A DNA stretch of 64,000 bases from contig RSEH01000045.1 of assembly GCA_006503475.1 (NCBI GenBank), positions 124,001 through 188,000 of the forward strand. The letters run 5' to 3'. This document shows positions 1-64,000 of the stretch, piece after piece. The position numbers and the translations under genes were made by a program. The notes below the pieces were generated by a model. That model worked only from the letters and a program-made list of their open reading frames with translations, was not told the DNA's origin and ran no database searches. The stretch is from Stentor roeselii. Its lineage: Eukaryota > Ciliophora > Heterotrichea > Heterotrichida > Stentoridae. Numbering within the stretch: the first letter of the stretch is position 1; each line of letters starts with the position of its first letter.

Positions 1-1
1 A

Positions 2-3000
2 GCGATGAGCGAAATCGAGTTCTGGAGGACAAAAAGCGCTAGTCTAAGTGCTTTACACCAGCAGTTCCAACTTCAGCAGGTGAAGGACATCATCAAAATG
101 GCGGAAGATGAAAAGGAAAGCTCAGAAAATGGTGTCCTTGAAGCCTTCCAAAGACAACTAGCTCAGCTGACTAAAGATTACGCAGTCGCCAAGGATAACG
201 TCAAGTTTTTAAACACTCTTGAAAGGCAATTCAAAACCATAGAAAAAGGCTCCTTGCTTCAAATAGAAGAAACCCTTGCCAGTCTCATGAACGGTCTTCG
301 ACTTGTATGGACTATTTCCAGACACTATAAAAATGATGAAATGATGGCACTTGAACTTTGCATTGCGAATGAAATCGCTGACAGGGTAGAGTCAGAAATC
401 AAGGTAAGTGAGATTTTTCGTAATGAAGAACAAGAAAAATCACTGGAACTCATCGAACGTGGAATTCGAGTGCTTGATAAATGGTACGAAACAGTGACAC
501 AGACCAAAAAAGAAGTCGACACAGGAGACAACAACCACTGGCCTTCTGATAAAAAACTCTTTGAAAGAACAAAGCACATAAAAAGCATTCTTCAAGAAAT
601 GAAAGAAGCAGTCGTTTGTCTCAAAGAGTTCTTCAGCTTCCTCAACAAAGACCTAAAAAAAGTCACTGGCGACACCCAAGGAATTGAAGACGTTATAGAA
701 CAAGTCAAGTCTGTCAGCAAGCCCCTCGAAGCCATCGGCAAAGTCTTTTTAATAGACACTAATAACAAACCCTGGAACGCCCCGTACGCCAAGTTCAAGG
801 AAGAGGTGAAAATCATTGAAAACAAAACTATCGCTATGATAGACATCGCGTTTAAAAAGCTGAGATCAGCAGAAGGCGCCTTTGACCTGATACAGAACTT
901 GAAAAGTGTGAAGACTCGAGAAAGTATCAAAGAACAGATGCAAAAAAAATTCACTGATATTTTAACGAAATATGGAGAAGAAGTACAGCAAATGAGTCAG
1001 ATATTTAAAGATCTTGAAACAAACCCGCCGATTAGCAAAGGAAAACCACCTTCAGCAGGGAAGATCACTTGGAGTGAGTCAATCTTTCAAAGGGTCAAGA
1101 AACCTATCATGAAGTTCAAGACCAAAGACGACCTGCTTAGTAGTGAAGAAGGGAAAAGAGTGTCAAAGATGTACTTCGACTTGGGTAAAGAAATCCGACA
1201 TAATTACCAGAAAGAGATTTCAACTAAGTGGATCGACAATTCAAAGAAAACTGCTCAGGAGTCACTGAAAAAACCTATTTTAAAGCTCAAAGATGGAAAG
1301 TACTTTGTTGACTTCGACCCTGACCTTGAAATGATGATTAAAGAAGCAAAGTATATGAAAAGGGAAGACCTTTCGAATACTGTTCTTAATGTCGCTCTTC
1401 AGGAAAAAGAGTATAGAAAACATGTGGATCAACTCAATGCTATGCTTAATGAATATAATGACGCTGTTGGAACTTTACCACCTGAAGAGAAAAAACTGCT
1501 GAAAAAGGAAATTGATAACTTAGATGCTGCTCTTAGTCCTGGAATCAACTCTTATAATTGGCACTCACTTGGAATCAAAACTTTCATTGAAGGATGCAGA
1601 AAAGCTTTGAAAAACTTCATGGCTATCAAGTCGCAGGTCTATAAACAGAAGGATATGATTGAGGAAAGGGTGAAAATGATTGAAGAATCGAAACTTGTTG
1701 TTGAATTCGATTGGACTAGAAAGGATTACTCGCAGGTCATGGATATCACTGAGTTTTGTGATTATATCGAAAATCATCGGGTGTCTGTGGTTAATGAACT
1801 GTTTAAGAAGTACTCTGAAATCACTGATAATTTGCTGTCTATTGAAGAAATCACTCTTAATAGCAAAACTAAAGCTGCGCCTGAAATGGTTAAATATTAT
1901 GGATACTGGGAAAAACGCATTTTTAATGCCATTACTACGATGGTTATTAGAGGACTTTTGAGTCTTAAGGCTTTGTTTACGAAAAGGGATGATCGACCTC
2001 CCCTCTTCCGAGTCTCCACATCCTACAACCACCCAAAAATCACTTACCACCCATCCCAATCAGACATCGAAAAAAACCTCCAAAAGCTAGTAACAGGAAT
2101 TCTCGAATCCTCAAAAGCCTTTCCAAGATGGCAAAACGAGCGTTGCGAGATGTGCAAGCCTCGTCGAAACACAAACGACGTAGAAGAGTACTACCATCAT
2201 TTCTACCGAGACGTGAGTAAAATCCAGAACATCCTAACCCTTCAAATGAAAATCTCAGAAATCTGCAGTAATTCCTGTTCAAAGCTGGTAAAGCGTGCAC
2301 GTTTCTGGGAAAACAAATACAAACTTCTAGTAAACGACAAGCATAAGTCTAAAATCGAAAAAATGGGTGAATCGATGAATTTTTCTCAAATCGAGGCATG
2401 TCTGTACAAGTACAACAACATGATAATTGAGTTCGAGACTTACAAGCAAGAGAAAAAAGTGATGTTCATGTTGGTTGACGACTCCAGAACTCGCACGTCT
2501 TTCAAACGAGAAGCTTTCAAATGGCTGACACTTTACTCGAACATCCTCTACGACAAGGCCTCGAAAGGACTGAAAGAAACTTTGAAGGACATTGACGACT
2601 CTCGCATTAAGTTGCAAGAAACTCCGAGCGACATCAATAGCATGAAGTCCCTTCTTAGTGAAATCTCGAAAATAAACAGCAGTCATATGGTCGTCGAGTT
2701 CAAAATCATCGAAATCGAAGAAATGTTTAGAAACCTTAAAATGTACAACAATGCCAGTTTCACTGATCAAAATAAACAAGATAACCTCTCTGAAGCTGAA
2801 AATTTAATGAAAAGATGGAAAGACCTTCGACGTGAAGCAAATCAAAAAAACTTCTCAATGCTGAAATACAAGGAAAGATTCGCAGAAGAGACTAAAGTCG
2901 ACGTTTCTGCCTTTCAAAAACAAATTAAATACCAGTACCGCACTTATAAAGATGAAGGCCCAGGAGCTCCTGACATTCCTTTGAAAGATGGAGTTGCAGC

Positions 3001-6000
3001 TTTGGCACAGTATAAAGAAATCATATTTTTAGATAACAAGCGCAAAGAAGAACTCGTCATCGCTGAGCAGCTTCTCGGTTTACCAATCAGTTCATTTGAA
3101 GAGCTTGTGATAATGGAAAACACGAACTTGAAACTAGAGAAGTTGTATAAAATTTTCACTGACTTGCAAGAAAAAATTGCGAAATGGAGCTCAACTGCTT
3201 GGAACGACATCGACATTGGAACTATTGAAAAAGAATCAGAAGAGTTTTATAAAAGGACTATCAAACTGGAAACTGAATACTCTGAAAACAGAACTTATGA
3301 TAAACTTAGAAAGGAAGTCACTGGCTTCAAGGAAAGTGTTCCACTCATTCGAACTATGAAATCTGAACACATTAAACAGAGACATTGGGAAAAACTGTTG
3401 AAATCTATTGGATATGAACATAAACTTGACTTTAAAAATATCACTTTGCAGCAGGTCTTCGACCTGCAGTTACAGGAGTATAATGAAAAAGTAGAGGAAA
3501 TCGCAACTGAAGCTAGAAATGAAGCTGCTCATGATGCTACTATTCAATCAATTGAACACACTTGGAAAACTACCAACTTTCCAATGGGACGGTATAAGAG
3601 AGGAGTTGAAGAAAAGTCATTCGTTATCACTAATTGTGATGAGATCAAGGAAAAAATCGATGATCAACTCACTGATCTTTCAAAATTAAGCAATTCCAGG
3701 TTTGCAGGACCTTTTATGGAACGAATCAGAAGACTTGACAAACAACTGAATGTTATCAGTGATTGCATCGATCTTTGGCTTGTAGTCCAAAGAAAATGGC
3801 AATACCTGGAAAGTATCTTCGTGGGCAGTGAAGACATCAGAATCATGCTCAAAGATGAAGTAAAAAGATTCGACAGAACAGACAAGTCCTTCCGAAAACT
3901 CATGGAAAACACCTACAAAAATCCAAACGTGCTCACTTCTTGCTATGTATCCGACATCAACCCAGAAGAACGTATTAAAGAACTTAAAAATATTTCAAAC
4001 GATTTAGACAGCTGCCAAAAACGTCTTTCAAACTACCTGGACACCAAAAAAGGAGCCTTTCCACGTTTTTACTTCATCAGTAACGATGAACTTCTCAGCA
4101 TCTTAGGATCTTCGAACCCAGAAGACATCCAGCCGCATATGTTGAAACTTTATGACAACTGTAAAGAACTCAAATTTTCTAGAAATAAGCAAGTCTTAGG
4201 AATGACTTCAGATGAAGGCGAGGCTTACAACTTTTTGACTCCTGTCAAACCTGAAGGCGCTGTCGAGATCTGGATGAACAGACTTGATGATGAGATGGAG
4301 ACCACTCTTCATCGGTTCACAAAGGAAGGAGTTTATTATTATGCTGAGTCGGATAGAATCGAGTGGATTAAAAAGAACTTGGGAATGGTCGGAATCGTTG
4401 GGGTTCAGATTTGGTGGACCTGGAGTGTTGAAGATGTCTTTAGGAGGGTCAAGGAGGGGAATAAACATGCGATGAAAGAAGAAAGTGCAAGAGAGACTAA
4501 GTGCTTGATTGATTTGATTGAACTTGTTAGGACTGATTTGCCGAGATTGATAATGAAAAAGATTAACACTTTGATCATTCTCGACGTGCACGCCCGTGAT
4601 ATCGTCGACAGATTCGTCAGAGACTCAATATTAGACGCCAAAGAATTCGAATGGGAATCACAACTTCGCTTTTACTGGAACCGTGAGCGAGACAACATCG
4701 TGATCGAGCAATGCACAGGTTCCTTCAAGTACAAATACGAGTACCAGGGTCTAAACGGCCGACTAGTAATAACTCCCTTGACTGACCGATGTGTGATGAC
4801 AATAACCACTGCTTTAACCTTCCATCTCGGAGGAGCTCCTGCGGGGCCAGCCGGTACAGGGAAGACAGAAACCGTGAAAGATCTTGCAAAAAGTCTTGCA
4901 ATCCGTTGCATCGTCACCAACTGTGGAGAAGGCCTGGACTACCAAGCAATGGGAACGATTTTCAGTGGCCTAGTTCAAAGTGGCTTCTGGGGATGTTTCG
5001 ACGAGTTCAACCGAATCAACGTCGAGGTCTTGTCAGTTGTTTCCATCCAAATCAAGACAATTCAAAGTGCCCTGTCTGCAACGAAAGGTGTTGTCGACCT
5101 GCTGGGTAAAGAAATCCCGATAGTGGAGTCAGTCGGAATCTTCATCACAATGAACCCGGGGTACTCAGGCCGTAGTGAACTGCCTGACAACCTGAAAGCC
5201 TTGTTTCGGCCAGTGACTATGGTCGTCCCGGACATGATCCTTATCTGCGAAATCATGCTTATGTCAGAAGGCTTCACATTGGCCCGAGTACTCGCCAAGA
5301 AAATGACAGTGCTTTACAAGTTATCACAAGAACAACTTTCAAAACAGCATCACTACGACTTCGGACTCAGAGCACTCAAGTCGGTACTGGTCATGGCAGG
5401 GACTCTCAAGAGAAACAACTTAGAACTCGCGGAAGATATGGTCCTAATGAGAGCTTTGAGAGATATGAACAAGCCGAAGTTCGTTTATGAAGATGTCCCT
5501 TTGTTCATGGGACTCATCAATGACCTGTTCCCTGGACTTGACTGTGCTCGAGTCGTTTATGAAGAGTTGAAAGTGAAAGTTCATGAGTACCTCAATGAAA
5601 ACAACTTCATGTGCTCTGATGAGGAAAAGTTCCAAAAGCAAATCGACAAAGTGATGCAGTTGCATGAAACAATGCAAACTCGACATACAACTATGGTCGT
5701 AGGTCCAACAGGAGGAGGTAAAACAACGATTATCTTAGCTTTGAAAAACGGGTACCAAGGGGTGAACCCTGACCTGAAAGTCAACATCGACATCATCAAC
5801 TCGAAAAGCATCACCGTAAGAGAACTCTACGGAGAACTCGAGCCAACAACAAGAGACTGGACTGACGGACTACTCAGCAAGTTGTTCAGAGACATGAACA
5901 TGCCGCTTCCTGAAGGAAAACAAGAAAAACGTTGGATTTTGTATGACTCCGACGTCGATGCACTGTGGGTGGAAAACATGAACAGTGTCATGGACGACAG

Positions 6001-9000
6001 CAAACTTCTTACTTTAAACAATGGAGAAAGAATCCGGCTTGAAAAGTACTGCTCCATGCTTTTCGAAGTCTTCGACCTTCAATACGCCTCTCCTGCGACT
6101 ATCTCACGGTGCGGTATGGTCTTCGTGGACGACAAGGACCTCAGCTACCAGCCGTACTTCGAGCGATGGGCGAAGCTTAAAGGAGAACTCGCCGAAGGCC
6201 TGACTGATAATTTAAACAGTCTTTTCACCACTAACGTCGAAAAGTGTGTCGCTCGAATCATTGAGGGAAAAGTAGAAGAAGGCGTCTTCGAAGCGCCTTT
6301 AATCAACGTCACTCCTCGCACAGGTCTTAATTTAGTAACGCAACTTTGCAAGATGATCGACGTGATGATCGCTGAAGAGAACCCGCCTCAAGACCGTGAC
6401 GCTTTAGAACCGATTTTTGTATTCGCGATGCTTTGGTCACTGGGGTCTACTCTGCTTGCAGAAGAAAGAATTAAACTTGAAAATTTCATGTCGAGGTACG
6501 TCGACAGCAAAAACCCTCCGAAGGACTTTTATGCTTACTACTGGGATAAAGAAATCAGGACCTGGAGACCTTGGGAAGAAAAAGTCAGGGCTAAAGGCTT
6601 CGAGCTTCCCAGTGATAGAAAGTTTTCAAAGATCTTGGTACCTACAATTGATACTGAAAGGCACACTTGGCTGCTTAATGAACTTGTTAAGAGAAGGATG
6701 CCTATGGTTTTTATTGGAGATTCTGGAACTAGCAAGACTGTCACTATTCAGAAGTTTTTGGATGGACTGGAAAGCAACTTGTGGCAGATCTTGAATATCA
6801 ACTTCTCATCTAGGACTAGCTCTGCTGATGTTCGGAATAATTTAAAGGAAAAACTTCAGAAACGATCTGGAAAGTTCTTTGGACCTACTGCTGGGACTAA
6901 GTTGATTATTTTTGTGGATGATATGCATATGCCGAAGTTTGATGATTTTGGAACTCAACAGCCTTTGGCGTTTTTTAAGTTTTTGATTGAAAAAGGGTAT
7001 TATTTTGATATGACCACTTTGGAAGAGCAGCATGTTGTTGATACCACTTATCTGTTCTCTATGCAACCCCCTGGAGGAGGTCGAAACCCTTCAGATCCTC
7101 GGTTTATGTCATTGTTCTGCATCTTCAATATCACTTTTCCGTCATCTGACAGTCTTAAACATATTTTCAAGTCAATTTTAACTAAACATCTTGACAGCTT
7201 CCCTGAAGAAATTCAGGCGGTTTGTGACTCGATCACTGACCTGACACTTAAACTTCATGTTGATATCATTGAAAGACTACCGAGAACTCCTGTCAAGTTT
7301 CATTATATTTTCAATTTGCGTGACTTGTCGAGAGTATTTGAAGGCCTTTATCAAGCAACTTATGAAATGTTTCCAAGTCTTGCTGAATTTATTAAACTTT
7401 GGAGAAATGAAGCTACAAGAGTTTATGCTGATCGACTTATTAACTTTGAGGATAGAGCTGTTGTGGTTGAGGATTTGATTCCTAAACTCATTAAAAAGAA
7501 CTATACTGAGCATAGTGAAGTTATTTTGGCTGAGCCTTTATTTTATGGAGACTTTAGACATGCTGATCCTGTTGAGCATCGGTCGACTGAACCTAGACTT
7601 TATGAAGATTTAAAGTCCTACGATTTCGTCACAGACAAGTTCAACCGTCTTTTAAAAGAATACAACGAAGAAAGAGTCCCAATGAACCTAGTTCTCTTCA
7701 ACTATGCAATAGACCACTTGACCCGAATCCACCGAATCTTCCGCATGCCCAGAGGAAACGCTTTACTAATCGGTTTCGGAGGTTCAGGTAAGCAAAGTCT
7801 CACAAAACTAGCTGCTTTTGTGGCAGAGCACCATTTATTCCAGATCACTTTAACCAAGAACTACAGCGAAAGCAGTTTCAGAGAAGACCTTAAGATTTTA
7901 TTCGGATTACTCGTCGAGAAGTCAGTTGTATTTCTAATAACCGACGCCCACATCAAGGAAGAAGGCTTTTTAGAGCTAATCAACAATATCTTGACTATGG
8001 GAATGGTCCCTGCTCTCTTTGATGAAGACGAAAAAGTGGGAAAAGCCCGGCTGCTCACTGATGAGATGAAAAGGGAAGGATTGATTAACCCGAATAAAGA
8101 AATGCAGTGGAATTATTTCGTGAATAAAGCAAGGGACAACTTGCATATCGTGCTTTCGATGTCTCCTGCTGGAAATACTTTGAGGATTCGGTGTAGGAAC
8201 TTCCCTGGACTTGTCAATTGCACGTCTATTGATATGTACTTCACTTGGCCTGAAGATGCTCTTGCTTCGGTTTCGACCTACTTTTTGAAGTCGAAAGACC
8301 TTCCTGATGAACATCGAGCTGGAATTGAAGCACATATTGTTAAAGTTCATTTGTCTATTTATGAATTTTCGAAAGAGTTTGATCGTAAAATGAAGAGAAA
8401 AAATCATGCGACTCCGAAGAATTTCTTGGATTATATCAATACTTATATTACTATGCTTTATAAACTTCGAAAAGAGATTGACCGGAATGTCAGTCGTCTA
8501 GAGACAGGTCTAATAAAACTCCGCGACGCAGCTGTAAGAGTAGATGAGATGTCAAAAGAACTAGAAGTAAAAAAACGTGAAGTCGATTCCAAAAAGGCAG
8601 AAGTTGAGGCGATGATCGCAGATTTACAAGTGAAAACCCAGATAGTAACCACCCAAAGTGCTCAAGTAGCCGAGAAAAAAGCCGACTTAGAAATCCGCGA
8701 ACGTGACATAACAGAAGAAAAAAGAAAAGCAACAGAAGCCCTCGACGAGGCCCGTCCAGCATTAGAACGTGCAAAAGAAGCTTTAGCAGTACTAGACTCT
8801 AAAAAACTCGGAGAAGTAAAAGGTTACAACATTCCTCCAGGGCCAATCAAAGACACCTGCATGTGCATTCTAATCCTAAAGCCCTTAGGCGAAGACACCC
8901 CTCCAGAGTCAGAAGAATGGGAAGGTTGCAAAAAGATGCTTGCGAAGCTCAGCATCAAGACACTCATGGACTTCAACGCGCAGAAAATCACGAAGAATCA

Positions 9001-12000
9001 AGTGGCGAAGATCCAGAAGGACTACCTGAGCAAGTCAGAGTTCAATGAAGAAACTGTCACTTCGATTTCTCAGGCAGGAGGAAACCTTTTCTCTTGGATG
9101 AGCGCAACTGTCGGGTTTTGGAAGGTCTGGGTCACTGTCAAACCTCTGCAGGAAAAAGTTGATAGGGAAACGGAAAGGTTGAATAAGGCGAAAGCGGAAC
9201 TTGCTGAGACTACTGCACAGTTGCAGGTATTGCAAAATGATATCATGGAACTTAATATCAAACATAAGGCAGCTTCTGAAGAACTTAAGTTTCTTACTGA
9301 TCAGGCTAATGAAATGGAAAGGAAACTTAATATGGCCTCCAGACTTATCTCGGGACTTAGCTCTGAAAATAAAAGATGGGGAGAAGACTCGCAACAGCTT
9401 AGGGTTGATAAAGAAAGACTTTTAGGAGATTGTGTTTTGTCTGCTGGGTTTTTGTGTTATACTGGCGCTTTTAATTATGAGTTCAGGGATCAGATGGTGT
9501 ATAATACCTGGGAACAAGACATCCGTGAAAAAAACATTCCAATGTCCGAGTCTTTCAACATCAGAAAACTCTTAACAAACGACGTCGAATGTTCGCGCTG
9601 GGCAAGCGAAGGTCTTCCTCAAGACGAGTTAAGTATTCAAAACGGTATCCTAACAACATATTCCTCAAGATTCCCTCTATGCATAGATCCCCAAGAGCAA
9701 GCAGTAAAATGGATAAAAAACAAAGAAAAGAACTTAGACAGTATCACATTCAACAACCCGAAATTCGTCAAAAGTTTAGAAAACGCGATAAGTTTCGGTG
9801 GATCCTTCCTCATCGAAAACGTCGACGAAGAACTTGACCCGATGATTGACTCAGTTCTTGAAAAAAGCTACACAGTCGAAGCAGGTCAAAAAATGTTAAA
9901 TTTGATGGGCAACAAAATCGTCTGGGATGAGAACTTCCGAATGTTTATCACAACAAAACTTTCAAATCCAATGTACACTCCTGAAATCATGAGCAAGACA
10001 AGCATCATCAACTACACAGTCACCATCAAAGGCCTTGAAGACCAACTGTTGAATGAAGTCGTTAAATATGAAAGACCTGATCGTGAAGAGGCTCGACAAC
10101 GGCTGGTTTATGAAATGAGTGAAAATCAAACCAAGAGGAAAGAACTCGAAGAAAGTCTGTTGAGAGAACTCACTTCAGCTAAAGGAGACATTCTTGAAAA
10201 CATCGAACTCGTCGCGACTTTAGAAGAAACTAAAACAAAATCAGTCGAAATCACTGCTGCTATTGAAAATGCGAAGGTGACTAAAATGGAAATTGATAAA
10301 GATCGAATGGCTTATCAACCCGCAGCTTTAAGAGGATCGATTCTCTTCTTCGCGATGTCTGGACTTTCAGCGATAAGCTCCATGTATGAGTACTCTTTGT
10401 CCAACTACCTTCGGGTCTTTCGGCAGTCTTTGAAAGACGCACGTAAAGACAACATGATCGTGACTCGAGTGAAGAACATCATCGAGAGGTTAACGATGAA
10501 CATTTACAACTACACCTGCCTCGGTATCTTCGAAAGACATAAAATCATGTTCAGCTTCCACATGACCATCATGATCATGGAGCAAGACAACGAAATCGAC
10601 CCTGTTGAATACGACTTCTTCTTGAAAGGCAACACAAGTCTAGAAACTTTATCCCTTCCTAAACCTTTCGCTTGGATGCCTGATCAAGGCTGGAAAGACC
10701 TGGACCGTCTCATTGACGTAAACGCGAAATTCTCAAAACTCAGAAATGACATCTCAAAGAATGAAAAAATTTGGAAAGACTGGTACGACTTGGAAACGCC
10801 TGAAAAAATCACAATTCCTATGGGGTATGACGCGTTGAGTCCTCTTGAAAGGTTATGCATTTTGAAGATCTTCAGAGTAGATCGAGTTTACAACGGCATC
10901 AAGAACTTTATTAATGAAAAGCATCGAACTGAACATTTCATCGCCCCTCCTCCTCCGCAGTATGACAAGATTTATGACCAGACCAACTGCAACTCGCCAG
11001 TGGTCTTCATATTATCACCTGGAGCCGACCCTTACAGTGATGTTGCAAAACTTGGAGAGGTCAAAGGCTTCACTTCCAATAAATTCAAAGCTCTTGCCTT
11101 GGGACAAGGCATGGGTCCTCAGGCAATTGAAAACTTAAGGACCGGAGCGCAAAGAGGCCATTGGGTCATGCTTCAGAACTGTCATTTACTTGTAAAATGG
11201 CTGAAAGAACTTGAAAAAGAACTCGAGCAACTCACTAAACCTCATGCGGACTTCAGACTTTGGCTCACTACTGAACCGACTGATAAATTTCCTCTTAGTA
11301 TTCTTCAACAGTCGTTGAAAGTCGTCACTGAGCCTCCTGATGGCCTTAAGCAAAATATGAGAGCGTTGTTTAGCAAGATTAATGATGAGACTTTAAAAGA
11401 ATGTCCTCATCCTGCTTTCACTCCGATTGTTTATGTGCTGACTTTTGCACATGCTGTTGTGCAGGATCGGAAGAAGTATGGAAAGATTGGGTGGAATGTT
11501 TCTTATGATTTTAATGATAGTGACTTTAGGATTTCGATGAGACTTCTGTCGATGTATTTGTCGAAGGCTATTAGGGATAAGGATGAGTCGATTCCTTGGA
11601 ATTCGCTGAAGTATCTGATTGGAGAAGCTATGTATGGAGGCAGGGTCACTGATGATTATGATCGAAGGGTCCTGGCTACTTATTTGAATGAATATATGGG
11701 AGATTTTATTTTTGATACTAATCAGCCTTTCTTCTTTTCGAGGACTGGATTTGATTATTCGATTCCTTCTGAACCTGTTTATGAGATTTATACTGCTGCT
11801 ATTATGGAACTTCCTAGCTTGAACTCTCCTGAGGTTTTCGGGTTGCATACTAATGCGGAAATCAGGTATTTTACTAACTCTACTAAGGGACTTTGGCTTA
11901 ATCTTTTGTCTATGAGAAGCTCGGAAGGTGCTTCGGCTAGTTCTGCTTCTTCTGAATCATTTTTGAACTCGACTATTGAAGCTACGCTAAAGAAGATCCC

Positions 12001-12784
12001 TCCAATATACGACGTTCTCGTAATCAGAAAGCAACTGGGAGAAAACCTAAGACCCACTCAAGTAGTCCTAGTTCAAGAGTTAGAGCGATTCAACATTTTG
12101 ATCTTAATGATGACCAACTCCTTAAACAACTTATTCCGTGCCCTGAAAGGAGAAATCGGTATGTCCGGTGAGTTAGACGAGCTTGCCGCTGCCCTGATCA
12201 ACGGTTTCCTTCCCGAGTCCTGGAGACGTTTAACACCCCAGACAGAAAAGCCCCTCGGCTCCTGGATCGACTTCTTCACAAAGCGCGACGACCAGTACCG
12301 TAAGTGGGTTGACAACGACGAGCCTCGAGTGATGTGGCTGAGCGGTTTACACATTCCTGAAAGTTTCTTAACAGCAATAGTACAGCAGACCTGCCGTGAC
12401 AAGAAATGGGCGCTGGACAGAAGTACTTTGTACACAAAAGTCACTAAATACAAACTGCCCTCTGAAGTCTCAAGAAACCCGAAAACAGGAAAATATGTTT
12501 CTGGACTTTACCTTGAAGGGGCAAGGTGGGACTTTGATAGGAAGGTCCTCGCCAAGCAGATTCCAAAGGAACTGGTATTTGAAATGCCGATTGTTAAAAT
12601 TATTCCTGAAGAAGCAAATCGTGTTAAACTTAGAGGTACTGTCAAGACCCCGGTTTATGTGACTCAAGCAAGAAGAAACGCTGCTGGCAAAGGACTCGTG
12701 TTTGAAGCGGATTTAAGAACTGATGAGCATACAAGTCACTGGATTCTTCAAGGAGTGGCCTTATCTCTCAACATTGATTATTAA
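2..12784 (+). CDS. axonemal dynein heavy chain, 5' end outside the window
   Basis: This is the motor subunit of a ciliary dynein, which slides axonemal doublet microtubules by ATP hydrolysis. About 4260 residues are visible without an intron. Counting from the first Met (base 5), the four AAA P-loops are GPAGTGKT near residue 1614 (AAA1), GPTGGGKT near 1900 (AAA2), GDSGTSKT near 2238 (AAA3) and GFGGSGKQ near 2590 (AAA4). The AAA1 block also has GCFDEFNR. A coiled-coil stalk with the microtubule-binding tip follows at roughly 2820-3120, then AAA5/AAA6 and the C-terminal domain. The first visible residues, EIEFWR, match the conserved tail motif that in axonemal dyneins lies a few hundred residues inside the protein, and the frame stays open to base 2, so the true start is probably upstream. 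The C-terminus resembles inner-arm I1 beta (DNAH10-type) from memory; that subtype is tentative. Confidence 0.95.
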   Translation, partial: AMSEIEFWRTKSASLSALHQQFQLQQVKDIIKMAEDEKESSENGVLEAFQRQLAQLTKDYAVAKDNVKFLNTLERQFKTIEKGSLLQIEETLASLMNGLRLVWTISRHYKNDEMMALELCIANEIADRVESEIKVSEIFRNEEQEKSLELIERGIRVLDKWYETVTQTKKEVDTGDNNHWPSDKKLFERTKHIKSILQEMKEAVVCLKEFFSFLNKDLKKVTGDTQGIEDVIEQVKSVSKPLEAIGKVFLIDTNNKPWNAPYAKFKEEVKIIENKTIAMIDIAFKKLRSAEGAFDLIQNLKSVKTRESIKEQMQKKFTDILTKYGEEVQQMSQIFKDLETNPPISKGKPPSAGKITWSESIFQRVKKPIMKFKTKDDLLSSEEGKRVSKMYFDLGKEIRHNYQKEISTKWIDNSKKTAQESLKKPILKLKDGKYFVDFDPDLEMMIKEAKYMKREDLSNTVLNVALQEKEYRKHVDQLNAMLNEYNDAVGTLPPEEKKLLKKEIDNLDAALSPGINSYNWHSLGIKTFIEGCRKALKNFMAIKSQVYKQKDMIEERVKMIEESKLVVEFDWTRKDYSQVMDITEFCDYIENHRVSVVNELFKKYSEITDNLLSIEEITLNSKTKAAPEMVKYYGYWEKRIFNAITTMVIRGLLSLKALFTKRDDRPPLFRVSTSYNHPKITYHPSQSDIEKNLQKLVTGILESSKAFPRWQNERCEMCKPRRNTNDVEEYYHHFYRDVSKIQNILTLQMKISEICSNSCSKLVKRARFWENKYKLLVNDKHKSKIEKMGESMNFSQIEACLYKYNNMIIEFETYKQEKKVMFMLVDDSRTRTSFKREAFKWLTLYSNILYDKASKGLKETLKDIDDSRIKLQETPSDINSMKSLLSEISKINSSHMVVEFKIIEIEEMFRNLKMYNNASFTDQNKQDNLSEAENLMKRWKDLRREANQKNFSMLKYKERFAEETKVDVSAFQKQIKYQYRTYKDEGPGAPDIPLKDGVAALAQYKEIIFLDNKRKEELVIAEQLLGLPISSFEELVIMENTNLKLEKLYKIFTDLQEKIAKWSSTAWNDIDIGTIEKESEEFYKRTIKLETEYSENRTYDKLRKEVTGFKESVPLIRTMKSEHIKQRHWEKLLKSIGYEHKLDFKNITLQQVFDLQLQEYNEKVEEIATEARNEAAHDATIQSIEHTWKTTNFPMGRYKRGVEEKSFVITNCDEIKEKIDDQLTDLSKLSNSRFAGPFMERIRRLDKQLNVISDCIDLWLVVQRKWQYLESIFVGSEDIRIMLKDEVKRFDRTDKSFRKLMENTYKNPNVLTSCYVSDINPEERIKELKNISNDLDSCQKRLSNYLDTKKGAFPRFYFISNDELLSILGSSNPEDIQPHMLKLYDNCKELKFSRNKQVLGMTSDEGEAYNFLTPVKPEGAVEIWMNRLDDEMETTLHRFTKEGVYYYAESDRIEWIKKNLGMVGIVGVQIWWTWSVEDVFRRVKEGNKHAMKEESARETKCLIDLIELVRTDLPRLIMKKINTLIILDVHARDIVDRFVRDSILDAKEFEWESQLRFYWNRERDNIVIEQCTGSFKYKYEYQGLNGRLVITPLTDRCVMTITTALTFHLGGAPAGPAGTGKTETVKDLAKSLAIRCIVTNCGEGLDYQAMGTIFSGLVQSGFWGCFDEFNRINVEVLSVVSIQIKTIQSALSATKGVVDLLGKEIPIVESVGIFITMNPGYSGRSELPDNLKALFRPVTMVVPDMILICEIMLMSEGFTLARVLAKKMTVLYKLSQEQLSKQHHYDFGLRALKSVLVMAGTLKRNNLELAEDMVLMRALRDMNKPKFVYEDVPLFMGLINDLFPGLDCARVVYEELKVKVHEYLNENNFMCSDEEKFQKQIDKVMQLHETMQTRHTTMVVGPTGGGKTTIILALKNGYQGVNPDLKVNIDIINSKSITVRELYGELEPTTRDWTDGLLSKLFRDMNMPLPEGKQEKRWILYDSDVDALWVENMNSVMDDSKLLTLNNGERIRLEKYCSMLFEVFDLQYASPATISRCGMVFVDDKDLSYQPYFERWAKLKGELAEGLTDNLNSLFTTNVEKCVARIIEGKVEEGVFEAPLINVTPRTGLNLVTQLCKMIDVMIAEENPPQDRDALEPIFVFAMLWSLGSTLLAEERIKLENFMSRYVDSKNPPKDFYAYYWDKEIRTWRPWEEKVRAKGFELPSDRKFSKILVPTIDTERHTWLLNELVKRRMPMVFIGDSGTSKTVTIQKFLDGLESNLWQILNINFSSRTSSADVRNNLKEKLQKRSGKFFGPTAGTKLIIFVDDMHMPKFDDFGTQQPLAFFKFLIEKGYYFDMTTLEEQHVVDTTYLFSMQPPGGGRNPSDPRFMSLFCIFNITFPSSDSLKHIFKSILTKHLDSFPEEIQAVCDSITDLTLKLHVDIIERLPRTPVKFHYIFNLRDLSRVFEGLYQATYEMFPSLAEFIKLWRNEATRVYADRLINFEDRAVVVEDLIPKLIKKNYTEHSEVILAEPLFYGDFRHADPVEHRSTEPRLYEDLKSYDFVTDKFNRLLKEYNEERVPMNLVLFNYAIDHLTRIHRIFRMPRGNALLIGFGGSGKQSLTKLAAFVAEHHLFQITLTKNYSESSFREDLKILFGLLVEKSVVFLITDAHIKEEGFLELINNILTMGMVPALFDEDEKVGKARLLTDEMKREGLINPNKEMQWNYFVNKARDNLHIVLSMSPAGNTLRIRCRNFPGLVNCTSIDMYFTWPEDALASVSTYFLKSKDLPDEHRAGIEAHIVKVHLSIYEFSKEFDRKMKRKNHATPKNFLDYINTYITMLYKLRKEIDRNVSRLETGLIKLRDAAVRVDEMSKELEVKKREVDSKKAEVEAMIADLQVKTQIVTTQSAQVAEKKADLEIRERDITEEKRKATEALDEARPALERAKEALAVLDSKKLGEVKGYNIPPGPIKDTCMCILILKPLGEDTPPESEEWEGCKKMLAKLSIKTLMDFNAQKITKNQVAKIQKDYLSKSEFNEETVTSISQAGGNLFSWMSATVGFWKVWVTVKPLQEKVDRETERLNKAKAELAETTAQLQVLQNDIMELNIKHKAASEELKFLTDQANEMERKLNMASRLISGLSSENKRWGEDSQQLRVDKERLLGDCVLSAGFLCYTGAFNYEFRDQMVYNTWEQDIREKNIPMSESFNIRKLLTNDVECSRWASEGLPQDELSIQNGILTTYSSRFPLCIDPQEQAVKWIKNKEKNLDSITFNNPKFVKSLENAISFGGSFLIENVDEELDPMIDSVLEKSYTVEAGQKMLNLMGNKIVWDENFRMFITTKLSNPMYTPEIMSKTSIINYTVTIKGLEDQLLNEVVKYERPDREEARQRLVYEMSENQTKRKELEESLLRELTSAKGDILENIELVATLEETKTKSVEITAAIENAKVTKMEIDKDRMAYQPAALRGSILFFAMSGLSAISSMYEYSLSNYLRVFRQSLKDARKDNMIVTRVKNIIERLTMNIYNYTCLGIFERHKIMFSFHMTIMIMEQDNEIDPVEYDFFLKGNTSLETLSLPKPFAWMPDQGWKDLDRLIDVNAKFSKLRNDISKNEKIWKDWYDLETPEKITIPMGYDALSPLERLCILKIFRVDRVYNGIKNFINEKHRTEHFIAPPPPQYDKIYDQTNCNSPVVFILSPGADPYSDVAKLGEVKGFTSNKFKALALGQGMGPQAIENLRTGAQRGHWVMLQNCHLLVKWLKELEKELEQLTKPHADFRLWLTTEPTDKFPLSILQQSLKVVTEPPDGLKQNMRALFSKINDETLKECPHPAFTPIVYVLTFAHAVVQDRKKYGKIGWNVSYDFNDSDFRISMRLLSMYLSKAIRDKDESIPWNSLKYLIGEAMYGGRVTDDYDRRVLATYLNEYMGDFIFDTNQPFFFSRTGFDYSIPSEPVYEIYTAAIMELPSLNSPEVFGLHTNAEIRYFTNSTKGLWLNLLSMRSSEGASASSASSESFLNSTIEATLKKIPPIYDVLVIRKQLGENLRPTQVVLVQELERFNILILMMTNSLNNLFRALKGEIGMSGELDELAAALINGFLPESWRRLTPQTEKPLGSWIDFFTKRDDQYRKWVDNDEPRVMWLSGLHIPESFLTAIVQQTCRDKKWALDRSTLYTKVTKYKLPSEVSRNPKTGKYVSGLYLEGARWDFDRKVLAKQIPKELVFEMPIVKIIPEEANRVKLRGTVKTPVYVTQARRNAAGKGLVFEADLRTDEHTSHWILQGVALSLNIDY

Positions 12785-12787
12785 TAA

Positions 12788-14515
12788 TTATCCAGTTTTA
12801 GTATCTTTACTCTTGCCTGGAGCAGTTGTCACCATGTTCGTTAGAACTTCTTTCGTGTATTTCAAACGTTTTGTCATTTCTTTATTGTTGCTATCCATCG
12901 CGTTGGAGAGCTGGTAGCTGAAGATATCTCCTTTCTTGTTTATATATATCACTATCTTTGTCGTGCTACATAAAATCAGTTCTGACCGGTCAGTGAAGTA
13001 AACCTGAACAATTTTACTACTAAGTCGAAAGATCATCGCATGACTAGTGGTTATCCATTTCTTCACATGAGTCAAAGGATTCTCAAAACAATCAATTTTA
13101 TCTTCAAAGCTGAGATGTTTCCGAAAGTGTTGAAGAATAGTAACTTTTTTATTTAACTCTGCAGGGTAACTTCCAAATAGATGTTCAGAAAGTCTTATCT
13201 CTTCACTTTCATCAATTTTTTCCAAGTACTGAAATCCACTCGCGTCTTTATTACAGATGATTTTCGTGTTATCATTAAAGTAAACCCCTGCACATCCATT
13301 CGACAAGACATACCCGATTCCGTATTTATTCGAATAGTCCACCCATTTTTTTATCCAGATGCGTGGACCGTCAGGAATAACAGAATAAAGAGAAGTTGTC
13401 GCGTTTTTCTTAGTGGCCGAGCCTGACTTCGATCGAGAATCCGCCTTATCCCGAGAAGAGGCTCTTTCACGGCTAGTCCCACGGTCCTCGATTTTCTTTG
13501 CAGAATTTTCTGAGTCTTTATGAGAAGAGCTTCTAGCTTTAGTCGCTGAAATGTCCCGTCCACGACTCATAGGTCGAAGAGTTGGATTTTTTTCGAATTG
13601 TTTCAAATACATGGCAGTTGGAGGGACTGCTAAAGTACTGGTGGGCATGAGTTTCGGTATCAAGTTCTTAGAAAAAAAAGGATGTTTTTCAATTTCGTTT
13701 AAATTTGGACGTAAACTCGGCTCGATCACGAGAATTTTTTCGATTAGGTCGCGACTTTCATTAGAAATTTGGATGTGGTCAGGGAAACTATAAGCGTTCA
13801 TTCGAATTCGCCTGTAAGTCGTCTTCACGTCGTTAGTTTCGAAAGGGGGACGACCTATAAGCATCGTGTACATCAAAACTCCGAAACTCCAGACGTCAAC
13901 TTCATAACTATGCCCGAATCTTCCATCAAGTATCTCAGGAGCGATGTAGTTTGGAGTCCCACAAATCGTTCTTTTTCGTTCTCCATCGAATTCCAACTTT
14001 GCAGCAAGTCCAAAGTCTCCCATTTTGATCTCCATTTTGTCTGATAAGAAGATGTTTCCCAATTTGATATCTCGATGAATCACTCGATGTGAATGAAGGT
14101 ACTTTAAAGCTGAAACCACTTGTAACAAGTAACATTGAATCTCAAGCTCAGTCAGTCTTTTCCGGCGACGAAGCAGGTCAGAAAGAGTTTGATTTGTGCA
14201 GATTTCCAGAATGATATAAACGTAGTCCGAGTCTTCAAAAAAATGCTCGAATTTCACGATGTTTGTGTGATTCAAGGATTTATGGATCTTAACTTCCATC
14301 ATTAATTTCTGACGGGCCCTTCCTTTTGTCAGAGCTGATTTGTCCATGACTTTCACTGCTGAGATTTGACGTGTTTCTGATGAAACGATTTCGTAAACTG
14401 AGGCAAAGCCGCCTTTGCCCAGGAGTCTTCCCTTGTTGTACCTTCTGAAAAACACGTCTCCGTTGGGCTTTACTATTCGTTCTTCGATGACTTGGAGATC
14501 TTCTTGTCTAGACAT
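12788..14515 (-). CDS. PLK: Polo-like kinase
   Basis: This is a Ser/Thr kinase of the Polo family, which controls mitosis, centrosome or basal-body duplication and cytokinesis. The 575-residue protein has an N-terminal kinase domain: Gly loop GKGGFASVYE at 33-42, catalytic Lys in AVKVMDK at about 55, HRDIK at 147-151, DFG at 167-169, and an activation-loop Thr at 183 in RKRTICGTPNYIAPE. A Ser/Arg/Lys-rich linker covers roughly 310-375. Two polo boxes fill about 385-550, the first opening with WIKKWVDYSNKYG. This order is that of PLK1-3 rather than PLK4. Its stop lies 3 bp from the convergent dynein stop. The start Met is followed at once by conserved sequence, and the next gene diverges 111 bp away. 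Confidence 0.95.
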   Translation of the reverse strand: MSRQEDLQVIEERIVKPNGDVFFRRYNKGRLLGKGGFASVYEIVSSETRQISAVKVMDKSALTKGRARQKLMMEVKIHKSLNHTNIVKFEHFFEDSDYVYIILEICTNQTLSDLLRRRKRLTELEIQCYLLQVVSALKYLHSHRVIHRDIKLGNIFLSDKMEIKMGDFGLAAKLEFDGERKRTICGTPNYIAPEILDGRFGHSYEVDVWSFGVLMYTMLIGRPPFETNDVKTTYRRIRMNAYSFPDHIQISNESRDLIEKILVIEPSLRPNLNEIEKHPFFSKNLIPKLMPTSTLAVPPTAMYLKQFEKNPTLRPMSRGRDISATKARSSSHKDSENSAKKIEDRGTSRERASSRDKADSRSKSGSATKKNATTSLYSVIPDGPRIWIKKWVDYSNKYGIGYVLSNGCAGVYFNDNTKIICNKDASGFQYLEKIDESEEIRLSEHLFGSYPAELNKKVTILQHFRKHLSFEDKIDCFENPLTHVKKWITTSHAMIFRLSSKIVQVYFTDRSELILCSTTKIVIYINKKGDIFSYQLSNAMDSNNKEMTKRLKYTKEVLTNMVTTAPGKSKDTKTG

Positions 14516-14626
14516 GGTTAATTATCAAGAGTCTTTATAAGTTTATCAAATCACTCTATGGTTAAATTTTTAGATTTTTGAATAAAGGTTGATTTGGCTT
14601 TTCTCGAATATTCGCTATCATTAGAA

Positions 14627-15339
14627 ATGGATCCTGATGCTTTTTCGATGAGAGTCAAAATCACACCGACTGACAAAGAGTTCACTATTCAACTATCGAA
14701 AACTATCACTTTGATTGAACTCAAGGAAATTTGTGTTAAGGAACTTGGAGAGCCCGTCACTATCAAACTTGTCTTTCTTGGAAAAATTCTTAAGGACACT
14801 GATGATCTTTCTAAGGTACTCAAACCTAATGGAGTTTTGTTTTTGGTTAAGGAAAGTAAGCCACAGGAAAAACCTGCTGAGCAGCCGAAGCCTGCCGCGC
14901 CTGCTGCCCCTGCTGGTCCTCCTGGCACTGGAAGTTCTCAAGGGTTGCCAAATCCAACCACTCCCTTTATTCCATCTGAATCTTCAAATCAAGGGAGTTC
15001 TGGATTTCCTGGAATGGGAGGCATGGGCGGAATGGGAGGAATGGGAGGATTCGGAGGAATGCCTGGGATGGGGGGAATGCCTGGAATGGGTGGTATGGGA
15101 GGTATGCCTGGAATGGGAATACCGCCAGAGTCCCTAATGTCCATGATGAATAATCCTCAAATGATGCAAATGGCCCAAAATCTTATGTCAAACCCTCAAA
15201 TGAGAAACCAAGTCATGGGAATGATGCAACATATGATGAGTAACCCTTCAGCCATGCAGAGTATGATGTCAATGCTCGATCCTAACATGATGAATCAAAT
15301 GGCCGGCATGTTTGGAGGAATGGGCGGCATGGGCGGCGG

Positions 15340-15370
<31 letters not shown>

Positions 15371-15541
15371 GGTGGTGCCATCCCTCCACCACCATCTTCA
15401 CAAAACCCTCAAGAGCTCTACAGAAATCAACTTCAGCAAATGAGAGACATGGGTTTCAGCAACGAAGCAGAATCAATTCAAGCCCTACAAGCCACAAACG
15501 GTGACGTGAACGCTGCAATAGAGAGGCTGCTCAATAGATAA
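14627..15541 (+). CDS. ubiquilin/DSK2-like ubiquitin shuttle
   Basis: Ubiquilin/DSK2 proteins bind ubiquitinated clients by a C-terminal UBA domain and the proteasome by an N-terminal ubiquitin-like domain. Here (304 aa) the UBL domain spans about residues 6-80. It is followed by a Pro/Ala/Gln linker, a long Gly-Met run (about 128-165), an STI1-like Met/Asn/Gln-rich region with repeated MMSNP-type motifs (about 168-225), a second Gly-Met run, and a UBA domain at the end with the MGF motif (RDMGFSNEAE) and ERLLNR. I chose the ATG at 14627; codons before it stay open but lack an ATG. The protein is shorter than human ubiquilins, having one clear STI1 block. The next gene starts 31 bp downstream on the same strand. 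Confidence 0.92.
15011..15119 (+). repeat. Gly-Met coding repeat in the ubiquilin gene
   Basis: Short direct repeats of the type GGAATGGGAGGC encode a run of Gly-Gly-Met and Gly-Met-Pro. A second, shorter GGC-ATG run lies at about 15316-15379. Both strands of this simple repeat are prone to slippage, so length polymorphism is likely. Confidence 0.85.
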
Positions 15542-15572
15542 CTAGATATTAGATTTAAATAATCCGTTAGCG

Positions 15573-16898
15573 ATGGACTTTTGCAAGTCATTTAAAGTAT
15601 TGATTCTCTACAAAATGTACAACTTTTCTGAACTTTCTGGAAAGATAATTGCGAAAAACTTCGAAAAATACGGAGGAAGTGCAAAACTCTATGAAGGTCC
15701 TTGTGAAATGTCAGGCTTCACTCAAATCATTGTTCCTTGCAAGATTCCTCTTTTCCACCTCGAGAATTTGTTGAATATGTCGTTAGACTCTCTTGATATT
15801 CCAATAGTGACTGAAAAATGGGCTGTTGAGATGTTTTGTGCGAAAAAAAAAATAGAAACTGGTTTTTTTCTATGGAAAAATCCTGAATCCCTTCCTCCAA
15901 AGCGTAAAAGTGAAGAACCTAAACCTCCCCAAAAGAAAATCAGGCCTGACCTGATTGAAACCTCTTCAAGAAACCTCAACTTTCACCTAACAAATGAACT
16001 GGAAAAGCTGAAAAACTTTTACGAAGTCATAAACGACCGAGGTAGAAAAATTCAATACGGAAACTTAATCAGAACTTTGAGACTTCTTCCTTTCAAAGTA
16101 GAGAAAATTGAGCAACTTCAGAACTTCGAAGGCTTCGGCGAAAAATCCTTAAACAAAATCAAAGAAATCCTAGAAAAAGGAAGTCTTACTCGTCTTCACA
16201 CCTTCAACATGAACGAAAGAATCACCGCAATGCAGACCTTAACTGAAATTCACGGAATCGGCAGTGCTTTTGCCTACAAGCTCTTCAAAAAAGGCATCAC
16301 AACCTATACCCTATTATCCAAATTCATGCAAGAAAACCCTAAAATTTTCACCGAAACCCAAAAAATCGCGATATCTCTTCACCCAGAGTTCCAGTTAAAA
16401 ATTCCTAGATCAGAAGTTCAAGAAATCGCATTAGCAGTGATGAAAAATCTAGAAAACTTAGAAAAATCTTCAAAATACGAAATCTGCGGGTCCTTCCGTC
16501 GTCAAAGGTCTTATTGTGGAGATGTAGACCTTGTATTATCTTGCGAGTCAGAAGGTCTTTTACTTCATTTAATTGAAAGCTGTCCGTTTATAACTCACAT
16601 TTTTTCACTGTCAAGTCACAAGTTTCTAGGAGTATGTAAATTGAAAGACCATCACCGACGACTGGACATCTACTGCTGCAGGCCGAGCGAGTTCTGGTTC
16701 GCAGTGCTTTACTTCACAGGCTCCAGCAACTACAACCGTCTGTTAAGAGCGAGTGCTGGAAGGCAAAACCTCCACCTGAGCAACACAAGCCTCATCGACC
16801 TGAGAACTGGAAGACAAGTACTGCATCCTCAAAGCGAGGAGGACATTATAAAATTCTTAGGATTTCCTGTCCTTTCTTTGCAAGAACGGGATATTTAA
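15573..16898 (+). CDS. family X DNA polymerase with N-terminal BRCT-like region
   Basis: This is a repair polymerase of the beta/lambda/mu/TdT family, acting in base-excision repair or end joining. It has 441 residues. A BRCT-like region covers about 1-100, followed by a basic linker with PPKRKSEEPKPPQKK, a possible nuclear signal. The helix-hairpin-helix 8-kDa part carries FEGFGEKSLNKIKEIL, and the fingers carry IHGIGSAFAYKL. The catalytic nucleotidyltransferase core has CGSFRR, the GDVDLVL acidic pair, the third acidic residue in RRLDIYCC, and FTGSSNYNR. BRCT plus this core suggests the lambda/mu/TdT group rather than beta, and members with similar makeup are known in ciliates. An alternative Met at 15615 would trim 14 residues. 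The next gene starts 27 bp after the stop. Confidence 0.92.
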   Translation: MDFCKSFKVLILYKMYNFSELSGKIIAKNFEKYGGSAKLYEGPCEMSGFTQIIVPCKIPLFHLENLLNMSLDSLDIPIVTEKWAVEMFCAKKKIETGFFLWKNPESLPPKRKSEEPKPPQKKIRPDLIETSSRNLNFHLTNELEKLKNFYEVINDRGRKIQYGNLIRTLRLLPFKVEKIEQLQNFEGFGEKSLNKIKEILEKGSLTRLHTFNMNERITAMQTLTEIHGIGSAFAYKLFKKGITTYTLLSKFMQENPKIFTETQKIAISLHPEFQLKIPRSEVQEIALAVMKNLENLEKSSKYEICGSFRRQRSYCGDVDLVLSCESEGLLLHLIESCPFITHIFSLSSHKFLGVCKLKDHHRRLDIYCCRPSEFWFAVLYFTGSSNYNRLLRASAGRQNLHLSNTSLIDLRTGRQVLHPQSEEDIIKFLGFPVLSLQERDI

Positions 16899-16925
16899 CA
16901 AGGGTCAACAGTTAATATTTAATTA

Positions 16926-17447
16926 ATGTCTGAGAATTTGATTGATGAACTTGAGACCTACGCCTCTGCAGAGATTCAGAAACTTAGGGTCATGCATGAG
17001 TCAGCTTTGAAATATCGACTTGAGGTGAAGAGAAAAATGAGAGAGATTATTTTGCATTGGAAAAACTTGAAGATTTCTCAGTTCTTCGCGTAAGGAATAG
17101 TTAGGAAGTGGAAACTATTGAGGGTGAAAAATAGTTATTATGAGAAAATTAAGATTAGGTGGATTGCTCATATCAGGAAAAGAAGAATCAGTCAGATCAA
17201 TGCTGTTAGAAATGGAAAAATCAGGTTTGAAAAGAATAAATTTGTTGTTGCTAATATGATGAGGAATGAGGCTCAGCTCAATTCTATGGAAAAACGTGCG
17301 AAGGACCAGAATGAACTTAGAACGAAAAGTGCACAGGTTAGTGTTATTAGGGGATTACTTAGAAGTCGTCAAAATACTGACAAAAATATTAGCAATACTC
17401 GAAAAACTCGCTCTGCTGCGCATGGAAGGTCTGGATCTGTGTTTTAA
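16926..17447 (+). CDS. small basic coiled-coil protein, Sfi1-repeat-like
   Basis: The coding sequence is split by a 15-nt intron (17090-17104); exons 16926-17089 and 17105-17447 join in frame to give 168 residues. The protein is rich in Lys, Arg and aromatic residues. A stretch with spaced Trp (HWKNL, FAKWKLL, IRWIAHIRKRR) resembles the Sfi1-type repeats that bind centrin in contractile fibres and basal bodies. That likeness is by eye only, with perhaps two or three degenerate units. The rest is helical and ends in a basic Arg/Ser tail. The gene sits 27 bp after the polymerase gene and its stop lies 49 bp from the convergent deubiquitinase stop. Centrin-binding would fit heterotrich myonemes, but this is inference. 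Confidence 0.8.
17090..17104 (+). other. 15-nt intron, phase 2
   Basis: The intron reads GTAAGGAATAGTTAG. If retained, the codon after GC|G becomes TAA at once. Removing it joins the two frames of the Sfi1-like gene exactly. Confidence 0.88.
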
Positions 17448-17496
17448 TTAATAATTAGAGATTATGATGAGATTGATTTGGATTAGTAACGAAGAA

Positions 17497-18474
17497 TTAA
17501 TTAACAAGTCGATAAAACAATATATATCCACATGGAAACGATCCATTGTCCTTGGAAGACCCAAAAAGATACTGAATCAAATTTTCATCAGTTCTTTCAA
17601 TAAAATCATCATCAAACCTAATCCAATGATCTTTAATCTTGATAATAGCCATGTAATGTCCCACCTGAAATCCAGGTCCAAGATGAACAACAACCGCATA
17701 AAGTTCATACAATTTATTTTCACACTCACTAGTAGTATTATCAATTCTCAACTGACTAGGAAAAGCGACACGATAGCTAAGTTTCATATACCTCCTCTCA
17801 TGTTCCGAGTACTTAAACCGTTTCAAATGGCAAATCAAGACTTTAGGCAGTTGTTTAATCAGTGTTTTTCTATCAGCTTCTTGTTTACAGTTGCAAGTTT
17901 CACAAAAGAACTTATCAGCCCCTCTGAGTCTTTCCGACTTCGAAAAAGAGTTCAAACTCGACACCAATGAAGAGTTTTGCATGATTTCCAGCCCCAGGTC
18001 CATAAAAAGCTCCTCCCTTCGACTTGAGGACTCACAGCAAAGACAGATGGTCTCAGTGATTGACTTCCCTGCAAAGATCTCTTCAATCCAGGAGTTTTTT
18101 TCTTTTTTCAGCTCCTCGTCTAATGTGCTGAGTGCCCAGATGAGGAACTCGTGAGCGTCGTGGTGATAGTCATTGTTGAACAACTCGTTTAAACCTCGCA
18201 CTTGCTTGATAAATGGGTTGATGGTTATTGTTCCGGTCTGCTTTTTGTAGGTTTTTAGAGAATTGAATAAGTCTTGCATGCTTTTTAGAAGAGTGTTCGA
18301 CTTTGGAAGGCTTTCTAGGATTTTGTCTTGGAATTCTTTTGTGTAGAATAAGGACTGGATCACGGAGTTCAAGTAACATGTAGCTCCTTTGTTCTCGATG
18401 CCGATTAACTTCTCAGGAATTTCTTCGCCGAGGTCTTTGAAGTCTTTTTCGATTTTGGATGGATTTGCTCCCAT
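17497..18474 (-). CDS. ubiquitin-specific protease, USP12/USP46 type
   Basis: This is a Cys protease that removes ubiquitin from proteins. The 325-residue chain is almost only catalytic domain. The Cys box ENKGATCYLNSVIQSLF has the nucleophile at residue 33, the QQD-box position is HHDAHEFL, zinc-knuckle pairs are CLCC and CETCNC, and the His box is GPGFQVGHYMAIIK followed by the acidic residues of WIRFDDD. Small size and layout match the USP12/46 (plant UBP3/4) group, which usually needs WD40 cofactors. The N-terminus MGANPSK is a good N-myristoylation signal, as in plant UBP3/4. The start fits: AATAAATGG with conserved sequence right after. Confidence 0.93.
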   Translation of the reverse strand: MGANPSKIEKDFKDLGEEIPEKLIGIENKGATCYLNSVIQSLFYTKEFQDKILESLPKSNTLLKSMQDLFNSLKTYKKQTGTITINPFIKQVRGLNELFNNDYHHDAHEFLIWALSTLDEELKKEKNSWIEEIFAGKSITETICLCCESSSRREELFMDLGLEIMQNSSLVSSLNSFSKSERLRGADKFFCETCNCKQEADRKTLIKQLPKVLICHLKRFKYSEHERRYMKLSYRVAFPSQLRIDNTTSECENKLYELYAVVVHLGPGFQVGHYMAIIKIKDHWIRFDDDFIERTDENLIQYLFGSSKDNGSFPCGYILFYRLVN

Positions 18475-18742
18475 TTATTTCTATTGTTAAGAGAAAGTAG
18501 AGAACTGGTAAATTATGCCTGATAAAAGAGGTTTATTTATTATATTTAAAGGAAGTAAGAGGATTTTAGAATTTTAGAATTTTAGGATTTCTGGTTTTTA
18601 ATGATTTTTAATTGATAATATGATTTAACAACAACTTGTGAATTTCTGAGTAAGTAAAAGTTTCTCCTTATTCTTTATTCAAGAACATGAAGGACTGTAA
18701 ATAATCTTAAATTTAAACCGAATAACTCTTTAAATCTCATCC

Positions 18743-18814
18743 GCCTTTATAGCTCAGTCGGCAGAGCATTCGCTTAGTAAGCGAAAGGTCTACGGTTCAA
18801 ACCCGTATAAAGGC
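18743..18814 (+). tRNA. tRNA-Thr (anticodon AGT)
   Basis: The 72-nt sequence folds as a full cloverleaf. The acceptor pair is GCCTTTA with TAAAGGC, the D stem GCTC with GAGC, the anticodon stem TTCGC with GCGAA around loop TTAGTAA, and the T stem TACGG with CCGTA around TTCAAAC. The anticodon AGT (probably A34 to inosine) reads ACT/ACC/ACA. There is no intron and CCA is not encoded, as in eukaryotes. Internal A and B boxes are present (TAGCTCAGTCGG and GGTTCAAAC). Confidence 0.97.
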
Positions 18815-18822
18815 TTTTTTTT
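18815..18822 (+). terminator. Pol III T-run terminator
   Basis: Eight T residues follow the last base of the tRNA directly, the usual RNA polymerase III stop signal. Confidence 0.85.
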
Positions 18823-18919
18823 CTCATAATCCCTTCCCCTATTCAAAACTCGAAATCATCAAAACCCGATAATCCTTCACTGACCCTTCATCAAATTTAA
18901 ATCTTTTCCAAACCGATAA

Positions 18920-20287
18920 ATGGATCGTCCAAAAAGTATTCCAAGAGTAAAAACAAGTTACCACGAAGTGACTCCTGACTTTTTCTGTGAATGTTCAGTA
19001 TGCAGCAAACAAGCTCGAAACAAACTAAAGCCAACAACTGAAGAACTTTCTTCAAACCCTTTAAATTTCCAATTCCAAGGAACACGTCGTCGTTTCACCT
19101 GGGTCTTATCAGAGCTTGGTCGTCAGTCACTATCAAAAGAAGTATCAATTCCAACACCAGACATCGTAGTCTTCAACAAATGTCGTCCACTTTACCTGAT
19201 CCAAGCACAAAAAGACTCAATCAAATACATCACATCAGGTGACAAGCTGAGTCTCACTGAAATCCTGAAAAGTTACACAAAAGTCGTTCGAAACAGAAAA
19301 AAAGAAGACAAGCCAGGAACAAAGCTTGTAGAAGTCTATGGAAAAGAAATCGCATTGATGAGGTACACGGCTGGAAATAAGGACAATGAAAACCTTGACG
19401 ACTCTCCTGAACTTGAAGACGGGCCGTTAAGAGTATTAAGTGAAAAAGAGTTCTTCGATTTCATGTACGAACGTGCAGGGAGTCCGAAATGGAAAAATAT
19501 TGTTTATATCCAAACAGTTGTCAAATGTAAAACAGGCTTTGGAAATATAATCAACGTGACTTACTCCACAGCGAAGCCGATGGACTTACCAGGTCTTTCA
19601 AAGTCCTTAGACAGCAGCAAAGACGAGAGCTTGATGCTGAGTGACCCTGGGCAGTACTGTGAATTACTCTGCAGGAGAATGGACGCTCTTTTTCACTATA
19701 ACGCAAGTACAGAAATCCTTAATATGAAGGCCGAGTTCAGTCAAGACGACCTTGGCAAGATCTGGTTAACTCACGTGACTGACTTTTACACTCGCACAGT
19801 GAAAATGCCTAAAAAGCTCAGCAATGAACAAGGAAAAATGACTAACCTCGAAATCCTCGCACTTAACGCGGAACTTGATGAAAGAGTCGTCAGATGTGTT
19901 GGAAAGCCGAAGTTCGAAGAGTACTCCAAAGCCATGGACTCAGTCTACCAAAGTATTAAAGCCAAAGCAGACGTTGACAGGGTGTTACAGTCTAAACCCA
20001 TCAGTTACGTCGACGTAAACCTCATCGAGCAGCTTCAAAATAAACACTCTTGGATTAAACACCCTGCAAGTACTGAAAAGTCCATCAAAAAACGTGATTT
20101 AAGCTTCGACCCTCGTAACACCCAAAGAGCGAAAATTCGATTTGAAATGATGAAAAGTTACTCGAAAAACATGGACTTCTTCCCTACGAACTTCCTTCAG
20201 CGGAAGGAATGGATTTTTCCTCCTTGCTCCGCCTCGCCTGAGCCGGGAAGGCTGAATCACAGCAAGTTGAGTAGCAGATTTAATTAA
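18920..20287 (+). CDS. unknown protein, 455 aa
   Basis: I do not recognise this protein. It is mostly soluble, with mixed helix and strand character. The N-terminus has a cysteine cluster (FFCECSVCSKQ at about residues 22-32) that could bind metal. A conserved-looking core with FNKCRPLYLIQAQ and VYIQTVVKCKTGFGNIINVTYS follows, then a charged helical part and a C-terminus rich in Arg/Ser/Asn. No signal peptide or membrane segment is seen. The start (CCGATAAATGG) fits local start contexts. Its stop codon ends at the base next to the stop codon of the convergent COQ8 gene, so the two 3' untranslated regions must overlap. Confidence 0.85.
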   Translation: MDRPKSIPRVKTSYHEVTPDFFCECSVCSKQARNKLKPTTEELSSNPLNFQFQGTRRRFTWVLSELGRQSLSKEVSIPTPDIVVFNKCRPLYLIQAQKDSIKYITSGDKLSLTEILKSYTKVVRNRKKEDKPGTKLVEVYGKEIALMRYTAGNKDNENLDDSPELEDGPLRVLSEKEFFDFMYERAGSPKWKNIVYIQTVVKCKTGFGNIINVTYSTAKPMDLPGLSKSLDSSKDESLMLSDPGQYCELLCRRMDALFHYNASTEILNMKAEFSQDDLGKIWLTHVTDFYTRTVKMPKKLSNEQGKMTNLEILALNAELDERVVRCVGKPKFEEYSKAMDSVYQSIKAKADVDRVLQSKPISYVDVNLIEQLQNKHSWIKHPASTEKSIKKRDLSFDPRNTQRAKIRFEMMKSYSKNMDFFPTNFLQRKEWIFPPCSASPEPGRLNHSKLSSRFN

Positions 20288-21724
20288 CTATAAAATGTAT
20301 CTTTCAAAGATTTCTCTCGCTGGTACTCGCGCTCTTAACTTCGCGCATAACAGGTAAGCTCCTGATAACTTACGGTGGAGAAGGTAAGACTCTGGTGGAG
20401 GAGGCTTCTGACGATGCTTCATCATTTTCGGCATCTGCTCGAATACTCGAGGGGTGATCGTTTGAGAACCGAAGTCGTAAAGACCGTGGGTGTTAAATGG
20501 CTCTCCTACTGCGATCATTGATGCGATGTGGCCTTCAAGGCACTCTGGGTGCTCGTCACCGTCGAGAAAACCTAAGGTTTTTAAGTTTTCTAGAATTTCT
20601 GATGTTTGCTTTAAAATGCCTGAACGAACTGCCTTGCGGTAGAGGTTTATAAAGTCAGGGGAGTAGCTCTTGCTTGAACCGAAGTCGAGAAGGTGAACTT
20701 GGTCTGATTTTGGATCGTATTGGAAATTTGCTGGGTTGGGGTCAGTCTGCATAAACCTAAACTCAAAGATTTCCCTAACAGTAAGCCCCATAATCCTAGT
20801 TCCAATACTATCCCTAATCCTTTGCGGTAATTTCAAGCACATATCTTCAAAAGTAAGCGAATCAACAAATTCAGTAACCAATACATGTCTAGAACTCACA
20901 CTTTCAAAAACCTTCGGCACATAAAACCCAGGGTCATTCTTCAATAATTCCCTAAACCTATTCTGATTTTGAGCTTCAAGTGAATAATTACATTCATTTT
21001 TGAGATCTTCCCTAGAATTATTAACCAACGCATCAAAAAACAGTCCTCTAGGCAAAAAATTAGTCCAAGTAAAGAGCCTGTAAAGATTATCCAAGTCGCT
21101 ATCAATCGAGTTCTCAATTCCAGGGTACTGTATCTTAACAGCCACTTTCCTTCCCCCACAAAACGCGACATGTACCTGCCCAATAGAAGCAGCAGCGAAA
21201 GGTGTCATTTCAAAAGAGTCAAATTTACTTTCCCAGTCCTCTCCCAATTCCGCAATAAGGACCTTTTGCAACTGAGTAGAAGGCATGATATATGCTTCTC
21301 TACGCGTTTTTTCCATCGCTTTCAGAAGACTTGGAGGAAGTTTCTGGTTTTCTTGAAAACTGATGAATTGACCGATTTTCAAAGCCGCTCCTCTCATTTT
21401 CAGAAGTCCTTCTGTGAGAGTTTCGATGTTTTTTTCTGATAAAACCATGTCCTTCCAAGAGGAACTGAAACCTGAACGGAAACCAGAGGAAAAAGTACCT
21501 GCCACAAGACTACTGCCGAGCATTGTGAAGTTGACAAGACGGGAAATAGATGAGGAAGGCACTGCTCTTTCAATCCCGTTGAAAATAGGACGGTCAGAGG
21601 ACATAAGTGAGTTTAGGAAGGATTCCGAAGCTTCTTCTTCTGCAGATACTCGTGGGGGGAAGGCGTGGTAGTTGTAACGAGTAGAAAATCCGAAAGGAAT
21701 CAAAAACTTTCGGAAGCCGACCAT
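20288..21724 (-). CDS. COQ8: ABC1/ADCK/COQ8-family atypical kinase
   Basis: COQ8 (UbiB family) supports ubiquinone biosynthesis at the inner mitochondrial membrane. The 478-residue protein has the family's KxGQ motif (RGAALKIGQFISFQ, near residue 110), the Ala-rich nucleotide loop AAASIGQVH, Lys in VAVKIQYPG, the catalytic QTDPNPANF and the metal-binding LLDFGSSK. The N-terminus is basic and aromatic, compatible with a mitochondrial presequence, followed by a Gly/Ser-rich stretch. The upstream sequence GTATAAAAATGG matches the start context of other genes here. Histone H3 diverges 241 bp away. Confidence 0.93.
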   Translation of the reverse strand: MVGFRKFLIPFGFSTRYNYHAFPPRVSAEEEASESFLNSLMSSDRPIFNGIERAVPSSSISRLVNFTMLGSSLVAGTFSSGFRSGFSSSWKDMVLSEKNIETLTEGLLKMRGAALKIGQFISFQENQKLPPSLLKAMEKTRREAYIMPSTQLQKVLIAELGEDWESKFDSFEMTPFAAASIGQVHVAFCGGRKVAVKIQYPGIENSIDSDLDNLYRLFTWTNFLPRGLFFDALVNNSREDLKNECNYSLEAQNQNRFRELLKNDPGFYVPKVFESVSSRHVLVTEFVDSLTFEDMCLKLPQRIRDSIGTRIMGLTVREIFEFRFMQTDPNPANFQYDPKSDQVHLLDFGSSKSYSPDFINLYRKAVRSGILKQTSEILENLKTLGFLDGDEHPECLEGHIASMIAVGEPFNTHGLYDFGSQTITPRVFEQMPKMMKHRQKPPPPESYLLHRKLSGAYLLCAKLRARVPAREIFERYIL

Positions 21725-21933
21725 TTTTATACTCAGTAAGTTAGAAGGCTCTTCACAATAAAAACCTTGCGAAAATAATGAAGTCCTTTAAAAAACAATA
21801 TCTTTCATTCAAAATCCTTTCCTAAACTCTTAAATCCATTTTCCCAATTTTTCAATAATTCTAAATCCCCTATTGAAAGCCAAAAGCTATCCAATCAGAA
21901 TTCAGATCACAAAAATCATTACTTTTTTTACAG

Positions 21934-21940
21934 TATAAAA
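21934..21940 (+). promoter_or_regulatory. TATA box of the histone H3 gene
   Basis: TATAAAA lies 26 bp before the H3 ATG. At the usual TATA-to-start distance, transcription would begin almost at the start codon, leaving a 5' leader of only a few bases. Confidence 0.5.
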
Positions 21941-21965
21941 GCCAAGGGGGTCACATTCCCTTATA

Positions 21966-22382
21966 ATGGCAAGAACTAAACAAACTGCGCGAAAAACTCC
22001 CGCTGGAAAAACCCCTAAAAAGCACTTGGCGACAAAGGCAGCTAAGAAAGTCGCTCCTTCCTCAACAACGAGCGGAGTCAAGAAGCCTCACAGGTTCCGA
22101 CCAGGGACTGTCGCCCTTCGAGAGATCAGGAAGTACCAAAAGTCGACAGAATTACTTGTCAGGAAACTTCCTTTCCAGAGACTTGTAAGAGAAATCGCTC
22201 AAGAGTACAAAACTGATTTGAGGTTCCAAAGCTCTGCTGTTTTAGCCCTGCAGGAAGCAGCGGAAGCTTATTTGGTTGGACTCTTTGAAGATACTAACTT
22301 GTGCGCTATTCATGCGAAAAGAGTCACTATCATGCCAAGAGATATGCAGCTTGCAAGAAGAATTAGAGGCGAAAGAGCTTAA
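21966..22382 (+). CDS. histone H3, divergent-tail variant
   Basis: This is a core nucleosome protein. The histone fold is nearly canonical ([20 protein letters not shown] to [10 protein letters not shown]), but the tail differs. From the known family, positions 10 and 28 are Ser and 26 is Arg; here they are Thr, Val and Lys. Arg17 is Lys, and two extra residues lie around 32-35 ([10 protein letters not shown]), giving 137 residues after Met instead of 135. K4, K9, K14, K18, K23 and K27 are kept. The fold still reads as an H3 rather than a centromeric CenH3, since alpha-N and loop 1 are not expanded. A TATA box lies upstream. No canonical animal histone 3' stem-loop is seen. Confidence 0.97.
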
Positions 22383-22678
22383 TAATTAACTCTTGGATTA
22401 ATTATAGATTTTTTTTTTTTGGGTTTGATATGGGTTAGTTTGGGGATTTTTTGGAGGGATTTGGATGAGGAAGGGTTGGGTAGGTGGGGTTTTGAAGGAT
22501 TTTTTTGGGTGGGGGTTAAAGGTGGGTTTGAGTGGGAATGGAATTTGGATTAAAGAGTTGGGGAGGAGGATTGAAGGTTAGGGAGGTTAGATTGATGGAA
22601 TGACTAGTTTCACATCTCATACCATCAATCCACTCTCCTTATTCAATCATTCTCACCTTTTCTAAAAATTTTTGAAAT
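22383..22678. other. gene-free interval with G-rich then C-rich halves
   Basis: These 296 bp separate histone H3 from a convergent unknown gene. From about 22420 to 22600 the + strand has many G-tracts (GGGG, GGG, GGGGG); bases 22441-22500 hold 29 G and no C. After the hairpin at 22590-22630 the bias reverses: 22621-22680 hold 17 C and one G. No open frame of note is present. Confidence 0.8.
22590..22630. repeat. inverted repeat, 14-bp arms
   Basis: The left arm GATTGATGGAATGA (22590-22603) and right arm TCATACCATCAATC (22617-22630) pair at 13 of 14 positions around a 13-nt loop. It lies between two convergent genes, exactly where G-rich changes to C-rich sequence. Confidence 0.75.
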
Positions 22679-24538
22679 CTAAATGTTAAAATTTACATTA
22701 TCTATAATTTCTTTATATCTCTCATTGAATATCTGAATTCTTTTCCTTACCTTGCAATCGATATCCTTTTCTTTAATCCTCACATTTTCTGAAACCTGTG
22801 TCGATAAAGTTGCAATTTCCTGTTTTTTCGCATAATTTTTACAAGTATCAGTCGAATTGCGAGGGTTTATTTCATTCAAAATCCAAGAAATTTCATTTTT
22901 TTCGAAACTTTGAAGCCTGAGCCCTGCGAAACTATCAGTTCGAGGTCGATTGACTTTTCCTGAATACTCATCAAAGCACTCACGACAAACTTTTGTCTTA
23001 TCCAAATAATTTGTGTTGCCAGTGAGTTCCAAGTCGTTTTTATTCCAGATTTTTTTGTTTAAAACAGGAAAATTCGGCTTATTTAAATGTTTTTTCTTTG
23101 AAACTTTGCAGAATTTTCCAGGACAGTTAAAAGTCTGAGAAAAGTTGAATTTTTTTAAAGAAATTTGAATATCAACTGTTTTAAAGCTTCTTAAAGATAA
23201 AAAATAAGAACTTCCAGAAGGATCTTGTATGAAATCACAGGAAATCTTCGAGATTTTCTTGTTTTTCTCTGAAAAATTGCTGAATTCCAATATTTTTTTT
23301 ATTTCCTGAATCAAATTTGAGCAATTTTTTACTAAAGTTTCTGATTTAATTTCATAAGACTCAACTTTTTCACTTTTCAAACAAGAGACCAAGAAACATT
23401 CATTAATTTTCGGTCCAAAGTACCTCAAAGCAAAGTCTTCATTTCCTTCAACCAAGAGTTCCGAGTCTTGAAACCTGCAATTTTTCAGTTCTTTCAAAAT
23501 TTCCTCAACAGGTCTTGAAGGTATTTTAACTCTACAAGATTCAAGATATTCTTTCAAGTTAAGAAAACTCTTTTTAACAAAATTCGGATTTCCAGACTCA
23601 CTGACAATATTTCCACTTTTCTTAAAAAAACACTTTTCTGGAGATTTTCCTTCTTTTGCTCCAGTGCTTTGAACTTCAACCTTTAAAATAGCTTTTTTTA
23701 GAATAGAGGTCTCTAAAGGTTGCTCTGAAGTTCTAGCTTCAGCGTTGGTTTTTCTTTCTATTGTAAGAAACTGTTTAAAAAACTGTAAACTTTTCGTCTT
23801 TGGCTTGAAAATCGAGGGTCTTGGCTTCGGCTCTTCACCTGTCGTTGTGTTGAGGTCGTTTCGAGTCTTGTTGATGAACTTGTACACTTTTAGGTCTTTT
23901 GACTGGGAAGAAACTATTTTACTTGCTTTGCAACCTTTTCCAGAGATGAACCTTTGAATTATTGCATCGATTTTATAGGAATTTTTCCATTCTAATGCGA
24001 TTTCTGATGGCTTCATCAGAAGCTTTGGTGATTGTCCTGAAGTTTCTCGCTTTATCGCCAAAGGAGAGAATTTTTTAAGGTGTCTCGCGTTGAGAGCGAC
24101 GAAAAGCTCGATGATTAGTTTTAGGTGATTGTTGCTTAGGTCGTTTAAAACTCGTACTCTTCCTTTTTCGTCGTTGAATAAAAATACTGGACTAGGTAGA
24201 CTGAAGCCTATGACGATAGTTTCAGGGATTTTAATGAAAGTTTCTGAGTTTTCGCTGTTAACTGCAAGGTATTTGTAAATATCAAGCCTACTAGTTGATA
24301 CTGATCTAGATATTAGAGACTCCTTTAACTTCTTTTCTCGGTGTTTTTCTATATCTGAAACTTTTTTAGGCACTGATAACCAGATCTTAATTGGATTTTG
24401 ATATGAAAGGGAGAATGTTGAAGTAGTCCGAGGTTTTTTTGTGTTGCTTGATAGATAGGACTCGTAAACTGATTCAATATTTTTAGAATGATGATGATCA
24501 AGTTGTTTTTGACTTGAAGAAAAAAAAGACTTCAACAT
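22679..24538 (-). CDS. unknown protein, 619 aa
   Basis: I do not recognise this protein. It is Lys/Ser/Phe-rich with a low-complexity, basic N-terminal half (many Ser, Lys and Pro from about 200 to 330). A more ordered part at about 350-470 includes ALRYFGPK and a strand-like stretch CDFIQDPSGSSYFLSL. Cysteine pairs (CPGKFC near 480 and CRECFDEYSG near 530) could form a zinc site. No signal peptide or membrane segment is evident. The stop is TAG. A 1.5 kb AT-rich gap lies upstream of its start, unusual for this window. Confidence 0.85.
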   Translation of the reverse strand: MLKSFFSSSQKQLDHHHSKNIESVYESYLSSNTKKPRTTSTFSLSYQNPIKIWLSVPKKVSDIEKHREKKLKESLISRSVSTSRLDIYKYLAVNSENSETFIKIPETIVIGFSLPSPVFLFNDEKGRVRVLNDLSNNHLKLIIELFVALNARHLKKFSPLAIKRETSGQSPKLLMKPSEIALEWKNSYKIDAIIQRFISGKGCKASKIVSSQSKDLKVYKFINKTRNDLNTTTGEEPKPRPSIFKPKTKSLQFFKQFLTIERKTNAEARTSEQPLETSILKKAILKVEVQSTGAKEGKSPEKCFFKKSGNIVSESGNPNFVKKSFLNLKEYLESCRVKIPSRPVEEILKELKNCRFQDSELLVEGNEDFALRYFGPKINECFLVSCLKSEKVESYEIKSETLVKNCSNLIQEIKKILEFSNFSEKNKKISKISCDFIQDPSGSSYFLSLRSFKTVDIQISLKKFNFSQTFNCPGKFCKVSKKKHLNKPNFPVLNKKIWNKNDLELTGNTNYLDKTKVCRECFDEYSGKVNRPRTDSFAGLRLQSFEKNEISWILNEINPRNSTDTCKNYAKKQEIATLSTQVSENVRIKEKDIDCKVRKRIQIFNERYKEIIDNVNFNI

Positions 24539-26025
24539 TTAGTCAGGGGATTTAGTTGTTTATGAGAAAAATTGAAATGGTAGATATTAAGTTATATTAA
24601 ATTACAATTATGTAATTGCTCTTTTTGAAATCTTTAATTCTGACCAGAACTTATACAGAATTATTGGGAGTTTTTGTTTAGGAAATTATTACTCAGAATT
24701 TATTTATGAAATGTTTACTCAAAATTTCTTGAGATATGCTTTAACTCAGATATTTATCTATTTTTTTATTATAAAACTTTTTCATTTTTTTCTGTTTCAA
24801 GGCTTTTTTCTGTGTCAAGGCTCATGAAATAAAATTTATAATCTACTTTAAATTATCAATTTTACAACGAGAATTATATTAAAATCTTTAGCTGATCTAT
24901 TAAAAAATACTATTTGTAAATAATAACCAAAGGTATATATATTAAAGCTATAAAAAAGGATGCCATTTTCAATGATGAGGATTCCAGTTAAAGCTTATCA
25001 AAATTTTAATGAATTTGAGTAAAAATTCAATCGTATGAGATAGCTGATTTATTTTTTAATAATTGTAAACTAAATCTTCGATATTATTTCTAAGTGATTA
25101 GAATAAGTATCCAATTTTTAAATTTTTTGATTATCTTGACTTTTTAATGAATCTGATATAAAATTGATAGTTTTTTGGGAATTCTAGTTTATTGATCTCC
25201 AAGATTATTTATAAAATTTATTAGCCTGCATAAAGATCTCTTCGGGTATTTATGTTAAAGTAAAATTATTAAAAGAAACTTTTTTTTTTCACAAAACATT
25301 ATGGTGATAACATGATATCTAATCAAATGCTCATGATATTTTTCTAGTTACTATCATCAACTAAATGATTTGGATTAAATACTTACAAAAATTAACAGCA
25401 GTAAAAATAATTAACAACTTGTTTTTGGTGAGATTAAAATTATTATCTTTTAATCATTAATTAATCTCAGCAGAATATTTCTTAAATAACCATCAAGATT
25501 TTTTATTCTCTTAGGTTAACTTAACAACAAGTAAAGATATTTTTGATTATTTAATTTATCTCAAACAATTCTCAAAAAAAAAGTAAATTTTATTCCAATA
25601 AATTAAGGCTAGAATTTTGAAAATCCATGAATCATCAAGGCTATTAAAAAAGGTTAAAATTATGCTTCATCATCTTAATAAACTTAAGATATAATATATC
25701 AAATCCAAACTTTTAATACTCTAAATTATAAAAATTAATGAATCAAATATATCAACTAATTTCTTCATATAGATGCATAAATATTGATATGATTTCCACT
25801 TCTGACTCACATTATCATAATCTATTATCATCTATTAACCTCACAGAAACATTAAAATTTTTTCCCTTCTGAAATACCAACCTAACCATTCCAAATCACA
25901 ACTAAAAAAAAACCTCCAATAAAATAAACTTTCCAATCAAAAATCAATCCATATCCAAAATATATCTTTTAAAATCCATTAAATATCATCTTATTCCTAA
26001 ATTTGAATAAATTACAATCGAAAAT
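24539..26025. other. AT-rich intergenic gap, 1.5 kb
   Basis: There is no open frame, tRNA or recognisable element on either strand. The sequence is strongly AT-rich, with many runs of A or T, and holds one 18-bp tandem duplication (24786-24821). It separates the starts of one leftward gene and the end of another, so it holds the promoter of the 619-residue gene. Confidence 0.6.
24786..24821 (+). repeat. 18-bp tandem duplication
   Basis: Two copies of TTTTTTCTGTTTCAAGGC stand head to tail with one difference (T to G at the tenth base of the second copy). Confidence 0.7.
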
Positions 26026-27396
26026 TTAGTTCCTACCAAAAAGTTTCAAAACAAGAGGATTCGGTTTGATTTTCATTAAAAATGATGGCCTGCTCTTAGC
26101 ACTGCCTTCTAAGCCTTTATCTTTTTTCATCATCGTGATGAGCTGGTCTTTTTCACTGATTTCCTGTCTCAAAGTAAGAACCTCAAGATCCAGGATTTTG
26201 ATTTTTTCCTTTAAATCAACAACGCATTCTTCCGAAATAAATCGATTTTGAATAACATCCTGAAACTCAAAAGTGCTGATAAAGCTTTGATCACTTTCTT
26301 CATCTTGCACAAGTTCATCTCTCAGCGAAGGCCGATACTCTCCAGATCCATTCGACAAGTCTTTAGAAGCAAGTTCTTGAATTTTTCTCTGCAAGTTTCT
26401 GTTTTGGTTCCTGAGATTCGTGATAATTTCTTTATTTTCATTTTGAAATCTCTGAAGTGCCAGGTAATGTTCTTTAGACATTTTTTCTTTTTCATCTTCA
26501 AGTTCCAAGATTTCAGCCTGGTACTCTTTAACCCTTTTCGCAAGTCTCTCAATATTTTTTTTTTCCTTATAAAGCGATTCATTAAGTTCTTCAATTTTTT
26601 CTTCAAATAAATGTTTTTCTTTACAATGTTCTTCTAAGTTTTTCTCTTTTTCCTCCCTAAGACCCTGAATGATTTCCAAGAGTTTTTCAACAGTGTTAGA
26701 AGTTTCTAAAGTTGATTGTTTTACAATAAAATCCTTTTCATTTTCTTGAGCTTTTTTCTTGTAAGACTTCAACTGAATATTTTTCTTTTCAGCTTCTTCT
26801 TTCAAGTTTTCCAGTCTTTTTTCTACGTTTTTACAGATGTTTTTCTGTAGTTGAAGTATTTCTTTAAGTTTATCATGATCTTTTTCAAGAGAGATGATGA
26901 TTTTCTTGTATTTTTTTATCTCTTCTTTCATTTTCTGTATCTTTCCTGCGAAGACTGAGACGATTTCTCGAAGATTACTGTTTTCAAGCTGTAGTTCAAT
27001 TAAAGTTTCTGGAGGTGACTCTTTAGCTTCAGAGATTTTTTCTTCTAAGTTGAGGATTTCTTCGTCTTTTTTGCGACTTTCGTAGAGAGAGGTGATTAAA
27101 GCGTTTTCTAGCTCTTGGGTGTACTGCTGCTCGCAGATTGCCATCGCAAGGATACCATTATAGCCAAATGAAAGTGATGCGTCCAGGGTTGGAGGATCTG
27201 AAGACTTGTTGAAAGACTCCTCGAAAGAATTCAGAAGAAATTTTTCGAGGAACTTTGACCTTGAGACTATTGCGATATACTTGCATTTTGTTAGGATTAG
27301 GTCTTTTTGTTGAGATTGCTGTAATTGACCTTTCATCATCACGAACCTTTCTTTTTCTTCTTGGATTAAATTGTTTAGGTTTTCGTATTCAGTCAT
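26026..27396 (-). CDS. long coiled-coil protein, 456 aa
   Basis: This protein is almost entirely helical with heptad-like Leu/Ile spacing and very high Glu/Lys content from about residue 120 to 440. The first 110 residues are less charged, with a possible globular part (KYIAIVSRSKFLEKFL; SFGYNGILAMAICEQQY). A linker near 355-380 (SNGSGEYRPSLRDELVQD) interrupts the coil. The tail KPNPLVLKLFGRN is basic. It could be a structural or basal-body protein, but coiled coils carry no specific function and I name none. The start lies 67 bp from a divergent gene, so the two may share a promoter. Confidence 0.85.
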   Translation of the reverse strand: MTEYENLNNLIQEEKERFVMMKGQLQQSQQKDLILTKCKYIAIVSRSKFLEKFLLNSFEESFNKSSDPPTLDASLSFGYNGILAMAICEQQYTQELENALITSLYESRKKDEEILNLEEKISEAKESPPETLIELQLENSNLREIVSVFAGKIQKMKEEIKKYKKIIISLEKDHDKLKEILQLQKNICKNVEKRLENLKEEAEKKNIQLKSYKKKAQENEKDFIVKQSTLETSNTVEKLLEIIQGLREEKEKNLEEHCKEKHLFEEKIEELNESLYKEKKNIERLAKRVKEYQAEILELEDEKEKMSKEHYLALQRFQNENKEIITNLRNQNRNLQRKIQELASKDLSNGSGEYRPSLRDELVQDEESDQSFISTFEFQDVIQNRFISEECVVDLKEKIKILDLEVLTLRQEISEKDQLITMMKKDKGLEGSAKSRPSFLMKIKPNPLVLKLFGRN

Positions 27397-27463
27397 TAAT
27401 AAAAAAAAATTTAACTAAGTTTATTACATTCCATCTTTGATAATAAACTAAGTTCTGATTAAC

Positions 27464-28279
27464 ATGATTAATTCTGTATCAATTTCAACTTCAGAAAAAT
27501 CTTCTAAAAAAAAGACAACCAGTTCAAAAGCAAGAGCCAATCCATCTCCAACCTTCTTCCGAAAGCGTCAATCCAATCAAAATTATACAATAATCCGATC
27601 AGAATACCTAGACTCAATCTACATGCAAGAAATTGACAAAATCATAAAAAAAATCAGTTATTACCCAAAACTCTTTCACCAGTTCAGGTGCCAACCGATA
27701 TACATGCTTTTATCCCACACAGTGCAAGTACTGATGTTAAATTTAATTGAAGTTTCAATATTTGCCCAGCTATTAAAAAAGACTCTAAATTCGAATACCC
27801 TTCCAGCAGAAATATTTTTATTTTACATCGGCTGGTCTGTTAAGAAGTTCTTCGGGTCAGATTTGCAATGTCTTGTCGAGCACTTGAAAACAAAGTTCAT
27901 GAATTTTGAAGAAAATTTTGAAAACTGGGAAAAAACTTCCGGCATTTTTTTGGATTTTGACTTGAAAGAGGTGAACCTGTTGTTTATGCAGGGAAGACAA
28001 GGTGTACTTGAGATGAATTTGAATTTTTATGTTGATGGCATTTTGCATTCTTCACCTCCTTATCATATTGAGAGTAAAGAAGTTATGAACTCTATTTTAA
28101 GTGAAAAAAGTCAGTGTCGGGAAGAAGGGGTTGAAGGAAATGAAGATGTTTGTTGTGGAATATATGAAAGGGTTCATATTGCACTTTCAAAGTACAGTCT
28201 GGAAAATTTTGAGGATAGGGATAAACGAGCTGAGGTTGATAAAAGCAAGTACTTGTTACAAATTTCTCAGTATTTCTAA
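27464..28279 (+). CDS. unknown protein, 271 aa
   Basis: I do not recognise this protein. A Ser/Lys-rich, probably disordered N-terminus (about 1-45) is followed by a mostly helical, hydrophobic but not clearly membrane-spanning core (YMLLSHTVQVLMLNLIEVSIFAQLL at about 86-110 is amphipathic). A strand-like section GVLEMNLNFYVDGILH and a charged C-terminus close it. It diverges from the coiled-coil gene 67 bp away, and its stop faces the synthetase gene 122 bp downstream. Confidence 0.8.
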   Translation: MINSVSISTSEKSSKKKTTSSKARANPSPTFFRKRQSNQNYTIIRSEYLDSIYMQEIDKIIKKISYYPKLFHQFRCQPIYMLLSHTVQVLMLNLIEVSIFAQLLKKTLNSNTLPAEIFLFYIGWSVKKFFGSDLQCLVEHLKTKFMNFEENFENWEKTSGIFLDFDLKEVNLLFMQGRQGVLEMNLNFYVDGILHSSPPYHIESKEVMNSILSEKSQCREEGVEGNEDVCCGIYERVHIALSKYSLENFEDRDKRAEVDKSKYLLQISQYF

Positions 28280-28401
28280 GTAGATTTATTTTTATTATTA
28301 CCTTTTGTAGTTTCATATAATATTATTCATCTCCTACAGGTTTCAATTATCATAACCTTTTAAACATGTCACTTATTTCAACTACCAGACAACCTAATTA
28401 T

Positions 28402-30222
28402 TTATTCTTTCTTCTCTTCAGTTTTCTCATCATGCTTCACCTCCTCAGTCTTCCCTTCTTCTGTTTTACCCTCAGCTTTTTTCTCCAGTTCCTTTTTCTT
28501 CTTCTCAGCCCTTTCCTGCACTTTTTTATTAGGTTTCTGAGGTTCTCCAGTGTTGATTTTCTTTTGATCAACTTTCGTTCCAAGTGTGCTCATTCCTTTA
28601 CTTTTGCCATCAGGAATAAAAATAAGTTCAGAGTTATTCTCAAAACTTTTATCAACTCTATAAAATCCTCTTCTTTCCAACTGAACAATGCCATCTTTAA
28701 CCTCTTTAACAGCATTCATTGCGAAGGCCTTAGTAACAAATCGTGAATTGACATTAATAAGTGACATGACATCATCATTTTCCTCTATTTTCGGCTTAGT
28801 TATCAACACGTCGAACTCTACCAGGTCCAAATGAAAGACGTTGGGAAGAGCAGCGAGCCAAGTAAGTTTCTTCGTGTTTTTAAAGTCTTTATCTTCAGGA
28901 AGATACTCGCCGATTAGTTTGAGTTTAACTGGAAGGCCTTGAAAAGTCTCATCTGCGTTTTCGACGGTATGAACAACGACGTTTCCCCATTTCATCAAAG
29001 TGATTTTTTCACCTGCTACAATGGTGACGGCGTCGTCGTGCTCTAAAAGAACTCGGTTGAAAAAAGATACGTCGCAGTTGCCCAGACTGGTATTTTTCGC
29101 ATGTAATGGGTGGGACTCGACACGAGGTTCAGCGGGACCATTGGAAATTTCTAAAATGCAGATGTTTTCAGTGCTTATTGCGGTGTATCTAGGAGCGATT
29201 GGGTCTAATATCTTTTTGTTGTTCGCCCATAGAGTGGTCCAGTCCATGAATACAGTGTTTTTAGTTGGGCCTTGCTCGAGCATGAATTCTTTTAAGGTTT
29301 GGACTAGAAGACCTCTTCTTAAAATACCTTGGACTGTGGGAAAACGGGGGTCGAACCAACCTTCGACTACTCCTGTGTCGACGAGTTTTTGAAGAGATCT
29401 TTTGGAGAGAAGTGTATGAACAAAGTTAAGCCTTGAGAAGTCCCTAATAGTAACTGGACGAAGATCCAATGATTTAATAACCCAATGGTACATGGGATTC
29501 CTATCATTATACTCACTAGTCCTCAAACAATGAGTAACCCCTTCAAGAGAGTCAACAATAGGACAAGCAAAGTCATAAGTCGGGTAAACTTTAAACGAGT
29601 CTCCAGTCCTATGATGCGGTACATCACAATGACGATAAAACACCGGATCTCTCATACACTTATTTTTATCAGTCATCGAAATCTTTCCTCTAACACAGTA
29701 CTCAGCTTTACTCCCCGTCAAAAAAAGTCTCCATATTTCAAGATTTTCTTCAACCGTCTGCCCCCGACACCTGCTTTCAATTCCATCAAATCTTTCCTTC
29801 TGCATTTCCTCTTGAACCGTATTATCCAAATAAGCAAGTCCTCTTTTAATCAGTTCTTCCATCAGTTCAGCTGTTTTCCCGAACCAGTCTGACGTATGCG
29901 AAATGCTATCAGGGAATATTTCAAGTCTTTTCAAGTCCTCGATGATGTTGTCCACGAAGTTCTGGTTCTCTTTGACTGGATTCGTGTCGTCAAAGCGAAG
30001 AAGCATGCGGCCCTTGTAGATCTTCGCGTAGTGGTAGTTCAACATCGCTGCTTTCACGTGGCCGATGTGAAGATACCCACTTGGCTCTGGAGGGAAACGA
30101 GTTACTACTTCGCCTTCTACTGCACCTTTAAGTACTCCTTTGTACTTCTTGTAGAGTTCCTCGTTCTTTCCTTCCATTTTATATGGCGAGAATCTTCTTA
30201 GAAGATGATGAACTCGGATCAT
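28402..30222 (-). CDS. glutamyl-tRNA synthetase
   Basis: This enzyme charges tRNA-Glu with glutamate for translation. The class I core begins with TRFPPEPSGYLHIGHVKAAML (HIGH motif in YLHIGH), continues with LLRFDDTNP and the archaeal/eukaryotic type YPTYDFACPIVD, and has the KMSKS equivalent LLSKRSL. A beta-barrel anticodon-binding region follows. The eukaryotic/archaeal form lacks the bacterial cage domain and fits a cytosolic enzyme. The last 60 residues are a Lys/Glu-rich tail (KTEEGKTEE). Two starts are possible: Met1 gives an Arg/His-rich extension (MIRVHHLLRRFSPYK) that could target mitochondria, and Met16 (base 30177) is preceded by CATATAAAATGG like other starts here. Confidence 0.95.
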   Translation of the reverse strand: MIRVHHLLRRFSPYKMEGKNEELYKKYKGVLKGAVEGEVVTRFPPEPSGYLHIGHVKAAMLNYHYAKIYKGRMLLRFDDTNPVKENQNFVDNIIEDLKRLEIFPDSISHTSDWFGKTAELMEELIKRGLAYLDNTVQEEMQKERFDGIESRCRGQTVEENLEIWRLFLTGSKAEYCVRGKISMTDKNKCMRDPVFYRHCDVPHHRTGDSFKVYPTYDFACPIVDSLEGVTHCLRTSEYNDRNPMYHWVIKSLDLRPVTIRDFSRLNFVHTLLSKRSLQKLVDTGVVEGWFDPRFPTVQGILRRGLLVQTLKEFMLEQGPTKNTVFMDWTTLWANNKKILDPIAPRYTAISTENICILEISNGPAEPRVESHPLHAKNTSLGNCDVSFFNRVLLEHDDAVTIVAGEKITLMKWGNVVVHTVENADETFQGLPVKLKLIGEYLPEDKDFKNTKKLTWLAALPNVFHLDLVEFDVLITKPKIEENDDVMSLINVNSRFVTKAFAMNAVKEVKDGIVQLERRGFYRVDKSFENNSELIFIPDGKSKGMSTLGTKVDQKKINTGEPQKPNKKVQERAEKKKKELEKKAEGKTEEGKTEEVKHDEKTEEKKE

Positions 30223-30419
30223 TGAATTATGAGGGGTGGAAGAAGGAGGAAGTTTAAGAGGAAGAAGATTTTTAGAGTTTTTTTAAAGGATTGAATTTTT
30301 TTTAATTTAAATTATTTGATTGATTTTTTTAGTTGACTTGTTCTTCCATTTTTAGAACGGGTTAGGACTAGAAACAACTGATTATCTTTCGAGTATCTAA
30401 GCCCCCATTATATTTTTGG

Positions 30420-31781
30420 ATGGATAAAAGGATTTCTGTTAATCAAGTAGTTTTGTTTCACTCTAGTAATTCCAAAGAAAGATACGGAGAAGTAATTGAG
30501 GTTAAACTTCCTGTTATTAAAATAAGAGAATTGGTAAAGCCGGAGGATATTCAAGGTAATTACTAAGAAGGTGGAAGGAATGCTTATTGTGGAGTAAGAG
30601 AGCTTTTTAAGACGAAGATTTTCTTTGAAATTCCTTTAAAATCTGTTGAATCTTCATTCCCTATCTGCACCTTATCAGACTATTCAAATAGTCAAGGGTT
30701 TTTGCTACGGCAGACTTATGATGTTTCAACTCACTTTCTACATCCAGACCTTCCTGAGATATGCTTATGCAAAAATAACCTGAATCCTGACCTCGAATAT
30801 TTCATCTGCAAGACTTGCTCTTCAACTTTTCATGTCTCTTGTGTCGTAAGCAAATCATGTCCAACCTGCGACTTGCCTCAAAAGCGTAAAAAACCTGAGA
30901 CCTCTTTAGACTCACTCCCTTCAAAGTCTCTTCCACCAGCAAAAGAGCTTCCATTAGACCTAAACAAATACAAAACAATTCCAGAGTCATCAAAGCTAGC
31001 CCTATCAGAGCACATCGAGCACCTTCACTCCTCATCACTTTCCCAGCTTCCGCCTTTACTCCCCGAAAACAAAACCCGTCATCAAATCCGAGTAAAAATT
31101 CGTTGCGCATTAAGCCTTGCACATGAAGAACAAAAAAATTCAGTCCTCGAAGTTTCAAAATTTCCAAGTCTTTCTGAAGTTGCAGAAAAAATCGAAAAAT
31201 TATCAATTTCCATTGAATCCGCGATTTTTTTAAATACAGGAGAAAACGCGAAATCTTCAGAGTATTCAAAGAAGGTCCGCGCAGTACTTTTTAACTTGAC
31301 TCAAGAAAAAAACCTTGACTTCAGAAGAGGGGTCTTAAAAGGTGAAATAGAACCGAAGGACATTTGCAAGATGGAGTCAAGGGACATGGCTTCCAGTGAA
31401 ATTAAGAACTTTCGGAAGGAAAGGCAGAAAATGTATTCAAAAGAACAGCTTATTATTCCTGAAACTGCTCAAAAGCTGGTCCTTAAGTCAAGAAAAGGAG
31501 AGGCTGTTATTGATGTCAACAAGCAACGTGATTCAGAAGAATTTATTGGAAGTTTATTAGAAGGACAGTGGAAAAGACTTGACCAAGAGTTTTCTTCAGG
31601 GTGTCTTTCAAGTGAAGGTCTTTTTTCTGACTTGAACTTCGAAGAGACTATCAAAGAATGGGCTGGTGACAAGGTTTTAGTTAAGATTGAAGAAAAACTA
31701 ACTCAAAACCTGCCAACTGTCCAAAGCGCTCGAATTCTTTCAAGGATTTTTTCTCTTAAGTCAAAGAAAAATATTTCATAA
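30420..31781 (+). CDS. BAH-PHD protein with TFIIS central-like domain
   Basis: Two exons (30420-30555 and 30571-31781) joined over a 15-nt intron give 448 residues. The N-terminal part is a BAH domain (VVLFHSS...GEVIEV, ending in FLLRQTYDVSTHFLHP). A PHD finger follows directly at about 110-155 (CLCKNNLNPDLEYFICKTC, HVSCVV, CPTC), a BAH-PHD pair as in plant SHL/EBS histone readers. A Ser/Pro-rich linker leads to a domain resembling the TFIIS central domain (RVKIRCALSLAHEE; YSKKVRAVLFNLTQEKNLDFRRGVLKGEIEP), as in Bye1/PHF3/DIDO. Such proteins read histone marks and contact RNA polymerase II. The next gene begins 9 bp after the stop. Domain calls are by eye. Confidence 0.85.
30556..30570 (+). 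other. 15-nt intron, phase 1, with TACTAA
   Basis: The intron reads GTAATTACTAAGAAG. Retention gives GGT AAT TAC TAA, a stop. Removal joins the BAH frame to the PHD frame. The inner TACTAA equals the core of the yeast branch-point consensus, which is notable in so short an intron. Confidence 0.85.
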
Positions 31782-31790
31782 TTCTTATAA

Positions 31791-34700
31791 ATGGATAACT
31801 TCAGACAAAGAAAAACTTCGCCGATTCGGCCTAGTTCTGCAGTTCAAAAGAACAGGTTAATGCTTTCAGAAAATGTTCAAACCACTGAACCTCTCCTCAG
31901 TCGAATCAAGCCTAACAACGTCCAAAGTGAAAAGGAAAAAATGTATGAAGAAGTCAATAAATTAAGACTTTTGAATAACAAACTTCAAGATGAACTTTTA
32001 AGGCATAAAGGCAGAATTCGCCAACATCTTGAAGAATTAAATAATAGAGATGAGAAAATCATGCAACTTACTGCTGGAAATGAAAAACCTGGATATAAAC
32101 AGGTTCATCTTGTTGCTGAACTCTCAAAAAGACTTAGGGAGTCAGAGATGAAAGCAGAAGACGCGCAGAGGGAATGCGAAGGATGGAAAAAAAAAAGAAC
32201 TAGTAAAGATGCTAAGGTTCTTAAAAAAAAACTAGAGGAAAAAAATGCTGAATTTGAAGAAATCAAAGTAAAAAATGAATCACTTGAAGAACAATGTTCG
32301 AAACTTTTACAGGAAATTTCTGATTTGAAGGGAAAACTTGATGGTCTTTATGAGGAAAAAAGACAGTTACATGAAAAGTATCGAAGAGAAATTTCTGAAC
32401 TTGGGGAAAAAATTAGAGAAAAAGATCAGAAAATTAATGATTTGGTTGAATTGAATAAAGATTTAAGGTCTAGTCTTGAGGATTATAAGAAAAAATGTGG
32501 GGAATTTGAAAAGATGAATAAAGGGTTAATTGATCAGATTGAAAAAGCTAAAAATGAAAATCAGAATTTAAAGGATCAGCTGAAGAACAGCAAGGAATTA
32601 GAAGAAAACTATAAAAAAATGATTGATGACTATCAGAAGAAAACTAGTTTCAATAATGATGAATTTGACAGGTTGAGACAGGAGATTAAAGACCTTCAAA
32701 AGAAACTCCAGGATTCTTCTTCAAAAGCAAAAGAACTTAAACAAAAACTCGAAAAATCTTCGGTAAATGAAAAGGATCTACAAGATCAACTAAATGACTC
32801 ATTACAAAAAATAAAGAATTTGCAAGATCTTCTCAATGATTCAAATTCCAAAGTGATAAATTTAGAAAACAAAATGAAAATTTTACAAGATCTTCTCGAT
32901 GATTCTAACATAAAAATAAAAACTCTTCAAGAAGAACTTTCAAAAGGAAAACTCACTGATAAAAGACTTTGTTTCCCTTTGAATTTACCCTCACCTTACC
33001 AATATTTTTTAATTTCACTTCAAATTTCAAAGATACCTCCAAGAGACCTAGATTCCAAACTATTCCAAAATTATTCAGAAAATTCACCAGTGGCTAAAGA
33101 TTTATTCTTACATGGTTTAAACACTTTGAAACTTTCATCACCATCAAATTCAAAAATTCTTCAAGAGATTTCTGATGATTTAATTCAACAAGATTCAACA
33201 AAATCATCAGTTTCATTAGAAATCTTTTCAATTTTAGGGTTTTGGGAACCTTTTGATGAAAATAGTCGTTATAGAGAAAATCTTTTGCATGTCTTTGCTT
33301 TAAACTTTCATGAAATTATTCAAAAGAGTTCGAAATCTGATAATAAAACGATAAAATTGAATGATTTTTATCAAAGCTGTCTCATGGCGAAAATTTATCT
33401 TGAGCCTCCAGCTTGGTCTTATTTTTTATGTTTATTATACACAACAGTCAATGAAATTTATTCTTTTGATTACCAAAAGTTTTTTTCTAAATTCTTCGAA
33501 AAATTAGAAAAGGTGAAGAAAGAAGCGAAAAAAGAAATAAAAAAAAAATACTTTGAAATCATTGCAAATATCGGAAATACAAAGGGATCAAGACTTTTAA
33601 ATGTTTTTTATGGAAAATCGAAAGAAATTGATTATAAAATGTTTCAATTGGGATGTGAACGCATTCAGGTGCATATTTTACCTCAGATTTCTAAGGTAAT
33701 TTTACAGTATATCGAAAATGACGGGAAGCTAAAAAAAGAGAAATTTAAAAAAATTTTAAAAAAGTTTGATTGTGTGCTGAAAAGCTCCTCTTCCAGCAGT
33801 TCTTCAAATTCAAAAATTAGAAATACTGAAATTAGTACTGAGTTTCATCCGAATATTGATGAAAATCAAACAATTATCAAGAAATCTAATAAAGAAGATT
33901 TAAAAAATGAGAAATTTGATGATAAAGTTAAAGAAAAAGATGATTCTAAAATATCAATTAGTAGTAGATCATCTTCAAGTAATTTAAAAAAGACAATTAC
34001 CGGTCAAATAGAGACTAAAATCAACTCATCTAAGCAAAAACATGATGATTCTTCTAAATCTCAATCATCTAAAAGTTCATCAAAAAAATCTAAAAAATTA
34101 AGAAAACAAGAGTCTTCAAAATTATCATCAAAAGACCAAGAAAACTCTTCAGAAACCGATAGTCATATATCATTTGGTAAAAAGTTCGAAGATAAAAAAG
34201 AAAATAAAAGCAAATCATCATCAAAACGAAGTCTAAAAAGTCATGATCAACCTAAAGACAATGATAAAGAAAAAAAAAAGTTATTAAATGAAAGTATTTC
34301 AAGTTCAAAAAATAAAAGTTCAGAATCTTCATCGAAATCAAGTTCAAACAAAAAAAAAGAAAACTTAGAAATATCAGGAACATTACAAGGCGCACTGATA
34401 ACCAAACCTCAAGAAAAATCATCTCAAAAAAAAAAAAAAACCTCAGAAAGTTCATCATCTCTAAAAGAATCCATCGAAAGTAAAAAAGATAAACAAGGTT
34501 CAATACCATTAAATTTTAATTTTGATAAAATAACGAAAGGCATTCCAATATCAAGCAATCCAGGATCAAGTCGATATGATGCTGAAATTCATTTTGATAA
34601 GACAAATACCGTTTTTCCACCTAATATTGAAATTACTACAAAAAAAAACTATTCTATTAACAGCAGTAAAAGTTCTAAAAAAGACGCCATCAAAAAATCT

Positions 34701-35390
34701 TCAAGCTCAGGTAAATCAGAAAGTGACGAAGATAGTAAGTCTAAATCAAAAGAGTCGAAGCCTGAAGTATGGCCTGCACCTGAATTAAAGAATTTTTCTA
34801 AAAATTCTTCGAATCAGGCTGTATTTAATAAAGAAAAGGATAAAGCGCTGGAAAATAAATATCCAAAAGTTGAACTTCCTTCTTTAAAGGCAACATCACA
34901 AAGCCATAAATCTAGTTCAATAGAGACAGAGAAAACAAGTAGTGAAGGCTCTGAGGTAACGAATTCTGATGAGCAATCTGAAAACTCAAAAACCTCAGAA
35001 GAAAATTCAGAAGAAGGTTCAGAAGAAACATCCGAAAAAGGCTCAGAAGAAACTTCAGAAGAAGGTTCAGAAGAAACTTCAGAAGAAGGCTCATCAGAAG
35101 TCTCATCAGAAGGCTCATCAGTAGTTTCAAAGCCATCACCAAAAAAAAAATCCCGAAGCAATATCTCAAAAGAAAGTTCTTCAGGTACAGTAATCTCTTC
35201 AAAAAAAAGCAATACAAGCAGTTCAGACAACAGTGCTTCAAGTTCCGTTGAAAGCGATTCCTACTCCAACGAGGACTTCGAAGCAAGTCCATCAGGTTCA
35301 TCCTCTGTAGACTCAGATTCCTCAAACTCTTCAAATTCCTCAAAATCCTCAAAATCCAAATCTTCACCTTCATTAAAAAAAAAGCATTAA
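31791..35390 (+). CDS. large coiled-coil and Ser-rich protein, 1199 aa
   Basis: This is a three-part protein of unknown role. Residues about 45-395 form a long coiled coil with repeated LQDLLNDSN/LKDQLKNS-type heptads. Residues about 395-690 look globular (LCFPLNLPSPYQYFLIS; ILGFWEPFDENSRYREN; MAKIYLEPPAWSYFLCLLYTTVNEIY). Residues 690-1199 are a very long disordered tail of Ser/Lys/Glu with poly-Ser runs and a tandem repeat near the end. This layout suits a cytoskeletal or cortical scaffold, but that is only a guess. The start is 9 bp after the preceding stop and has the context CTTATAAATGG; the stop is 10 bp from the convergent AAA ATPase stop. Confidence 0.88.
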   Translation: MDNFRQRKTSPIRPSSAVQKNRLMLSENVQTTEPLLSRIKPNNVQSEKEKMYEEVNKLRLLNNKLQDELLRHKGRIRQHLEELNNRDEKIMQLTAGNEKPGYKQVHLVAELSKRLRESEMKAEDAQRECEGWKKKRTSKDAKVLKKKLEEKNAEFEEIKVKNESLEEQCSKLLQEISDLKGKLDGLYEEKRQLHEKYRREISELGEKIREKDQKINDLVELNKDLRSSLEDYKKKCGEFEKMNKGLIDQIEKAKNENQNLKDQLKNSKELEENYKKMIDDYQKKTSFNNDEFDRLRQEIKDLQKKLQDSSSKAKELKQKLEKSSVNEKDLQDQLNDSLQKIKNLQDLLNDSNSKVINLENKMKILQDLLDDSNIKIKTLQEELSKGKLTDKRLCFPLNLPSPYQYFLISLQISKIPPRDLDSKLFQNYSENSPVAKDLFLHGLNTLKLSSPSNSKILQEISDDLIQQDSTKSSVSLEIFSILGFWEPFDENSRYRENLLHVFALNFHEIIQKSSKSDNKTIKLNDFYQSCLMAKIYLEPPAWSYFLCLLYTTVNEIYSFDYQKFFSKFFEKLEKVKKEAKKEIKKKYFEIIANIGNTKGSRLLNVFYGKSKEIDYKMFQLGCERIQVHILPQISKVILQYIENDGKLKKEKFKKILKKFDCVLKSSSSSSSSNSKIRNTEISTEFHPNIDENQTIIKKSNKEDLKNEKFDDKVKEKDDSKISISSRSSSSNLKKTITGQIETKINSSKQKHDDSSKSQSSKSSSKKSKKLRKQESSKLSSKDQENSSETDSHISFGKKFEDKKENKSKSSSKRSLKSHDQPKDNDKEKKKLLNESISSSKNKSSESSSKSSSNKKKENLEISGTLQGALITKPQEKSSQKKKKTSESSSSLKESIESKKDKQGSIPLNFNFDKITKGIPISSNPGSSRYDAEIHFDKTNTVFPPNIEITTKKNYSINSSKSSKKDAIKKSSSSGKSESDEDSKSKSKESKPEVWPAPELKNFSKNSSNQAVFNKEKDKALENKYPKVELPSLKATSQSHKSSSIETEKTSSEGSEVTNSDEQSENSKTSEENSEEGSEETSEKGSEETSEEGSEETSEEGSSEVSSEGSSVVSKPSPKKKSRSNISKESSSGTVISSKKSNTSSSDNSASSSVESDSYSNEDFEASPSGSSSVDSDSSNSSNSSKSSKSKSSPSLKKKH
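35016..35111 (+). repeat. 24-bp coding tandem repeat
   Basis: Copies begin at 35016, 35040, 35064 and 35088 (the last partial). Each encodes Gly-Ser-Glu-Glu-Thr-Ser-Glu-Glu with small changes, within the disordered tail of the 1199-residue protein. Confidence 0.8.
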
Positions 35391-35400
35391 AATAATCCAT

Positions 35401-36789
35401 CTACTTCTTCAACCCCTTACTCTTCATCCTACTCTCCAACGATGCCAAATAAATTTGAAAAGGAACCTGAAAGCTTTCCTGTTCACCCCTCAACAAGAAA
35501 GCAGCCCACTGCCTTTCAGCGTCTTCACAAATGGCTTTAATATCTCTTCCAGTGAGCATTTCGCTTTTATCCCCCAGGGTGTTAAGCTGGGGTCTTTCCA
35601 AGTGTTTCGCGTATCTTTGAAAGATGGCAGCACGGCTGTGTTTATCAGGATAAGGAAAACTGATGACTTTTGAAAAGCGACTTTGAAGTGCAGGGTCTAA
35701 GTCAGTTTTTCTATTCGTTGCACAAATGACGATCACTTCTTCACTACTTTCAATTCCGTCGAGGTATCTAAGAAAGACTGACAAGACTCTTCTAGTTGCT
35801 TCATGCATTTCATTTTCACGACTTTGTGCAAGACTATCGATTTCATCAATAAAAATCATACATTTTCCTAAACTGATGCAATTATTGAAGATCTCTCCAA
35901 GGTTCTTTTCAGCTTCGCCGTAGTATTTGCTCATGAGTGACTCGAGCTGTACGTAGACTAGAGGAATTTTCACTTGTTGTGAGATAATTTTAGCACTTGT
36001 CGTTTTTCCAGTGCCTGGAGGACCTTCGAATAAAACAGCTTTTGGCCGGTTTTTTTCATTTGTTACTCGAGTGACTTGAGTGATTTTATCGAAAATATCA
36101 GGCCTTTCAAGAGCGAGTAAAATCGTGTCTTCGATTTCACGTTTGGCTTCTTCGTAACCTGCCAGGTAGTCCCAGTCAATGAAAGAATCACTTGCTTTAT
36201 AGACACGAGCTCCTAGTTTCTGCAAGTTTTCGATCGGGTCTCCTTTTGCAGACTGTCTTTTCTCATTTTGGATTGGGTTTCCTTTTTCAAACTCTCTGTT
36301 GAAAGGCATCTTTTTCCCATTCTGCTCTGAAGGGTACCTGGAATAATTAGCTTTCGTGTAAAGGTCGATGATCCTGTCTAAGTCCATTACAAGGTTGCCA
36401 GTCTTGGTATACTCTAATTTAAAGAAATAACTGTTGGATGGACCGATTATACTGACGTCAAAGTCACCTTCTCGATCATTAAAAGAATATTTGTAAACAT
36501 TCACATTTCCAATCTTATCAACATCCTTTTTTATCATCCTGCAGTTTTTTGGCTGTTCCAAAGCGACCATCACTTCTGGCAAAGTCCCTTTTCTTGAATC
36601 GATAGTGAAAGAAATCGAGAAGTTTTCCCCTTTCATCTGGTAGCTGAATTCAGGAAAAGCCATCATTTGAGTTCCAAAGTTCTTTTTAAGTTCCAAGACT
36701 TTTTGATTCACCCGCTTTTCGAAGTTTCTAAGTTCATCAGTTTTTTCCAGACATTGAACGAAATGCGTTAAAGTCCTAAGAAAGAACAT
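35401..36789 (-). CDS. AAA-family ATPase, 462 aa
   Basis: This is an AAA ATPase that probably remodels proteins as a ring. The single AAA domain occupies about 205-430: the entry LAGYEEAKREIEDTILLALE, Walker A GPPGTGKTTSAK, pore-loop-like KYYGEAEKNL, Walker B MIFIDEIDSLAQS, sensor 1 ICATNRK and the arginine finger region LQSRF. The sequence resembles classical single-ring AAA proteins (katanin/spastin/Bcs1-like entry) but I cannot fix the subfamily. Residues 1-200 form an unrecognised N-domain with strand-rich stretches (FSYQMKGENFSISFTI) and a basic linker. A few hydrophobic/basic residues at the start could be a mitochondrial presequence, but this is weak. Only 8 bp separate its start from the upstream FHA gene's stop. 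Confidence 0.9.
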   Translation of the reverse strand: MFFLRTLTHFVQCLEKTDELRNFEKRVNQKVLELKKNFGTQMMAFPEFSYQMKGENFSISFTIDSRKGTLPEVMVALEQPKNCRMIKKDVDKIGNVNVYKYSFNDREGDFDVSIIGPSNSYFFKLEYTKTGNLVMDLDRIIDLYTKANYSRYPSEQNGKKMPFNREFEKGNPIQNEKRQSAKGDPIENLQKLGARVYKASDSFIDWDYLAGYEEAKREIEDTILLALERPDIFDKITQVTRVTNEKNRPKAVLFEGPPGTGKTTSAKIISQQVKIPLVYVQLESLMSKYYGEAEKNLGEIFNNCISLGKCMIFIDEIDSLAQSRENEMHEATRRVLSVFLRYLDGIESSEEVIVICATNRKTDLDPALQSRFSKVISFPYPDKHSRAAIFQRYAKHLERPQLNTLGDKSEMLTGRDIKAICEDAERQWAAFLLRGEQESFQVPFQIYLASLESRMKSKGLKK

Positions 36790-36797
36790 TATTTACA

Positions 36798-37670
36798 TTA
36801 AAGAATATGTGCCTCGAATAAGGTTTTTCCTGCTTTGAAAATCATTCCTTCAAAGATCTCGTATTCTTCTTCTACAAAAAGCCATGTCCCGTTTGTAGAG
36901 CGCTTTTCAGTCGTTCCGTCGACCAGCATCCAGCCTTTGATGGAGTCAAAGAAAATGGTGCATTGATATCGTGACATGCTGCTATCGTCGAAGCGGATCC
37001 GACAGTCAACCATGCGCCCGATGAGGATTGTTTTGTCGGAAGGGAAAAAGTTGTAGACTTCGTTCATTTTAGGACCTTCTAGGAATTTTACTGTTAATTC
37101 CCTGTTTGGATTTTACATTTCTGAGTTGTAGTGAATTGTCATGTGAGAGTTACCGTAGGAGACGATGTAACCGTCTTTTAAGGAGATTGAGGAATCGATT
37201 CTGACGAAGGTTCCGCTACCGTCACCCAGGTCGGATATTGAGTATTTTTGCTTGGTTATTTGGTATTTTATTAGGAAGTGTCTACCGCCAAAGCCTTTTG
37301 GGGCTTCGTCTACTATGAAGTCATTGACTATTTCAACCCCATCTTTAAGTTTCGACCCGAAGTAAGCCTTTCCATCCATTTTCGCTCTTTTCGATCCTTC
37401 AAGCCCCAAAGGTCCAATAACAACAACAGTTCCAATTTCAACAGCAGAGCTTTCAATGATTTTGATCTGTAATTTCGGACAATCACTATGATCATCCATA
37501 TGTGGTGAAGGTGCAGCAATAATCGAGCTTTCCTCCGGTAAAAACAAAAGTTTTTCATCCCTTCTGTCTTTCCTATCTTTAATCTCTTCCAAAGGCTGTT
37601 GATGCGGAATTTTTTCAGGTTCTTTATCATGTTGACAGCAACAGTGATAAAAATATTTGAATAACGCCAT
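36798..37670 (-). CDS. tandem FHA-domain protein
   Basis: FHA domains bind phosphothreonine peptides. Two exons, 37117-37670 and 36798-37101 on the minus strand, join over a 15-nt intron to give 285 residues. The N-terminus has cysteines and histidines (YHCCCQHDKEP) and an acidic linker. The first FHA-like domain covers about 75-185 (FLIKYQITKQKYSISDLGDGSGTF: a conserved Gly-Ser-Gly loop), though its GR motif is poor. The second covers about 186-285 with the classic order: ELTVKFLEGPKM, ILIGR, SRYQCTI and NGTW. The intron falls exactly between the two. The gene sits 12 bp from CSN8 and 8 bp from the AAA gene, all on the minus strand. Confidence 0.85.
37102..37116 (-). other. 15-nt intron, phase 2, minus strand
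   Basis: On the minus strand it reads GTAAAATCCAAACAG. Retention puts TAA in frame after AT|G. Removal joins the two FHA halves and supplies the start of the second FHA domain. Confidence 0.86.
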
Positions 37671-37682
37671 TTTTATTAGAAC

Positions 37683-38282
37683 TTAGTCAATCCCTATATG
37701 CACCTTCTGCTCCAAATAATTGACAAGTTGAGTGATGACTGAGATGTCATTATCTTCAATGCCTCTCGGTCTTCTTGGTTGTAAAGGTGCAGGATAAACG
37801 AAGTCATCTTCAATCTTCCATCCCCATCTTTCTACTTGTTCAACTGCTTCTGACTTAGACAACGCAAGATGTTCAGCAACTTTTAACAATTCTAAACAAA
37901 TATAAGACAACTGCATTCGCTTTTTCTGGTCTTCAAATAATTTTTGTCTTAAAAGCTTGACAATCTGTTCTGAAAGTATCCAATGATATGAGTGTATCAC
38001 TTTTAAAGCTGCAGGAATATTTGATTTTAAAAGATTTCTTCCTACTTCCCAGACCTTTTCTATTTCTCCTGCTCCTTTCATTGCTTTTGGAGCTCTTTTC
38101 CAAAGCATTCTTGCATGGACAAGATTACCCGTGATAAAACAAGCAAACAAATGAAAAGTGAAAGTTTCTTTAGTCTCCGCTTTAACCATCTCATCCTGTT
38201 CAAACTGCCTAAGATACTGACTGACACTGACAGTAACTCCAGAGTTGATATTCTGTGCAAGTAGGCGATAAGGGTCTTCCAT
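37683..38282 (-). CDS. CSN8: COP9 signalosome subunit 8-like
   Basis: CSN8 is the smallest subunit of the COP9 signalosome, which removes NEDD8 from cullins. The 199-residue protein fits the CSN8/PSMD8/EIF3K fold. It has the family-like pattern NLVHARMLWKRAP followed by EKVWEVGRNLL, a repeated helical core ending IHSYHWILSEQIVKLL, and the winged-helix GW motif VERWGWKIEDDFVYPAP. No MPN domain is present, as expected. An alternative is the proteasome lid protein PSMD8/Rpn12, but the length and the RFLWKR-like motif favour CSN8. The WD40 gene diverges 53 bp away. Confidence 0.75.
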   Translation of the reverse strand: MEDPYRLLAQNINSGVTVSVSQYLRQFEQDEMVKAETKETFTFHLFACFITGNLVHARMLWKRAPKAMKGAGEIEKVWEVGRNLLKSNIPAALKVIHSYHWILSEQIVKLLRQKLFEDQKKRMQLSYICLELLKVAEHLALSKSEAVEQVERWGWKIEDDFVYPAPLQPRRPRGIEDNDISVITQLVNYLEQKVHIGID

Positions 38283-38335
38283 AATTATAAATCATTTCCT
38301 ATTCTCCAATCTTTCCCTCAGTTAAATCAATTAAC

Positions 38336-39301
38336 ATGTCAGAGTCAGACTTCCAGCACTACACTTTTCACCCGAGTTGCCAAGTCTATGCCTTGAGTTT
38401 CTGCACGAACCCGTCCTTCGAGTTCACTTTGGCTCTGGGGTCCTTCGTGAAGACTCAGTTCAACCACATCAGCATCATTTCCTTGAATGAAGACTCGAGG
38501 TCCTTCGAAGAGACCTGCAAATACGAACTGACTTATCCTCCAACAAAAGTCGTCTGGTCCCCTGATCGCTGTTCTTCACTCATGGCGGCTTCAGGTGACT
38601 CTCTAAGAGTTTTTAAATACGAAGGAGACAGTCTTGCCCAGCGTTCAAGTCTCATGACAGAGAAAAAAGACTCACCCCCGCCTCTTACAAGTCTTGACTG
38701 GAACCAGGCGAACCCTGCGAGGGTCGGAACGAGTAGTGTGAATACAACTTGCACTATTTGGGACTTGGAGAAAGAGACAATCATTGCACATATGATCGCA
38801 CATGACCAACCTGCTTATGACATCGCTTTTTCTGACAGTGAAAGTATTTTCGCTACTGCCGGAGGTGACGGGTCGATTAGGCAGTTTGACTTGAGGAACT
38901 TGGAGAGCAGTACTGTTTTATATGAAAAACCTGATGTTTCAGCTTGTTTGAGACTTGCTTGGAATAAAAATGAACCGAACTATTTAGCTACTATCACTTT
39001 AGACTCTAGTTCTATTGTTGTGCTGGATGTTCGTCATGCTGCTGTACCCGTTTATACCTTGAATGGACATAACAGCTGTGTTAATGCTTTGGCTTGGTCT
39101 CCTATTGATGGAAGTCATCTTACCACCGGCGCTGATGATCATCAGGCTTTCTTGTGGGATATTCAACAGAGTCTTGCTAGTATTGAACCTACTTTTGTTT
39201 ATTCTACTGACAGTGAAATTAATAATGTTGCCTGGAGTTATGCGAATCCTGAGTGGATTGCAATCAGTAAAAGTAAAGATGTGGATATTCTCAGAATTTA
39301 G
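38336..39301 (+). CDS. DCAF7: WD40 protein DCAF7/WDR68 (TTG1-like)
   Basis: This seven-bladed WD40 scaffold binds DYRK kinases and cullin-4 complexes, and in plants (TTG1) bHLH/MYB factors. The 321-residue chain matches the family length. Diagnostic stretches include YPPTKVVWSPD, LTSLDWNQANPARVGTSSVNTTCTIWDLE, HDQPAYDIAFS, FATAGGDGSIRQFDLR and HNSCVNALAWSP. The family is highly conserved and no residue looks missing. The stop is TAG. It converges on a membrane-protein gene 13 bp away and diverges from CSN8, both consistent with this compact genome. Confidence 0.92.
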   Translation: MSESDFQHYTFHPSCQVYALSFCTNPSFEFTLALGSFVKTQFNHISIISLNEDSRSFEETCKYELTYPPTKVVWSPDRCSSLMAASGDSLRVFKYEGDSLAQRSSLMTEKKDSPPPLTSLDWNQANPARVGTSSVNTTCTIWDLEKETIIAHMIAHDQPAYDIAFSDSESIFATAGGDGSIRQFDLRNLESSTVLYEKPDVSACLRLAWNKNEPNYLATITLDSSSIVVLDVRHAAVPVYTLNGHNSCVNALAWSPIDGSHLTTGADDHQAFLWDIQQSLASIEPTFVYSTDSEINNVAWSYANPEWIAISKSKDVDILRI

Positions 39302-39314
39302 ATGTATTCAAACA

Positions 39315-39911
39315 TTAATTATCCTCACTTTTACCATTAGTAAAGTCATAGACTACGACAAATTCACATTCTTGCGGAACTGGCTGAATTGGATAAGCCA
39401 TGACTTCTTTAAACTCTCGAGCCACGTAAATTTCATCATTTGGTTGAGTGCCGAGATTTTGGACTGTGTTTGGAAGAGGGTGAATTACAAGCATTCCTAG
39501 TACTCCAAGTTTCATACAAGAGTAGACTGAAAAGGCAAAGTACATGTCTAGTGCTGAGCCGATATATGATAGGATAATAATTTGCAGAGGAATTGACTGG
39601 GAGTTGTAAAGAGTCTTTATTATAACTAAGGCGCCTGTGATTTCAGCTGTCCATATCAGAGCGACGGTCAATTTTAATCTTGAGTAGACTTTTAAGAGAG
39701 CCCAGTTGGGCTCTCGGGAATTTAGACAAGTGAAAGTACGGATTGCGTGAATGCTGAGATATGAAAAGAGAAGGGAAACTAGATGGAAATTACGGAATAT
39801 GTAGTGGAATAGCAAAAAATTCATACCGTCTGTAACTGCTTGGATTATTAGAATAAAGCCGATTATGCAAACTCGTAAGATCTCGATTACACAGATGAGT
39901 TTACAGCCCAT
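39315..39911 (-). CDS. multi-pass membrane protein, 198 aa
   Basis: I do not recognise the family. Hydrophobic stretches suggest about four transmembrane helices: LICVIEILRVCIIGFILIIQ (4-23), FHLVSLLFSYLSIHAI (about 43-58), TVALIWTAEITGALVIIK (about 83-100) and IPLQIIILSYIGSALDMYF (about 106-124). The C-terminal 60 residues are soluble and acidic, containing TQPNDEIYV. The start MGCKLI could be myristoylated or palmitoylated, but the adjacent membrane helix makes this uncertain. It converges on the DCAF7 gene 13 bp away. Confidence 0.82.
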   Translation of the reverse strand: MGCKLICVIEILRVCIIGFILIIQAVTDGMNFLLFHYIFRNFHLVSLLFSYLSIHAIRTFTCLNSREPNWALLKVYSRLKLTVALIWTAEITGALVIIKTLYNSQSIPLQIIILSYIGSALDMYFAFSVYSCMKLGVLGMLVIHPLPNTVQNLGTQPNDEIYVAREFKEVMAYPIQPVPQECEFVVVYDFTNGKSEDN

Positions 39912-40448
39912 GTAGATTTTGCAGCTGGATTTATATTACCAGAAACAATAAGGACAAGGTTTCAAAGGCATATTTATCTTTCTTTAAATTTTTCCATAAA
40001 TTCTTTCGCAATAACTAAATTGTCTATTCAAGGTCTGAAAATCCTTAAAATTTAATTATTTCACTCATAACTTCTAAGAATAGTGTTTTCGTAGTATTGC
40101 TTAAAGTTAAAATTAAAAAATATTAATTTCCTAATAATTTTAAATCAATCAGTTAAGAAACGCTACCACCCAATCAATAAACTGCACATACCATTTAAAA
40201 TCAACGTTTTCTCTAATTTCCCCAAACAACCCCACAATTCTTAAACAAAAATTCCTTTTTTTTCATACTTTCAATTTAAAGAATTCACTAAAAATGATTA
40301 AAAACTTGCTGAAGCTGAAATCCATTAAAAATCACTCAAGAAAATTCAAAAACCTCCAAAAAACCTCGAAGATTATAAATTAATAACTGAAATTTCATTA
40401 AAATCTTGAATTTTTCTTTACCGGAATATCGACTAGCTTATAATTATA
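39912..40448. other. gene-free interval, 537 bp
   Basis: No open frame or RNA gene is seen. The right half (about 40140-40390) is clearly A+C-rich on the + strand, one of the alternating composition blocks. The interval holds the two divergent promoters. Confidence 0.6.
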
Positions 40449-40868
40449 ATGGAATATCAAGTTTACCCTTACAAAAACCTACAGAACAACGAACCTGAAG
40501 ATAAGTATGGAGTCCAGTTCGAATACCAAGACCTATACCAGCGACTTCTCATCATCAAGCGTCAAAGAGATCGTCAATCAAACGAAAAAAGCTTTAAAAG
40601 CTTTGACAAAGACGCTAAAAGATCTCCATCTTCACGTCAAGCGACTAGAAACAGGTCAGGTTCATCATTGCGCAGTCAATCATTTGTAAAAAACCAGCAT
40701 CGTGTAGTGAGCACAGACTTTAAACAATTACTTAAGATTTACTCACCAAGTCCAAAGCAAAACATGATAACACCTGAAAAGTTTTTATCTTCAATCAAAT
40801 TTCCGAATATCATCCAGAGACAAAAAACAGCGAAAAGAGCGATAAGGATGAATAGACTAAAATCTTAA
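40449..40868 (+). CDS. small basic protein, 139 aa
   Basis: Unrecognised. The protein is rich in Arg, Lys, Ser and Gln. The N-terminus is acidic and aromatic (EYQDLYQRLLIIKRQRDRQ, probably helical) and the middle is disordered. Near the C-terminus MITPEKFLSSIKFPNIIQRQKTAKRAIRM may fold. Basic character would fit a nucleic-acid or microtubule association. The start context is TTATAATTATAATGG. The next gene starts 102 bp downstream. Confidence 0.65.
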   Translation: MEYQVYPYKNLQNNEPEDKYGVQFEYQDLYQRLLIIKRQRDRQSNEKSFKSFDKDAKRSPSSRQATRNRSGSSLRSQSFVKNQHRVVSTDFKQLLKIYSPSPKQNMITPEKFLSSIKFPNIIQRQKTAKRAIRMNRLKS

Positions 40869-40970
40869 CTGATTATATAAAAAAGATTCTTAAATAAAAT
40901 CGTTAGACTTCTTAATTCTAACTAAAAAGACTTTGTCTTTGATATTTGCAGAGAGTATCTTGGATAACAA

Positions 40971-42629
40971 ATGTCAGGTAAAGAGTTATTTGACTTCATT
41001 TATTCTTTGGGGTATTCTGAATACTGTCTTGATATCGGACTTCAAGACTCTCTTAAACCTTCTGCTAAAGGCCTTGACTGGCTTTTCGCCTTGCCGAAGG
41101 TAAGCAGACTGTTGAACTGGATTTTAAAAGAAATGCCGAAATCTCAGCTTGTGCATTACAAGGACCTAAAATCTTATCAAAAGTAATTTCAAGTCAGCCT
41201 GGCTTTGAAAGTTTCTCATGAAAGAGTTAAAGAAATCGAAGACTTACTCACTCCAGAGTCCTTTGAAGTCTCAGACCAGGAGGATATCGAGGCGGTAAAC
41301 GTAAAAAACATTTAGAAAGAACTAGAAACTCTTATTTCTGAGCAAGAATCTCAAATTAAAACACTTGAAAAGCTACTTGAAGAAGAACAAAAAGTTGACT
41401 TGGACTTGACAAAAGAAGAAAAAGAACTGGAATTAATAAATCAAGAACTTGAACATGACATTTTGCAGTATCTTGAAAGATTTTCAGAGATTTGCCCTGC
41501 TGTTCCTCTTGTATCTGTTCAAAACTACTTAAAAATTGACGAAGAAGTCACTCAAGGTCTTGCGAACTACTGCAAAATGATTGATCTCTGTGTTGGAGCT
41601 ATTGATGGAAGCGTTTTTCAAAGATGTCTTATGTCTGATAGAGGTTCAGAGTTCACAGCTCTTTGTTTTGAGAAGCGGGTGCTGGAAGAGACTTCTTTAG
41701 AGACTTACTTTCAGATGCTTTTGGCTTCAGCGGCTCTGGAAAAGACCAGAAGTGCTTTGAAGACTTATGAAAAGTCTCTGACTTCTCATTCAAGTAATGA
41801 AAAAAATAACTTGGAGAGTGTTTTAATCTCTAAACAAGTAGAACTTGAAGAAGTCGACAAGACACTCATCAATACTCTGAACTCTCTCGAACAGGTCAAG
41901 TTAAAACTCAATGAAATAAATGCGCATGACCTTCAATATGAAAATCTTGAAATTTCTCTAAAAAAAAAAGATTTTGCTAGTTTAAAACAAGCTGAAATAC
42001 AAAAAATGATTAAAGCTCAAAAAGGATTTAACTTACTTGCTTTAGCTTCAATTATAACAGAAATGAAGAAAATTCAAACAGAATATGATAAAATTTTTAA
42101 TATTCAGAGCTTTTTTGAAGAAATTCTTGCACAGACAGAATTTAGACAAGGGTATTATCAAAAATATAAAATTAAAGCAGAGGTTTTATCTGATGAAATG
42201 AAAACTATTGATGAACGAAATGATTTTTTCAGTAAAATCGCGAAACTCTTAGGAATCGGGCCAAGGTCTACTTTTGATGAAGTCTTTGCTGCTTTAGTAA
42301 AAGCAAAAGATTTGCAGAATTTTAAAGAAAAAGCAAGAATGGAGAACTTGAAAGGTTTTGCAGCACAAGCTAAAACAATGATTTATAAATTGACTTGTAT
42401 TAAGAATGAAATCAGAGAAAATGTTATGACAAAAGAAAATATTGAAGAAAGTGATAGGATTGTTAGAAGGATTCAAGAACTTGAAGATAATCTGATTTTA
42501 GTGGTTGATAGATTTGAATTGATGAATAAAGATGTGGTTATTGGAGAACTTGGATTCACTGAAAGGGATATTTTTGTTGAATATTTACTTGAAAAGGAAC
42601 CAATATTTTTTAATGAATGCCAATTTTAA
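40971..42629 (+). CDS. HAUS3: augmin subunit HAUS3-like, three exons
   Basis: Augmin recruits gamma-tubulin to existing microtubules to nucleate branches in the spindle. Exons 40971-41182, 41198-41300 and 41316-42629 join over two 15-nt introns to give 542 residues. The N-terminus matches the HAUS3 opening pattern: a short helix, a YSEYCLDIG-like turn, then GLDWLFALPKVSRLLNWILKEM, equivalent to the FDWLFE...FLKWFC stretch of human HAUS3. The rest is a long coiled coil with LLASAALEKTRSALKTYEKSL and a second part EFRQGYYQKYKIKAEVL. Human HAUS3 is about 600 residues, so the length agrees. The identification rests on the N-terminal pattern and overall shape and is moderate. Confidence 0.7.
41183..41197 (+). 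other. 15-nt intron, phase 2
   Basis: Reads GTAATTTCAAGTCAG. Retention gives AAG TAA, an early stop after about 71 codons. Removal gives AA|C and continues in frame. Confidence 0.86.
41301..41315 (+). other. 15-nt intron, phase 0
   Basis: Reads GTAAAAAACATTTAG. Retention ends the frame at its own terminal TAG. An alternative 21-nt intron starting six bases earlier (41295) would also keep the frame, but 15 nt matches the other five. Confidence 0.8.
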
Positions 42630-43036
42630 TAGTGTCATAATTTAGAAGATTAAGGAAATGAGAAATCTATTATCATTTAAACTGGAAAATATACTTAAAT
42701 AAATAAATGTTTTAAATCTACTCTTTTATTCATCAACAATTATTAATTTATGAGTGACGTCTTTACCAAATACTTCCTATAATAGGGCATCTGGGAAAAT
42801 ATGACATTAATTTCTGAGAATACATTAAGAAAAACAAATCATTACTTGTGCGATTTAATAGATATTATAAAACTCTATATGAACTTAGGAAATTGAATAA
42901 TTTAATGAGCAAAACCTAAATCATTAAAACTATCTGAAATATTAATCATCACAATGATCTCAATAAATCCCTCTATCACCCTAAATTCCCAAAATTAATT
43001 TTACATTCAAAACACCCTAGAATAATTCATTAATAA
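42630..43036. other. gene-free interval, 407 bp
   Basis: AT-rich, no frame or RNA gene seen. It presumably holds the CDT1 promoter. Confidence 0.6.
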
Positions 43037-44266
43037 ATGGCTTTATCATGCACAATGACTAAACCCTCAGTGAGAGAAGTTGACCATTTACTCGAGTCAG
43101 ACCCTAAAAAGCTGATAAAATTGCCAGATCAAAGTATCTACGGTTCAATCCGATGTGGATTCAAGCGTCCACAAATGCCTCCTATCACAGATCTCTCAAA
43201 GTCAACCCATGAGATCCTCGAGACTCTAAAGCTCGAGCGAGGTTCAAAAAATCCAACCTCTTCACAAATATCCAAAACATCTCCATCCGAAAATTATTCT
43301 TACCTTCTTTCAGACATCAAAAGCCTTCCCTTGCCATCAACTTACCAAAAGTTGACACGTTTATTCAAAGCACTTGACCAGACCGTAAATTTTTTTCATT
43401 ACAACAGGTGCCCCCTGCAGTTCTTCAGAGTTCAAGACGCAGTTGAAAAAACTTACTCGTTTCGATGCCCAGTGGAAGAAGTGCAACAAATCATGTCAGT
43501 TTACCCTGAGTCTTTTAAGCTATCCTGGAATTTAATAGAAAAACAGGTTCAACTTTTTATTGACTTTTCTGATGGCAGGGTGAAAGAAAGAGATGATCTG
43601 GGAAAAAGAAGAAAAATTTTTGATGAAGCGATTTTAGATGTTGTTAAAGGACTTCATCACGATTTTTTGAATAAAAAAGGATTTTTGTGGGTTAGGGAAG
43701 ATGAGTGGCATCCTCAATTTTCTATTTTAAGTCTTCCTAGTCTTCCTTTAGCGAAAATGCCTGAAAAACCGGAAGTGAAGATTAGTGAAGTCTCGAGCTT
43801 TGTGAATCAGTTGGTTAATTTGCACTCAGTGGATAATGCTAAAGTTGAAGATGTGGTTGTTGAAGGAACTATTGATGGACTCTCACCTTCTGTCGCAGCA
43901 AAGATTCTTGCAAAAGAATCACTTTTAAAAGCGAAAAGAATGGAATTAGTTGAAAGTGCTGCTATTCATGAACATAACCAAGGAGAGAAATTGTTTAAAA
44001 TGGTTGAAGTCTTAAGAACTTTGTTTTCAACTCAAAAGACTCCCAGCATGTTTTTGAATATTCTGACGAATAAGCTAACTGGAATCTTAGCGAATAAGAA
44101 CTGCCGGGCTGTTGAAGAAGATCTCAGAGAAACGATCAGTCATTTTCCAGGATTTTTAGCAATCATAAAAACCAACTCTGGGGAAGTCGTTCGATTCACC
44201 AAGTTATCCAACTTTAAATTAGTAGATGCTCGTCAAGAACTGAAAGCAAAGTTTAATTTTTTATAA
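43037..44266 (+). CDS. CDT1: replication licensing factor CDT1
   Basis: CDT1 loads the MCM2-7 helicase at replication origins in G1. The 409-residue protein has two recognisable parts. The central domain (about 95-215) carries LPLPSTYQKLTRLFKALDQT, FFRVQDAVE and VQQIMSVYPESFKLSW, the geminin-binding/MCM-loading fold. The C-terminal winged helix (about 325-400) carries FKMVEVLRTLFSTQKTPSMFL and the LRETISHFPGFLAI pattern. The N-terminus is short and disordered, and I see no PCNA-interacting PIP box. In animals that box drives CDT1 destruction. A geminin homologue is not visible here. The start MALSC is preceded by TAATAAATGG. Confidence 0.85.
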   Translation: MALSCTMTKPSVREVDHLLESDPKKLIKLPDQSIYGSIRCGFKRPQMPPITDLSKSTHEILETLKLERGSKNPTSSQISKTSPSENYSYLLSDIKSLPLPSTYQKLTRLFKALDQTVNFFHYNRCPLQFFRVQDAVEKTYSFRCPVEEVQQIMSVYPESFKLSWNLIEKQVQLFIDFSDGRVKERDDLGKRRKIFDEAILDVVKGLHHDFLNKKGFLWVREDEWHPQFSILSLPSLPLAKMPEKPEVKISEVSSFVNQLVNLHSVDNAKVEDVVVEGTIDGLSPSVAAKILAKESLLKAKRMELVESAAIHEHNQGEKLFKMVEVLRTLFSTQKTPSMFLNILTNKLTGILANKNCRAVEEDLRETISHFPGFLAIIKTNSGEVVRFTKLSNFKLVDARQELKAKFNFL

Positions 44267-44430
44267 TTTAAAACTTGCTAGATTTAAAACCCATTAATTC
44301 CCTAAAATTTCTTTAATCTAACACCTTATCAATAAACAAGTAAAAATAAATCCCTCCACATTTGGAATATTCTTTAAAATAATCTGAATTTCCATCAGTT
44401 TAAACAGGCCTCATAATATTTAGATAAAAA

Positions 44431-44925
44431 ATGAACTCACATAGTTTTTCGGAACGCAAAGAAAACGAACATTCGAAAAGATCTCAGTCAATGTACGAAC
44501 TTTATGAACTGAGGAAAAATCATGAACTATTCAATCGTCTTGTCGATGCTGCCATGATTATCGAAACACATCAGAGAAAAGGATTGATATATGAGTTTAG
44601 TTTTTCGATTAAATACCCGACACAATTTGGAGAACGGATCGTGGTGACTGGAGATGTGGACTTTTTAGGCTCCTGGGAACCAGCGAATGGACTTCAGTTG
44701 GAATGGCAGAGGGATGGGGTCTGGAAAGCAGAAGTCATAGTTGTGGATGCTCAGATCTCTGAGTTTCAATACAAATACGTCTGTATCAAGCCTGACTCAA
44801 GCAAATGGGAAGACGGAGCTAATCGATTCTGCAAGGTCAATACTATAATCGGCCTGCAGTCTTTTATAAGTATCAATATGCAGGACACCTGGCAACATGA
44901 CCCTGACTATTCTAAATCTCCATAA
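44431..44925 (+). CDS. CBM20 starch-binding-domain protein, 164 aa
   Basis: This is a small carbohydrate-binding protein. A single CBM20 domain covers about 55-155: FSIKYPTQFGERIVVTGDVDFLGSWEPANGL with the conserved Gly-Trp of the fold, then WKAEVIV and FQYKYVCI. CBM20 domains bind starch or glycogen in amylases, laforin and several storage-related proteins. No catalytic domain is attached. The N-terminal 50 residues are charged and helical, with no signal peptide, so the protein is probably cytosolic and could target the ciliate's glycogen. The next start codon in another frame lies inside its last codons, but a better start is 58 bp after the stop. Confidence 0.88.
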   Translation: MNSHSFSERKENEHSKRSQSMYELYELRKNHELFNRLVDAAMIIETHQRKGLIYEFSFSIKYPTQFGERIVVTGDVDFLGSWEPANGLQLEWQRDGVWKAEVIVVDAQISEFQYKYVCIKPDSSKWEDGANRFCKVNTIIGLQSFISINMQDTWQHDPDYSKSP

Positions 44926-44983
44926 CCCTTGCAATCCTGAATCCTCAACACTTCCTAATTTTCACCAATATAAATTATTCAAT

Positions 44984-45484
44984 ATGATCCTTCCTGGAAT
45001 GTACTTCCTCGTCGAATGTTCAAGTCAGACTTGCGAGTCTTTTTCTAAACTTTTACCTTCATACGTCGGAAGTTGTGGAAAGTTCGACGTGTTTCATTCT
45101 TTCAAACATCTTCGATGTGGAAGCTGCTTTTCAAAGATAAGCCTCGTGGACTCAATCATGTTTGTAGCTTGTGTCTGGGGCTATCGAGGACTCATCAAGA
45201 ATGAGAAAAAAGTGACGACTGAAACAGATAAAAAAGCTTATAAAATCGAATTCTTTGATCATAAAAAAGGAGTGGTTTGGGATTGGCTTGTGGTGAATTT
45301 AAAGCCTTTGCAACAACAGCAGATCTTTGATAATGTGAACCATATGGACAACAATAAGAGTTTTAATGATATCATTGAAGATATGATCAGTCAGTTCTCA
45401 GTCGCCACTCAGACCTCGAAGTACCAGAAGAGATATGAAAAGTTATCTGATGATAGTTGTAACCATAGCACTAAAAATGATTAA
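44984..45484 (+). CDS. unknown protein, 166 aa
   Basis: Unrecognised. Cysteine-containing, with Cys spread through the first 75 residues (CSSQTCESF, GSCGKFD, LRCGSCFSK), which could bind metal or be chance. The rest has a charged helical C-terminus (FNDIIEDMISQF). I chose the ATG at 44984 (TTCAATATGATCC), because the earlier in-frame ATG at 44897 would overlap the CBM20 gene by 29 bases; the earlier start is possible, giving 195 aa. The stop lies 38 bp from the convergent coiled-coil gene. Confidence 0.7.
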   Translation: MILPGMYFLVECSSQTCESFSKLLPSYVGSCGKFDVFHSFKHLRCGSCFSKISLVDSIMFVACVWGYRGLIKNEKKVTTETDKKAYKIEFFDHKKGVVWDWLVVNLKPLQQQQIFDNVNHMDNNKSFNDIIEDMISQFSVATQTSKYQKRYEKLSDDSCNHSTKND

Positions 45485-45522
45485 CTTGGATTATGTGAGT
45501 TTAAAGAATTTTAAATTATTTT

Positions 45523-46638
45523 CTATGTTGTTCGGATATTGTTCATCAGGTCAAATGATTTCAGGATTTGTCTTGATTTGTTTAACTTTGTTCTTGTTCC
45601 TGCTGAGGAATTTTTTCGGCTTGTTAAATTGATTTTTGAGATAAATGGGGAAATTTCTTCACTTCCTGACTTGAAATTTAAGTCTATTGAAAAATCTTGG
45701 CTTACACTCATCGGCTTGATTTTTGTAACGATTTGACTTTTGCCTTGGTTTATCTTGCCTGGGATTTTTAGGTCGTTTAGGTAGTCTTTTAGTTTTTCGT
45801 GAACTCGAAGCTTTAGAACTGGGTAATTCAAAATTTCTTTTATGGCTTTTAACTCATCTCTTAAACTTGCGATCATGATATCGTTTTGAAGACATTTTTT
45901 TTCTATTAACTCGAGTTCTGAATTCTTTTCTTTTTTTACAGTCTCAAAGTCTAGTTTCAATTTCAAGTTAATTTCTTTAGCTTGCTTAATTATTTCAACA
46001 CCTTGTAATTCGAAATCTTTGATTTCTTTTTCATATTTAACCTTGCAATTGACCAAAAAATTCTTCATATCATGAATTTTTTTATTAGTCCCTTCAGTTT
46101 GCATAGTATATCTCTGAATACCTTCCTTAAGGCTAAGTATTTTAAGTTTAGTCATTTCCATATCCCTATAAAGTTCATCTTTAAGAGCCTGATATTTTGT
46201 TAAATTGATCCTCGGTTGTTGAGGAACTTTAAAAATCCTAGTTTCACTTACAAGAAACTCGTATTCATTAAGGTACTCTGATAAAATTGAAATCATTTTC
46301 GACTGCTCGTTAATTTCTTTCATCATTTGAATATTCTTTTCTTTCGCTTCAGATAAATGAACATTCAACTTTTCTCTTATTGAATTCAAAGTTTGTTGCA
46401 CTGAGTCGATTGTCGCTTTTCGCTCTGTTGAATAAACCAACTCGATCTCTTTTTTTGAGATTTTCTTTGAATGTTTTAGTTCTTCGAGTAGAACATTGAA
46501 ATTTTCAGGAAGTTTTTTTGATTCAGTTCGAGTTATCATTGGAACTGATTTGTAGAGAAAGGACTGGGTTTTAATTGGGCTGTATTTTGAAAATTCGCAA
46601 TCGAAATCTGCCCAAAATTCTGATTGACCATTTTCCAT
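45523..46638 (-). CDS. coiled-coil protein, 371 aa
   Basis: This is a nearly continuous alpha-helical, heptad-patterned protein from about residue 45 to 290, Glu/Lys-rich with many Leu/Ile. The C-terminal 80 residues are disordered and Ser/Lys-rich. A short N-terminal stretch with aromatic residues (QSEFWADFDCEFSKYSP) might be a docking motif. Function is unknown. The stop is TAG. It converges on the Cys-containing unknown and diverges from the 325-residue gene 148 bp away. Confidence 0.83.
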   Translation of the reverse strand: MENGQSEFWADFDCEFSKYSPIKTQSFLYKSVPMITRTESKKLPENFNVLLEELKHSKKISKKEIELVYSTERKATIDSVQQTLNSIREKLNVHLSEAKEKNIQMMKEINEQSKMISILSEYLNEYEFLVSETRIFKVPQQPRINLTKYQALKDELYRDMEMTKLKILSLKEGIQRYTMQTEGTNKKIHDMKNFLVNCKVKYEKEIKDFELQGVEIIKQAKEINLKLKLDFETVKKEKNSELELIEKKCLQNDIMIASLRDELKAIKEILNYPVLKLRVHEKLKDYLNDLKIPGKINQGKSQIVTKIKPMSVSQDFSIDLNFKSGSEEISPFISKINLTSRKNSSAGTRTKLNKSRQILKSFDLMNNIRTT

Positions 46639-46786
46639 TTGTACAAGTTAATCACAACATTCAAATTCAAGCTCCAAAAAACCATTGAATCCTTTAAATC
46701 TCCTAAATTCCCAACTCCTCTAAAATTAATCAACTTTCAGTTTAATCTTTCCAACAGTCTAATATTTTCATAACATTACCAAGACG

Positions 46787-47764
46787 ATGATCTATAAAAA
46801 AGAAGACTATCTCGACAAACTCATCACAGACACCTTGAAGAAAAAACCAGTCAATTCAGACCATTTCTCAATTGTTAGGAAAATCCACCCAAATGAAGTT
46901 TTCACAAAAAATCCTAATCGAGTCATTCAAGAAAGTCATGTTCCGCTCAATAGAAGAATCAAAGAAACTATGGAAAATGCTGGATTTGCTTATGGCAGAC
47001 TTAGGGAAAAAAGCTGGGGAGATAATAATCGTGACAAGCAGGTTAGAATTGTTGCTCCAGGGCCAACTATTGGAAGATCTTCTCAAGAACCTCCTAAAGT
47101 GCACTTTAATGATCAGTTTAGAGCCAAGTTTCCGAGAAGTTTTGAAAAACCTTCTTTGGAGTCGGGAGGCTCACGTTCTGTTGATATTAAAAAACCTTCT
47201 GAAGTCTCAACATGCAGATTTTTAACACAGTCTCCTAGTCAGAGACAGGCCAAAGAGTATCTCCAGTTACTAAACGCAATAACCCCCGACGAGAAAAAAA
47301 TCCTTCAGCACAAAATCGATCTCAAAGTAAACGATTACAGAAAAGAGCTGAACGAAAAGGTGCCAAAAGTGATAAGCAGTCTAAACAACCGAGGAATTTT
47401 CAGCACTGAACTAAATGAATTCAGAGCAAGCAGCATGTTAAACGTAAAGCTAAAAAACCAAATGAAAGTCGAGCTAGACCCAATAGTCCGTAAAATCAAA
47501 GCCGAGGTCTTAAAAGACAAAATGACAGCTTACAACGAAACAATAGAAAAAACTCCAGTAGTTGCTGATTTTTTCCAAGCAGAAATGGAAAAAAGGAACA
47601 AGTTGTTGAAATACGTGGGAGAAACAGTCTCAAAAGGTGTTATCATTAAAGGAGACAAGGAAATGGAAAACACTTTTTATAACTCTGACTATGACTGGAC
47701 TGAAGCACTTACTCAAAGCATGAATAAAGCCATGGTCAAGTGCACGCCAAAATTCATTAGTTAA
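46787..47764 (+). CDS. unknown protein, 325 aa
   Basis: Unrecognised. A basic, largely disordered N-terminal half (VPLNRRIKETMENAGFAYGRLREKSWGDN) is followed by a helical half (about 165-310) with EYLQLLNAITPDEKKILQHKIDLKVNDYRKEL. The C-terminus has FYNSDYDWTEAL. The overall pattern is common in ciliary or cortical proteins of ciliates, but I cannot assign it. Its stop is 5 bp from the convergent zinc-finger gene stop. Confidence 0.8.
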   Translation: MIYKKEDYLDKLITDTLKKKPVNSDHFSIVRKIHPNEVFTKNPNRVIQESHVPLNRRIKETMENAGFAYGRLREKSWGDNNRDKQVRIVAPGPTIGRSSQEPPKVHFNDQFRAKFPRSFEKPSLESGGSRSVDIKKPSEVSTCRFLTQSPSQRQAKEYLQLLNAITPDEKKILQHKIDLKVNDYRKELNEKVPKVISSLNNRGIFSTELNEFRASSMLNVKLKNQMKVELDPIVRKIKAEVLKDKMTAYNETIEKTPVVADFFQAEMEKRNKLLKYVGETVSKGVIIKGDKEMENTFYNSDYDWTEALTQSMNKAMVKCTPKFIS

Positions 47765-47769
47765 TTTTC

Positions 47770-48090
47770 CTATGTTTCACTGCTTGAAAGGGAAGAATGC
47801 TTGAATTTTAAATGGTTTTTTAAGGAAGCCTCGGAACCGTATGACTTTTCACAGTGAATACAACTGAATATTCGCTTTATTTGACTTGCGTTTCGACGGA
47901 ATCGTTTTCGTTTACCGTTTGGGTAAGCTTCTTGAAGAACAGTGAATCTTGTTTCGAGTTTACTTTTTTCTTCTGTTAGGGTTGATAGTCGTTCTGTTAA
48001 GAGCTTATTGTAAAGCAAGAGCTTGCAAAATTCTTGGTAAAAAATCAGTTTTTCTGAAGGGATTTCAGTCGACTCTTGCAGATTTTCCAT
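47770..48090 (-). CDS. small C2H2 zinc-finger protein, 106 aa
   Basis: One classical C2H2 finger lies near the C-terminus: CIHCEKSYGSEASLKNHLKFKH, with Cys-X2-Cys and His-X4-His. It is preceded by a basic stretch (NGKRKRFRRNASQIKR) that would serve as nuclear signal or DNA contact, and by a short leucine-rich coiled coil (about 30-50). A single finger rarely gives DNA specificity, so dimerisation through the coil would be needed. The start is preceded by GAATATTAATGG. The stop (TAG) is 5 bp from the convergent stop of the unknown 325-residue gene. Confidence 0.78.
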   Translation of the reverse strand: MENLQESTEIPSEKLIFYQEFCKLLLYNKLLTERLSTLTEEKSKLETRFTVLQEAYPNGKRKRFRRNASQIKRIFSCIHCEKSYGSEASLKNHLKFKHSSLSSSET

Positions 48091-48273
48091 TAATATTCAT
48101 CAGTAGTTTACCCACAGCATCTAAAAGAATCCTTATCTTATGAAGTAATCTTTTAAAACAATACAAAGAAAATAACCTTTATTCTAAATAGAAACATAAA
48201 ATTATAATAAAATCAAATGATTAATCAATAATCCTCCTCTTCTCATTCAATCCTCATCACTCATAAAATATTA

Positions 48274-49008
48274 CTACTCTAATCTCGACTTTTTCACCAA
48301 GGCAGGTTCAGCTCCATCATCATCTTGTTTAAACATTGACTTAAGTTTCCAACACCCTCGATACTGTCCAGAATTTTCCTTCTCAGCAATCTGCTGCAAA
48401 ATATCATTCAAAAAGCTTTCAGGCTGGTCAGTCTCATCAGCAAGTGCCTTGGTTTTCCAATGAGCCTGTCTTTCAAATAGTTCAAAAAGTTGTTCTCTGA
48501 CTTTTTCAGGGTCTCCTCTGACTCTTTTTTCTTTGTACTTCTTTCTCAGTCCAGCCTGGGCAGCCATTTCAGAGTTGGCCATGATGAAAGACTTGTGATT
48601 GTCATGAAGCTTAAAAATCTTCTTTTTCTGATTTTTTCTGTCTTCTTTTGAATCAGAAAGTTTTATTTCATGTTCGCTTGACTTGTTCAGGTTTTCTTGT
48701 TTGAGTCTTTCGGAAATGGAAGAAATCTTTGGAGTTAATATTGACTTGTAAGCAACTGTGCTTTTTAAACTTGCTTTTTTGGAAGAGTCGACAGCGAAAA
48801 TGTGGATTCCTTCATCGGTGTCGTCTACTCTTCCTGAATAAACTTTGGGTTCTTGGTCGGGAATCGGAATTTCTAAGAGGAGAAGCTTTTGAAGAGGGTT
48901 GAAGGAAAGGGTTCCTGATTTTTCTGGGTTGTTTTGAAGACTTGTGTAGAGTTCTTCTGGAAGACGAACTATCATTACTTTGTTGGAACTGCGGGATACG
49001 ATTTCCAT
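48274..49008 (-). CDS. GTF2F2: transcription factor IIF beta subunit
   Basis: TFIIF beta (RAP30) joins RNA polymerase II at promoters with TFIIF alpha. The 244-residue protein has the N-terminal dimerisation strands (VMIVRLPEELYTSL; KLLLLEIPIP; YSGRVDD...GIHIFAVD), a Lys-rich linker and the C-terminal winged helix KRVRGDPEKVREQLFELFERQAHWKTKALADETDQPESFLNDIL, ending near WKLKSMFK. Length agrees with human RAP30 (249). I chose Met at 49008, since the earlier ATG at 49032 would overlap the divergent gene. Divergent starts are then only 13 bp apart. Confidence 0.92.
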   Translation of the reverse strand: MEIVSRSSNKVMIVRLPEELYTSLQNNPEKSGTLSFNPLQKLLLLEIPIPDQEPKVYSGRVDDTDEGIHIFAVDSSKKASLKSTVAYKSILTPKISSISERLKQENLNKSSEHEIKLSDSKEDRKNQKKKIFKLHDNHKSFIMANSEMAAQAGLRKKYKEKRVRGDPEKVREQLFELFERQAHWKTKALADETDQPESFLNDILQQIAEKENSGQYRGCWKLKSMFKQDDDGAEPALVKKSRLE

Positions 49009-49021
49009 TTTATTAAATATA

Positions 49022-49909
49022 ATGAATTTCACTCCTCCTGATCAGAATAAACAGGTTCAGGCTATTGGAATGTTTCAACGTAATTCTAGAATCGAGGCAA
49101 AAGCTTTTTCGTTTAATCCTTTGCATTTTCAAGATATGGGTGTTCCTGGGCCTGATGACTGGTTGAGCTATAATCATGAACCAGGACAAACATTCGATAA
49201 ATATTCAACAAAATGTTCATATCCAAACAAAAAACAGAAATTTTACATCCAACCACTCGGAAAAACCTTCAGTCAAAGAACCTTAGAAATGCTTCAAGAA
49301 TTCGCAACATTATTCTACCCAGGTATGCCATTTGTAATCCGATCTCCAATAAGCTTAAAATCCTTAAAACTAAAAAAGCGTTTAAATTGCAATAAAGAGC
49401 AATACAGCGGAGGTCAGATATTAAAGAGTATCCAAGGCACAGTCAGAAGTAATCCAGAAACATATGCAACAATAGCAGTTTTATTCCAAGACATTTACAA
49501 CAGAGAAGAAGGAAATTTTGTCTTTGGTCTTGCGAATGGACAGTCAAAAACTGGAGTTTTTTCATTTGCCAGATATGACAACAGGTTTTATGGACTTGAG
49601 GAAAATCAAAATTTGCTTAACTTTCGGGCTGTCAAGGTCATGATTCATGAGATGGGTCATATGTTTGGACTCAGTCATTGCATTTACTTTCGGTGTTTGA
49701 TGAATGGATCTAATCATATGGAAGAGACTGACAATAAACCTTTTTTGTTATGTTCAGTCTGTGCTAGAAAAATTCATCATTTGTTGAAATTTGATGTCGT
49801 TGCTTGGTACCAGGGAATTTTGAATGGATTGAGGAAGTATGGAGAGTTTTTTGGACAATTCATTGACTGGTATTCAACAAGGGTTAATTATTTGATGTCA
49901 AGTGAATAA
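49022..49909 (+). CDS. AMZ: archaemetzincin metalloprotease
   Basis: Archaemetzincins are zinc peptidases whose cellular substrates are little known. The family signature is intact: HEMGHMFGLSHC at about 209-220 (HExxHxxGx3C), followed by CLMNGSNHMEE and the second CxxC (CSVCARK near 241). The Met turn is the Met of CLMNG. The protein has 295 residues, in the usual range for eukaryotic AMZ. Residues upstream include LGKTFSQRTLEMLQEF. The start ATATAATGAATTTC lies 13 bp from the divergent TFIIF beta start, so promoters must overlap. A longer in-frame reading upstream lacks a comparable context and enters the neighbouring coding strand. Confidence 0.94.
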   Translation: MNFTPPDQNKQVQAIGMFQRNSRIEAKAFSFNPLHFQDMGVPGPDDWLSYNHEPGQTFDKYSTKCSYPNKKQKFYIQPLGKTFSQRTLEMLQEFATLFYPGMPFVIRSPISLKSLKLKKRLNCNKEQYSGGQILKSIQGTVRSNPETYATIAVLFQDIYNREEGNFVFGLANGQSKTGVFSFARYDNRFYGLEENQNLLNFRAVKVMIHEMGHMFGLSHCIYFRCLMNGSNHMEETDNKPFLLCSVCARKIHHLLKFDVVAWYQGILNGLRKYGEFFGQFIDWYSTRVNYLMSSE

Positions 49910-49984
49910 TATAGAATAAATTTAAAGTAAGAACTCAAGTCTTTGCTAAGTTTAATTATTTCCTTTCCATGATCACCTATCTTA

Positions 49985-50737
49985 TTAGGATTCTAGTTCC
50001 AGATCCTTCATAACATCCTGACTAATCCAACTTTCAAGCAAAGGTAAACTTATCCCATCTTCTTCTAAAACAGAATTCAAATTCATCAATTCAGGTATAT
50101 TTCTATCTCCAACTTCAGCATCATCAAAAAGCAGCTCCATTTCGACATCAGGAGAATTCGGTGGAGCCATCCACAAGATCTGATCGACATAATAATTATA
50201 ATTCGTCCAATCCACAACCTTCATCTGACCAAATCTCTTCAAATATCGATTAAAAGCCCTTGGCTGAACATACAACTTATGCGAGTGCTCATTATGCCAT
50301 TTCTCATACCCAGTAAAGAAACCTTTATACTTGCATTTTAAAAATGAATTTATTCCTGCCATGTCTTCAGAGAAATTCATAGAATTCTTTGCGAAATACG
50401 CTGAAAACAAGAGAAGGACCTGCAAGTTGCGATTGAGGTTCTCCCAGACGACCTCTTCCAACAGAAGGCTCCACATAATAATTTCCAATTCACCTAAAAA
50501 GAACTCTTGACTTGTTTCGATCAAAAATCGTAACAAAGGCAAAAGTTTCACCTCGAAAGGGATTTTTTCGTTTTTTGTGATTTGGACTAGAAGGTGATGA
50601 CTTGATTGGGTCATTTCTGAAGACATGTAATGGTCTCTGAGCTTTTCGTATGATTTGTATACTGCTGAGAGGTACTCGATGTTTTTACCTTCTAAATCAT
50701 TTTTCGTTGATGAGGGATTCGCTGGGCGGTGTATCAT
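49985..50737 (-). CDS. unknown protein, 250 aa
   Basis: Unrecognised. Mostly helical with a hydrophobic centre (LLPLLRFLIETSQEFFLGELEIIMWSLLLEEVVWENL), which looks like an alpha-solenoid or soluble helical bundle rather than membrane spans since acidic residues are regularly mixed in. The C-terminus is acidic (EMELLFDDAEVGDRNIPEL). No signal peptide. A convergent archaemetzincin gene ends 75 bp away. The upstream interval is 491 bp without genes. Confidence 0.8.
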   Translation of the reverse strand: MIHRPANPSSTKNDLEGKNIEYLSAVYKSYEKLRDHYMSSEMTQSSHHLLVQITKNEKIPFEVKLLPLLRFLIETSQEFFLGELEIIMWSLLLEEVVWENLNRNLQVLLLFSAYFAKNSMNFSEDMAGINSFLKCKYKGFFTGYEKWHNEHSHKLYVQPRAFNRYLKRFGQMKVVDWTNYNYYVDQILWMAPPNSPDVEMELLFDDAEVGDRNIPELMNLNSVLEEDGISLPLLESWISQDVMKDLELES

Positions 50738-51228
50738 TATGTTATTTACTTTGTCAGGCCTTATCAGATTAGATTTTTTGGAATTTTTTAGGATTTAGTT
50801 TGGGTTATGATTGGAAATGGAGTTGGAAAAATGACTTTGGATTTAATTAATTTGAGATGGTGTATTATTTTTATATGTTTGAGGAATTTTTAACTTCTTG
50901 GTTTATATTGGATGATTGTTGGGATAAGAAAGAGAAGTCATTTCTTTAACATATGATTTCTATTGTAGAGGATTATATTATTGATTGATAGAATTTTAAA
51001 TTTTAAGTGTATAAAGGTATTGAATTGGTAAAGTGATAATTAACTTTAAGATTATCTGACATCTCAAATTTCAGGTAAATTAATAAATAATCAGCGGATT
51101 CAACTCACTTTTATCAACCCTTAAAGCACACCAAATAAGGCCAATGCCATTAAAAATTAATTCTATTACCATGTGCATAAAGTTTAACTATAATGATTCT
51201 ATTCTCGATGATTTAATAGTTAAAGTAT
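50738..51228. other. gene-free interval, 491 bp
   Basis: AT-rich; no frame or RNA gene. It separates the start of one leftward gene from the end of the next. Confidence 0.6.
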
Positions 51229-51594
51229 TTATAAGTTAGTTCGAAATTTCTTAATCAACTCTTGAAAGCCTTCTCTCGATAAGGGCTGAATAACTGCCTT
51301 TCGGGAATCAATTGGGGGCAAAGATCGAGCAGTAGTAGATTGATGTAACTTAGGAGCACTCGAAACAATAAGATGTTCTTTCAGCATTTTATCCTTTAGT
51401 TGTTTCGGCAACTTTTTTTTAGACCTGGTATGTTCTCGATATTTCTTGATCAAAAAGTAGTTTTCCAGGTAAATATCTTTTTCACTCTGATAAGGTTTTA
51501 AATGACTACTTCTTGAATTGCAGCAGTCAAGAACGAATTCTTTTTTGTTTGTTGGCACCTGGGAAGAAACCTTTCTAACAGTTTTACCAATCAT
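51229..51594 (-). CDS. small basic protein, 121 aa
   Basis: Unrecognised. High in Lys, Arg, Ser and Pro, with little hydrophobic core; the middle helix (EKDIYLENYFLIKKYREHTRSKKKLPKQLKDKML) is basic. The C-terminus GFQELIKKFRTNL may be amphipathic. This could be a real small gene or an open frame by chance; the start (AATGATTGG on the minus strand) is weak, but the frame is longer than expected at this AT content. It diverges from the D-2-hydroxyglutarate dehydrogenase 135 bp away. Confidence 0.6.
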   Translation of the reverse strand: MIGKTVRKVSSQVPTNKKEFVLDCCNSRSSHLKPYQSEKDIYLENYFLIKKYREHTRSKKKLPKQLKDKMLKEHLIVSSAPKLHQSTTARSLPPIDSRKAVIQPLSREGFQELIKKFRTNL

Positions 51595-51729
51595 TTATAA
51601 AATTTTTCTCATCTTAACATCAGATAATCCTTAAAAATCAACTCAAAGGCCTACCCTTCCAATCCCTAAAAAAAAAACCTTCAACAATAATCCTAAATCC
51701 AAAACCCTTAAATTTCCCAATAAACTTCA

Positions 51730-53151
51730 ATGTTAATCCGAAGATTTTTCTCAGCTCTATCCTCCTTATCATCAACTCATTTAAACTACTTCAAATCCCT
51801 TCTTCCATCCCACCAGCTACAAACAGAAGACCTTGACAGTTACAACAGCGACTGGCTTCAAGAGCATAAAGGAAATTCCAAGTTGGTTCTAAAGCCGAAC
51901 AGCAGATCACAAGTCGAGTCAATCTTGAAATACTGCAACACCCAGCGTCTTGGAATCGTGACTCAAAGTGGAAACACGAGTCTTGTGGCAGGAAGTGTTC
52001 CAGTCAATGACGAAATCATTCTTTCAATGAAAAACTTGAACAAAATCGAAGCTTTAGACGAAACTCAAGGAATTGTCTGGTGTGAAGCAGGGGTCGTTTT
52101 GGAAACACTTAATCAATACTGCAGTGAAAAAGGATGGATTGTTCCTATTGACTTGGGTGCTAAGGGAAGTTGTCTTATTGGCGGAAATGTTTCGACTAAT
52201 GCCGGAGGTGTCAGGCTTATTCGATATGGGTCTTTACATGGAAATGTTCTTGGATTGGAAGTCGTTTTGCCTTCAGGAGAAGTCATGACTGACTTGAAAG
52301 CGCTTAGGAAGGATAATACTGGACTTAACCTTAAACAAGTCTTTATTGGGTCTGAAGGACTTTTAGGAGTCATTACTAAGGTTGCTTTGCTTCTTGCTCC
52401 GAAACCTGCTAGTGTACAGACATCATTTTTAGCACTTCGGAGTTATCAGGATGTTGTCAAGCTACTGAATATAGCGAAAATGCACTTGGGGGAAATTTTA
52501 TCGGCTTATGAGTTTATTGATAGTGAAACGTTTCAGATCATTTTAAAACATATTCCGAGGGCTGTGAATCCTTTTGAAAAAAATTACGAATTTTATGTTT
52601 TGGTTGAGACTTCTGGGTCGTATCAGCAACACGATTCTGAAAAAATGGAACTATTTTTAAACAAAGCATATGAAAATGGCCTTGTTCTAGATGGTTCCAT
52701 CGCCCAAAATCAATCCCAAGCTGATAATTTCTGGCGTATTCGAGAAAACGGTGCAATAGCTACAAGAAAAGAAGCAAAAGATATATTTAAATACGATTTC
52801 AGCATGAGAATCCCTGAAATGTACGACTTTGTATTAACATGCAAAGAAAAAGTAGGAAGTTTAGGAAGAGTGATGGGATACGGACATGTCGGAGACGGTA
52901 ACCTGCACATGACAGTGATAACAGATAAAGGACCAGAAGTTGAAAAAATTTTATATCCTTTTTTATATGAAGAAGTAAGCAACCGGAAAGGAAGTATCAG
53001 TGCAGAACATGGAATCGGCTTATTCAAACAAGGACTCTTGGGATATAGCAAAGACCAAGAAACAATCAACTACATGGTAAGACCCACTTAGAAAAAAATC
53101 AAAAACCTGTTTGACCCCAACGGAATTTTAAATCCAGGAAAAGTCTTCTAA
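51730..53151 (+). CDS. D2HGDH: D-2-hydroxyglutarate/D-lactate dehydrogenase, mitochondrial, two exons
   Basis: This FAD enzyme oxidises D-2-hydroxyglutarate (or D-lactate) in mitochondria. Exons 51730-53076 and 53092-53151 join over a 15-nt intron to give 468 residues. The FAD-binding PCMH domain lies at about 50-230: VTQSGNTSLVAGSVP and NVSTNAGGVRLIRYGSLHGNVLGLEVVLPSG. The C-terminal FAD-oxidase part has MGYGHVGDGNLHMTV and SAEHGIGLFKQGLL. The short second exon supplies the conserved end KNLFDPNGILNPGKVF, which is strong support for the intron. The basic N-terminus (MLIRRFFSALSS) fits a mitochondrial presequence. I favour D2HGDH over D-LDH weakly. Confidence 0.93.
53077..53091 (+). other. 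15-nt intron, phase 0
   Basis: Reads GTAAGACCCACTTAG. Retention ends the frame at its own TAG; removal adds the 19 conserved final residues of the dehydrogenase. Confidence 0.9.
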
Positions 53152-53224
53152 TAATTCAAAAACGATAAAATTCTTTCATTCAGCAAAAGCTGATAAAATA
53201 TTCATAGTTTCTTATAATTCCCTA

Positions 53225-56200
53225 ATGGAGTCCTCAATATTAACAGACAGAAGCACGGTTAAAAAGAAAATGAACTTGTCTCATCACACAAAAAACAGTT
53301 TATCAGAAACCTTCCTGAAAATTCCTTCAAACAGCATTTTTCAGGAGCAGGTCCGAGACTATCTAAAAAAAGATCAAGAAAAAACCCTTCCGAAGCTAAA
53401 ACTAAAGCATTCTCGAGACGTGTCTTACATTCGCGACTTGAAACTAAGCAAGTCCAACTTTAACCCGATTTCTCTTCCAAAGACTTTAAAAGAATTAAAA
53501 TCTTTCGACACTTGCAAGTCTTTTGCTCAATTAAGCTCACTTTGCAACAAGTCTTCCTGCATTTCAGACATTCTCACATCAAGGACTGATATCAAAGGAA
53601 ATTCAGTGAAATATCTTCAGTCTCTTGACAAGTCTCTTCCAAGTGGAAGGAAAGAAGCTGAAAACTTGTTGGAATGGTTCAAGACTATGAAGAGTTTGTA
53701 TGAAAATGACCAGGACTTCGAAGTTGTTATCTGGAAATGCGCTGAAGAACTTTGCAGACAAATAAACGTTGAATGTAGAGAAAGAGGAGAATTGTTTAAA
53801 ATAGTCTTCGGGTACTTTCAGGACATCTTTGATGCAAAAAATGAAGATATTCGAGAATACTGTGAAAATTATGAAAATCACTGCAAAAAAAATATCTTGA
53901 AGCTTCAGGCTTTGCACTCAGAAGAAATCGGAAGTCTTCGCAATAAACTTGATGAAATGGCGCAGAAAGTCTTGGAAAAGGAAAACAAAATTGAAGTAAT
54001 TATGCAAGAATGTATTATTTATAAACAGAAGTTTTATGAAATGAGGAGGCAGGTGGATCAAGAGAAGAAAATAAGAAAAGTCACTTTAGGGGAAAAGTTT
54101 GAAAACCTTTTAAAGGTTGATGATCGACCATTGCTGAAAAGATCGCATAAGACTCAGAAGAGTCCTAATCTTTCTTTTACACACAGCAGAAAACAATCAG
54201 ATTTAAACGATTCTTTTCATGCTCCAGCTTCACAAGCTTCAATACAAATTCTTGAAATATTTAAAGAAAAGACAACTCAAACAGAAAAAAAATTAACTCA
54301 AGAAGCTTCTAATCAAATTAATGAAGATTTATTAACGATTCTTGAAGATTCGAAATGTTCTGAAATTTCTATCCTTCCTCAAACTTTTATTATGAAAAAA
54401 ATTGGGTTTGATAAATCGGTTCAAGCGAATGTTATTGTTCCTTCAATTCAGAGAAAAAATAAAAATGATTTTAGACAAAATAGTTTCCAGTACTTGCCAC
54501 AGGCTACTCAAATTTTAACGAAAACTACGAGTTTTAGCTTTTTGAAGAATGATGTTAAACTTGATGAATCTTCGTCTAGTAGCTCGGAAAGTGAAAAAAT
54601 AGAAAGTGATGAGAGTGATAATCAAACAAAAGTTGCTTCTAATAATGATAACAGTGTACCTATTATTGAATATAATTTTAGTGGAATTCCTAACGAAGTT
54701 CAGAAAAATAAAAAGGATAAGAAAAAGTCTTTGAAAGGAAAACGCAAAAATGTGAAAAAAAGTAAAGGGGTTTATAATGAGAAGAGTAAAAGTACTTTAA
54801 AAGTGAATACAAGGAAACTCAGCTTCTATCAATCTAATTCTGGTATTAGATCTTCAAATACAATTAATCAAGAATTCAAAAAGTCTGCAATAATCAATCC
54901 AGACTTGAAACAAACAACTATTTTATCTATTCCAGTTCAACTTCCTAGGCAAAAATCAAAAAGTTTTTTAATAACAACTTCACTTCTTCCAGATATCAGC
55001 GAGTCATCATTAGTTCAACCTCTAGAAAAACCTAAACTTTTAAGTCCCATCACAAGCGAAGGCCATTCATTCCAACACCTTCAACTTTCTCCAATAAACA
55101 ACAACAAAGAAAAAACAGCTCAAGTATCAAAAAACACTCTGAATTCTAATATAAACCCTTTAGATAACTCTCACTCAATACTCGAAGAATCTGGAAGTTC
55201 CTATGAAGACCTATTCAAAAAACGAGCTTCGAGTCCTTTCATCACATCCAACATAAAAGAAAGTTTAAAATCATTAAACAAAAAATTGACTGAAAGTGAC
55301 AAATCTTTTTCATTACGAGAGTCGCGATTCAACATAAACAAAATCCTTTCAAAGTTCATAAAAAATCATTCAAAAACCACTAAAAAAATCTTGAGTTTCA
55401 GTTTAAAGTCCATAAGAAAAATAATCTACTCTGTTTATCTAAACTCAAACAACTTCGAAGAAAATATTTTCATGGCTTGTCTTTCAAGTTTTGGACAAAA
55501 ATATGGACTGAAAAAAGTAGCACAAAAGAAATTTGTTCGGTTTTTACTTGCTGTTGAATATAATGGAAAGAATAAATCTTGTGAATTGTTTTTGAGGTTG
55601 AATGGACTTGGGGAGCTAGTTCATCTTAGTAATTTTTCGGATTATTCGAAAAACCTTTTCTTGGAGCTTTTCAGAGGCTTGACACAAAATAGACATTCTT
55701 TGAGTTTATTTGAGGAAAATAAGGTCAAGTATTACTCTTCATATGATAGAATCATAGATTTTATTAAACTTAGATACGACCAGAAGTTTACACCAGGGAC
55801 TTTGAAAGGGTTTTATGAGAAAAGCCAGAATCATCCAGTTAATCTCGAAAAAATGCTGAAAGATTTAATTGAAAACTATGAAAATCAAACAGTTCAACCC
55901 ATTATTCAAGGAATCTCTCTACTATTTGACTCCCTTGATATTAAAGAGTCTATTCCTCCATCTGTACTAAGCCACTGCGCATCTTGCATATACCCTCGAA
56001 GACCTCTAGTCTCTTTCCCTTCAATTACTTCCAAACAATCCTTAGAGTCCCACTGCATCAAAAACTTGTTATTTTCTTTATCAGACCTTCAAACTTTCAT
56101 CTCTAAAAACTTACCAAAATCAAAAAAATCTTTCAAATCACTTCAAGAAATTTACAATTCCCATTCAAAACCAGTCTTAACCCTTTCTCTAGAAACCCTA

Positions 56201-56278
56201 AACCTCGATGAGCCTTACAACGATTCGCAAAGCCTGATGTTTCTATTCCTAACTTTCTTTCTCCTTCCAAATCAATAA
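53225..56278 (+). CDS. unknown protein, 1017 aa
   Basis: Unrecognised. Residues about 215-300 are a coiled coil (EEIGSLRNKLDEMAQKVLEKENKIEVIMQE). Two helical stretches precede it, around LEWFKTMKSLYENDQDFEVVIWKCAEELCRQI. The middle (about 310-680) is disordered and Ser/Lys-rich with SSSSSESEKIESDES. The last third (about 690-1017) is more ordered, including MACLSSFGQKYGLKKVAQKKFVRFLLAVEY, and resembles a helical repeat of unknown type. The layout resembles the 1199-residue protein at 31.8 kb, but I see no clear sequence match. No membrane segment or signal peptide. Confidence 0.85.
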   Translation: MESSILTDRSTVKKKMNLSHHTKNSLSETFLKIPSNSIFQEQVRDYLKKDQEKTLPKLKLKHSRDVSYIRDLKLSKSNFNPISLPKTLKELKSFDTCKSFAQLSSLCNKSSCISDILTSRTDIKGNSVKYLQSLDKSLPSGRKEAENLLEWFKTMKSLYENDQDFEVVIWKCAEELCRQINVECRERGELFKIVFGYFQDIFDAKNEDIREYCENYENHCKKNILKLQALHSEEIGSLRNKLDEMAQKVLEKENKIEVIMQECIIYKQKFYEMRRQVDQEKKIRKVTLGEKFENLLKVDDRPLLKRSHKTQKSPNLSFTHSRKQSDLNDSFHAPASQASIQILEIFKEKTTQTEKKLTQEASNQINEDLLTILEDSKCSEISILPQTFIMKKIGFDKSVQANVIVPSIQRKNKNDFRQNSFQYLPQATQILTKTTSFSFLKNDVKLDESSSSSSESEKIESDESDNQTKVASNNDNSVPIIEYNFSGIPNEVQKNKKDKKKSLKGKRKNVKKSKGVYNEKSKSTLKVNTRKLSFYQSNSGIRSSNTINQEFKKSAIINPDLKQTTILSIPVQLPRQKSKSFLITTSLLPDISESSLVQPLEKPKLLSPITSEGHSFQHLQLSPINNNKEKTAQVSKNTLNSNINPLDNSHSILEESGSSYEDLFKKRASSPFITSNIKESLKSLNKKLTESDKSFSLRESRFNINKILSKFIKNHSKTTKKILSFSLKSIRKIIYSVYLNSNNFEENIFMACLSSFGQKYGLKKVAQKKFVRFLLAVEYNGKNKSCELFLRLNGLGELVHLSNFSDYSKNLFLELFRGLTQNRHSLSLFEENKVKYYSSYDRIIDFIKLRYDQKFTPGTLKGFYEKSQNHPVNLEKMLKDLIENYENQTVQPIIQGISLLFDSLDIKESIPPSVLSHCASCIYPRRPLVSFPSITSKQSLESHCIKNLLFSLSDLQTFISKNLPKSKKSFKSLQEIYNSHSKPVLTLSLETLNLDEPYNDSQSLMFLFLTFFLLPNQ

Positions 56279-56301
56279 AAAGATTAATTAATTTATACAC
56301 T

Positions 56302-57711
56302 TTATTTTTTAAGTAAAGGGTCCAAGTCTCTTAACTTGCTAAGTAAATTTTTCGCATTTTGATTCATGATATTTCTTTGAACTTCAGAAACTTTCTTTTC
56401 TTCTTCTTCCTTTTTGATGAGTCCATCAGGTCCTCTCTGCCGATTCATTCTTCTCATAAGTTCAGCTGAAATTCCTGCTTCGTTCGACTCTGGAATGGTC
56501 AGCGAGGCCATCTTCGGCCTTGGTTGATGAGAAGTGGAAAACCAAACGTGTTTCAAGGCATCTCTCGCTGAAGGTCTTGCTTCAGGGTCACTGTCAGTGA
56601 GTCGTAAGACGCAGTCGATTCCTTCTCTTGACACGTTTTTCCAGTACCTGTCTTGAAAGTAAATTTTGCATTCTTTGTTTCGCATTAAAATTTCGTTTTG
56701 AGTCTTTCCGAAAAAAGGAGCTCTTGAAGAAAGCATCACGTATAAAATTATACCAGCACTGAAAATGTCGACTTTTTTATTGTAAGTCATTTTTTTTAAG
56801 ATTTCTGGAGCTACGTAGCCTGGAGAGCCACATCTTAGGAGCTGGTCTTCTTTGCATTCGCAGGCTAAACCGAAATCAGCTATTTTGAAATCGTAGTCGC
56901 AGTCAAGGCGAGTTAGAAGGATGTTCTCAGGTTTTAAGTCACGATGAATGAAGTTTAAAGAATGCATGTAGTCCAATGCTTCAAGCAAATTTTTCATAAA
57001 CTTGATAGAATCCTCTTCAGAAAAATTCGATTTTTCAATAATCCGATGAAACAAATCCCCTCCAGGAAGATAATCAAGAATCAAATGAATAAACTTATCA
57101 TTTTCATAAACCCTATGAAGTTTCAACAAATAAGGATGATCCAATTTCCTCATAATATTAATTTCAGAAATCAAAGCATTGACAGTTCTATTGCTATTCA
57201 TGACAGCTTCTTTACTAATAGACTTGACAGCATATTGTTTATGATCTTGAACATCCTGAGCCAAGTAGACCTTTGCATAGTTTCCAGATCCAATTTCCTT
57301 AATAATCGCATAATCTTCCTCCAAATCATTTAAAATTGCGACTTTGCTAAGAGCATCAAGCCAGTCCTCAAGTTCTTTCGGGTTCTTCGAGTAAAAATCC
57401 TGAAAAATTCCACCCTGAGTCAAGCGAAACCCAAATCTTTCTTCTTGATCACTGGCTTCACAAAAAGCTTCAAGTTTTTTCCAAGTAACGATCGACATTT
57501 TCTTAGGTCTGTCATGTTTTACTTTGTAAATCCTTGTCGGGGTCAAAACAATAGAACGAGTCTTGAAAGAAGAAGAAGGACTGAGGAACTGAAGAGAACT
57601 TGAATGAATTTTTCTTTCTGAGAAGTCCTGCATTGCAAGTTCATCCAAGTGTCTCCAGAACTTGAAGCTCTGGTTGACTGTTTGGTCGATAGTTTCAAAG
57701 ACTGATGCCAT
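56302..57711 (-). CDS. PH-domain protein kinase, CAMK type
   Basis: This Ser/Thr kinase has an N-terminal PH-like domain (about 35-130: SIVLTPTRIYKVKHD...WLDALSKVAI). The kinase domain spans about 137-395: Gly loop GSGNYAKVYLAQ, Lys in YAVKSIS, HRDLKPENILL, DFGLACEC, and CGSPGYVAPEIL at the activation segment. The CAMK class is suggested by this segment and by the EDYAIIKEIGSG opening; PH-CAMK combinations are frequent in ciliates and apicomplexans. The C-terminal 70 residues are charged and may be a regulatory segment. I see no EF-hands, so it is not a CDPK. Its start is 9 bp from the stop of the RING gene on the same strand. Confidence 0.92.
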   Translation of the reverse strand: MASVFETIDQTVNQSFKFWRHLDELAMQDFSERKIHSSSLQFLSPSSSFKTRSIVLTPTRIYKVKHDRPKKMSIVTWKKLEAFCEASDQEERFGFRLTQGGIFQDFYSKNPKELEDWLDALSKVAILNDLEEDYAIIKEIGSGNYAKVYLAQDVQDHKQYAVKSISKEAVMNSNRTVNALISEINIMRKLDHPYLLKLHRVYENDKFIHLILDYLPGGDLFHRIIEKSNFSEEDSIKFMKNLLEALDYMHSLNFIHRDLKPENILLTRLDCDYDFKIADFGLACECKEDQLLRCGSPGYVAPEILKKMTYNKKVDIFSAGIILYVMLSSRAPFFGKTQNEILMRNKECKIYFQDRYWKNVSREGIDCVLRLTDSDPEARPSARDALKHVWFSTSHQPRPKMASLTIPESNEAGISAELMRRMNRQRGPDGLIKKEEEEKKVSEVQRNIMNQNAKNLLSKLRDLDPLLKK

Positions 57712-57720
57712 TTATAAGAG

Positions 57721-58572
57721 TTAGAATAAAACGATCTTGGATTCTTTCACAGAAGTACTGCAAGAAGGACACTTTACTTGTTTTCCTGTCTTGCTCACTG
57801 AAGTTCCTGGGGTTATTTCTAAGGTTTCTATCATGCAAGCTTTGCAAAGAAGGATATGCCCACAGGGCACAAAGACTACTTCTTTAAGAGAAGATTTGCA
57901 AATAATGCACACTGTGCATAAGCTTTGTCTTTGTTTCAGTTGAGCTTGTTTTTTTCCTATTTGGTATTTTAACTGAGAAATCGCCTGTCTGCCTGTTTCA
58001 AGTTCTTCCTTCAGCCGAAGCGCCCGAGACCTGAGGTATTCGGCCATGTCTTCAAAGTGTTTTTTTTCTTCCCGCTTTTCTTCAAGGTCCGAGTGCTTTT
58101 CTTGAATCGTTTGAATGAACCTCGCTTTAGATGTCTTCAACTTTTTAATGAACTGAAGGTAGTTTTTAGGGTCGTTTCCTAGAAGTTCTTCGTAGTTGTA
58201 AGAAAACAATGCAAACTTCGCACCGGAAAAGTGACTTCCAAGACCTTCTTTGTCGTCGATTCGGGATAATAGAAAAACTGTGCCAAGAGCGCTTGTGTTG
58301 TCGGAAAATAATGCAATTGATGGCTTGATGAAGGCTTTTGTTAGTTTTTCTAGCTTTGGAAATGCTTCACATGAATCTGGGATTTCGTAAAGCAAGGCTC
58401 TTAAGTGAGATGATGCTGATGACTTATCGAAGGTTGGAAAATCTTCGAGGGTCATTGATAGGTCGAAGGATAACTCGGGCATGTGCGAACCGGAGAAGTT
58501 TACACCTTGTACAAGGATTTGATCGTCTATTAGTTTTAAGCTGATTTTCACGAGTTCTGGAGAATCTACCAT
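57721..58572 (-). CDS. RING-finger protein, 283 aa
   Basis: This is a probable E3 ubiquitin ligase. A C-terminal RING lies at about 222-275: CIICKSSLKEVVFVPCGHILLCKAC and VKCPSCSTS, the C3HC4 order with a short loop. It resembles the C-terminal RINGs of MGRN1/RNF or IAP type. A coiled coil (about 145-215) precedes it, with RSRALRLKEELETGRQAISQLK, likely for dimerisation. Residues 1-140 show no known domain, with strand-like stretches. It lies upstream of the PH-CAMK kinase on the minus strand with a 9-bp gap. Confidence 0.88.
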   Translation of the reverse strand: MVDSPELVKISLKLIDDQILVQGVNFSGSHMPELSFDLSMTLEDFPTFDKSSASSHLRALLYEIPDSCEAFPKLEKLTKAFIKPSIALFSDNTSALGTVFLLSRIDDKEGLGSHFSGAKFALFSYNYEELLGNDPKNYLQFIKKLKTSKARFIQTIQEKHSDLEEKREEKKHFEDMAEYLRSRALRLKEELETGRQAISQLKYQIGKKQAQLKQRQSLCTVCIICKSSLKEVVFVPCGHILLCKACMIETLEITPGTSVSKTGKQVKCPSCSTSVKESKIVLF

Positions 58573-61522
58573 TTAATTATAGGGTGGTTTAATGGGCTCT
58601 ATTAAGGTTTTATTTTTGGACAGGGTTTAAAAAAATTAGCTTTTTTTAGGATTTTTTAATTTATTGGGATGGGTTTTGAAGAGGATTTTAATTGTTTTTT
58701 GGGTCATGTTTCTAGAAGGATTTCCATATTTTTTGGAAATTTATATTAGAAGTTATGAGAGCATTTTTGAAAGTAGATTTGATTGAATATTTTAGAATTA
58801 GGATGATCATTTTTTTATTTTTGGTTGATTAAATTGCGTGATATATTAACTAAACACACTTATATCCGCTTTGTAGTCCTAAATTCTTCTTAATTGATTA
58901 TTTTACTATAGAATATTATTATGACTAGAGGTTTCAGGATATTCAAAATTTATATGAAGCTTATTGACGATAAAATATTTTTATATGAGTCTAAAGTATT
59001 GATTTTATTAATTTTAATATGAGCAACTTTCTGTTGAAGTACTGACACTGTATCCTTGATACAAGCTACAATCTTAACAAATGAATACTCGAAGACCATA
59101 ATTAACTCAAAAATTCAAGTTTATATTTGATTAATTGAAATTTTATACTTTTCAAATATAATAATATAATGATAAGCGCTTAGCTTTTCAGATCCTTTGC
59201 TTACACTCTACCTACCGAGTTACATTTTGAGAAAAGATAGAAGTCTCATATTAAATTATTGAAGATTTCCCAATATTCAAAATATTTGACTACTCTTCAT
59301 TAGAATTTCATTTCCTGATCATGAATAGATTATTCTCAAAGTTTTTTATATCAAATCGTAGTAATTCGCCTAATTATCTGGTCAAAAATCATTTGATTAA
59401 TCATTGCAGTTAAAATTAGGAGAAAGTCGATACGTTAAGGAAAAAATACCTGGTCAAGGAAAGAGGTCTAAGGAAATACTGAATAATTTAAAGGTTTTTG
59501 TTTATTCTCGTAGGATTTATTGAGATTCTGATCAATTGTTTTTTGGATATTTCAGTTGGAGTAAGATAAATGAAATTAATTTAGGTTAGATACTAAAAAA
59601 TGTGATGATTGGGTTCGGGGCATGAAATATTAGGAACGAGGTTTGAAGAATGTGCTTATTGACTTGAGAAAGTCTCAAAGAGGTCAGATAACATAGAGAT
59701 AAGTGCATAAAAGAGTATAAAATAGAAAAATTTAATACTAAAGAGTTGAACTCAAGGAAAATTTTTCGTAAAATTTCTGGTTGGAATAGGAAAATCATAG
59801 TCTTAGTACAACAGATGGTTTAATTGGGATAAATAAACTTAAGTCAAAAAAGATACTTCTTCAGCCAAATAAAAATCTAAGACCCTCATTATCAGTAAAA
59901 ATTCTTCCGGAAGAAATTCTTAGTATTTTATCAATAGTTTTCAACAAGTTGTTAAATAATCTCAGTCCGAGGCAGTAATAAACCGAAAAAATTAAAATTC
60001 TATTGAATTTTTTGATATTTATGCCTAATATGACCCATAAAATTTACTAGACTGATAAAGCCTTGAATTTCTTAAATATAAACGAATCCTTGCTCATATT
60101 CACTCTTTCAATATAAAGACAACCACTGTTAAATGTTTTTTTTATTAACTGTATGAGATATTGAATTTTAAGACAATTTTCTCAATTTCTGAGCATTTTT
60201 ATTTACTGATTGTGTTTCCAGTTACTTCTGTGAAATGAATCAGAGTTTCATTTTGGCAACTTATTGGTTAAATTAAAAAATTAAGTGTCAGTATTTTAAG
60301 GAAATTTAAAGGCTTTTATACTTTTTGAATAGTCTCTCAAATCATAACTATTCATTCTTAACTTAGTTTTGGTTTCTCCTGTTTTTTTTTGGTATTTTCT
60401 CCTTGAAAACTTTTTCAAATTCTGATATTCACAATCCCTAACAACTCAATAAATATTCTGAAGCTCTTAGATTTAAAAATTTAAAGTATTCTCCAAAATA
60501 ACATTTTTTTAAAAGTTTTCTGACCTTCCAATTCATTATTTATTATCAGTGTTTTTTAGCAATTTCTTCTTTACTATATACTCTATGTCTTCCGATGCCG
60601 AATTTTCAACTAATTTTTCTGAAAAAGGTGTTCTGCTACTTTATCCTCAAATTTCTCTGAAAAATAATAGTCCTAATACTTCATTCTCAGCAAGGTTTTC
60701 TGATTTTTTTCATTGATGACTTGTGAAGCTAAACTTTCTCTAATTTTCTAAGCAAAGTATGCTAATTTTTTATCCTATCCTGAAGCTAAGCTTTCTAATT
60801 CTTGTTCAGAAAATTTTTGATTTGTTTTCTCTTCTGAAACTAAATTTTCAAACACATTTTCGAAAAAGAACTTTATTTTTGTTTATCTTCAATAAAGCAA
60901 TCTTAATTATAAAAATTTTCAAAATTGTTGTTATGGCTGTAAATCAAATTTTTCTGCTTCACTCTTTCGAATTACAATGTTTCTCAAATACTTGGACAGT
61001 TTATTCTTCTAATAGCATGACATAACTCATGAAAAAAAGCCTCTGAGATTAAAACTAATAATTTTTTCGAACAGAAATATTATTAAAGATACCTAAGTTT
61101 AATTGAATCAATTACTTATTAAATATTAATGAGATTTATAGTTAAAGAGAATAAAATATCCAATTTATGATCAAATTGCTAACCCAATCATCTAAATTTT
61201 TATGATTCAATTATCAAATGTAATAGTCATTATTATATGAAAAATTAAATTGGTTTTATCTGTAATATCTTTCTCATTTTCCTACTGTTAAGAATGTAAA
61301 TCCTTTCATTTTAAACCTAAACAAACTTTTATTAGGATGAATTATACAAAATCAGTAATATAAAAATCTTGAAAAATAATAGAAAAATATATTTATTACT
61401 AAGTACATGAAAGTTCTAGAAGATTTTCAATAGGCGCGAAACCTTTAATAGGAGAAATTATTTTAGCGGGTTTTGAACAAAATAATCAAATCAATCAAAT
61501 CGAAAGTAACTATGGTTATAAA
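58573..61522. other. AT-rich intergenic gap, 2.95 kb
   Basis: This is the largest gene-free stretch. Frames on both strands are short and have no recognisable content. Between about 60590 and 60860 a loosely repeated TCTGAAACTAAATTTTC-like phrase recurs roughly every 45-55 bp. A GGCGCGAAA sequence lies at 61433-61441, close to the start of the next gene. No tRNA, transposon or virus-like element is seen. Confidence 0.55.
61433..61441 (+). promoter_or_regulatory. possible E2F-type site upstream of the membrane-protein gene
   Basis: GGCGCGAAA is the reverse complement of the E2F consensus TTTCGCGCC. It stands 81 bp before the start codon in otherwise AT-rich sequence. One copy only; may be chance. 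Confidence 0.2.
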
Positions 61523-64000
61523 ATGAGCAGCCAGGATCTTAAAACACCACTGCTAATCGCTTCTCGTGATAATGGCCCAAGCCCCAATCAAAATGCAGAA
61601 TCAGAACCAATGAGTCCTATAATAAAGATAACTCAAACAACAGCGAGTGGCCAATCACCATTTTGGGCTTCGGATAAATCATGGGAGGATAGAAAAGCAG
61701 AAGCCCAGAAATATCTGACTGATAACAAAGATGATCCAAAATTAAAGCTTCACTTGCTAGCACATGAATTGAACTATGAAGAAATTGAAAAATTAGCCCA
61801 ACAAGAATGGAAAAAAATCGGTTATCATCTTGACAAACAGCACAAATATATGATTAAAGATAATGAAAAGTGGCCAATAATTAGAATGAATCCTAGTGAA
61901 GGTTTATTCGTTTTTAATATGGGACCTTTAGGACTAGCTTTTGGAAAAATAGAACAAGACAAATCAATCAGTATAGGAAAACCTTTGAACCAATTAAAAC
62001 TTTATATTAAACAGAATGAGCTTGGACTAACACCATTAATTTACGCTATTTGGGCTGAGCAAGATGCAAAAACACTATTAAAAAGGACTAGTGGCCTTTT
62101 TTATTATATGGAATTCGAAATCGATGATTTAGGTCACTTCATTAATTTGAATGAAGTTATCCAAAACGAACTTTACCAGGCTTATCTTCACTTTGACTCT
62201 ATTGAAGCTATAAAATTTATAATTAAATCAGACTTTTCAAATATGCTGAAACTTATAATCCAAGAACAAAGATTTAAAATTGTATTACCAGTGAATAAAT
62301 CTCATCTTTTACTATCATTGAAATATAAATCATTAGAATGCTTTTCCTTAATTATTGAAGAATTTTCAAAAGATATTTTTAAAGAAATAAAGAAAACTGA
62401 AGAAAGCCAGAATATTCGAGTTTTGTCACCTAATAGTGTAGTAGAAGATGCAATAAATGGAGAAGTTGGAAGTAATGATGAACTTTCAAAGTACTTAAAA
62501 GAAATTGATGAAGTTTTGAAATTTTATTTAGAGTTTTTTTTAGAAAAACTGAAGAATCAAGAATTAAATATTGATTCTTCAAGCATTACAATCAAAGAAA
62601 TCTTAAATACTGTATCTTCAAGAATTTCAATCAATGAAATCTTAAAAAACGATTATTCAAATATTCTTAATTGGATAATTCAGAGCGGAAAATATAATAT
62701 CAATTCAAGAATATTTAATCAATCCTTACTTTTAATAGCGATAAAGTCTAATTCCATCCGATGCACTGATATTATTCTTGATTATTTGATACAAACAATA
62801 AAAAATCATAATAAAAATACTATGAAATTGCGTAAATTAATCTTTATTAACATTGAAAAAGAATTAGGAGACTATTTATTAACTCCTTCTAGTCATATCA
62901 AAGAACTTCTCAGCCTAGTAATCGAAGAAAAATATAAGAGACTCCAAGAGAACTCAGAAGATCTTCCTAAGTGCAGGATGATTGAAGATAAAACAGAGTC
63001 TGAAAATATATTTAAAAATAATCCAGGTGAAGAAGAAAACACAAATGTTAAAATAATTAATACATCAATAAGAATCCCAGGAACTATGGGAAGTGAGAAA
63101 AGTATCAATTTCTTAAAGAATCTTGAGGCGTCTAAAAACCTTCAGTTGCACAAGGCGCCGATCATTAAATATTATTTGAGGTATAAATGGGATTATGTGA
63201 GACCAATCGTATTATTTCTAGATATACTGATACTAAGTAATATTCCTATATTATATATTCTGATTTATATTTTAAAGGCTGAAGATCGCCGTGAACTAAT
63301 AGAAAAACATATTTACCTTGTGTTAATTTTGCTTCTGAATAACTTCATTTTATCATTATATGAAATCTTTCAAATTATCGCGCTTGGATTTCATGATTAC
63401 TTCGGATTAATTGATTTCAATGCAGTTCATTTTTTTGTAACTTTGAGGTTCATCTTTTTAATAGTTTCAGTTTTTATTAATTTTTTCAGCTCAGAAGTAT
63501 TATTTTTAGGTTCAGAAATGTTCACACTGTTTTCATATGTTTTTTGTTCAATCATTTTTATTTTCAATTCTGATTTTAGAAGATGGTATGAAACAGTCAC
63601 ATTGATAAGAGTTACTTTAATCTTCGCACCTTTACTGATTTTCTGGTATTCTTTGAGTGAAAGTCAAACTGAGCTTTTTATAAGTAGCATATCTGCGTTT
63701 ATTTATATGACAGTTATAGGGGGTATTTCAATAAATAATTTTTATGAATGGAGGCCCACAATTTCGGGTATAAAACTAGTTATTGTTTTCATTGCACTTC
63801 TAATAGGTAGCTACAAGTTCGAAATTTTCATTATATTTGAATTAATCTTTATTGGTTTGTTAACTTCTAATTTATTTATTATCAAGGAATACAACTTACT
63901 GACTTTGGGGTACCTGATCATTGATTCAATCATTGCAGTTAGTTTCTCTTTAAACTTTTTATTAGAAAACTTTTATTTTTTGAATTTATTTGTTTTCATT
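61523..64000 (+). CDS. polytopic membrane protein, 3' end outside the window
   Basis: The frame is open from the ATG at 61523 to the window end (826 residues, no stop). Residues 1 to about 555 are soluble: a Ser/Asn-rich start, then charged helical sequence with an ankyrin-like phrase (NELGLTPLIYAIW) and long Lys/Glu/Asn stretches. From about 558 on, at least seven strongly hydrophobic helices follow (e.g. VLFLDILILSNIPILYILIY; VLILLLNNFILSLYEIF; FVTLRFIFLIVSVFINFF; LVIVFIALLIGS). This order, large cytosolic part then many membrane spans, recalls TRP-like or other ankyrin-bearing channels, but no pore motif is visible here. The preceding ATG (61513) meets a stop after four codons. Confidence 0.8.
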   Translation, partial: MSSQDLKTPLLIASRDNGPSPNQNAESEPMSPIIKITQTTASGQSPFWASDKSWEDRKAEAQKYLTDNKDDPKLKLHLLAHELNYEEIEKLAQQEWKKIGYHLDKQHKYMIKDNEKWPIIRMNPSEGLFVFNMGPLGLAFGKIEQDKSISIGKPLNQLKLYIKQNELGLTPLIYAIWAEQDAKTLLKRTSGLFYYMEFEIDDLGHFINLNEVIQNELYQAYLHFDSIEAIKFIIKSDFSNMLKLIIQEQRFKIVLPVNKSHLLLSLKYKSLECFSLIIEEFSKDIFKEIKKTEESQNIRVLSPNSVVEDAINGEVGSNDELSKYLKEIDEVLKFYLEFFLEKLKNQELNIDSSSITIKEILNTVSSRISINEILKNDYSNILNWIIQSGKYNINSRIFNQSLLLIAIKSNSIRCTDIILDYLIQTIKNHNKNTMKLRKLIFINIEKELGDYLLTPSSHIKELLSLVIEEKYKRLQENSEDLPKCRMIEDKTESENIFKNNPGEEENTNVKIINTSIRIPGTMGSEKSINFLKNLEASKNLQLHKAPIIKYYLRYKWDYVRPIVLFLDILILSNIPILYILIYILKAEDRRELIEKHIYLVLILLLNNFILSLYEIFQIIALGFHDYFGLIDFNAVHFFVTLRFIFLIVSVFINFFSSEVLFLGSEMFTLFSYVFCSIIFIFNSDFRRWYETVTLIRVTLIFAPLLIFWYSLSESQTELFISSISAFIYMTVIGGISINNFYEWRPTISGIKLVIVFIALLIGSYKFEIFIIFELIFIGLLTSNLFIIKEYNLLTLGYLIIDSIIAVSFSLNFLLENFYFLNLFVFI

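Follow-up and report, generated by a model that had tools for sequence, protein, structure and literature searches.

The window, that is the whole 64-kb stretch of DNA analysed here (C331:124001-188000), belongs to a genome of 44.4 Mb in 522 contigs that is consistent with a Stentor-like heterotrich somatic genome. Its genes are compact and mostly uninterrupted, and the telomere repeat CCCTAACA supports the ciliate setting. Stentor telomeres are built from the same repeat as the one found here (TGTTAGGG/CCCTAACA); the end of C331 carries TGTTAGGG repeats, and among the places listed the plus-strand copies of the repeat begin no more than 75 bases from the contig start, while minus-strand copies lie at the far end of C5, C9, C11 and C40. 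TAA or TAG is the stop in 25 of 25 window ORFs of at least 200 codons that end inside the window, and in 39 of 42 such ORFs of C331:1-120000. TGA is nearly absent as a stop (0/25 and 3/42, respectively), and the frames are open without reading TGA as tryptophan, as in the standard code. S. coeruleus likewise uses the standard code, with introns of 15-16 nt (PMC9505925); in Blepharisma stoltei TGA is read as tryptophan (PMC9942856, PMC9942806), which is apparently not the case in this genome.

A dynein heavy-chain gene opens the window and offers its best stretch for reading base composition at synonymous sites. The genome has 17 dynein heavy-chain loci with frames of 4026-4658 codons; the locus on C40, alone among the 17, contains an internal TAG. 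A Polo-like kinase gene with a POLO box follows (12791-14515), the kinase part of which has more than 20 DNA-level matches elsewhere in the genome, and the core histone gene further downstream is presumably H3, judging by its N-terminus. A DNA search of the assembly with window positions 1-20000 listed diverged paralogs, one-contig tandem-repeat matches and tRNA copies, with no redundant or germline copies among these matches. In total, about 0.28 Mb of the 44.4 Mb was analysed, comprising the window and additional fetched loci; a single contig supplies two thirds of this sample. ORFs were called mechanically, with a minimum of 130 codons in most tests, and short or spliced genes may sit in some of the gaps.

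Table 1. The dynein reading frame and positions of GT-to-AC composition steps in the window (kernel positions and amplitudes from the dynein fit, the remainder from the step scan)
Feature	Position	Strand	Detail
Dynein heavy chain ORF	2..12781	+	uninterrupted frame of 4260 codons, continuing past the left edge; DHC_N1, DHC_N2
GT-to-AC step in dynein ORF	1991..2000		kernel amplitude 0.60
GT-to-AC step in dynein ORF, absent from the sequence-only reading	3660..3670		kernel at 3665, amplitude 0.37
GT-to-AC step in dynein ORF	4549..4580		kernel amplitude 0.44
GT-to-AC step in dynein ORF	7573..7616		kernel amplitude 0.54
GT-to-AC step in dynein ORF	8469..8498		kernel amplitude 0.56
GT-to-AC step in dynein ORF	9500..9510		kernel at 9506, amplitude 0.58
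GT-to-AC step in dynein ORF	11965..11996		amplitude 0.66, highest of the gene's 12 kernels
GT-to-AC step in minus-strand ABC1-like kinase gene 20291-21724	20737..20748		step scan
Largest step of the window, at 22607 (0.68), G-rich then C-rich	22404..22680		gap after core histone gene 21966-22379
GT-to-AC step in minus-strand E/Q-type tRNA synthetase gene 28405-30222	29418..29425		step scan
GT-to-AC step in ORF 49022-49906	49169..49178		step scan
GT-to-AC step in gap, absent from the sequence-only reading	51585..51585		step scan, 0.56
GT-to-AC step in minus-strand kinase gene 56305-57711	57035..57035		step scan; given as 56970 in the sequence-only reading

Along one strand of the window, G+T-rich blocks switch abruptly to A+C-rich ones and drift back gradually, a sawtooth described earlier by eye in a sequence-only reading that listed 20 steps. 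All 20 are negative (GT to AC) in 100-bp windows, and the base counts given as an example are exact (29 G and 0 C at 22441-22500; 1 G and 17 C at 22621-22680). Taking the best position within 30 bp, the listed steps have a median percentile of 0.011, compared with a mean of 0.21 in 500 random sets of 20 positions, the lowest of which had a median of 0.066. The weakest are 33785 (0.198), 8490 (0.099), 39305 (0.083), and 4575 and 29425 (0.066 each); at 8490, 32690 and 33785 the 100 bp to the left are not GT-rich in absolute terms. In a codon-preserving shuffle, in which synonymous codons were permuted per gene and gap bases within gaps, none of 300 shuffles reached the observed GT-AC variance at any of six scales (z of 22 at 60 bp, 27 at 100, 32 at 200, 28 at 400, 15 at 800 and 8 at 1500). 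The gaps bear the same skew in stronger form, with 396 GGG and 48 CCC in block-oriented gap DNA, a descriptive count given that the orientation is set by the skew itself.

The residual of each codon, defined as its (G+T)-(A+C) value less the mean of its amino acid, is positively autocorrelated in the window to about 80 codons, negatively at 100-260 codons and near zero at 300. Thirty long genes behave alike, with a zero near 100 codons and a sole trough near 190, and no period is apparent, the autocorrelation being about 0 at 300-500 codons and slightly negative, to -0.009, at 550-680. Purine residuals show no comparable correlation; residuals of GC content are correlated, but more weakly and over a shorter range than GT-AC. 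C331:1-120000 and three 10-kb pieces of other contigs (L022, L024, L025) behave like the window, and L023, a gene-poor, AT-rich piece with two ORFs, is noisier. A 50-kb stretch of E. coli gives a flat autocorrelation. Overall, shuffle, sign-flip and random-position tests rule out chance, and the sawtooth is confirmed as real and not confined to the window.

Because a GT-to-AC step reads the same after reverse complementation, the sawtooth possesses centres but no direction. The earlier remark that gene strand does not explain the steps is therefore true but automatic. The asymmetry between an abrupt fall and a gradual return is present in coding sequence alone. There the step statistic has a skewness of -0.37 over 30 codons, -0.47 over 40 and -0.46 over 50 (p<=5e-5 in 20,000 sign flips; +0.01 at 30 and +0.04 at 50 in codon shuffles) and of -0.32 over 70, all of them more than 3 null SD away. 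Significance is lost at 10 codons (p 0.067) and at 100 codons (p 0.068). Computed in an identical way for both, the skewness at 30 and 50 codons is -0.19 and -0.03 in the E. coli stretch and -0.28 and -0.53 in the window, so that the 30-codon value taken alone would be weak evidence. AC-to-GT changes also exist, only less steep, and a 50-codon detector finds 102 negative and 98 positive steps in genes. With gaps included, 62 negative and 28 positive steps are called at a threshold of 0.35, and 109 and 61 at 0.28; because the promoter composition of gaps adds to this negative excess, the test on coding sequence alone is given preference. The thresholds for steps and the numbers of kernels are the analyst's choice.

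A kernel decaying from a GT|AC step accounts for 6.5% of the residual variance in 30 long genes, compared with 4.8-5.0% for its mirror image, and beats the mirror in 22 of the 30 with a 100-codon decay and in 20 with a 140-codon decay; the margin is clear but not large, because the mirror partly fits the rising ramp. The best decay is 300-420 bp for an exponential kernel and 600-780 bp for a linear one. Fitted to the autocorrelation, linear local dipoles leave an error of 0.026, a ramp filling the interval between steps 0.068 and Poisson-spaced exponential dipoles 0.096; ramps and local dipoles are only weakly distinguished by these fits. Steps number about one per kb by eye, and the fits constrain this density poorly. 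In the dynein gene, the 12 best kernels (a preset number) lie at 86, 425, 2000, 3665, 4580, 5771, 7052, 7616, 8498, 9506, 11996 and 12749, and this blind fit recovers all six dynein steps seen by eye (1995, 4575, 7615, 8490, 9505 and 11985) within 11 bp.

Synonymous codons follow the blocks, in keeping with the earlier suggestion of strand-biased mutation; reverse-complement contexts, amino-acid shift and codon shuffle all agree. In plus-strand genes, the C share of two-fold codons falls from 70% to 21% between the extreme deciles of neighbourhood skew, and (G-C)/(G+C) at four-fold codons runs from about -0.46 to +0.26. At four-fold codons the choice between A and G moves together with this C/T choice, and T accompanies G both there and in Y codons. 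AAR and GAR codons barely respond (slopes 0.67 and 0.09). The C/T slope in a context x_y is closely mirrored by the A/G slope of its reverse complement (r=0.94 over 16 contexts), whereas C/T and A/G slopes in the same sense context, the control, correlate at r=0.42; the weakness of AAR and GAR is thus an effect of context rather than of the codon. The C/T slope is steepest before G, with a mean of 4.29 compared with 1.22-2.87 before other bases. The skew is accompanied by an in-phase shift in amino-acid content (z 5.7-7.4 at up to 50 codons), which mutation pressure would be expected to produce. The target of the bias is the DNA strand, not the codon.

Three of the 32 context slopes are negative (GCT/GTT, AAC/AGC and, weakly, GAC/GGC). 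GCT/GTT and AAC/AGC are mutual complements, and the reversed response to local skew is present in both complementary readings.

Paralogs provide a view of how far the phase of the sawtooth is shared. The dynein gene of the window and two paralogs that are 37-38% identical to it show no clearly common phase (r -0.10, 0.32 and 0.04). The closest of 15 pairs of Hsp70 paralogs, L002/L004 (74% amino-acid identity, third-position identity 0.61), has a phase correlation of r=0.73; in the remaining 14 pairs r lies between -0.22 and 0.48. The match is only suggestive of persistent sites, since shared descent could also give it. Codon shuffle, dynein paralogs and reverse-complement contexts together rule out codon usage or amino-acid content as the main cause.

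Steps occur inside single exons and in gaps, as described before, and long genes hold additional ones inside; gene boundaries, to which the sequence-only reading gave no role, are nevertheless enriched in them. The first 120 or so codons of genes are AC-rich, and their ends are GT-rich (79 genes); the sense-strand residual is -0.132 over the first 100 codons (p 6e-7) and +0.091 over the last 100 (p 0.003) in 89 genes. Sorted by neighbour, and with a junction possibly counted twice, once per gene, the averages are -0.182 for starts that face another start (n=34), -0.086 for starts that face an end (n=38), +0.100 for ends that face a start (n=38) and +0.105 for ends that face another end (50 gene ends, p 0.016). 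Each kind of junction thus tends toward a step, most strongly where starts meet, and promoters may contribute to the steps there. Phase correlation across gene junctions is not significant (r=0.15, n=54), with a within-gene reference of r=0.19 (n=241, p 0.003). Transcription start skew was rejected as the source, end-facing-end junctions showing the step too and one ORF holding several. A transcription start with a G/T-rich coding strand produces an upward jump, opposite in sign to the steps seen here.

The local sequence at 105 step centres holds nothing convincing in the way of a motif among 10, 32, 134, 429 and 660 words of 2-6 bases; the top excess reaches z 3.2 (two of 660 hexamers) and the top depletion z -3.8 (AGGAA, 12 vs 31). 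An oriented motif of the Chi or KOPS type was considered and rejected, as the excess of TTTTGG over its complement in coding sequence (108 vs 2) is explained, like that of other long words, by shorter parts. Chromosome ends do not behave as steps, only the last 200 bp being GT-rich (+0.091, se 0.025; 7 ends) and not the 200-800 bp further inward. A rise in GC is absent, with four-fold GC of 0.25-0.29 within 240 bp of in-gene steps and 0.30-0.38 beyond, which gives no sign of GC-biased gene conversion as at ordinary meiotic hotspots.

The base composition shows dipoles, with their polarity, scale and codon independence, and a transition-type, context-dependent, strand-symmetric bias. It is very probable that these are strand-asymmetric mutational dipoles around many fixed sites. 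In this respect the sequence-only reading holds up, in that strand-biased mutation at fixed, point-symmetric sites is supported, whereas the bidirectional initiation site that it proposed is not established. Each sharp step would be the centre of an antisymmetric mutational footprint, with a long-term excess of C->T (strongest before G) and A->G on the top strand to the left and on the bottom strand to the right, fading over 300-700 bp. We infer that the bias arises by mutation, and that on each side it fell on the strand that has its 3' end towards the site and so was more often single-stranded.

Tentatively, we favour a recurrent double-strand break in the germline (micronuclear) DNA followed by resection as the cause of the dipoles, a reading that is plausible but falls somewhat short of an even chance. 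Breaks at preferred places, about one per kb, would be resected 5'->3' for a few hundred bases, and the exposed 3' tails would suffer deamination or error-prone fill-in; the preference for gene junctions would follow if breaks favour open intergenic linkers or are better tolerated there. The break reading leads because the sign of the skew, with C and A lost on the left and G and T on the right, is that of the 3' single strands beside a resected break. At human meiotic hotspots, the single-stranded stretch is to the left of the break for the forward strand and to its right for the reverse strand, C>N and A>N mutations fall on one side and G>N and T>N on the other, and C>T is raised at CpG (PMC7615360). 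The steps resemble these PRDM9 hotspots, as that source describes them, in the loss of C and A on the left and of G and T on the right, read here as composition, in an extent of 1-2 kb, and in C>T strongest at CpG together with A>G, taken here from the composition (the C/T slope) rather than from observed mutations. They differ in that the hotspot data are rates of new mutation at PRDM9 sites, while the steps are a feature of base composition, spaced at roughly one site per kb and lacking both a motif and a rise in GC. Against breaks count the fall rather than rise of four-fold GC near steps, the missing motif at the 105 centres, the steps at tail-to-tail junctions that have no promoter, the three reversed contexts out of 32, and the better fit of the interval ramp than of Poisson-spaced exponential dipoles, though not than of linear ones. 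A hotspot per ~1 kb is far denser than any break map we know of.

Fixed, efficient replication origins with an A+C-rich leading strand, as in budding yeasts, represent the initiation reading with its sign corrected, and are unlikely, even though the sign agrees with yeast, where the leading strand is enriched in A and C (PMC3459929); 3' single strands flanking a break account for the sign no less well. The same source gives human origins an upward jump of G-C plus T-A, opposite to the steps here. Yeast and human replication skew share the abrupt step and gradual return with the sawtooth, and yeast origins the GT-to-AC sign, but the spacing there is far wider and the jumps are near 9%; the 9% GC jump of yeast is far below the four-fold range seen here (PMC3459929). 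The ramp that fills the interval between origins fits somewhat worse than linear dipoles and better than exponential ones. About 40,000 sites would be needed, each dominating its own kilobase, and the step centres carry no motif. Human origins have central breaks and error-prone early synthesis, with composition skews obtained by modelling (PMC9645720), so the origin and break readings may overlap.

An abrupt step with gradual return is also familiar from bacterial replication skew. At Candida albicans centromeres the skew jump occurs at one place per chromosome. As at these centromeres, the local jump here is very large (74% for GC there), and the author argues that the Candida jump is not caused by replication (PMC3459929); the jumps in the present genome differ in being many and in lying inside coding sequence.

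Equally unlikely is a reading in which the steps mark IES positions, where germline-limited segments would break, form hairpins or get nicked in the germline, their flanks would mutate, and the soma would keep the skew as a scar. Blepharisma stoltei has ~40,000 IESs in 41 Mb, mostly intragenic and slightly depleted in genes (PMC9942856, PMC9942806), and this density and lean towards gaps resemble those of the steps; the missing motif would fit a removed element. The dinucleotide TA, the usual IES boundary, is however barely enriched near the 105 steps (686 vs 648 expected, z 1.7), and excision itself is somatic and not inherited. Fork barriers, at which forks from both sides stall and the exposed lagging-strand template is mutated, are improbable: they predict GT on the left, AC on the right and a local decay, the same sign as a break as judged from strand polarity, but no sequence element marks the step centres, and we know of no counterpart spaced at ~1 kb.

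Selection on codon usage, or an effect at the level of translation, would give genes A/C-rich starts and G/T-rich ends, which is what the sense-strand averages of the 89 genes show, and is very unlikely to explain the sawtooth. Single ORFs hold several strong steps (amplitudes 0.54-0.66 at 2000, 7616, 8498, 9506 and 11996), context tracks the reverse complement over the sense strand, the three dyneins lack a clear common phase, and the gaps are skewed too. As the whole cause, such selection is already largely refuted; a residual effect at translation starts could contribute. Least probable of all is selection on strand composition, for example for G/T-rich 3' ends that aid telomere addition at somatic fragmentation: B. 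stoltei has 46,705 potential alternative telomere sites (PMC9942856, PMC9942806), and a break at a GT|AC step leaves two ends whose 3' strands are rich in G and T, as in TGTTAGGG telomeres, but GT-richness at the 7 chromosome ends is limited to the last 200 bp and the excess of long words is accounted for by the shorter words within them.

Strand skew in somatic DNA is known from the nanochromosomes of other ciliates (Nyctotherus, PMC2633312; Halteria, PMC7858049; and Sterkiella/Oxytricha, as cited in these papers), and for Halteria deamination has been proposed as its cause (PMC7858049). As presented in these sources, those skews are of purine or GC type and lie beside telomeres (300 bases examined in Nyctotherus), while the skew described here is a keto skew that repeats inside genes far from telomeres. 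Blepharisma stoltei is closer in other respects, being a heterotrich with CCCTAACA telomeres, ~1 IES per kb and a slight avoidance of genes (PMC9942856, PMC9942806); neither 'skew' nor 'asymmetr' occurs in the main text of PMC9942856. Among the papers listed by searches of the open-licence PMC literature, none announces a comparable sawtooth in its title or the opening of its abstract, and the ciliate skews in those consulted are subtelomeric.

If mutation at fixed breaks does shape synonymous and amino-acid composition, breaks could be mapped in relatives from sequence alone, germline mutation in a ciliate would depend on particular sites and not on errors of replication, and predictions of codon usage and of origins from skew would be confounded in such genomes. 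It is conceivable, though rather doubtful, that the somatic sequence alone records, at close to base resolution, tens of thousands of evolutionarily persistent germline break sites, possibly insertion points of eliminated sequence, with break-associated mutation dominant in the germline. Break, origin, barrier and IES each predict a different mapped signal at the same step coordinates.

Several minor features accompany the sawtooth in the window. Convergent ORFs end 7-17 bp apart (12781/12791, 20284/20291 and 35387/35404), leaving extremely short 3' regions. A tandem repeat of GGAATGGGA units occupies 15011-15118 within ORF 14627-15538, and similar repeats are present at C392:163-749. The tRNA-Thr (AGT) at 18743-18815 has copies on C139, C70 and C466 that are 94-99% identical.
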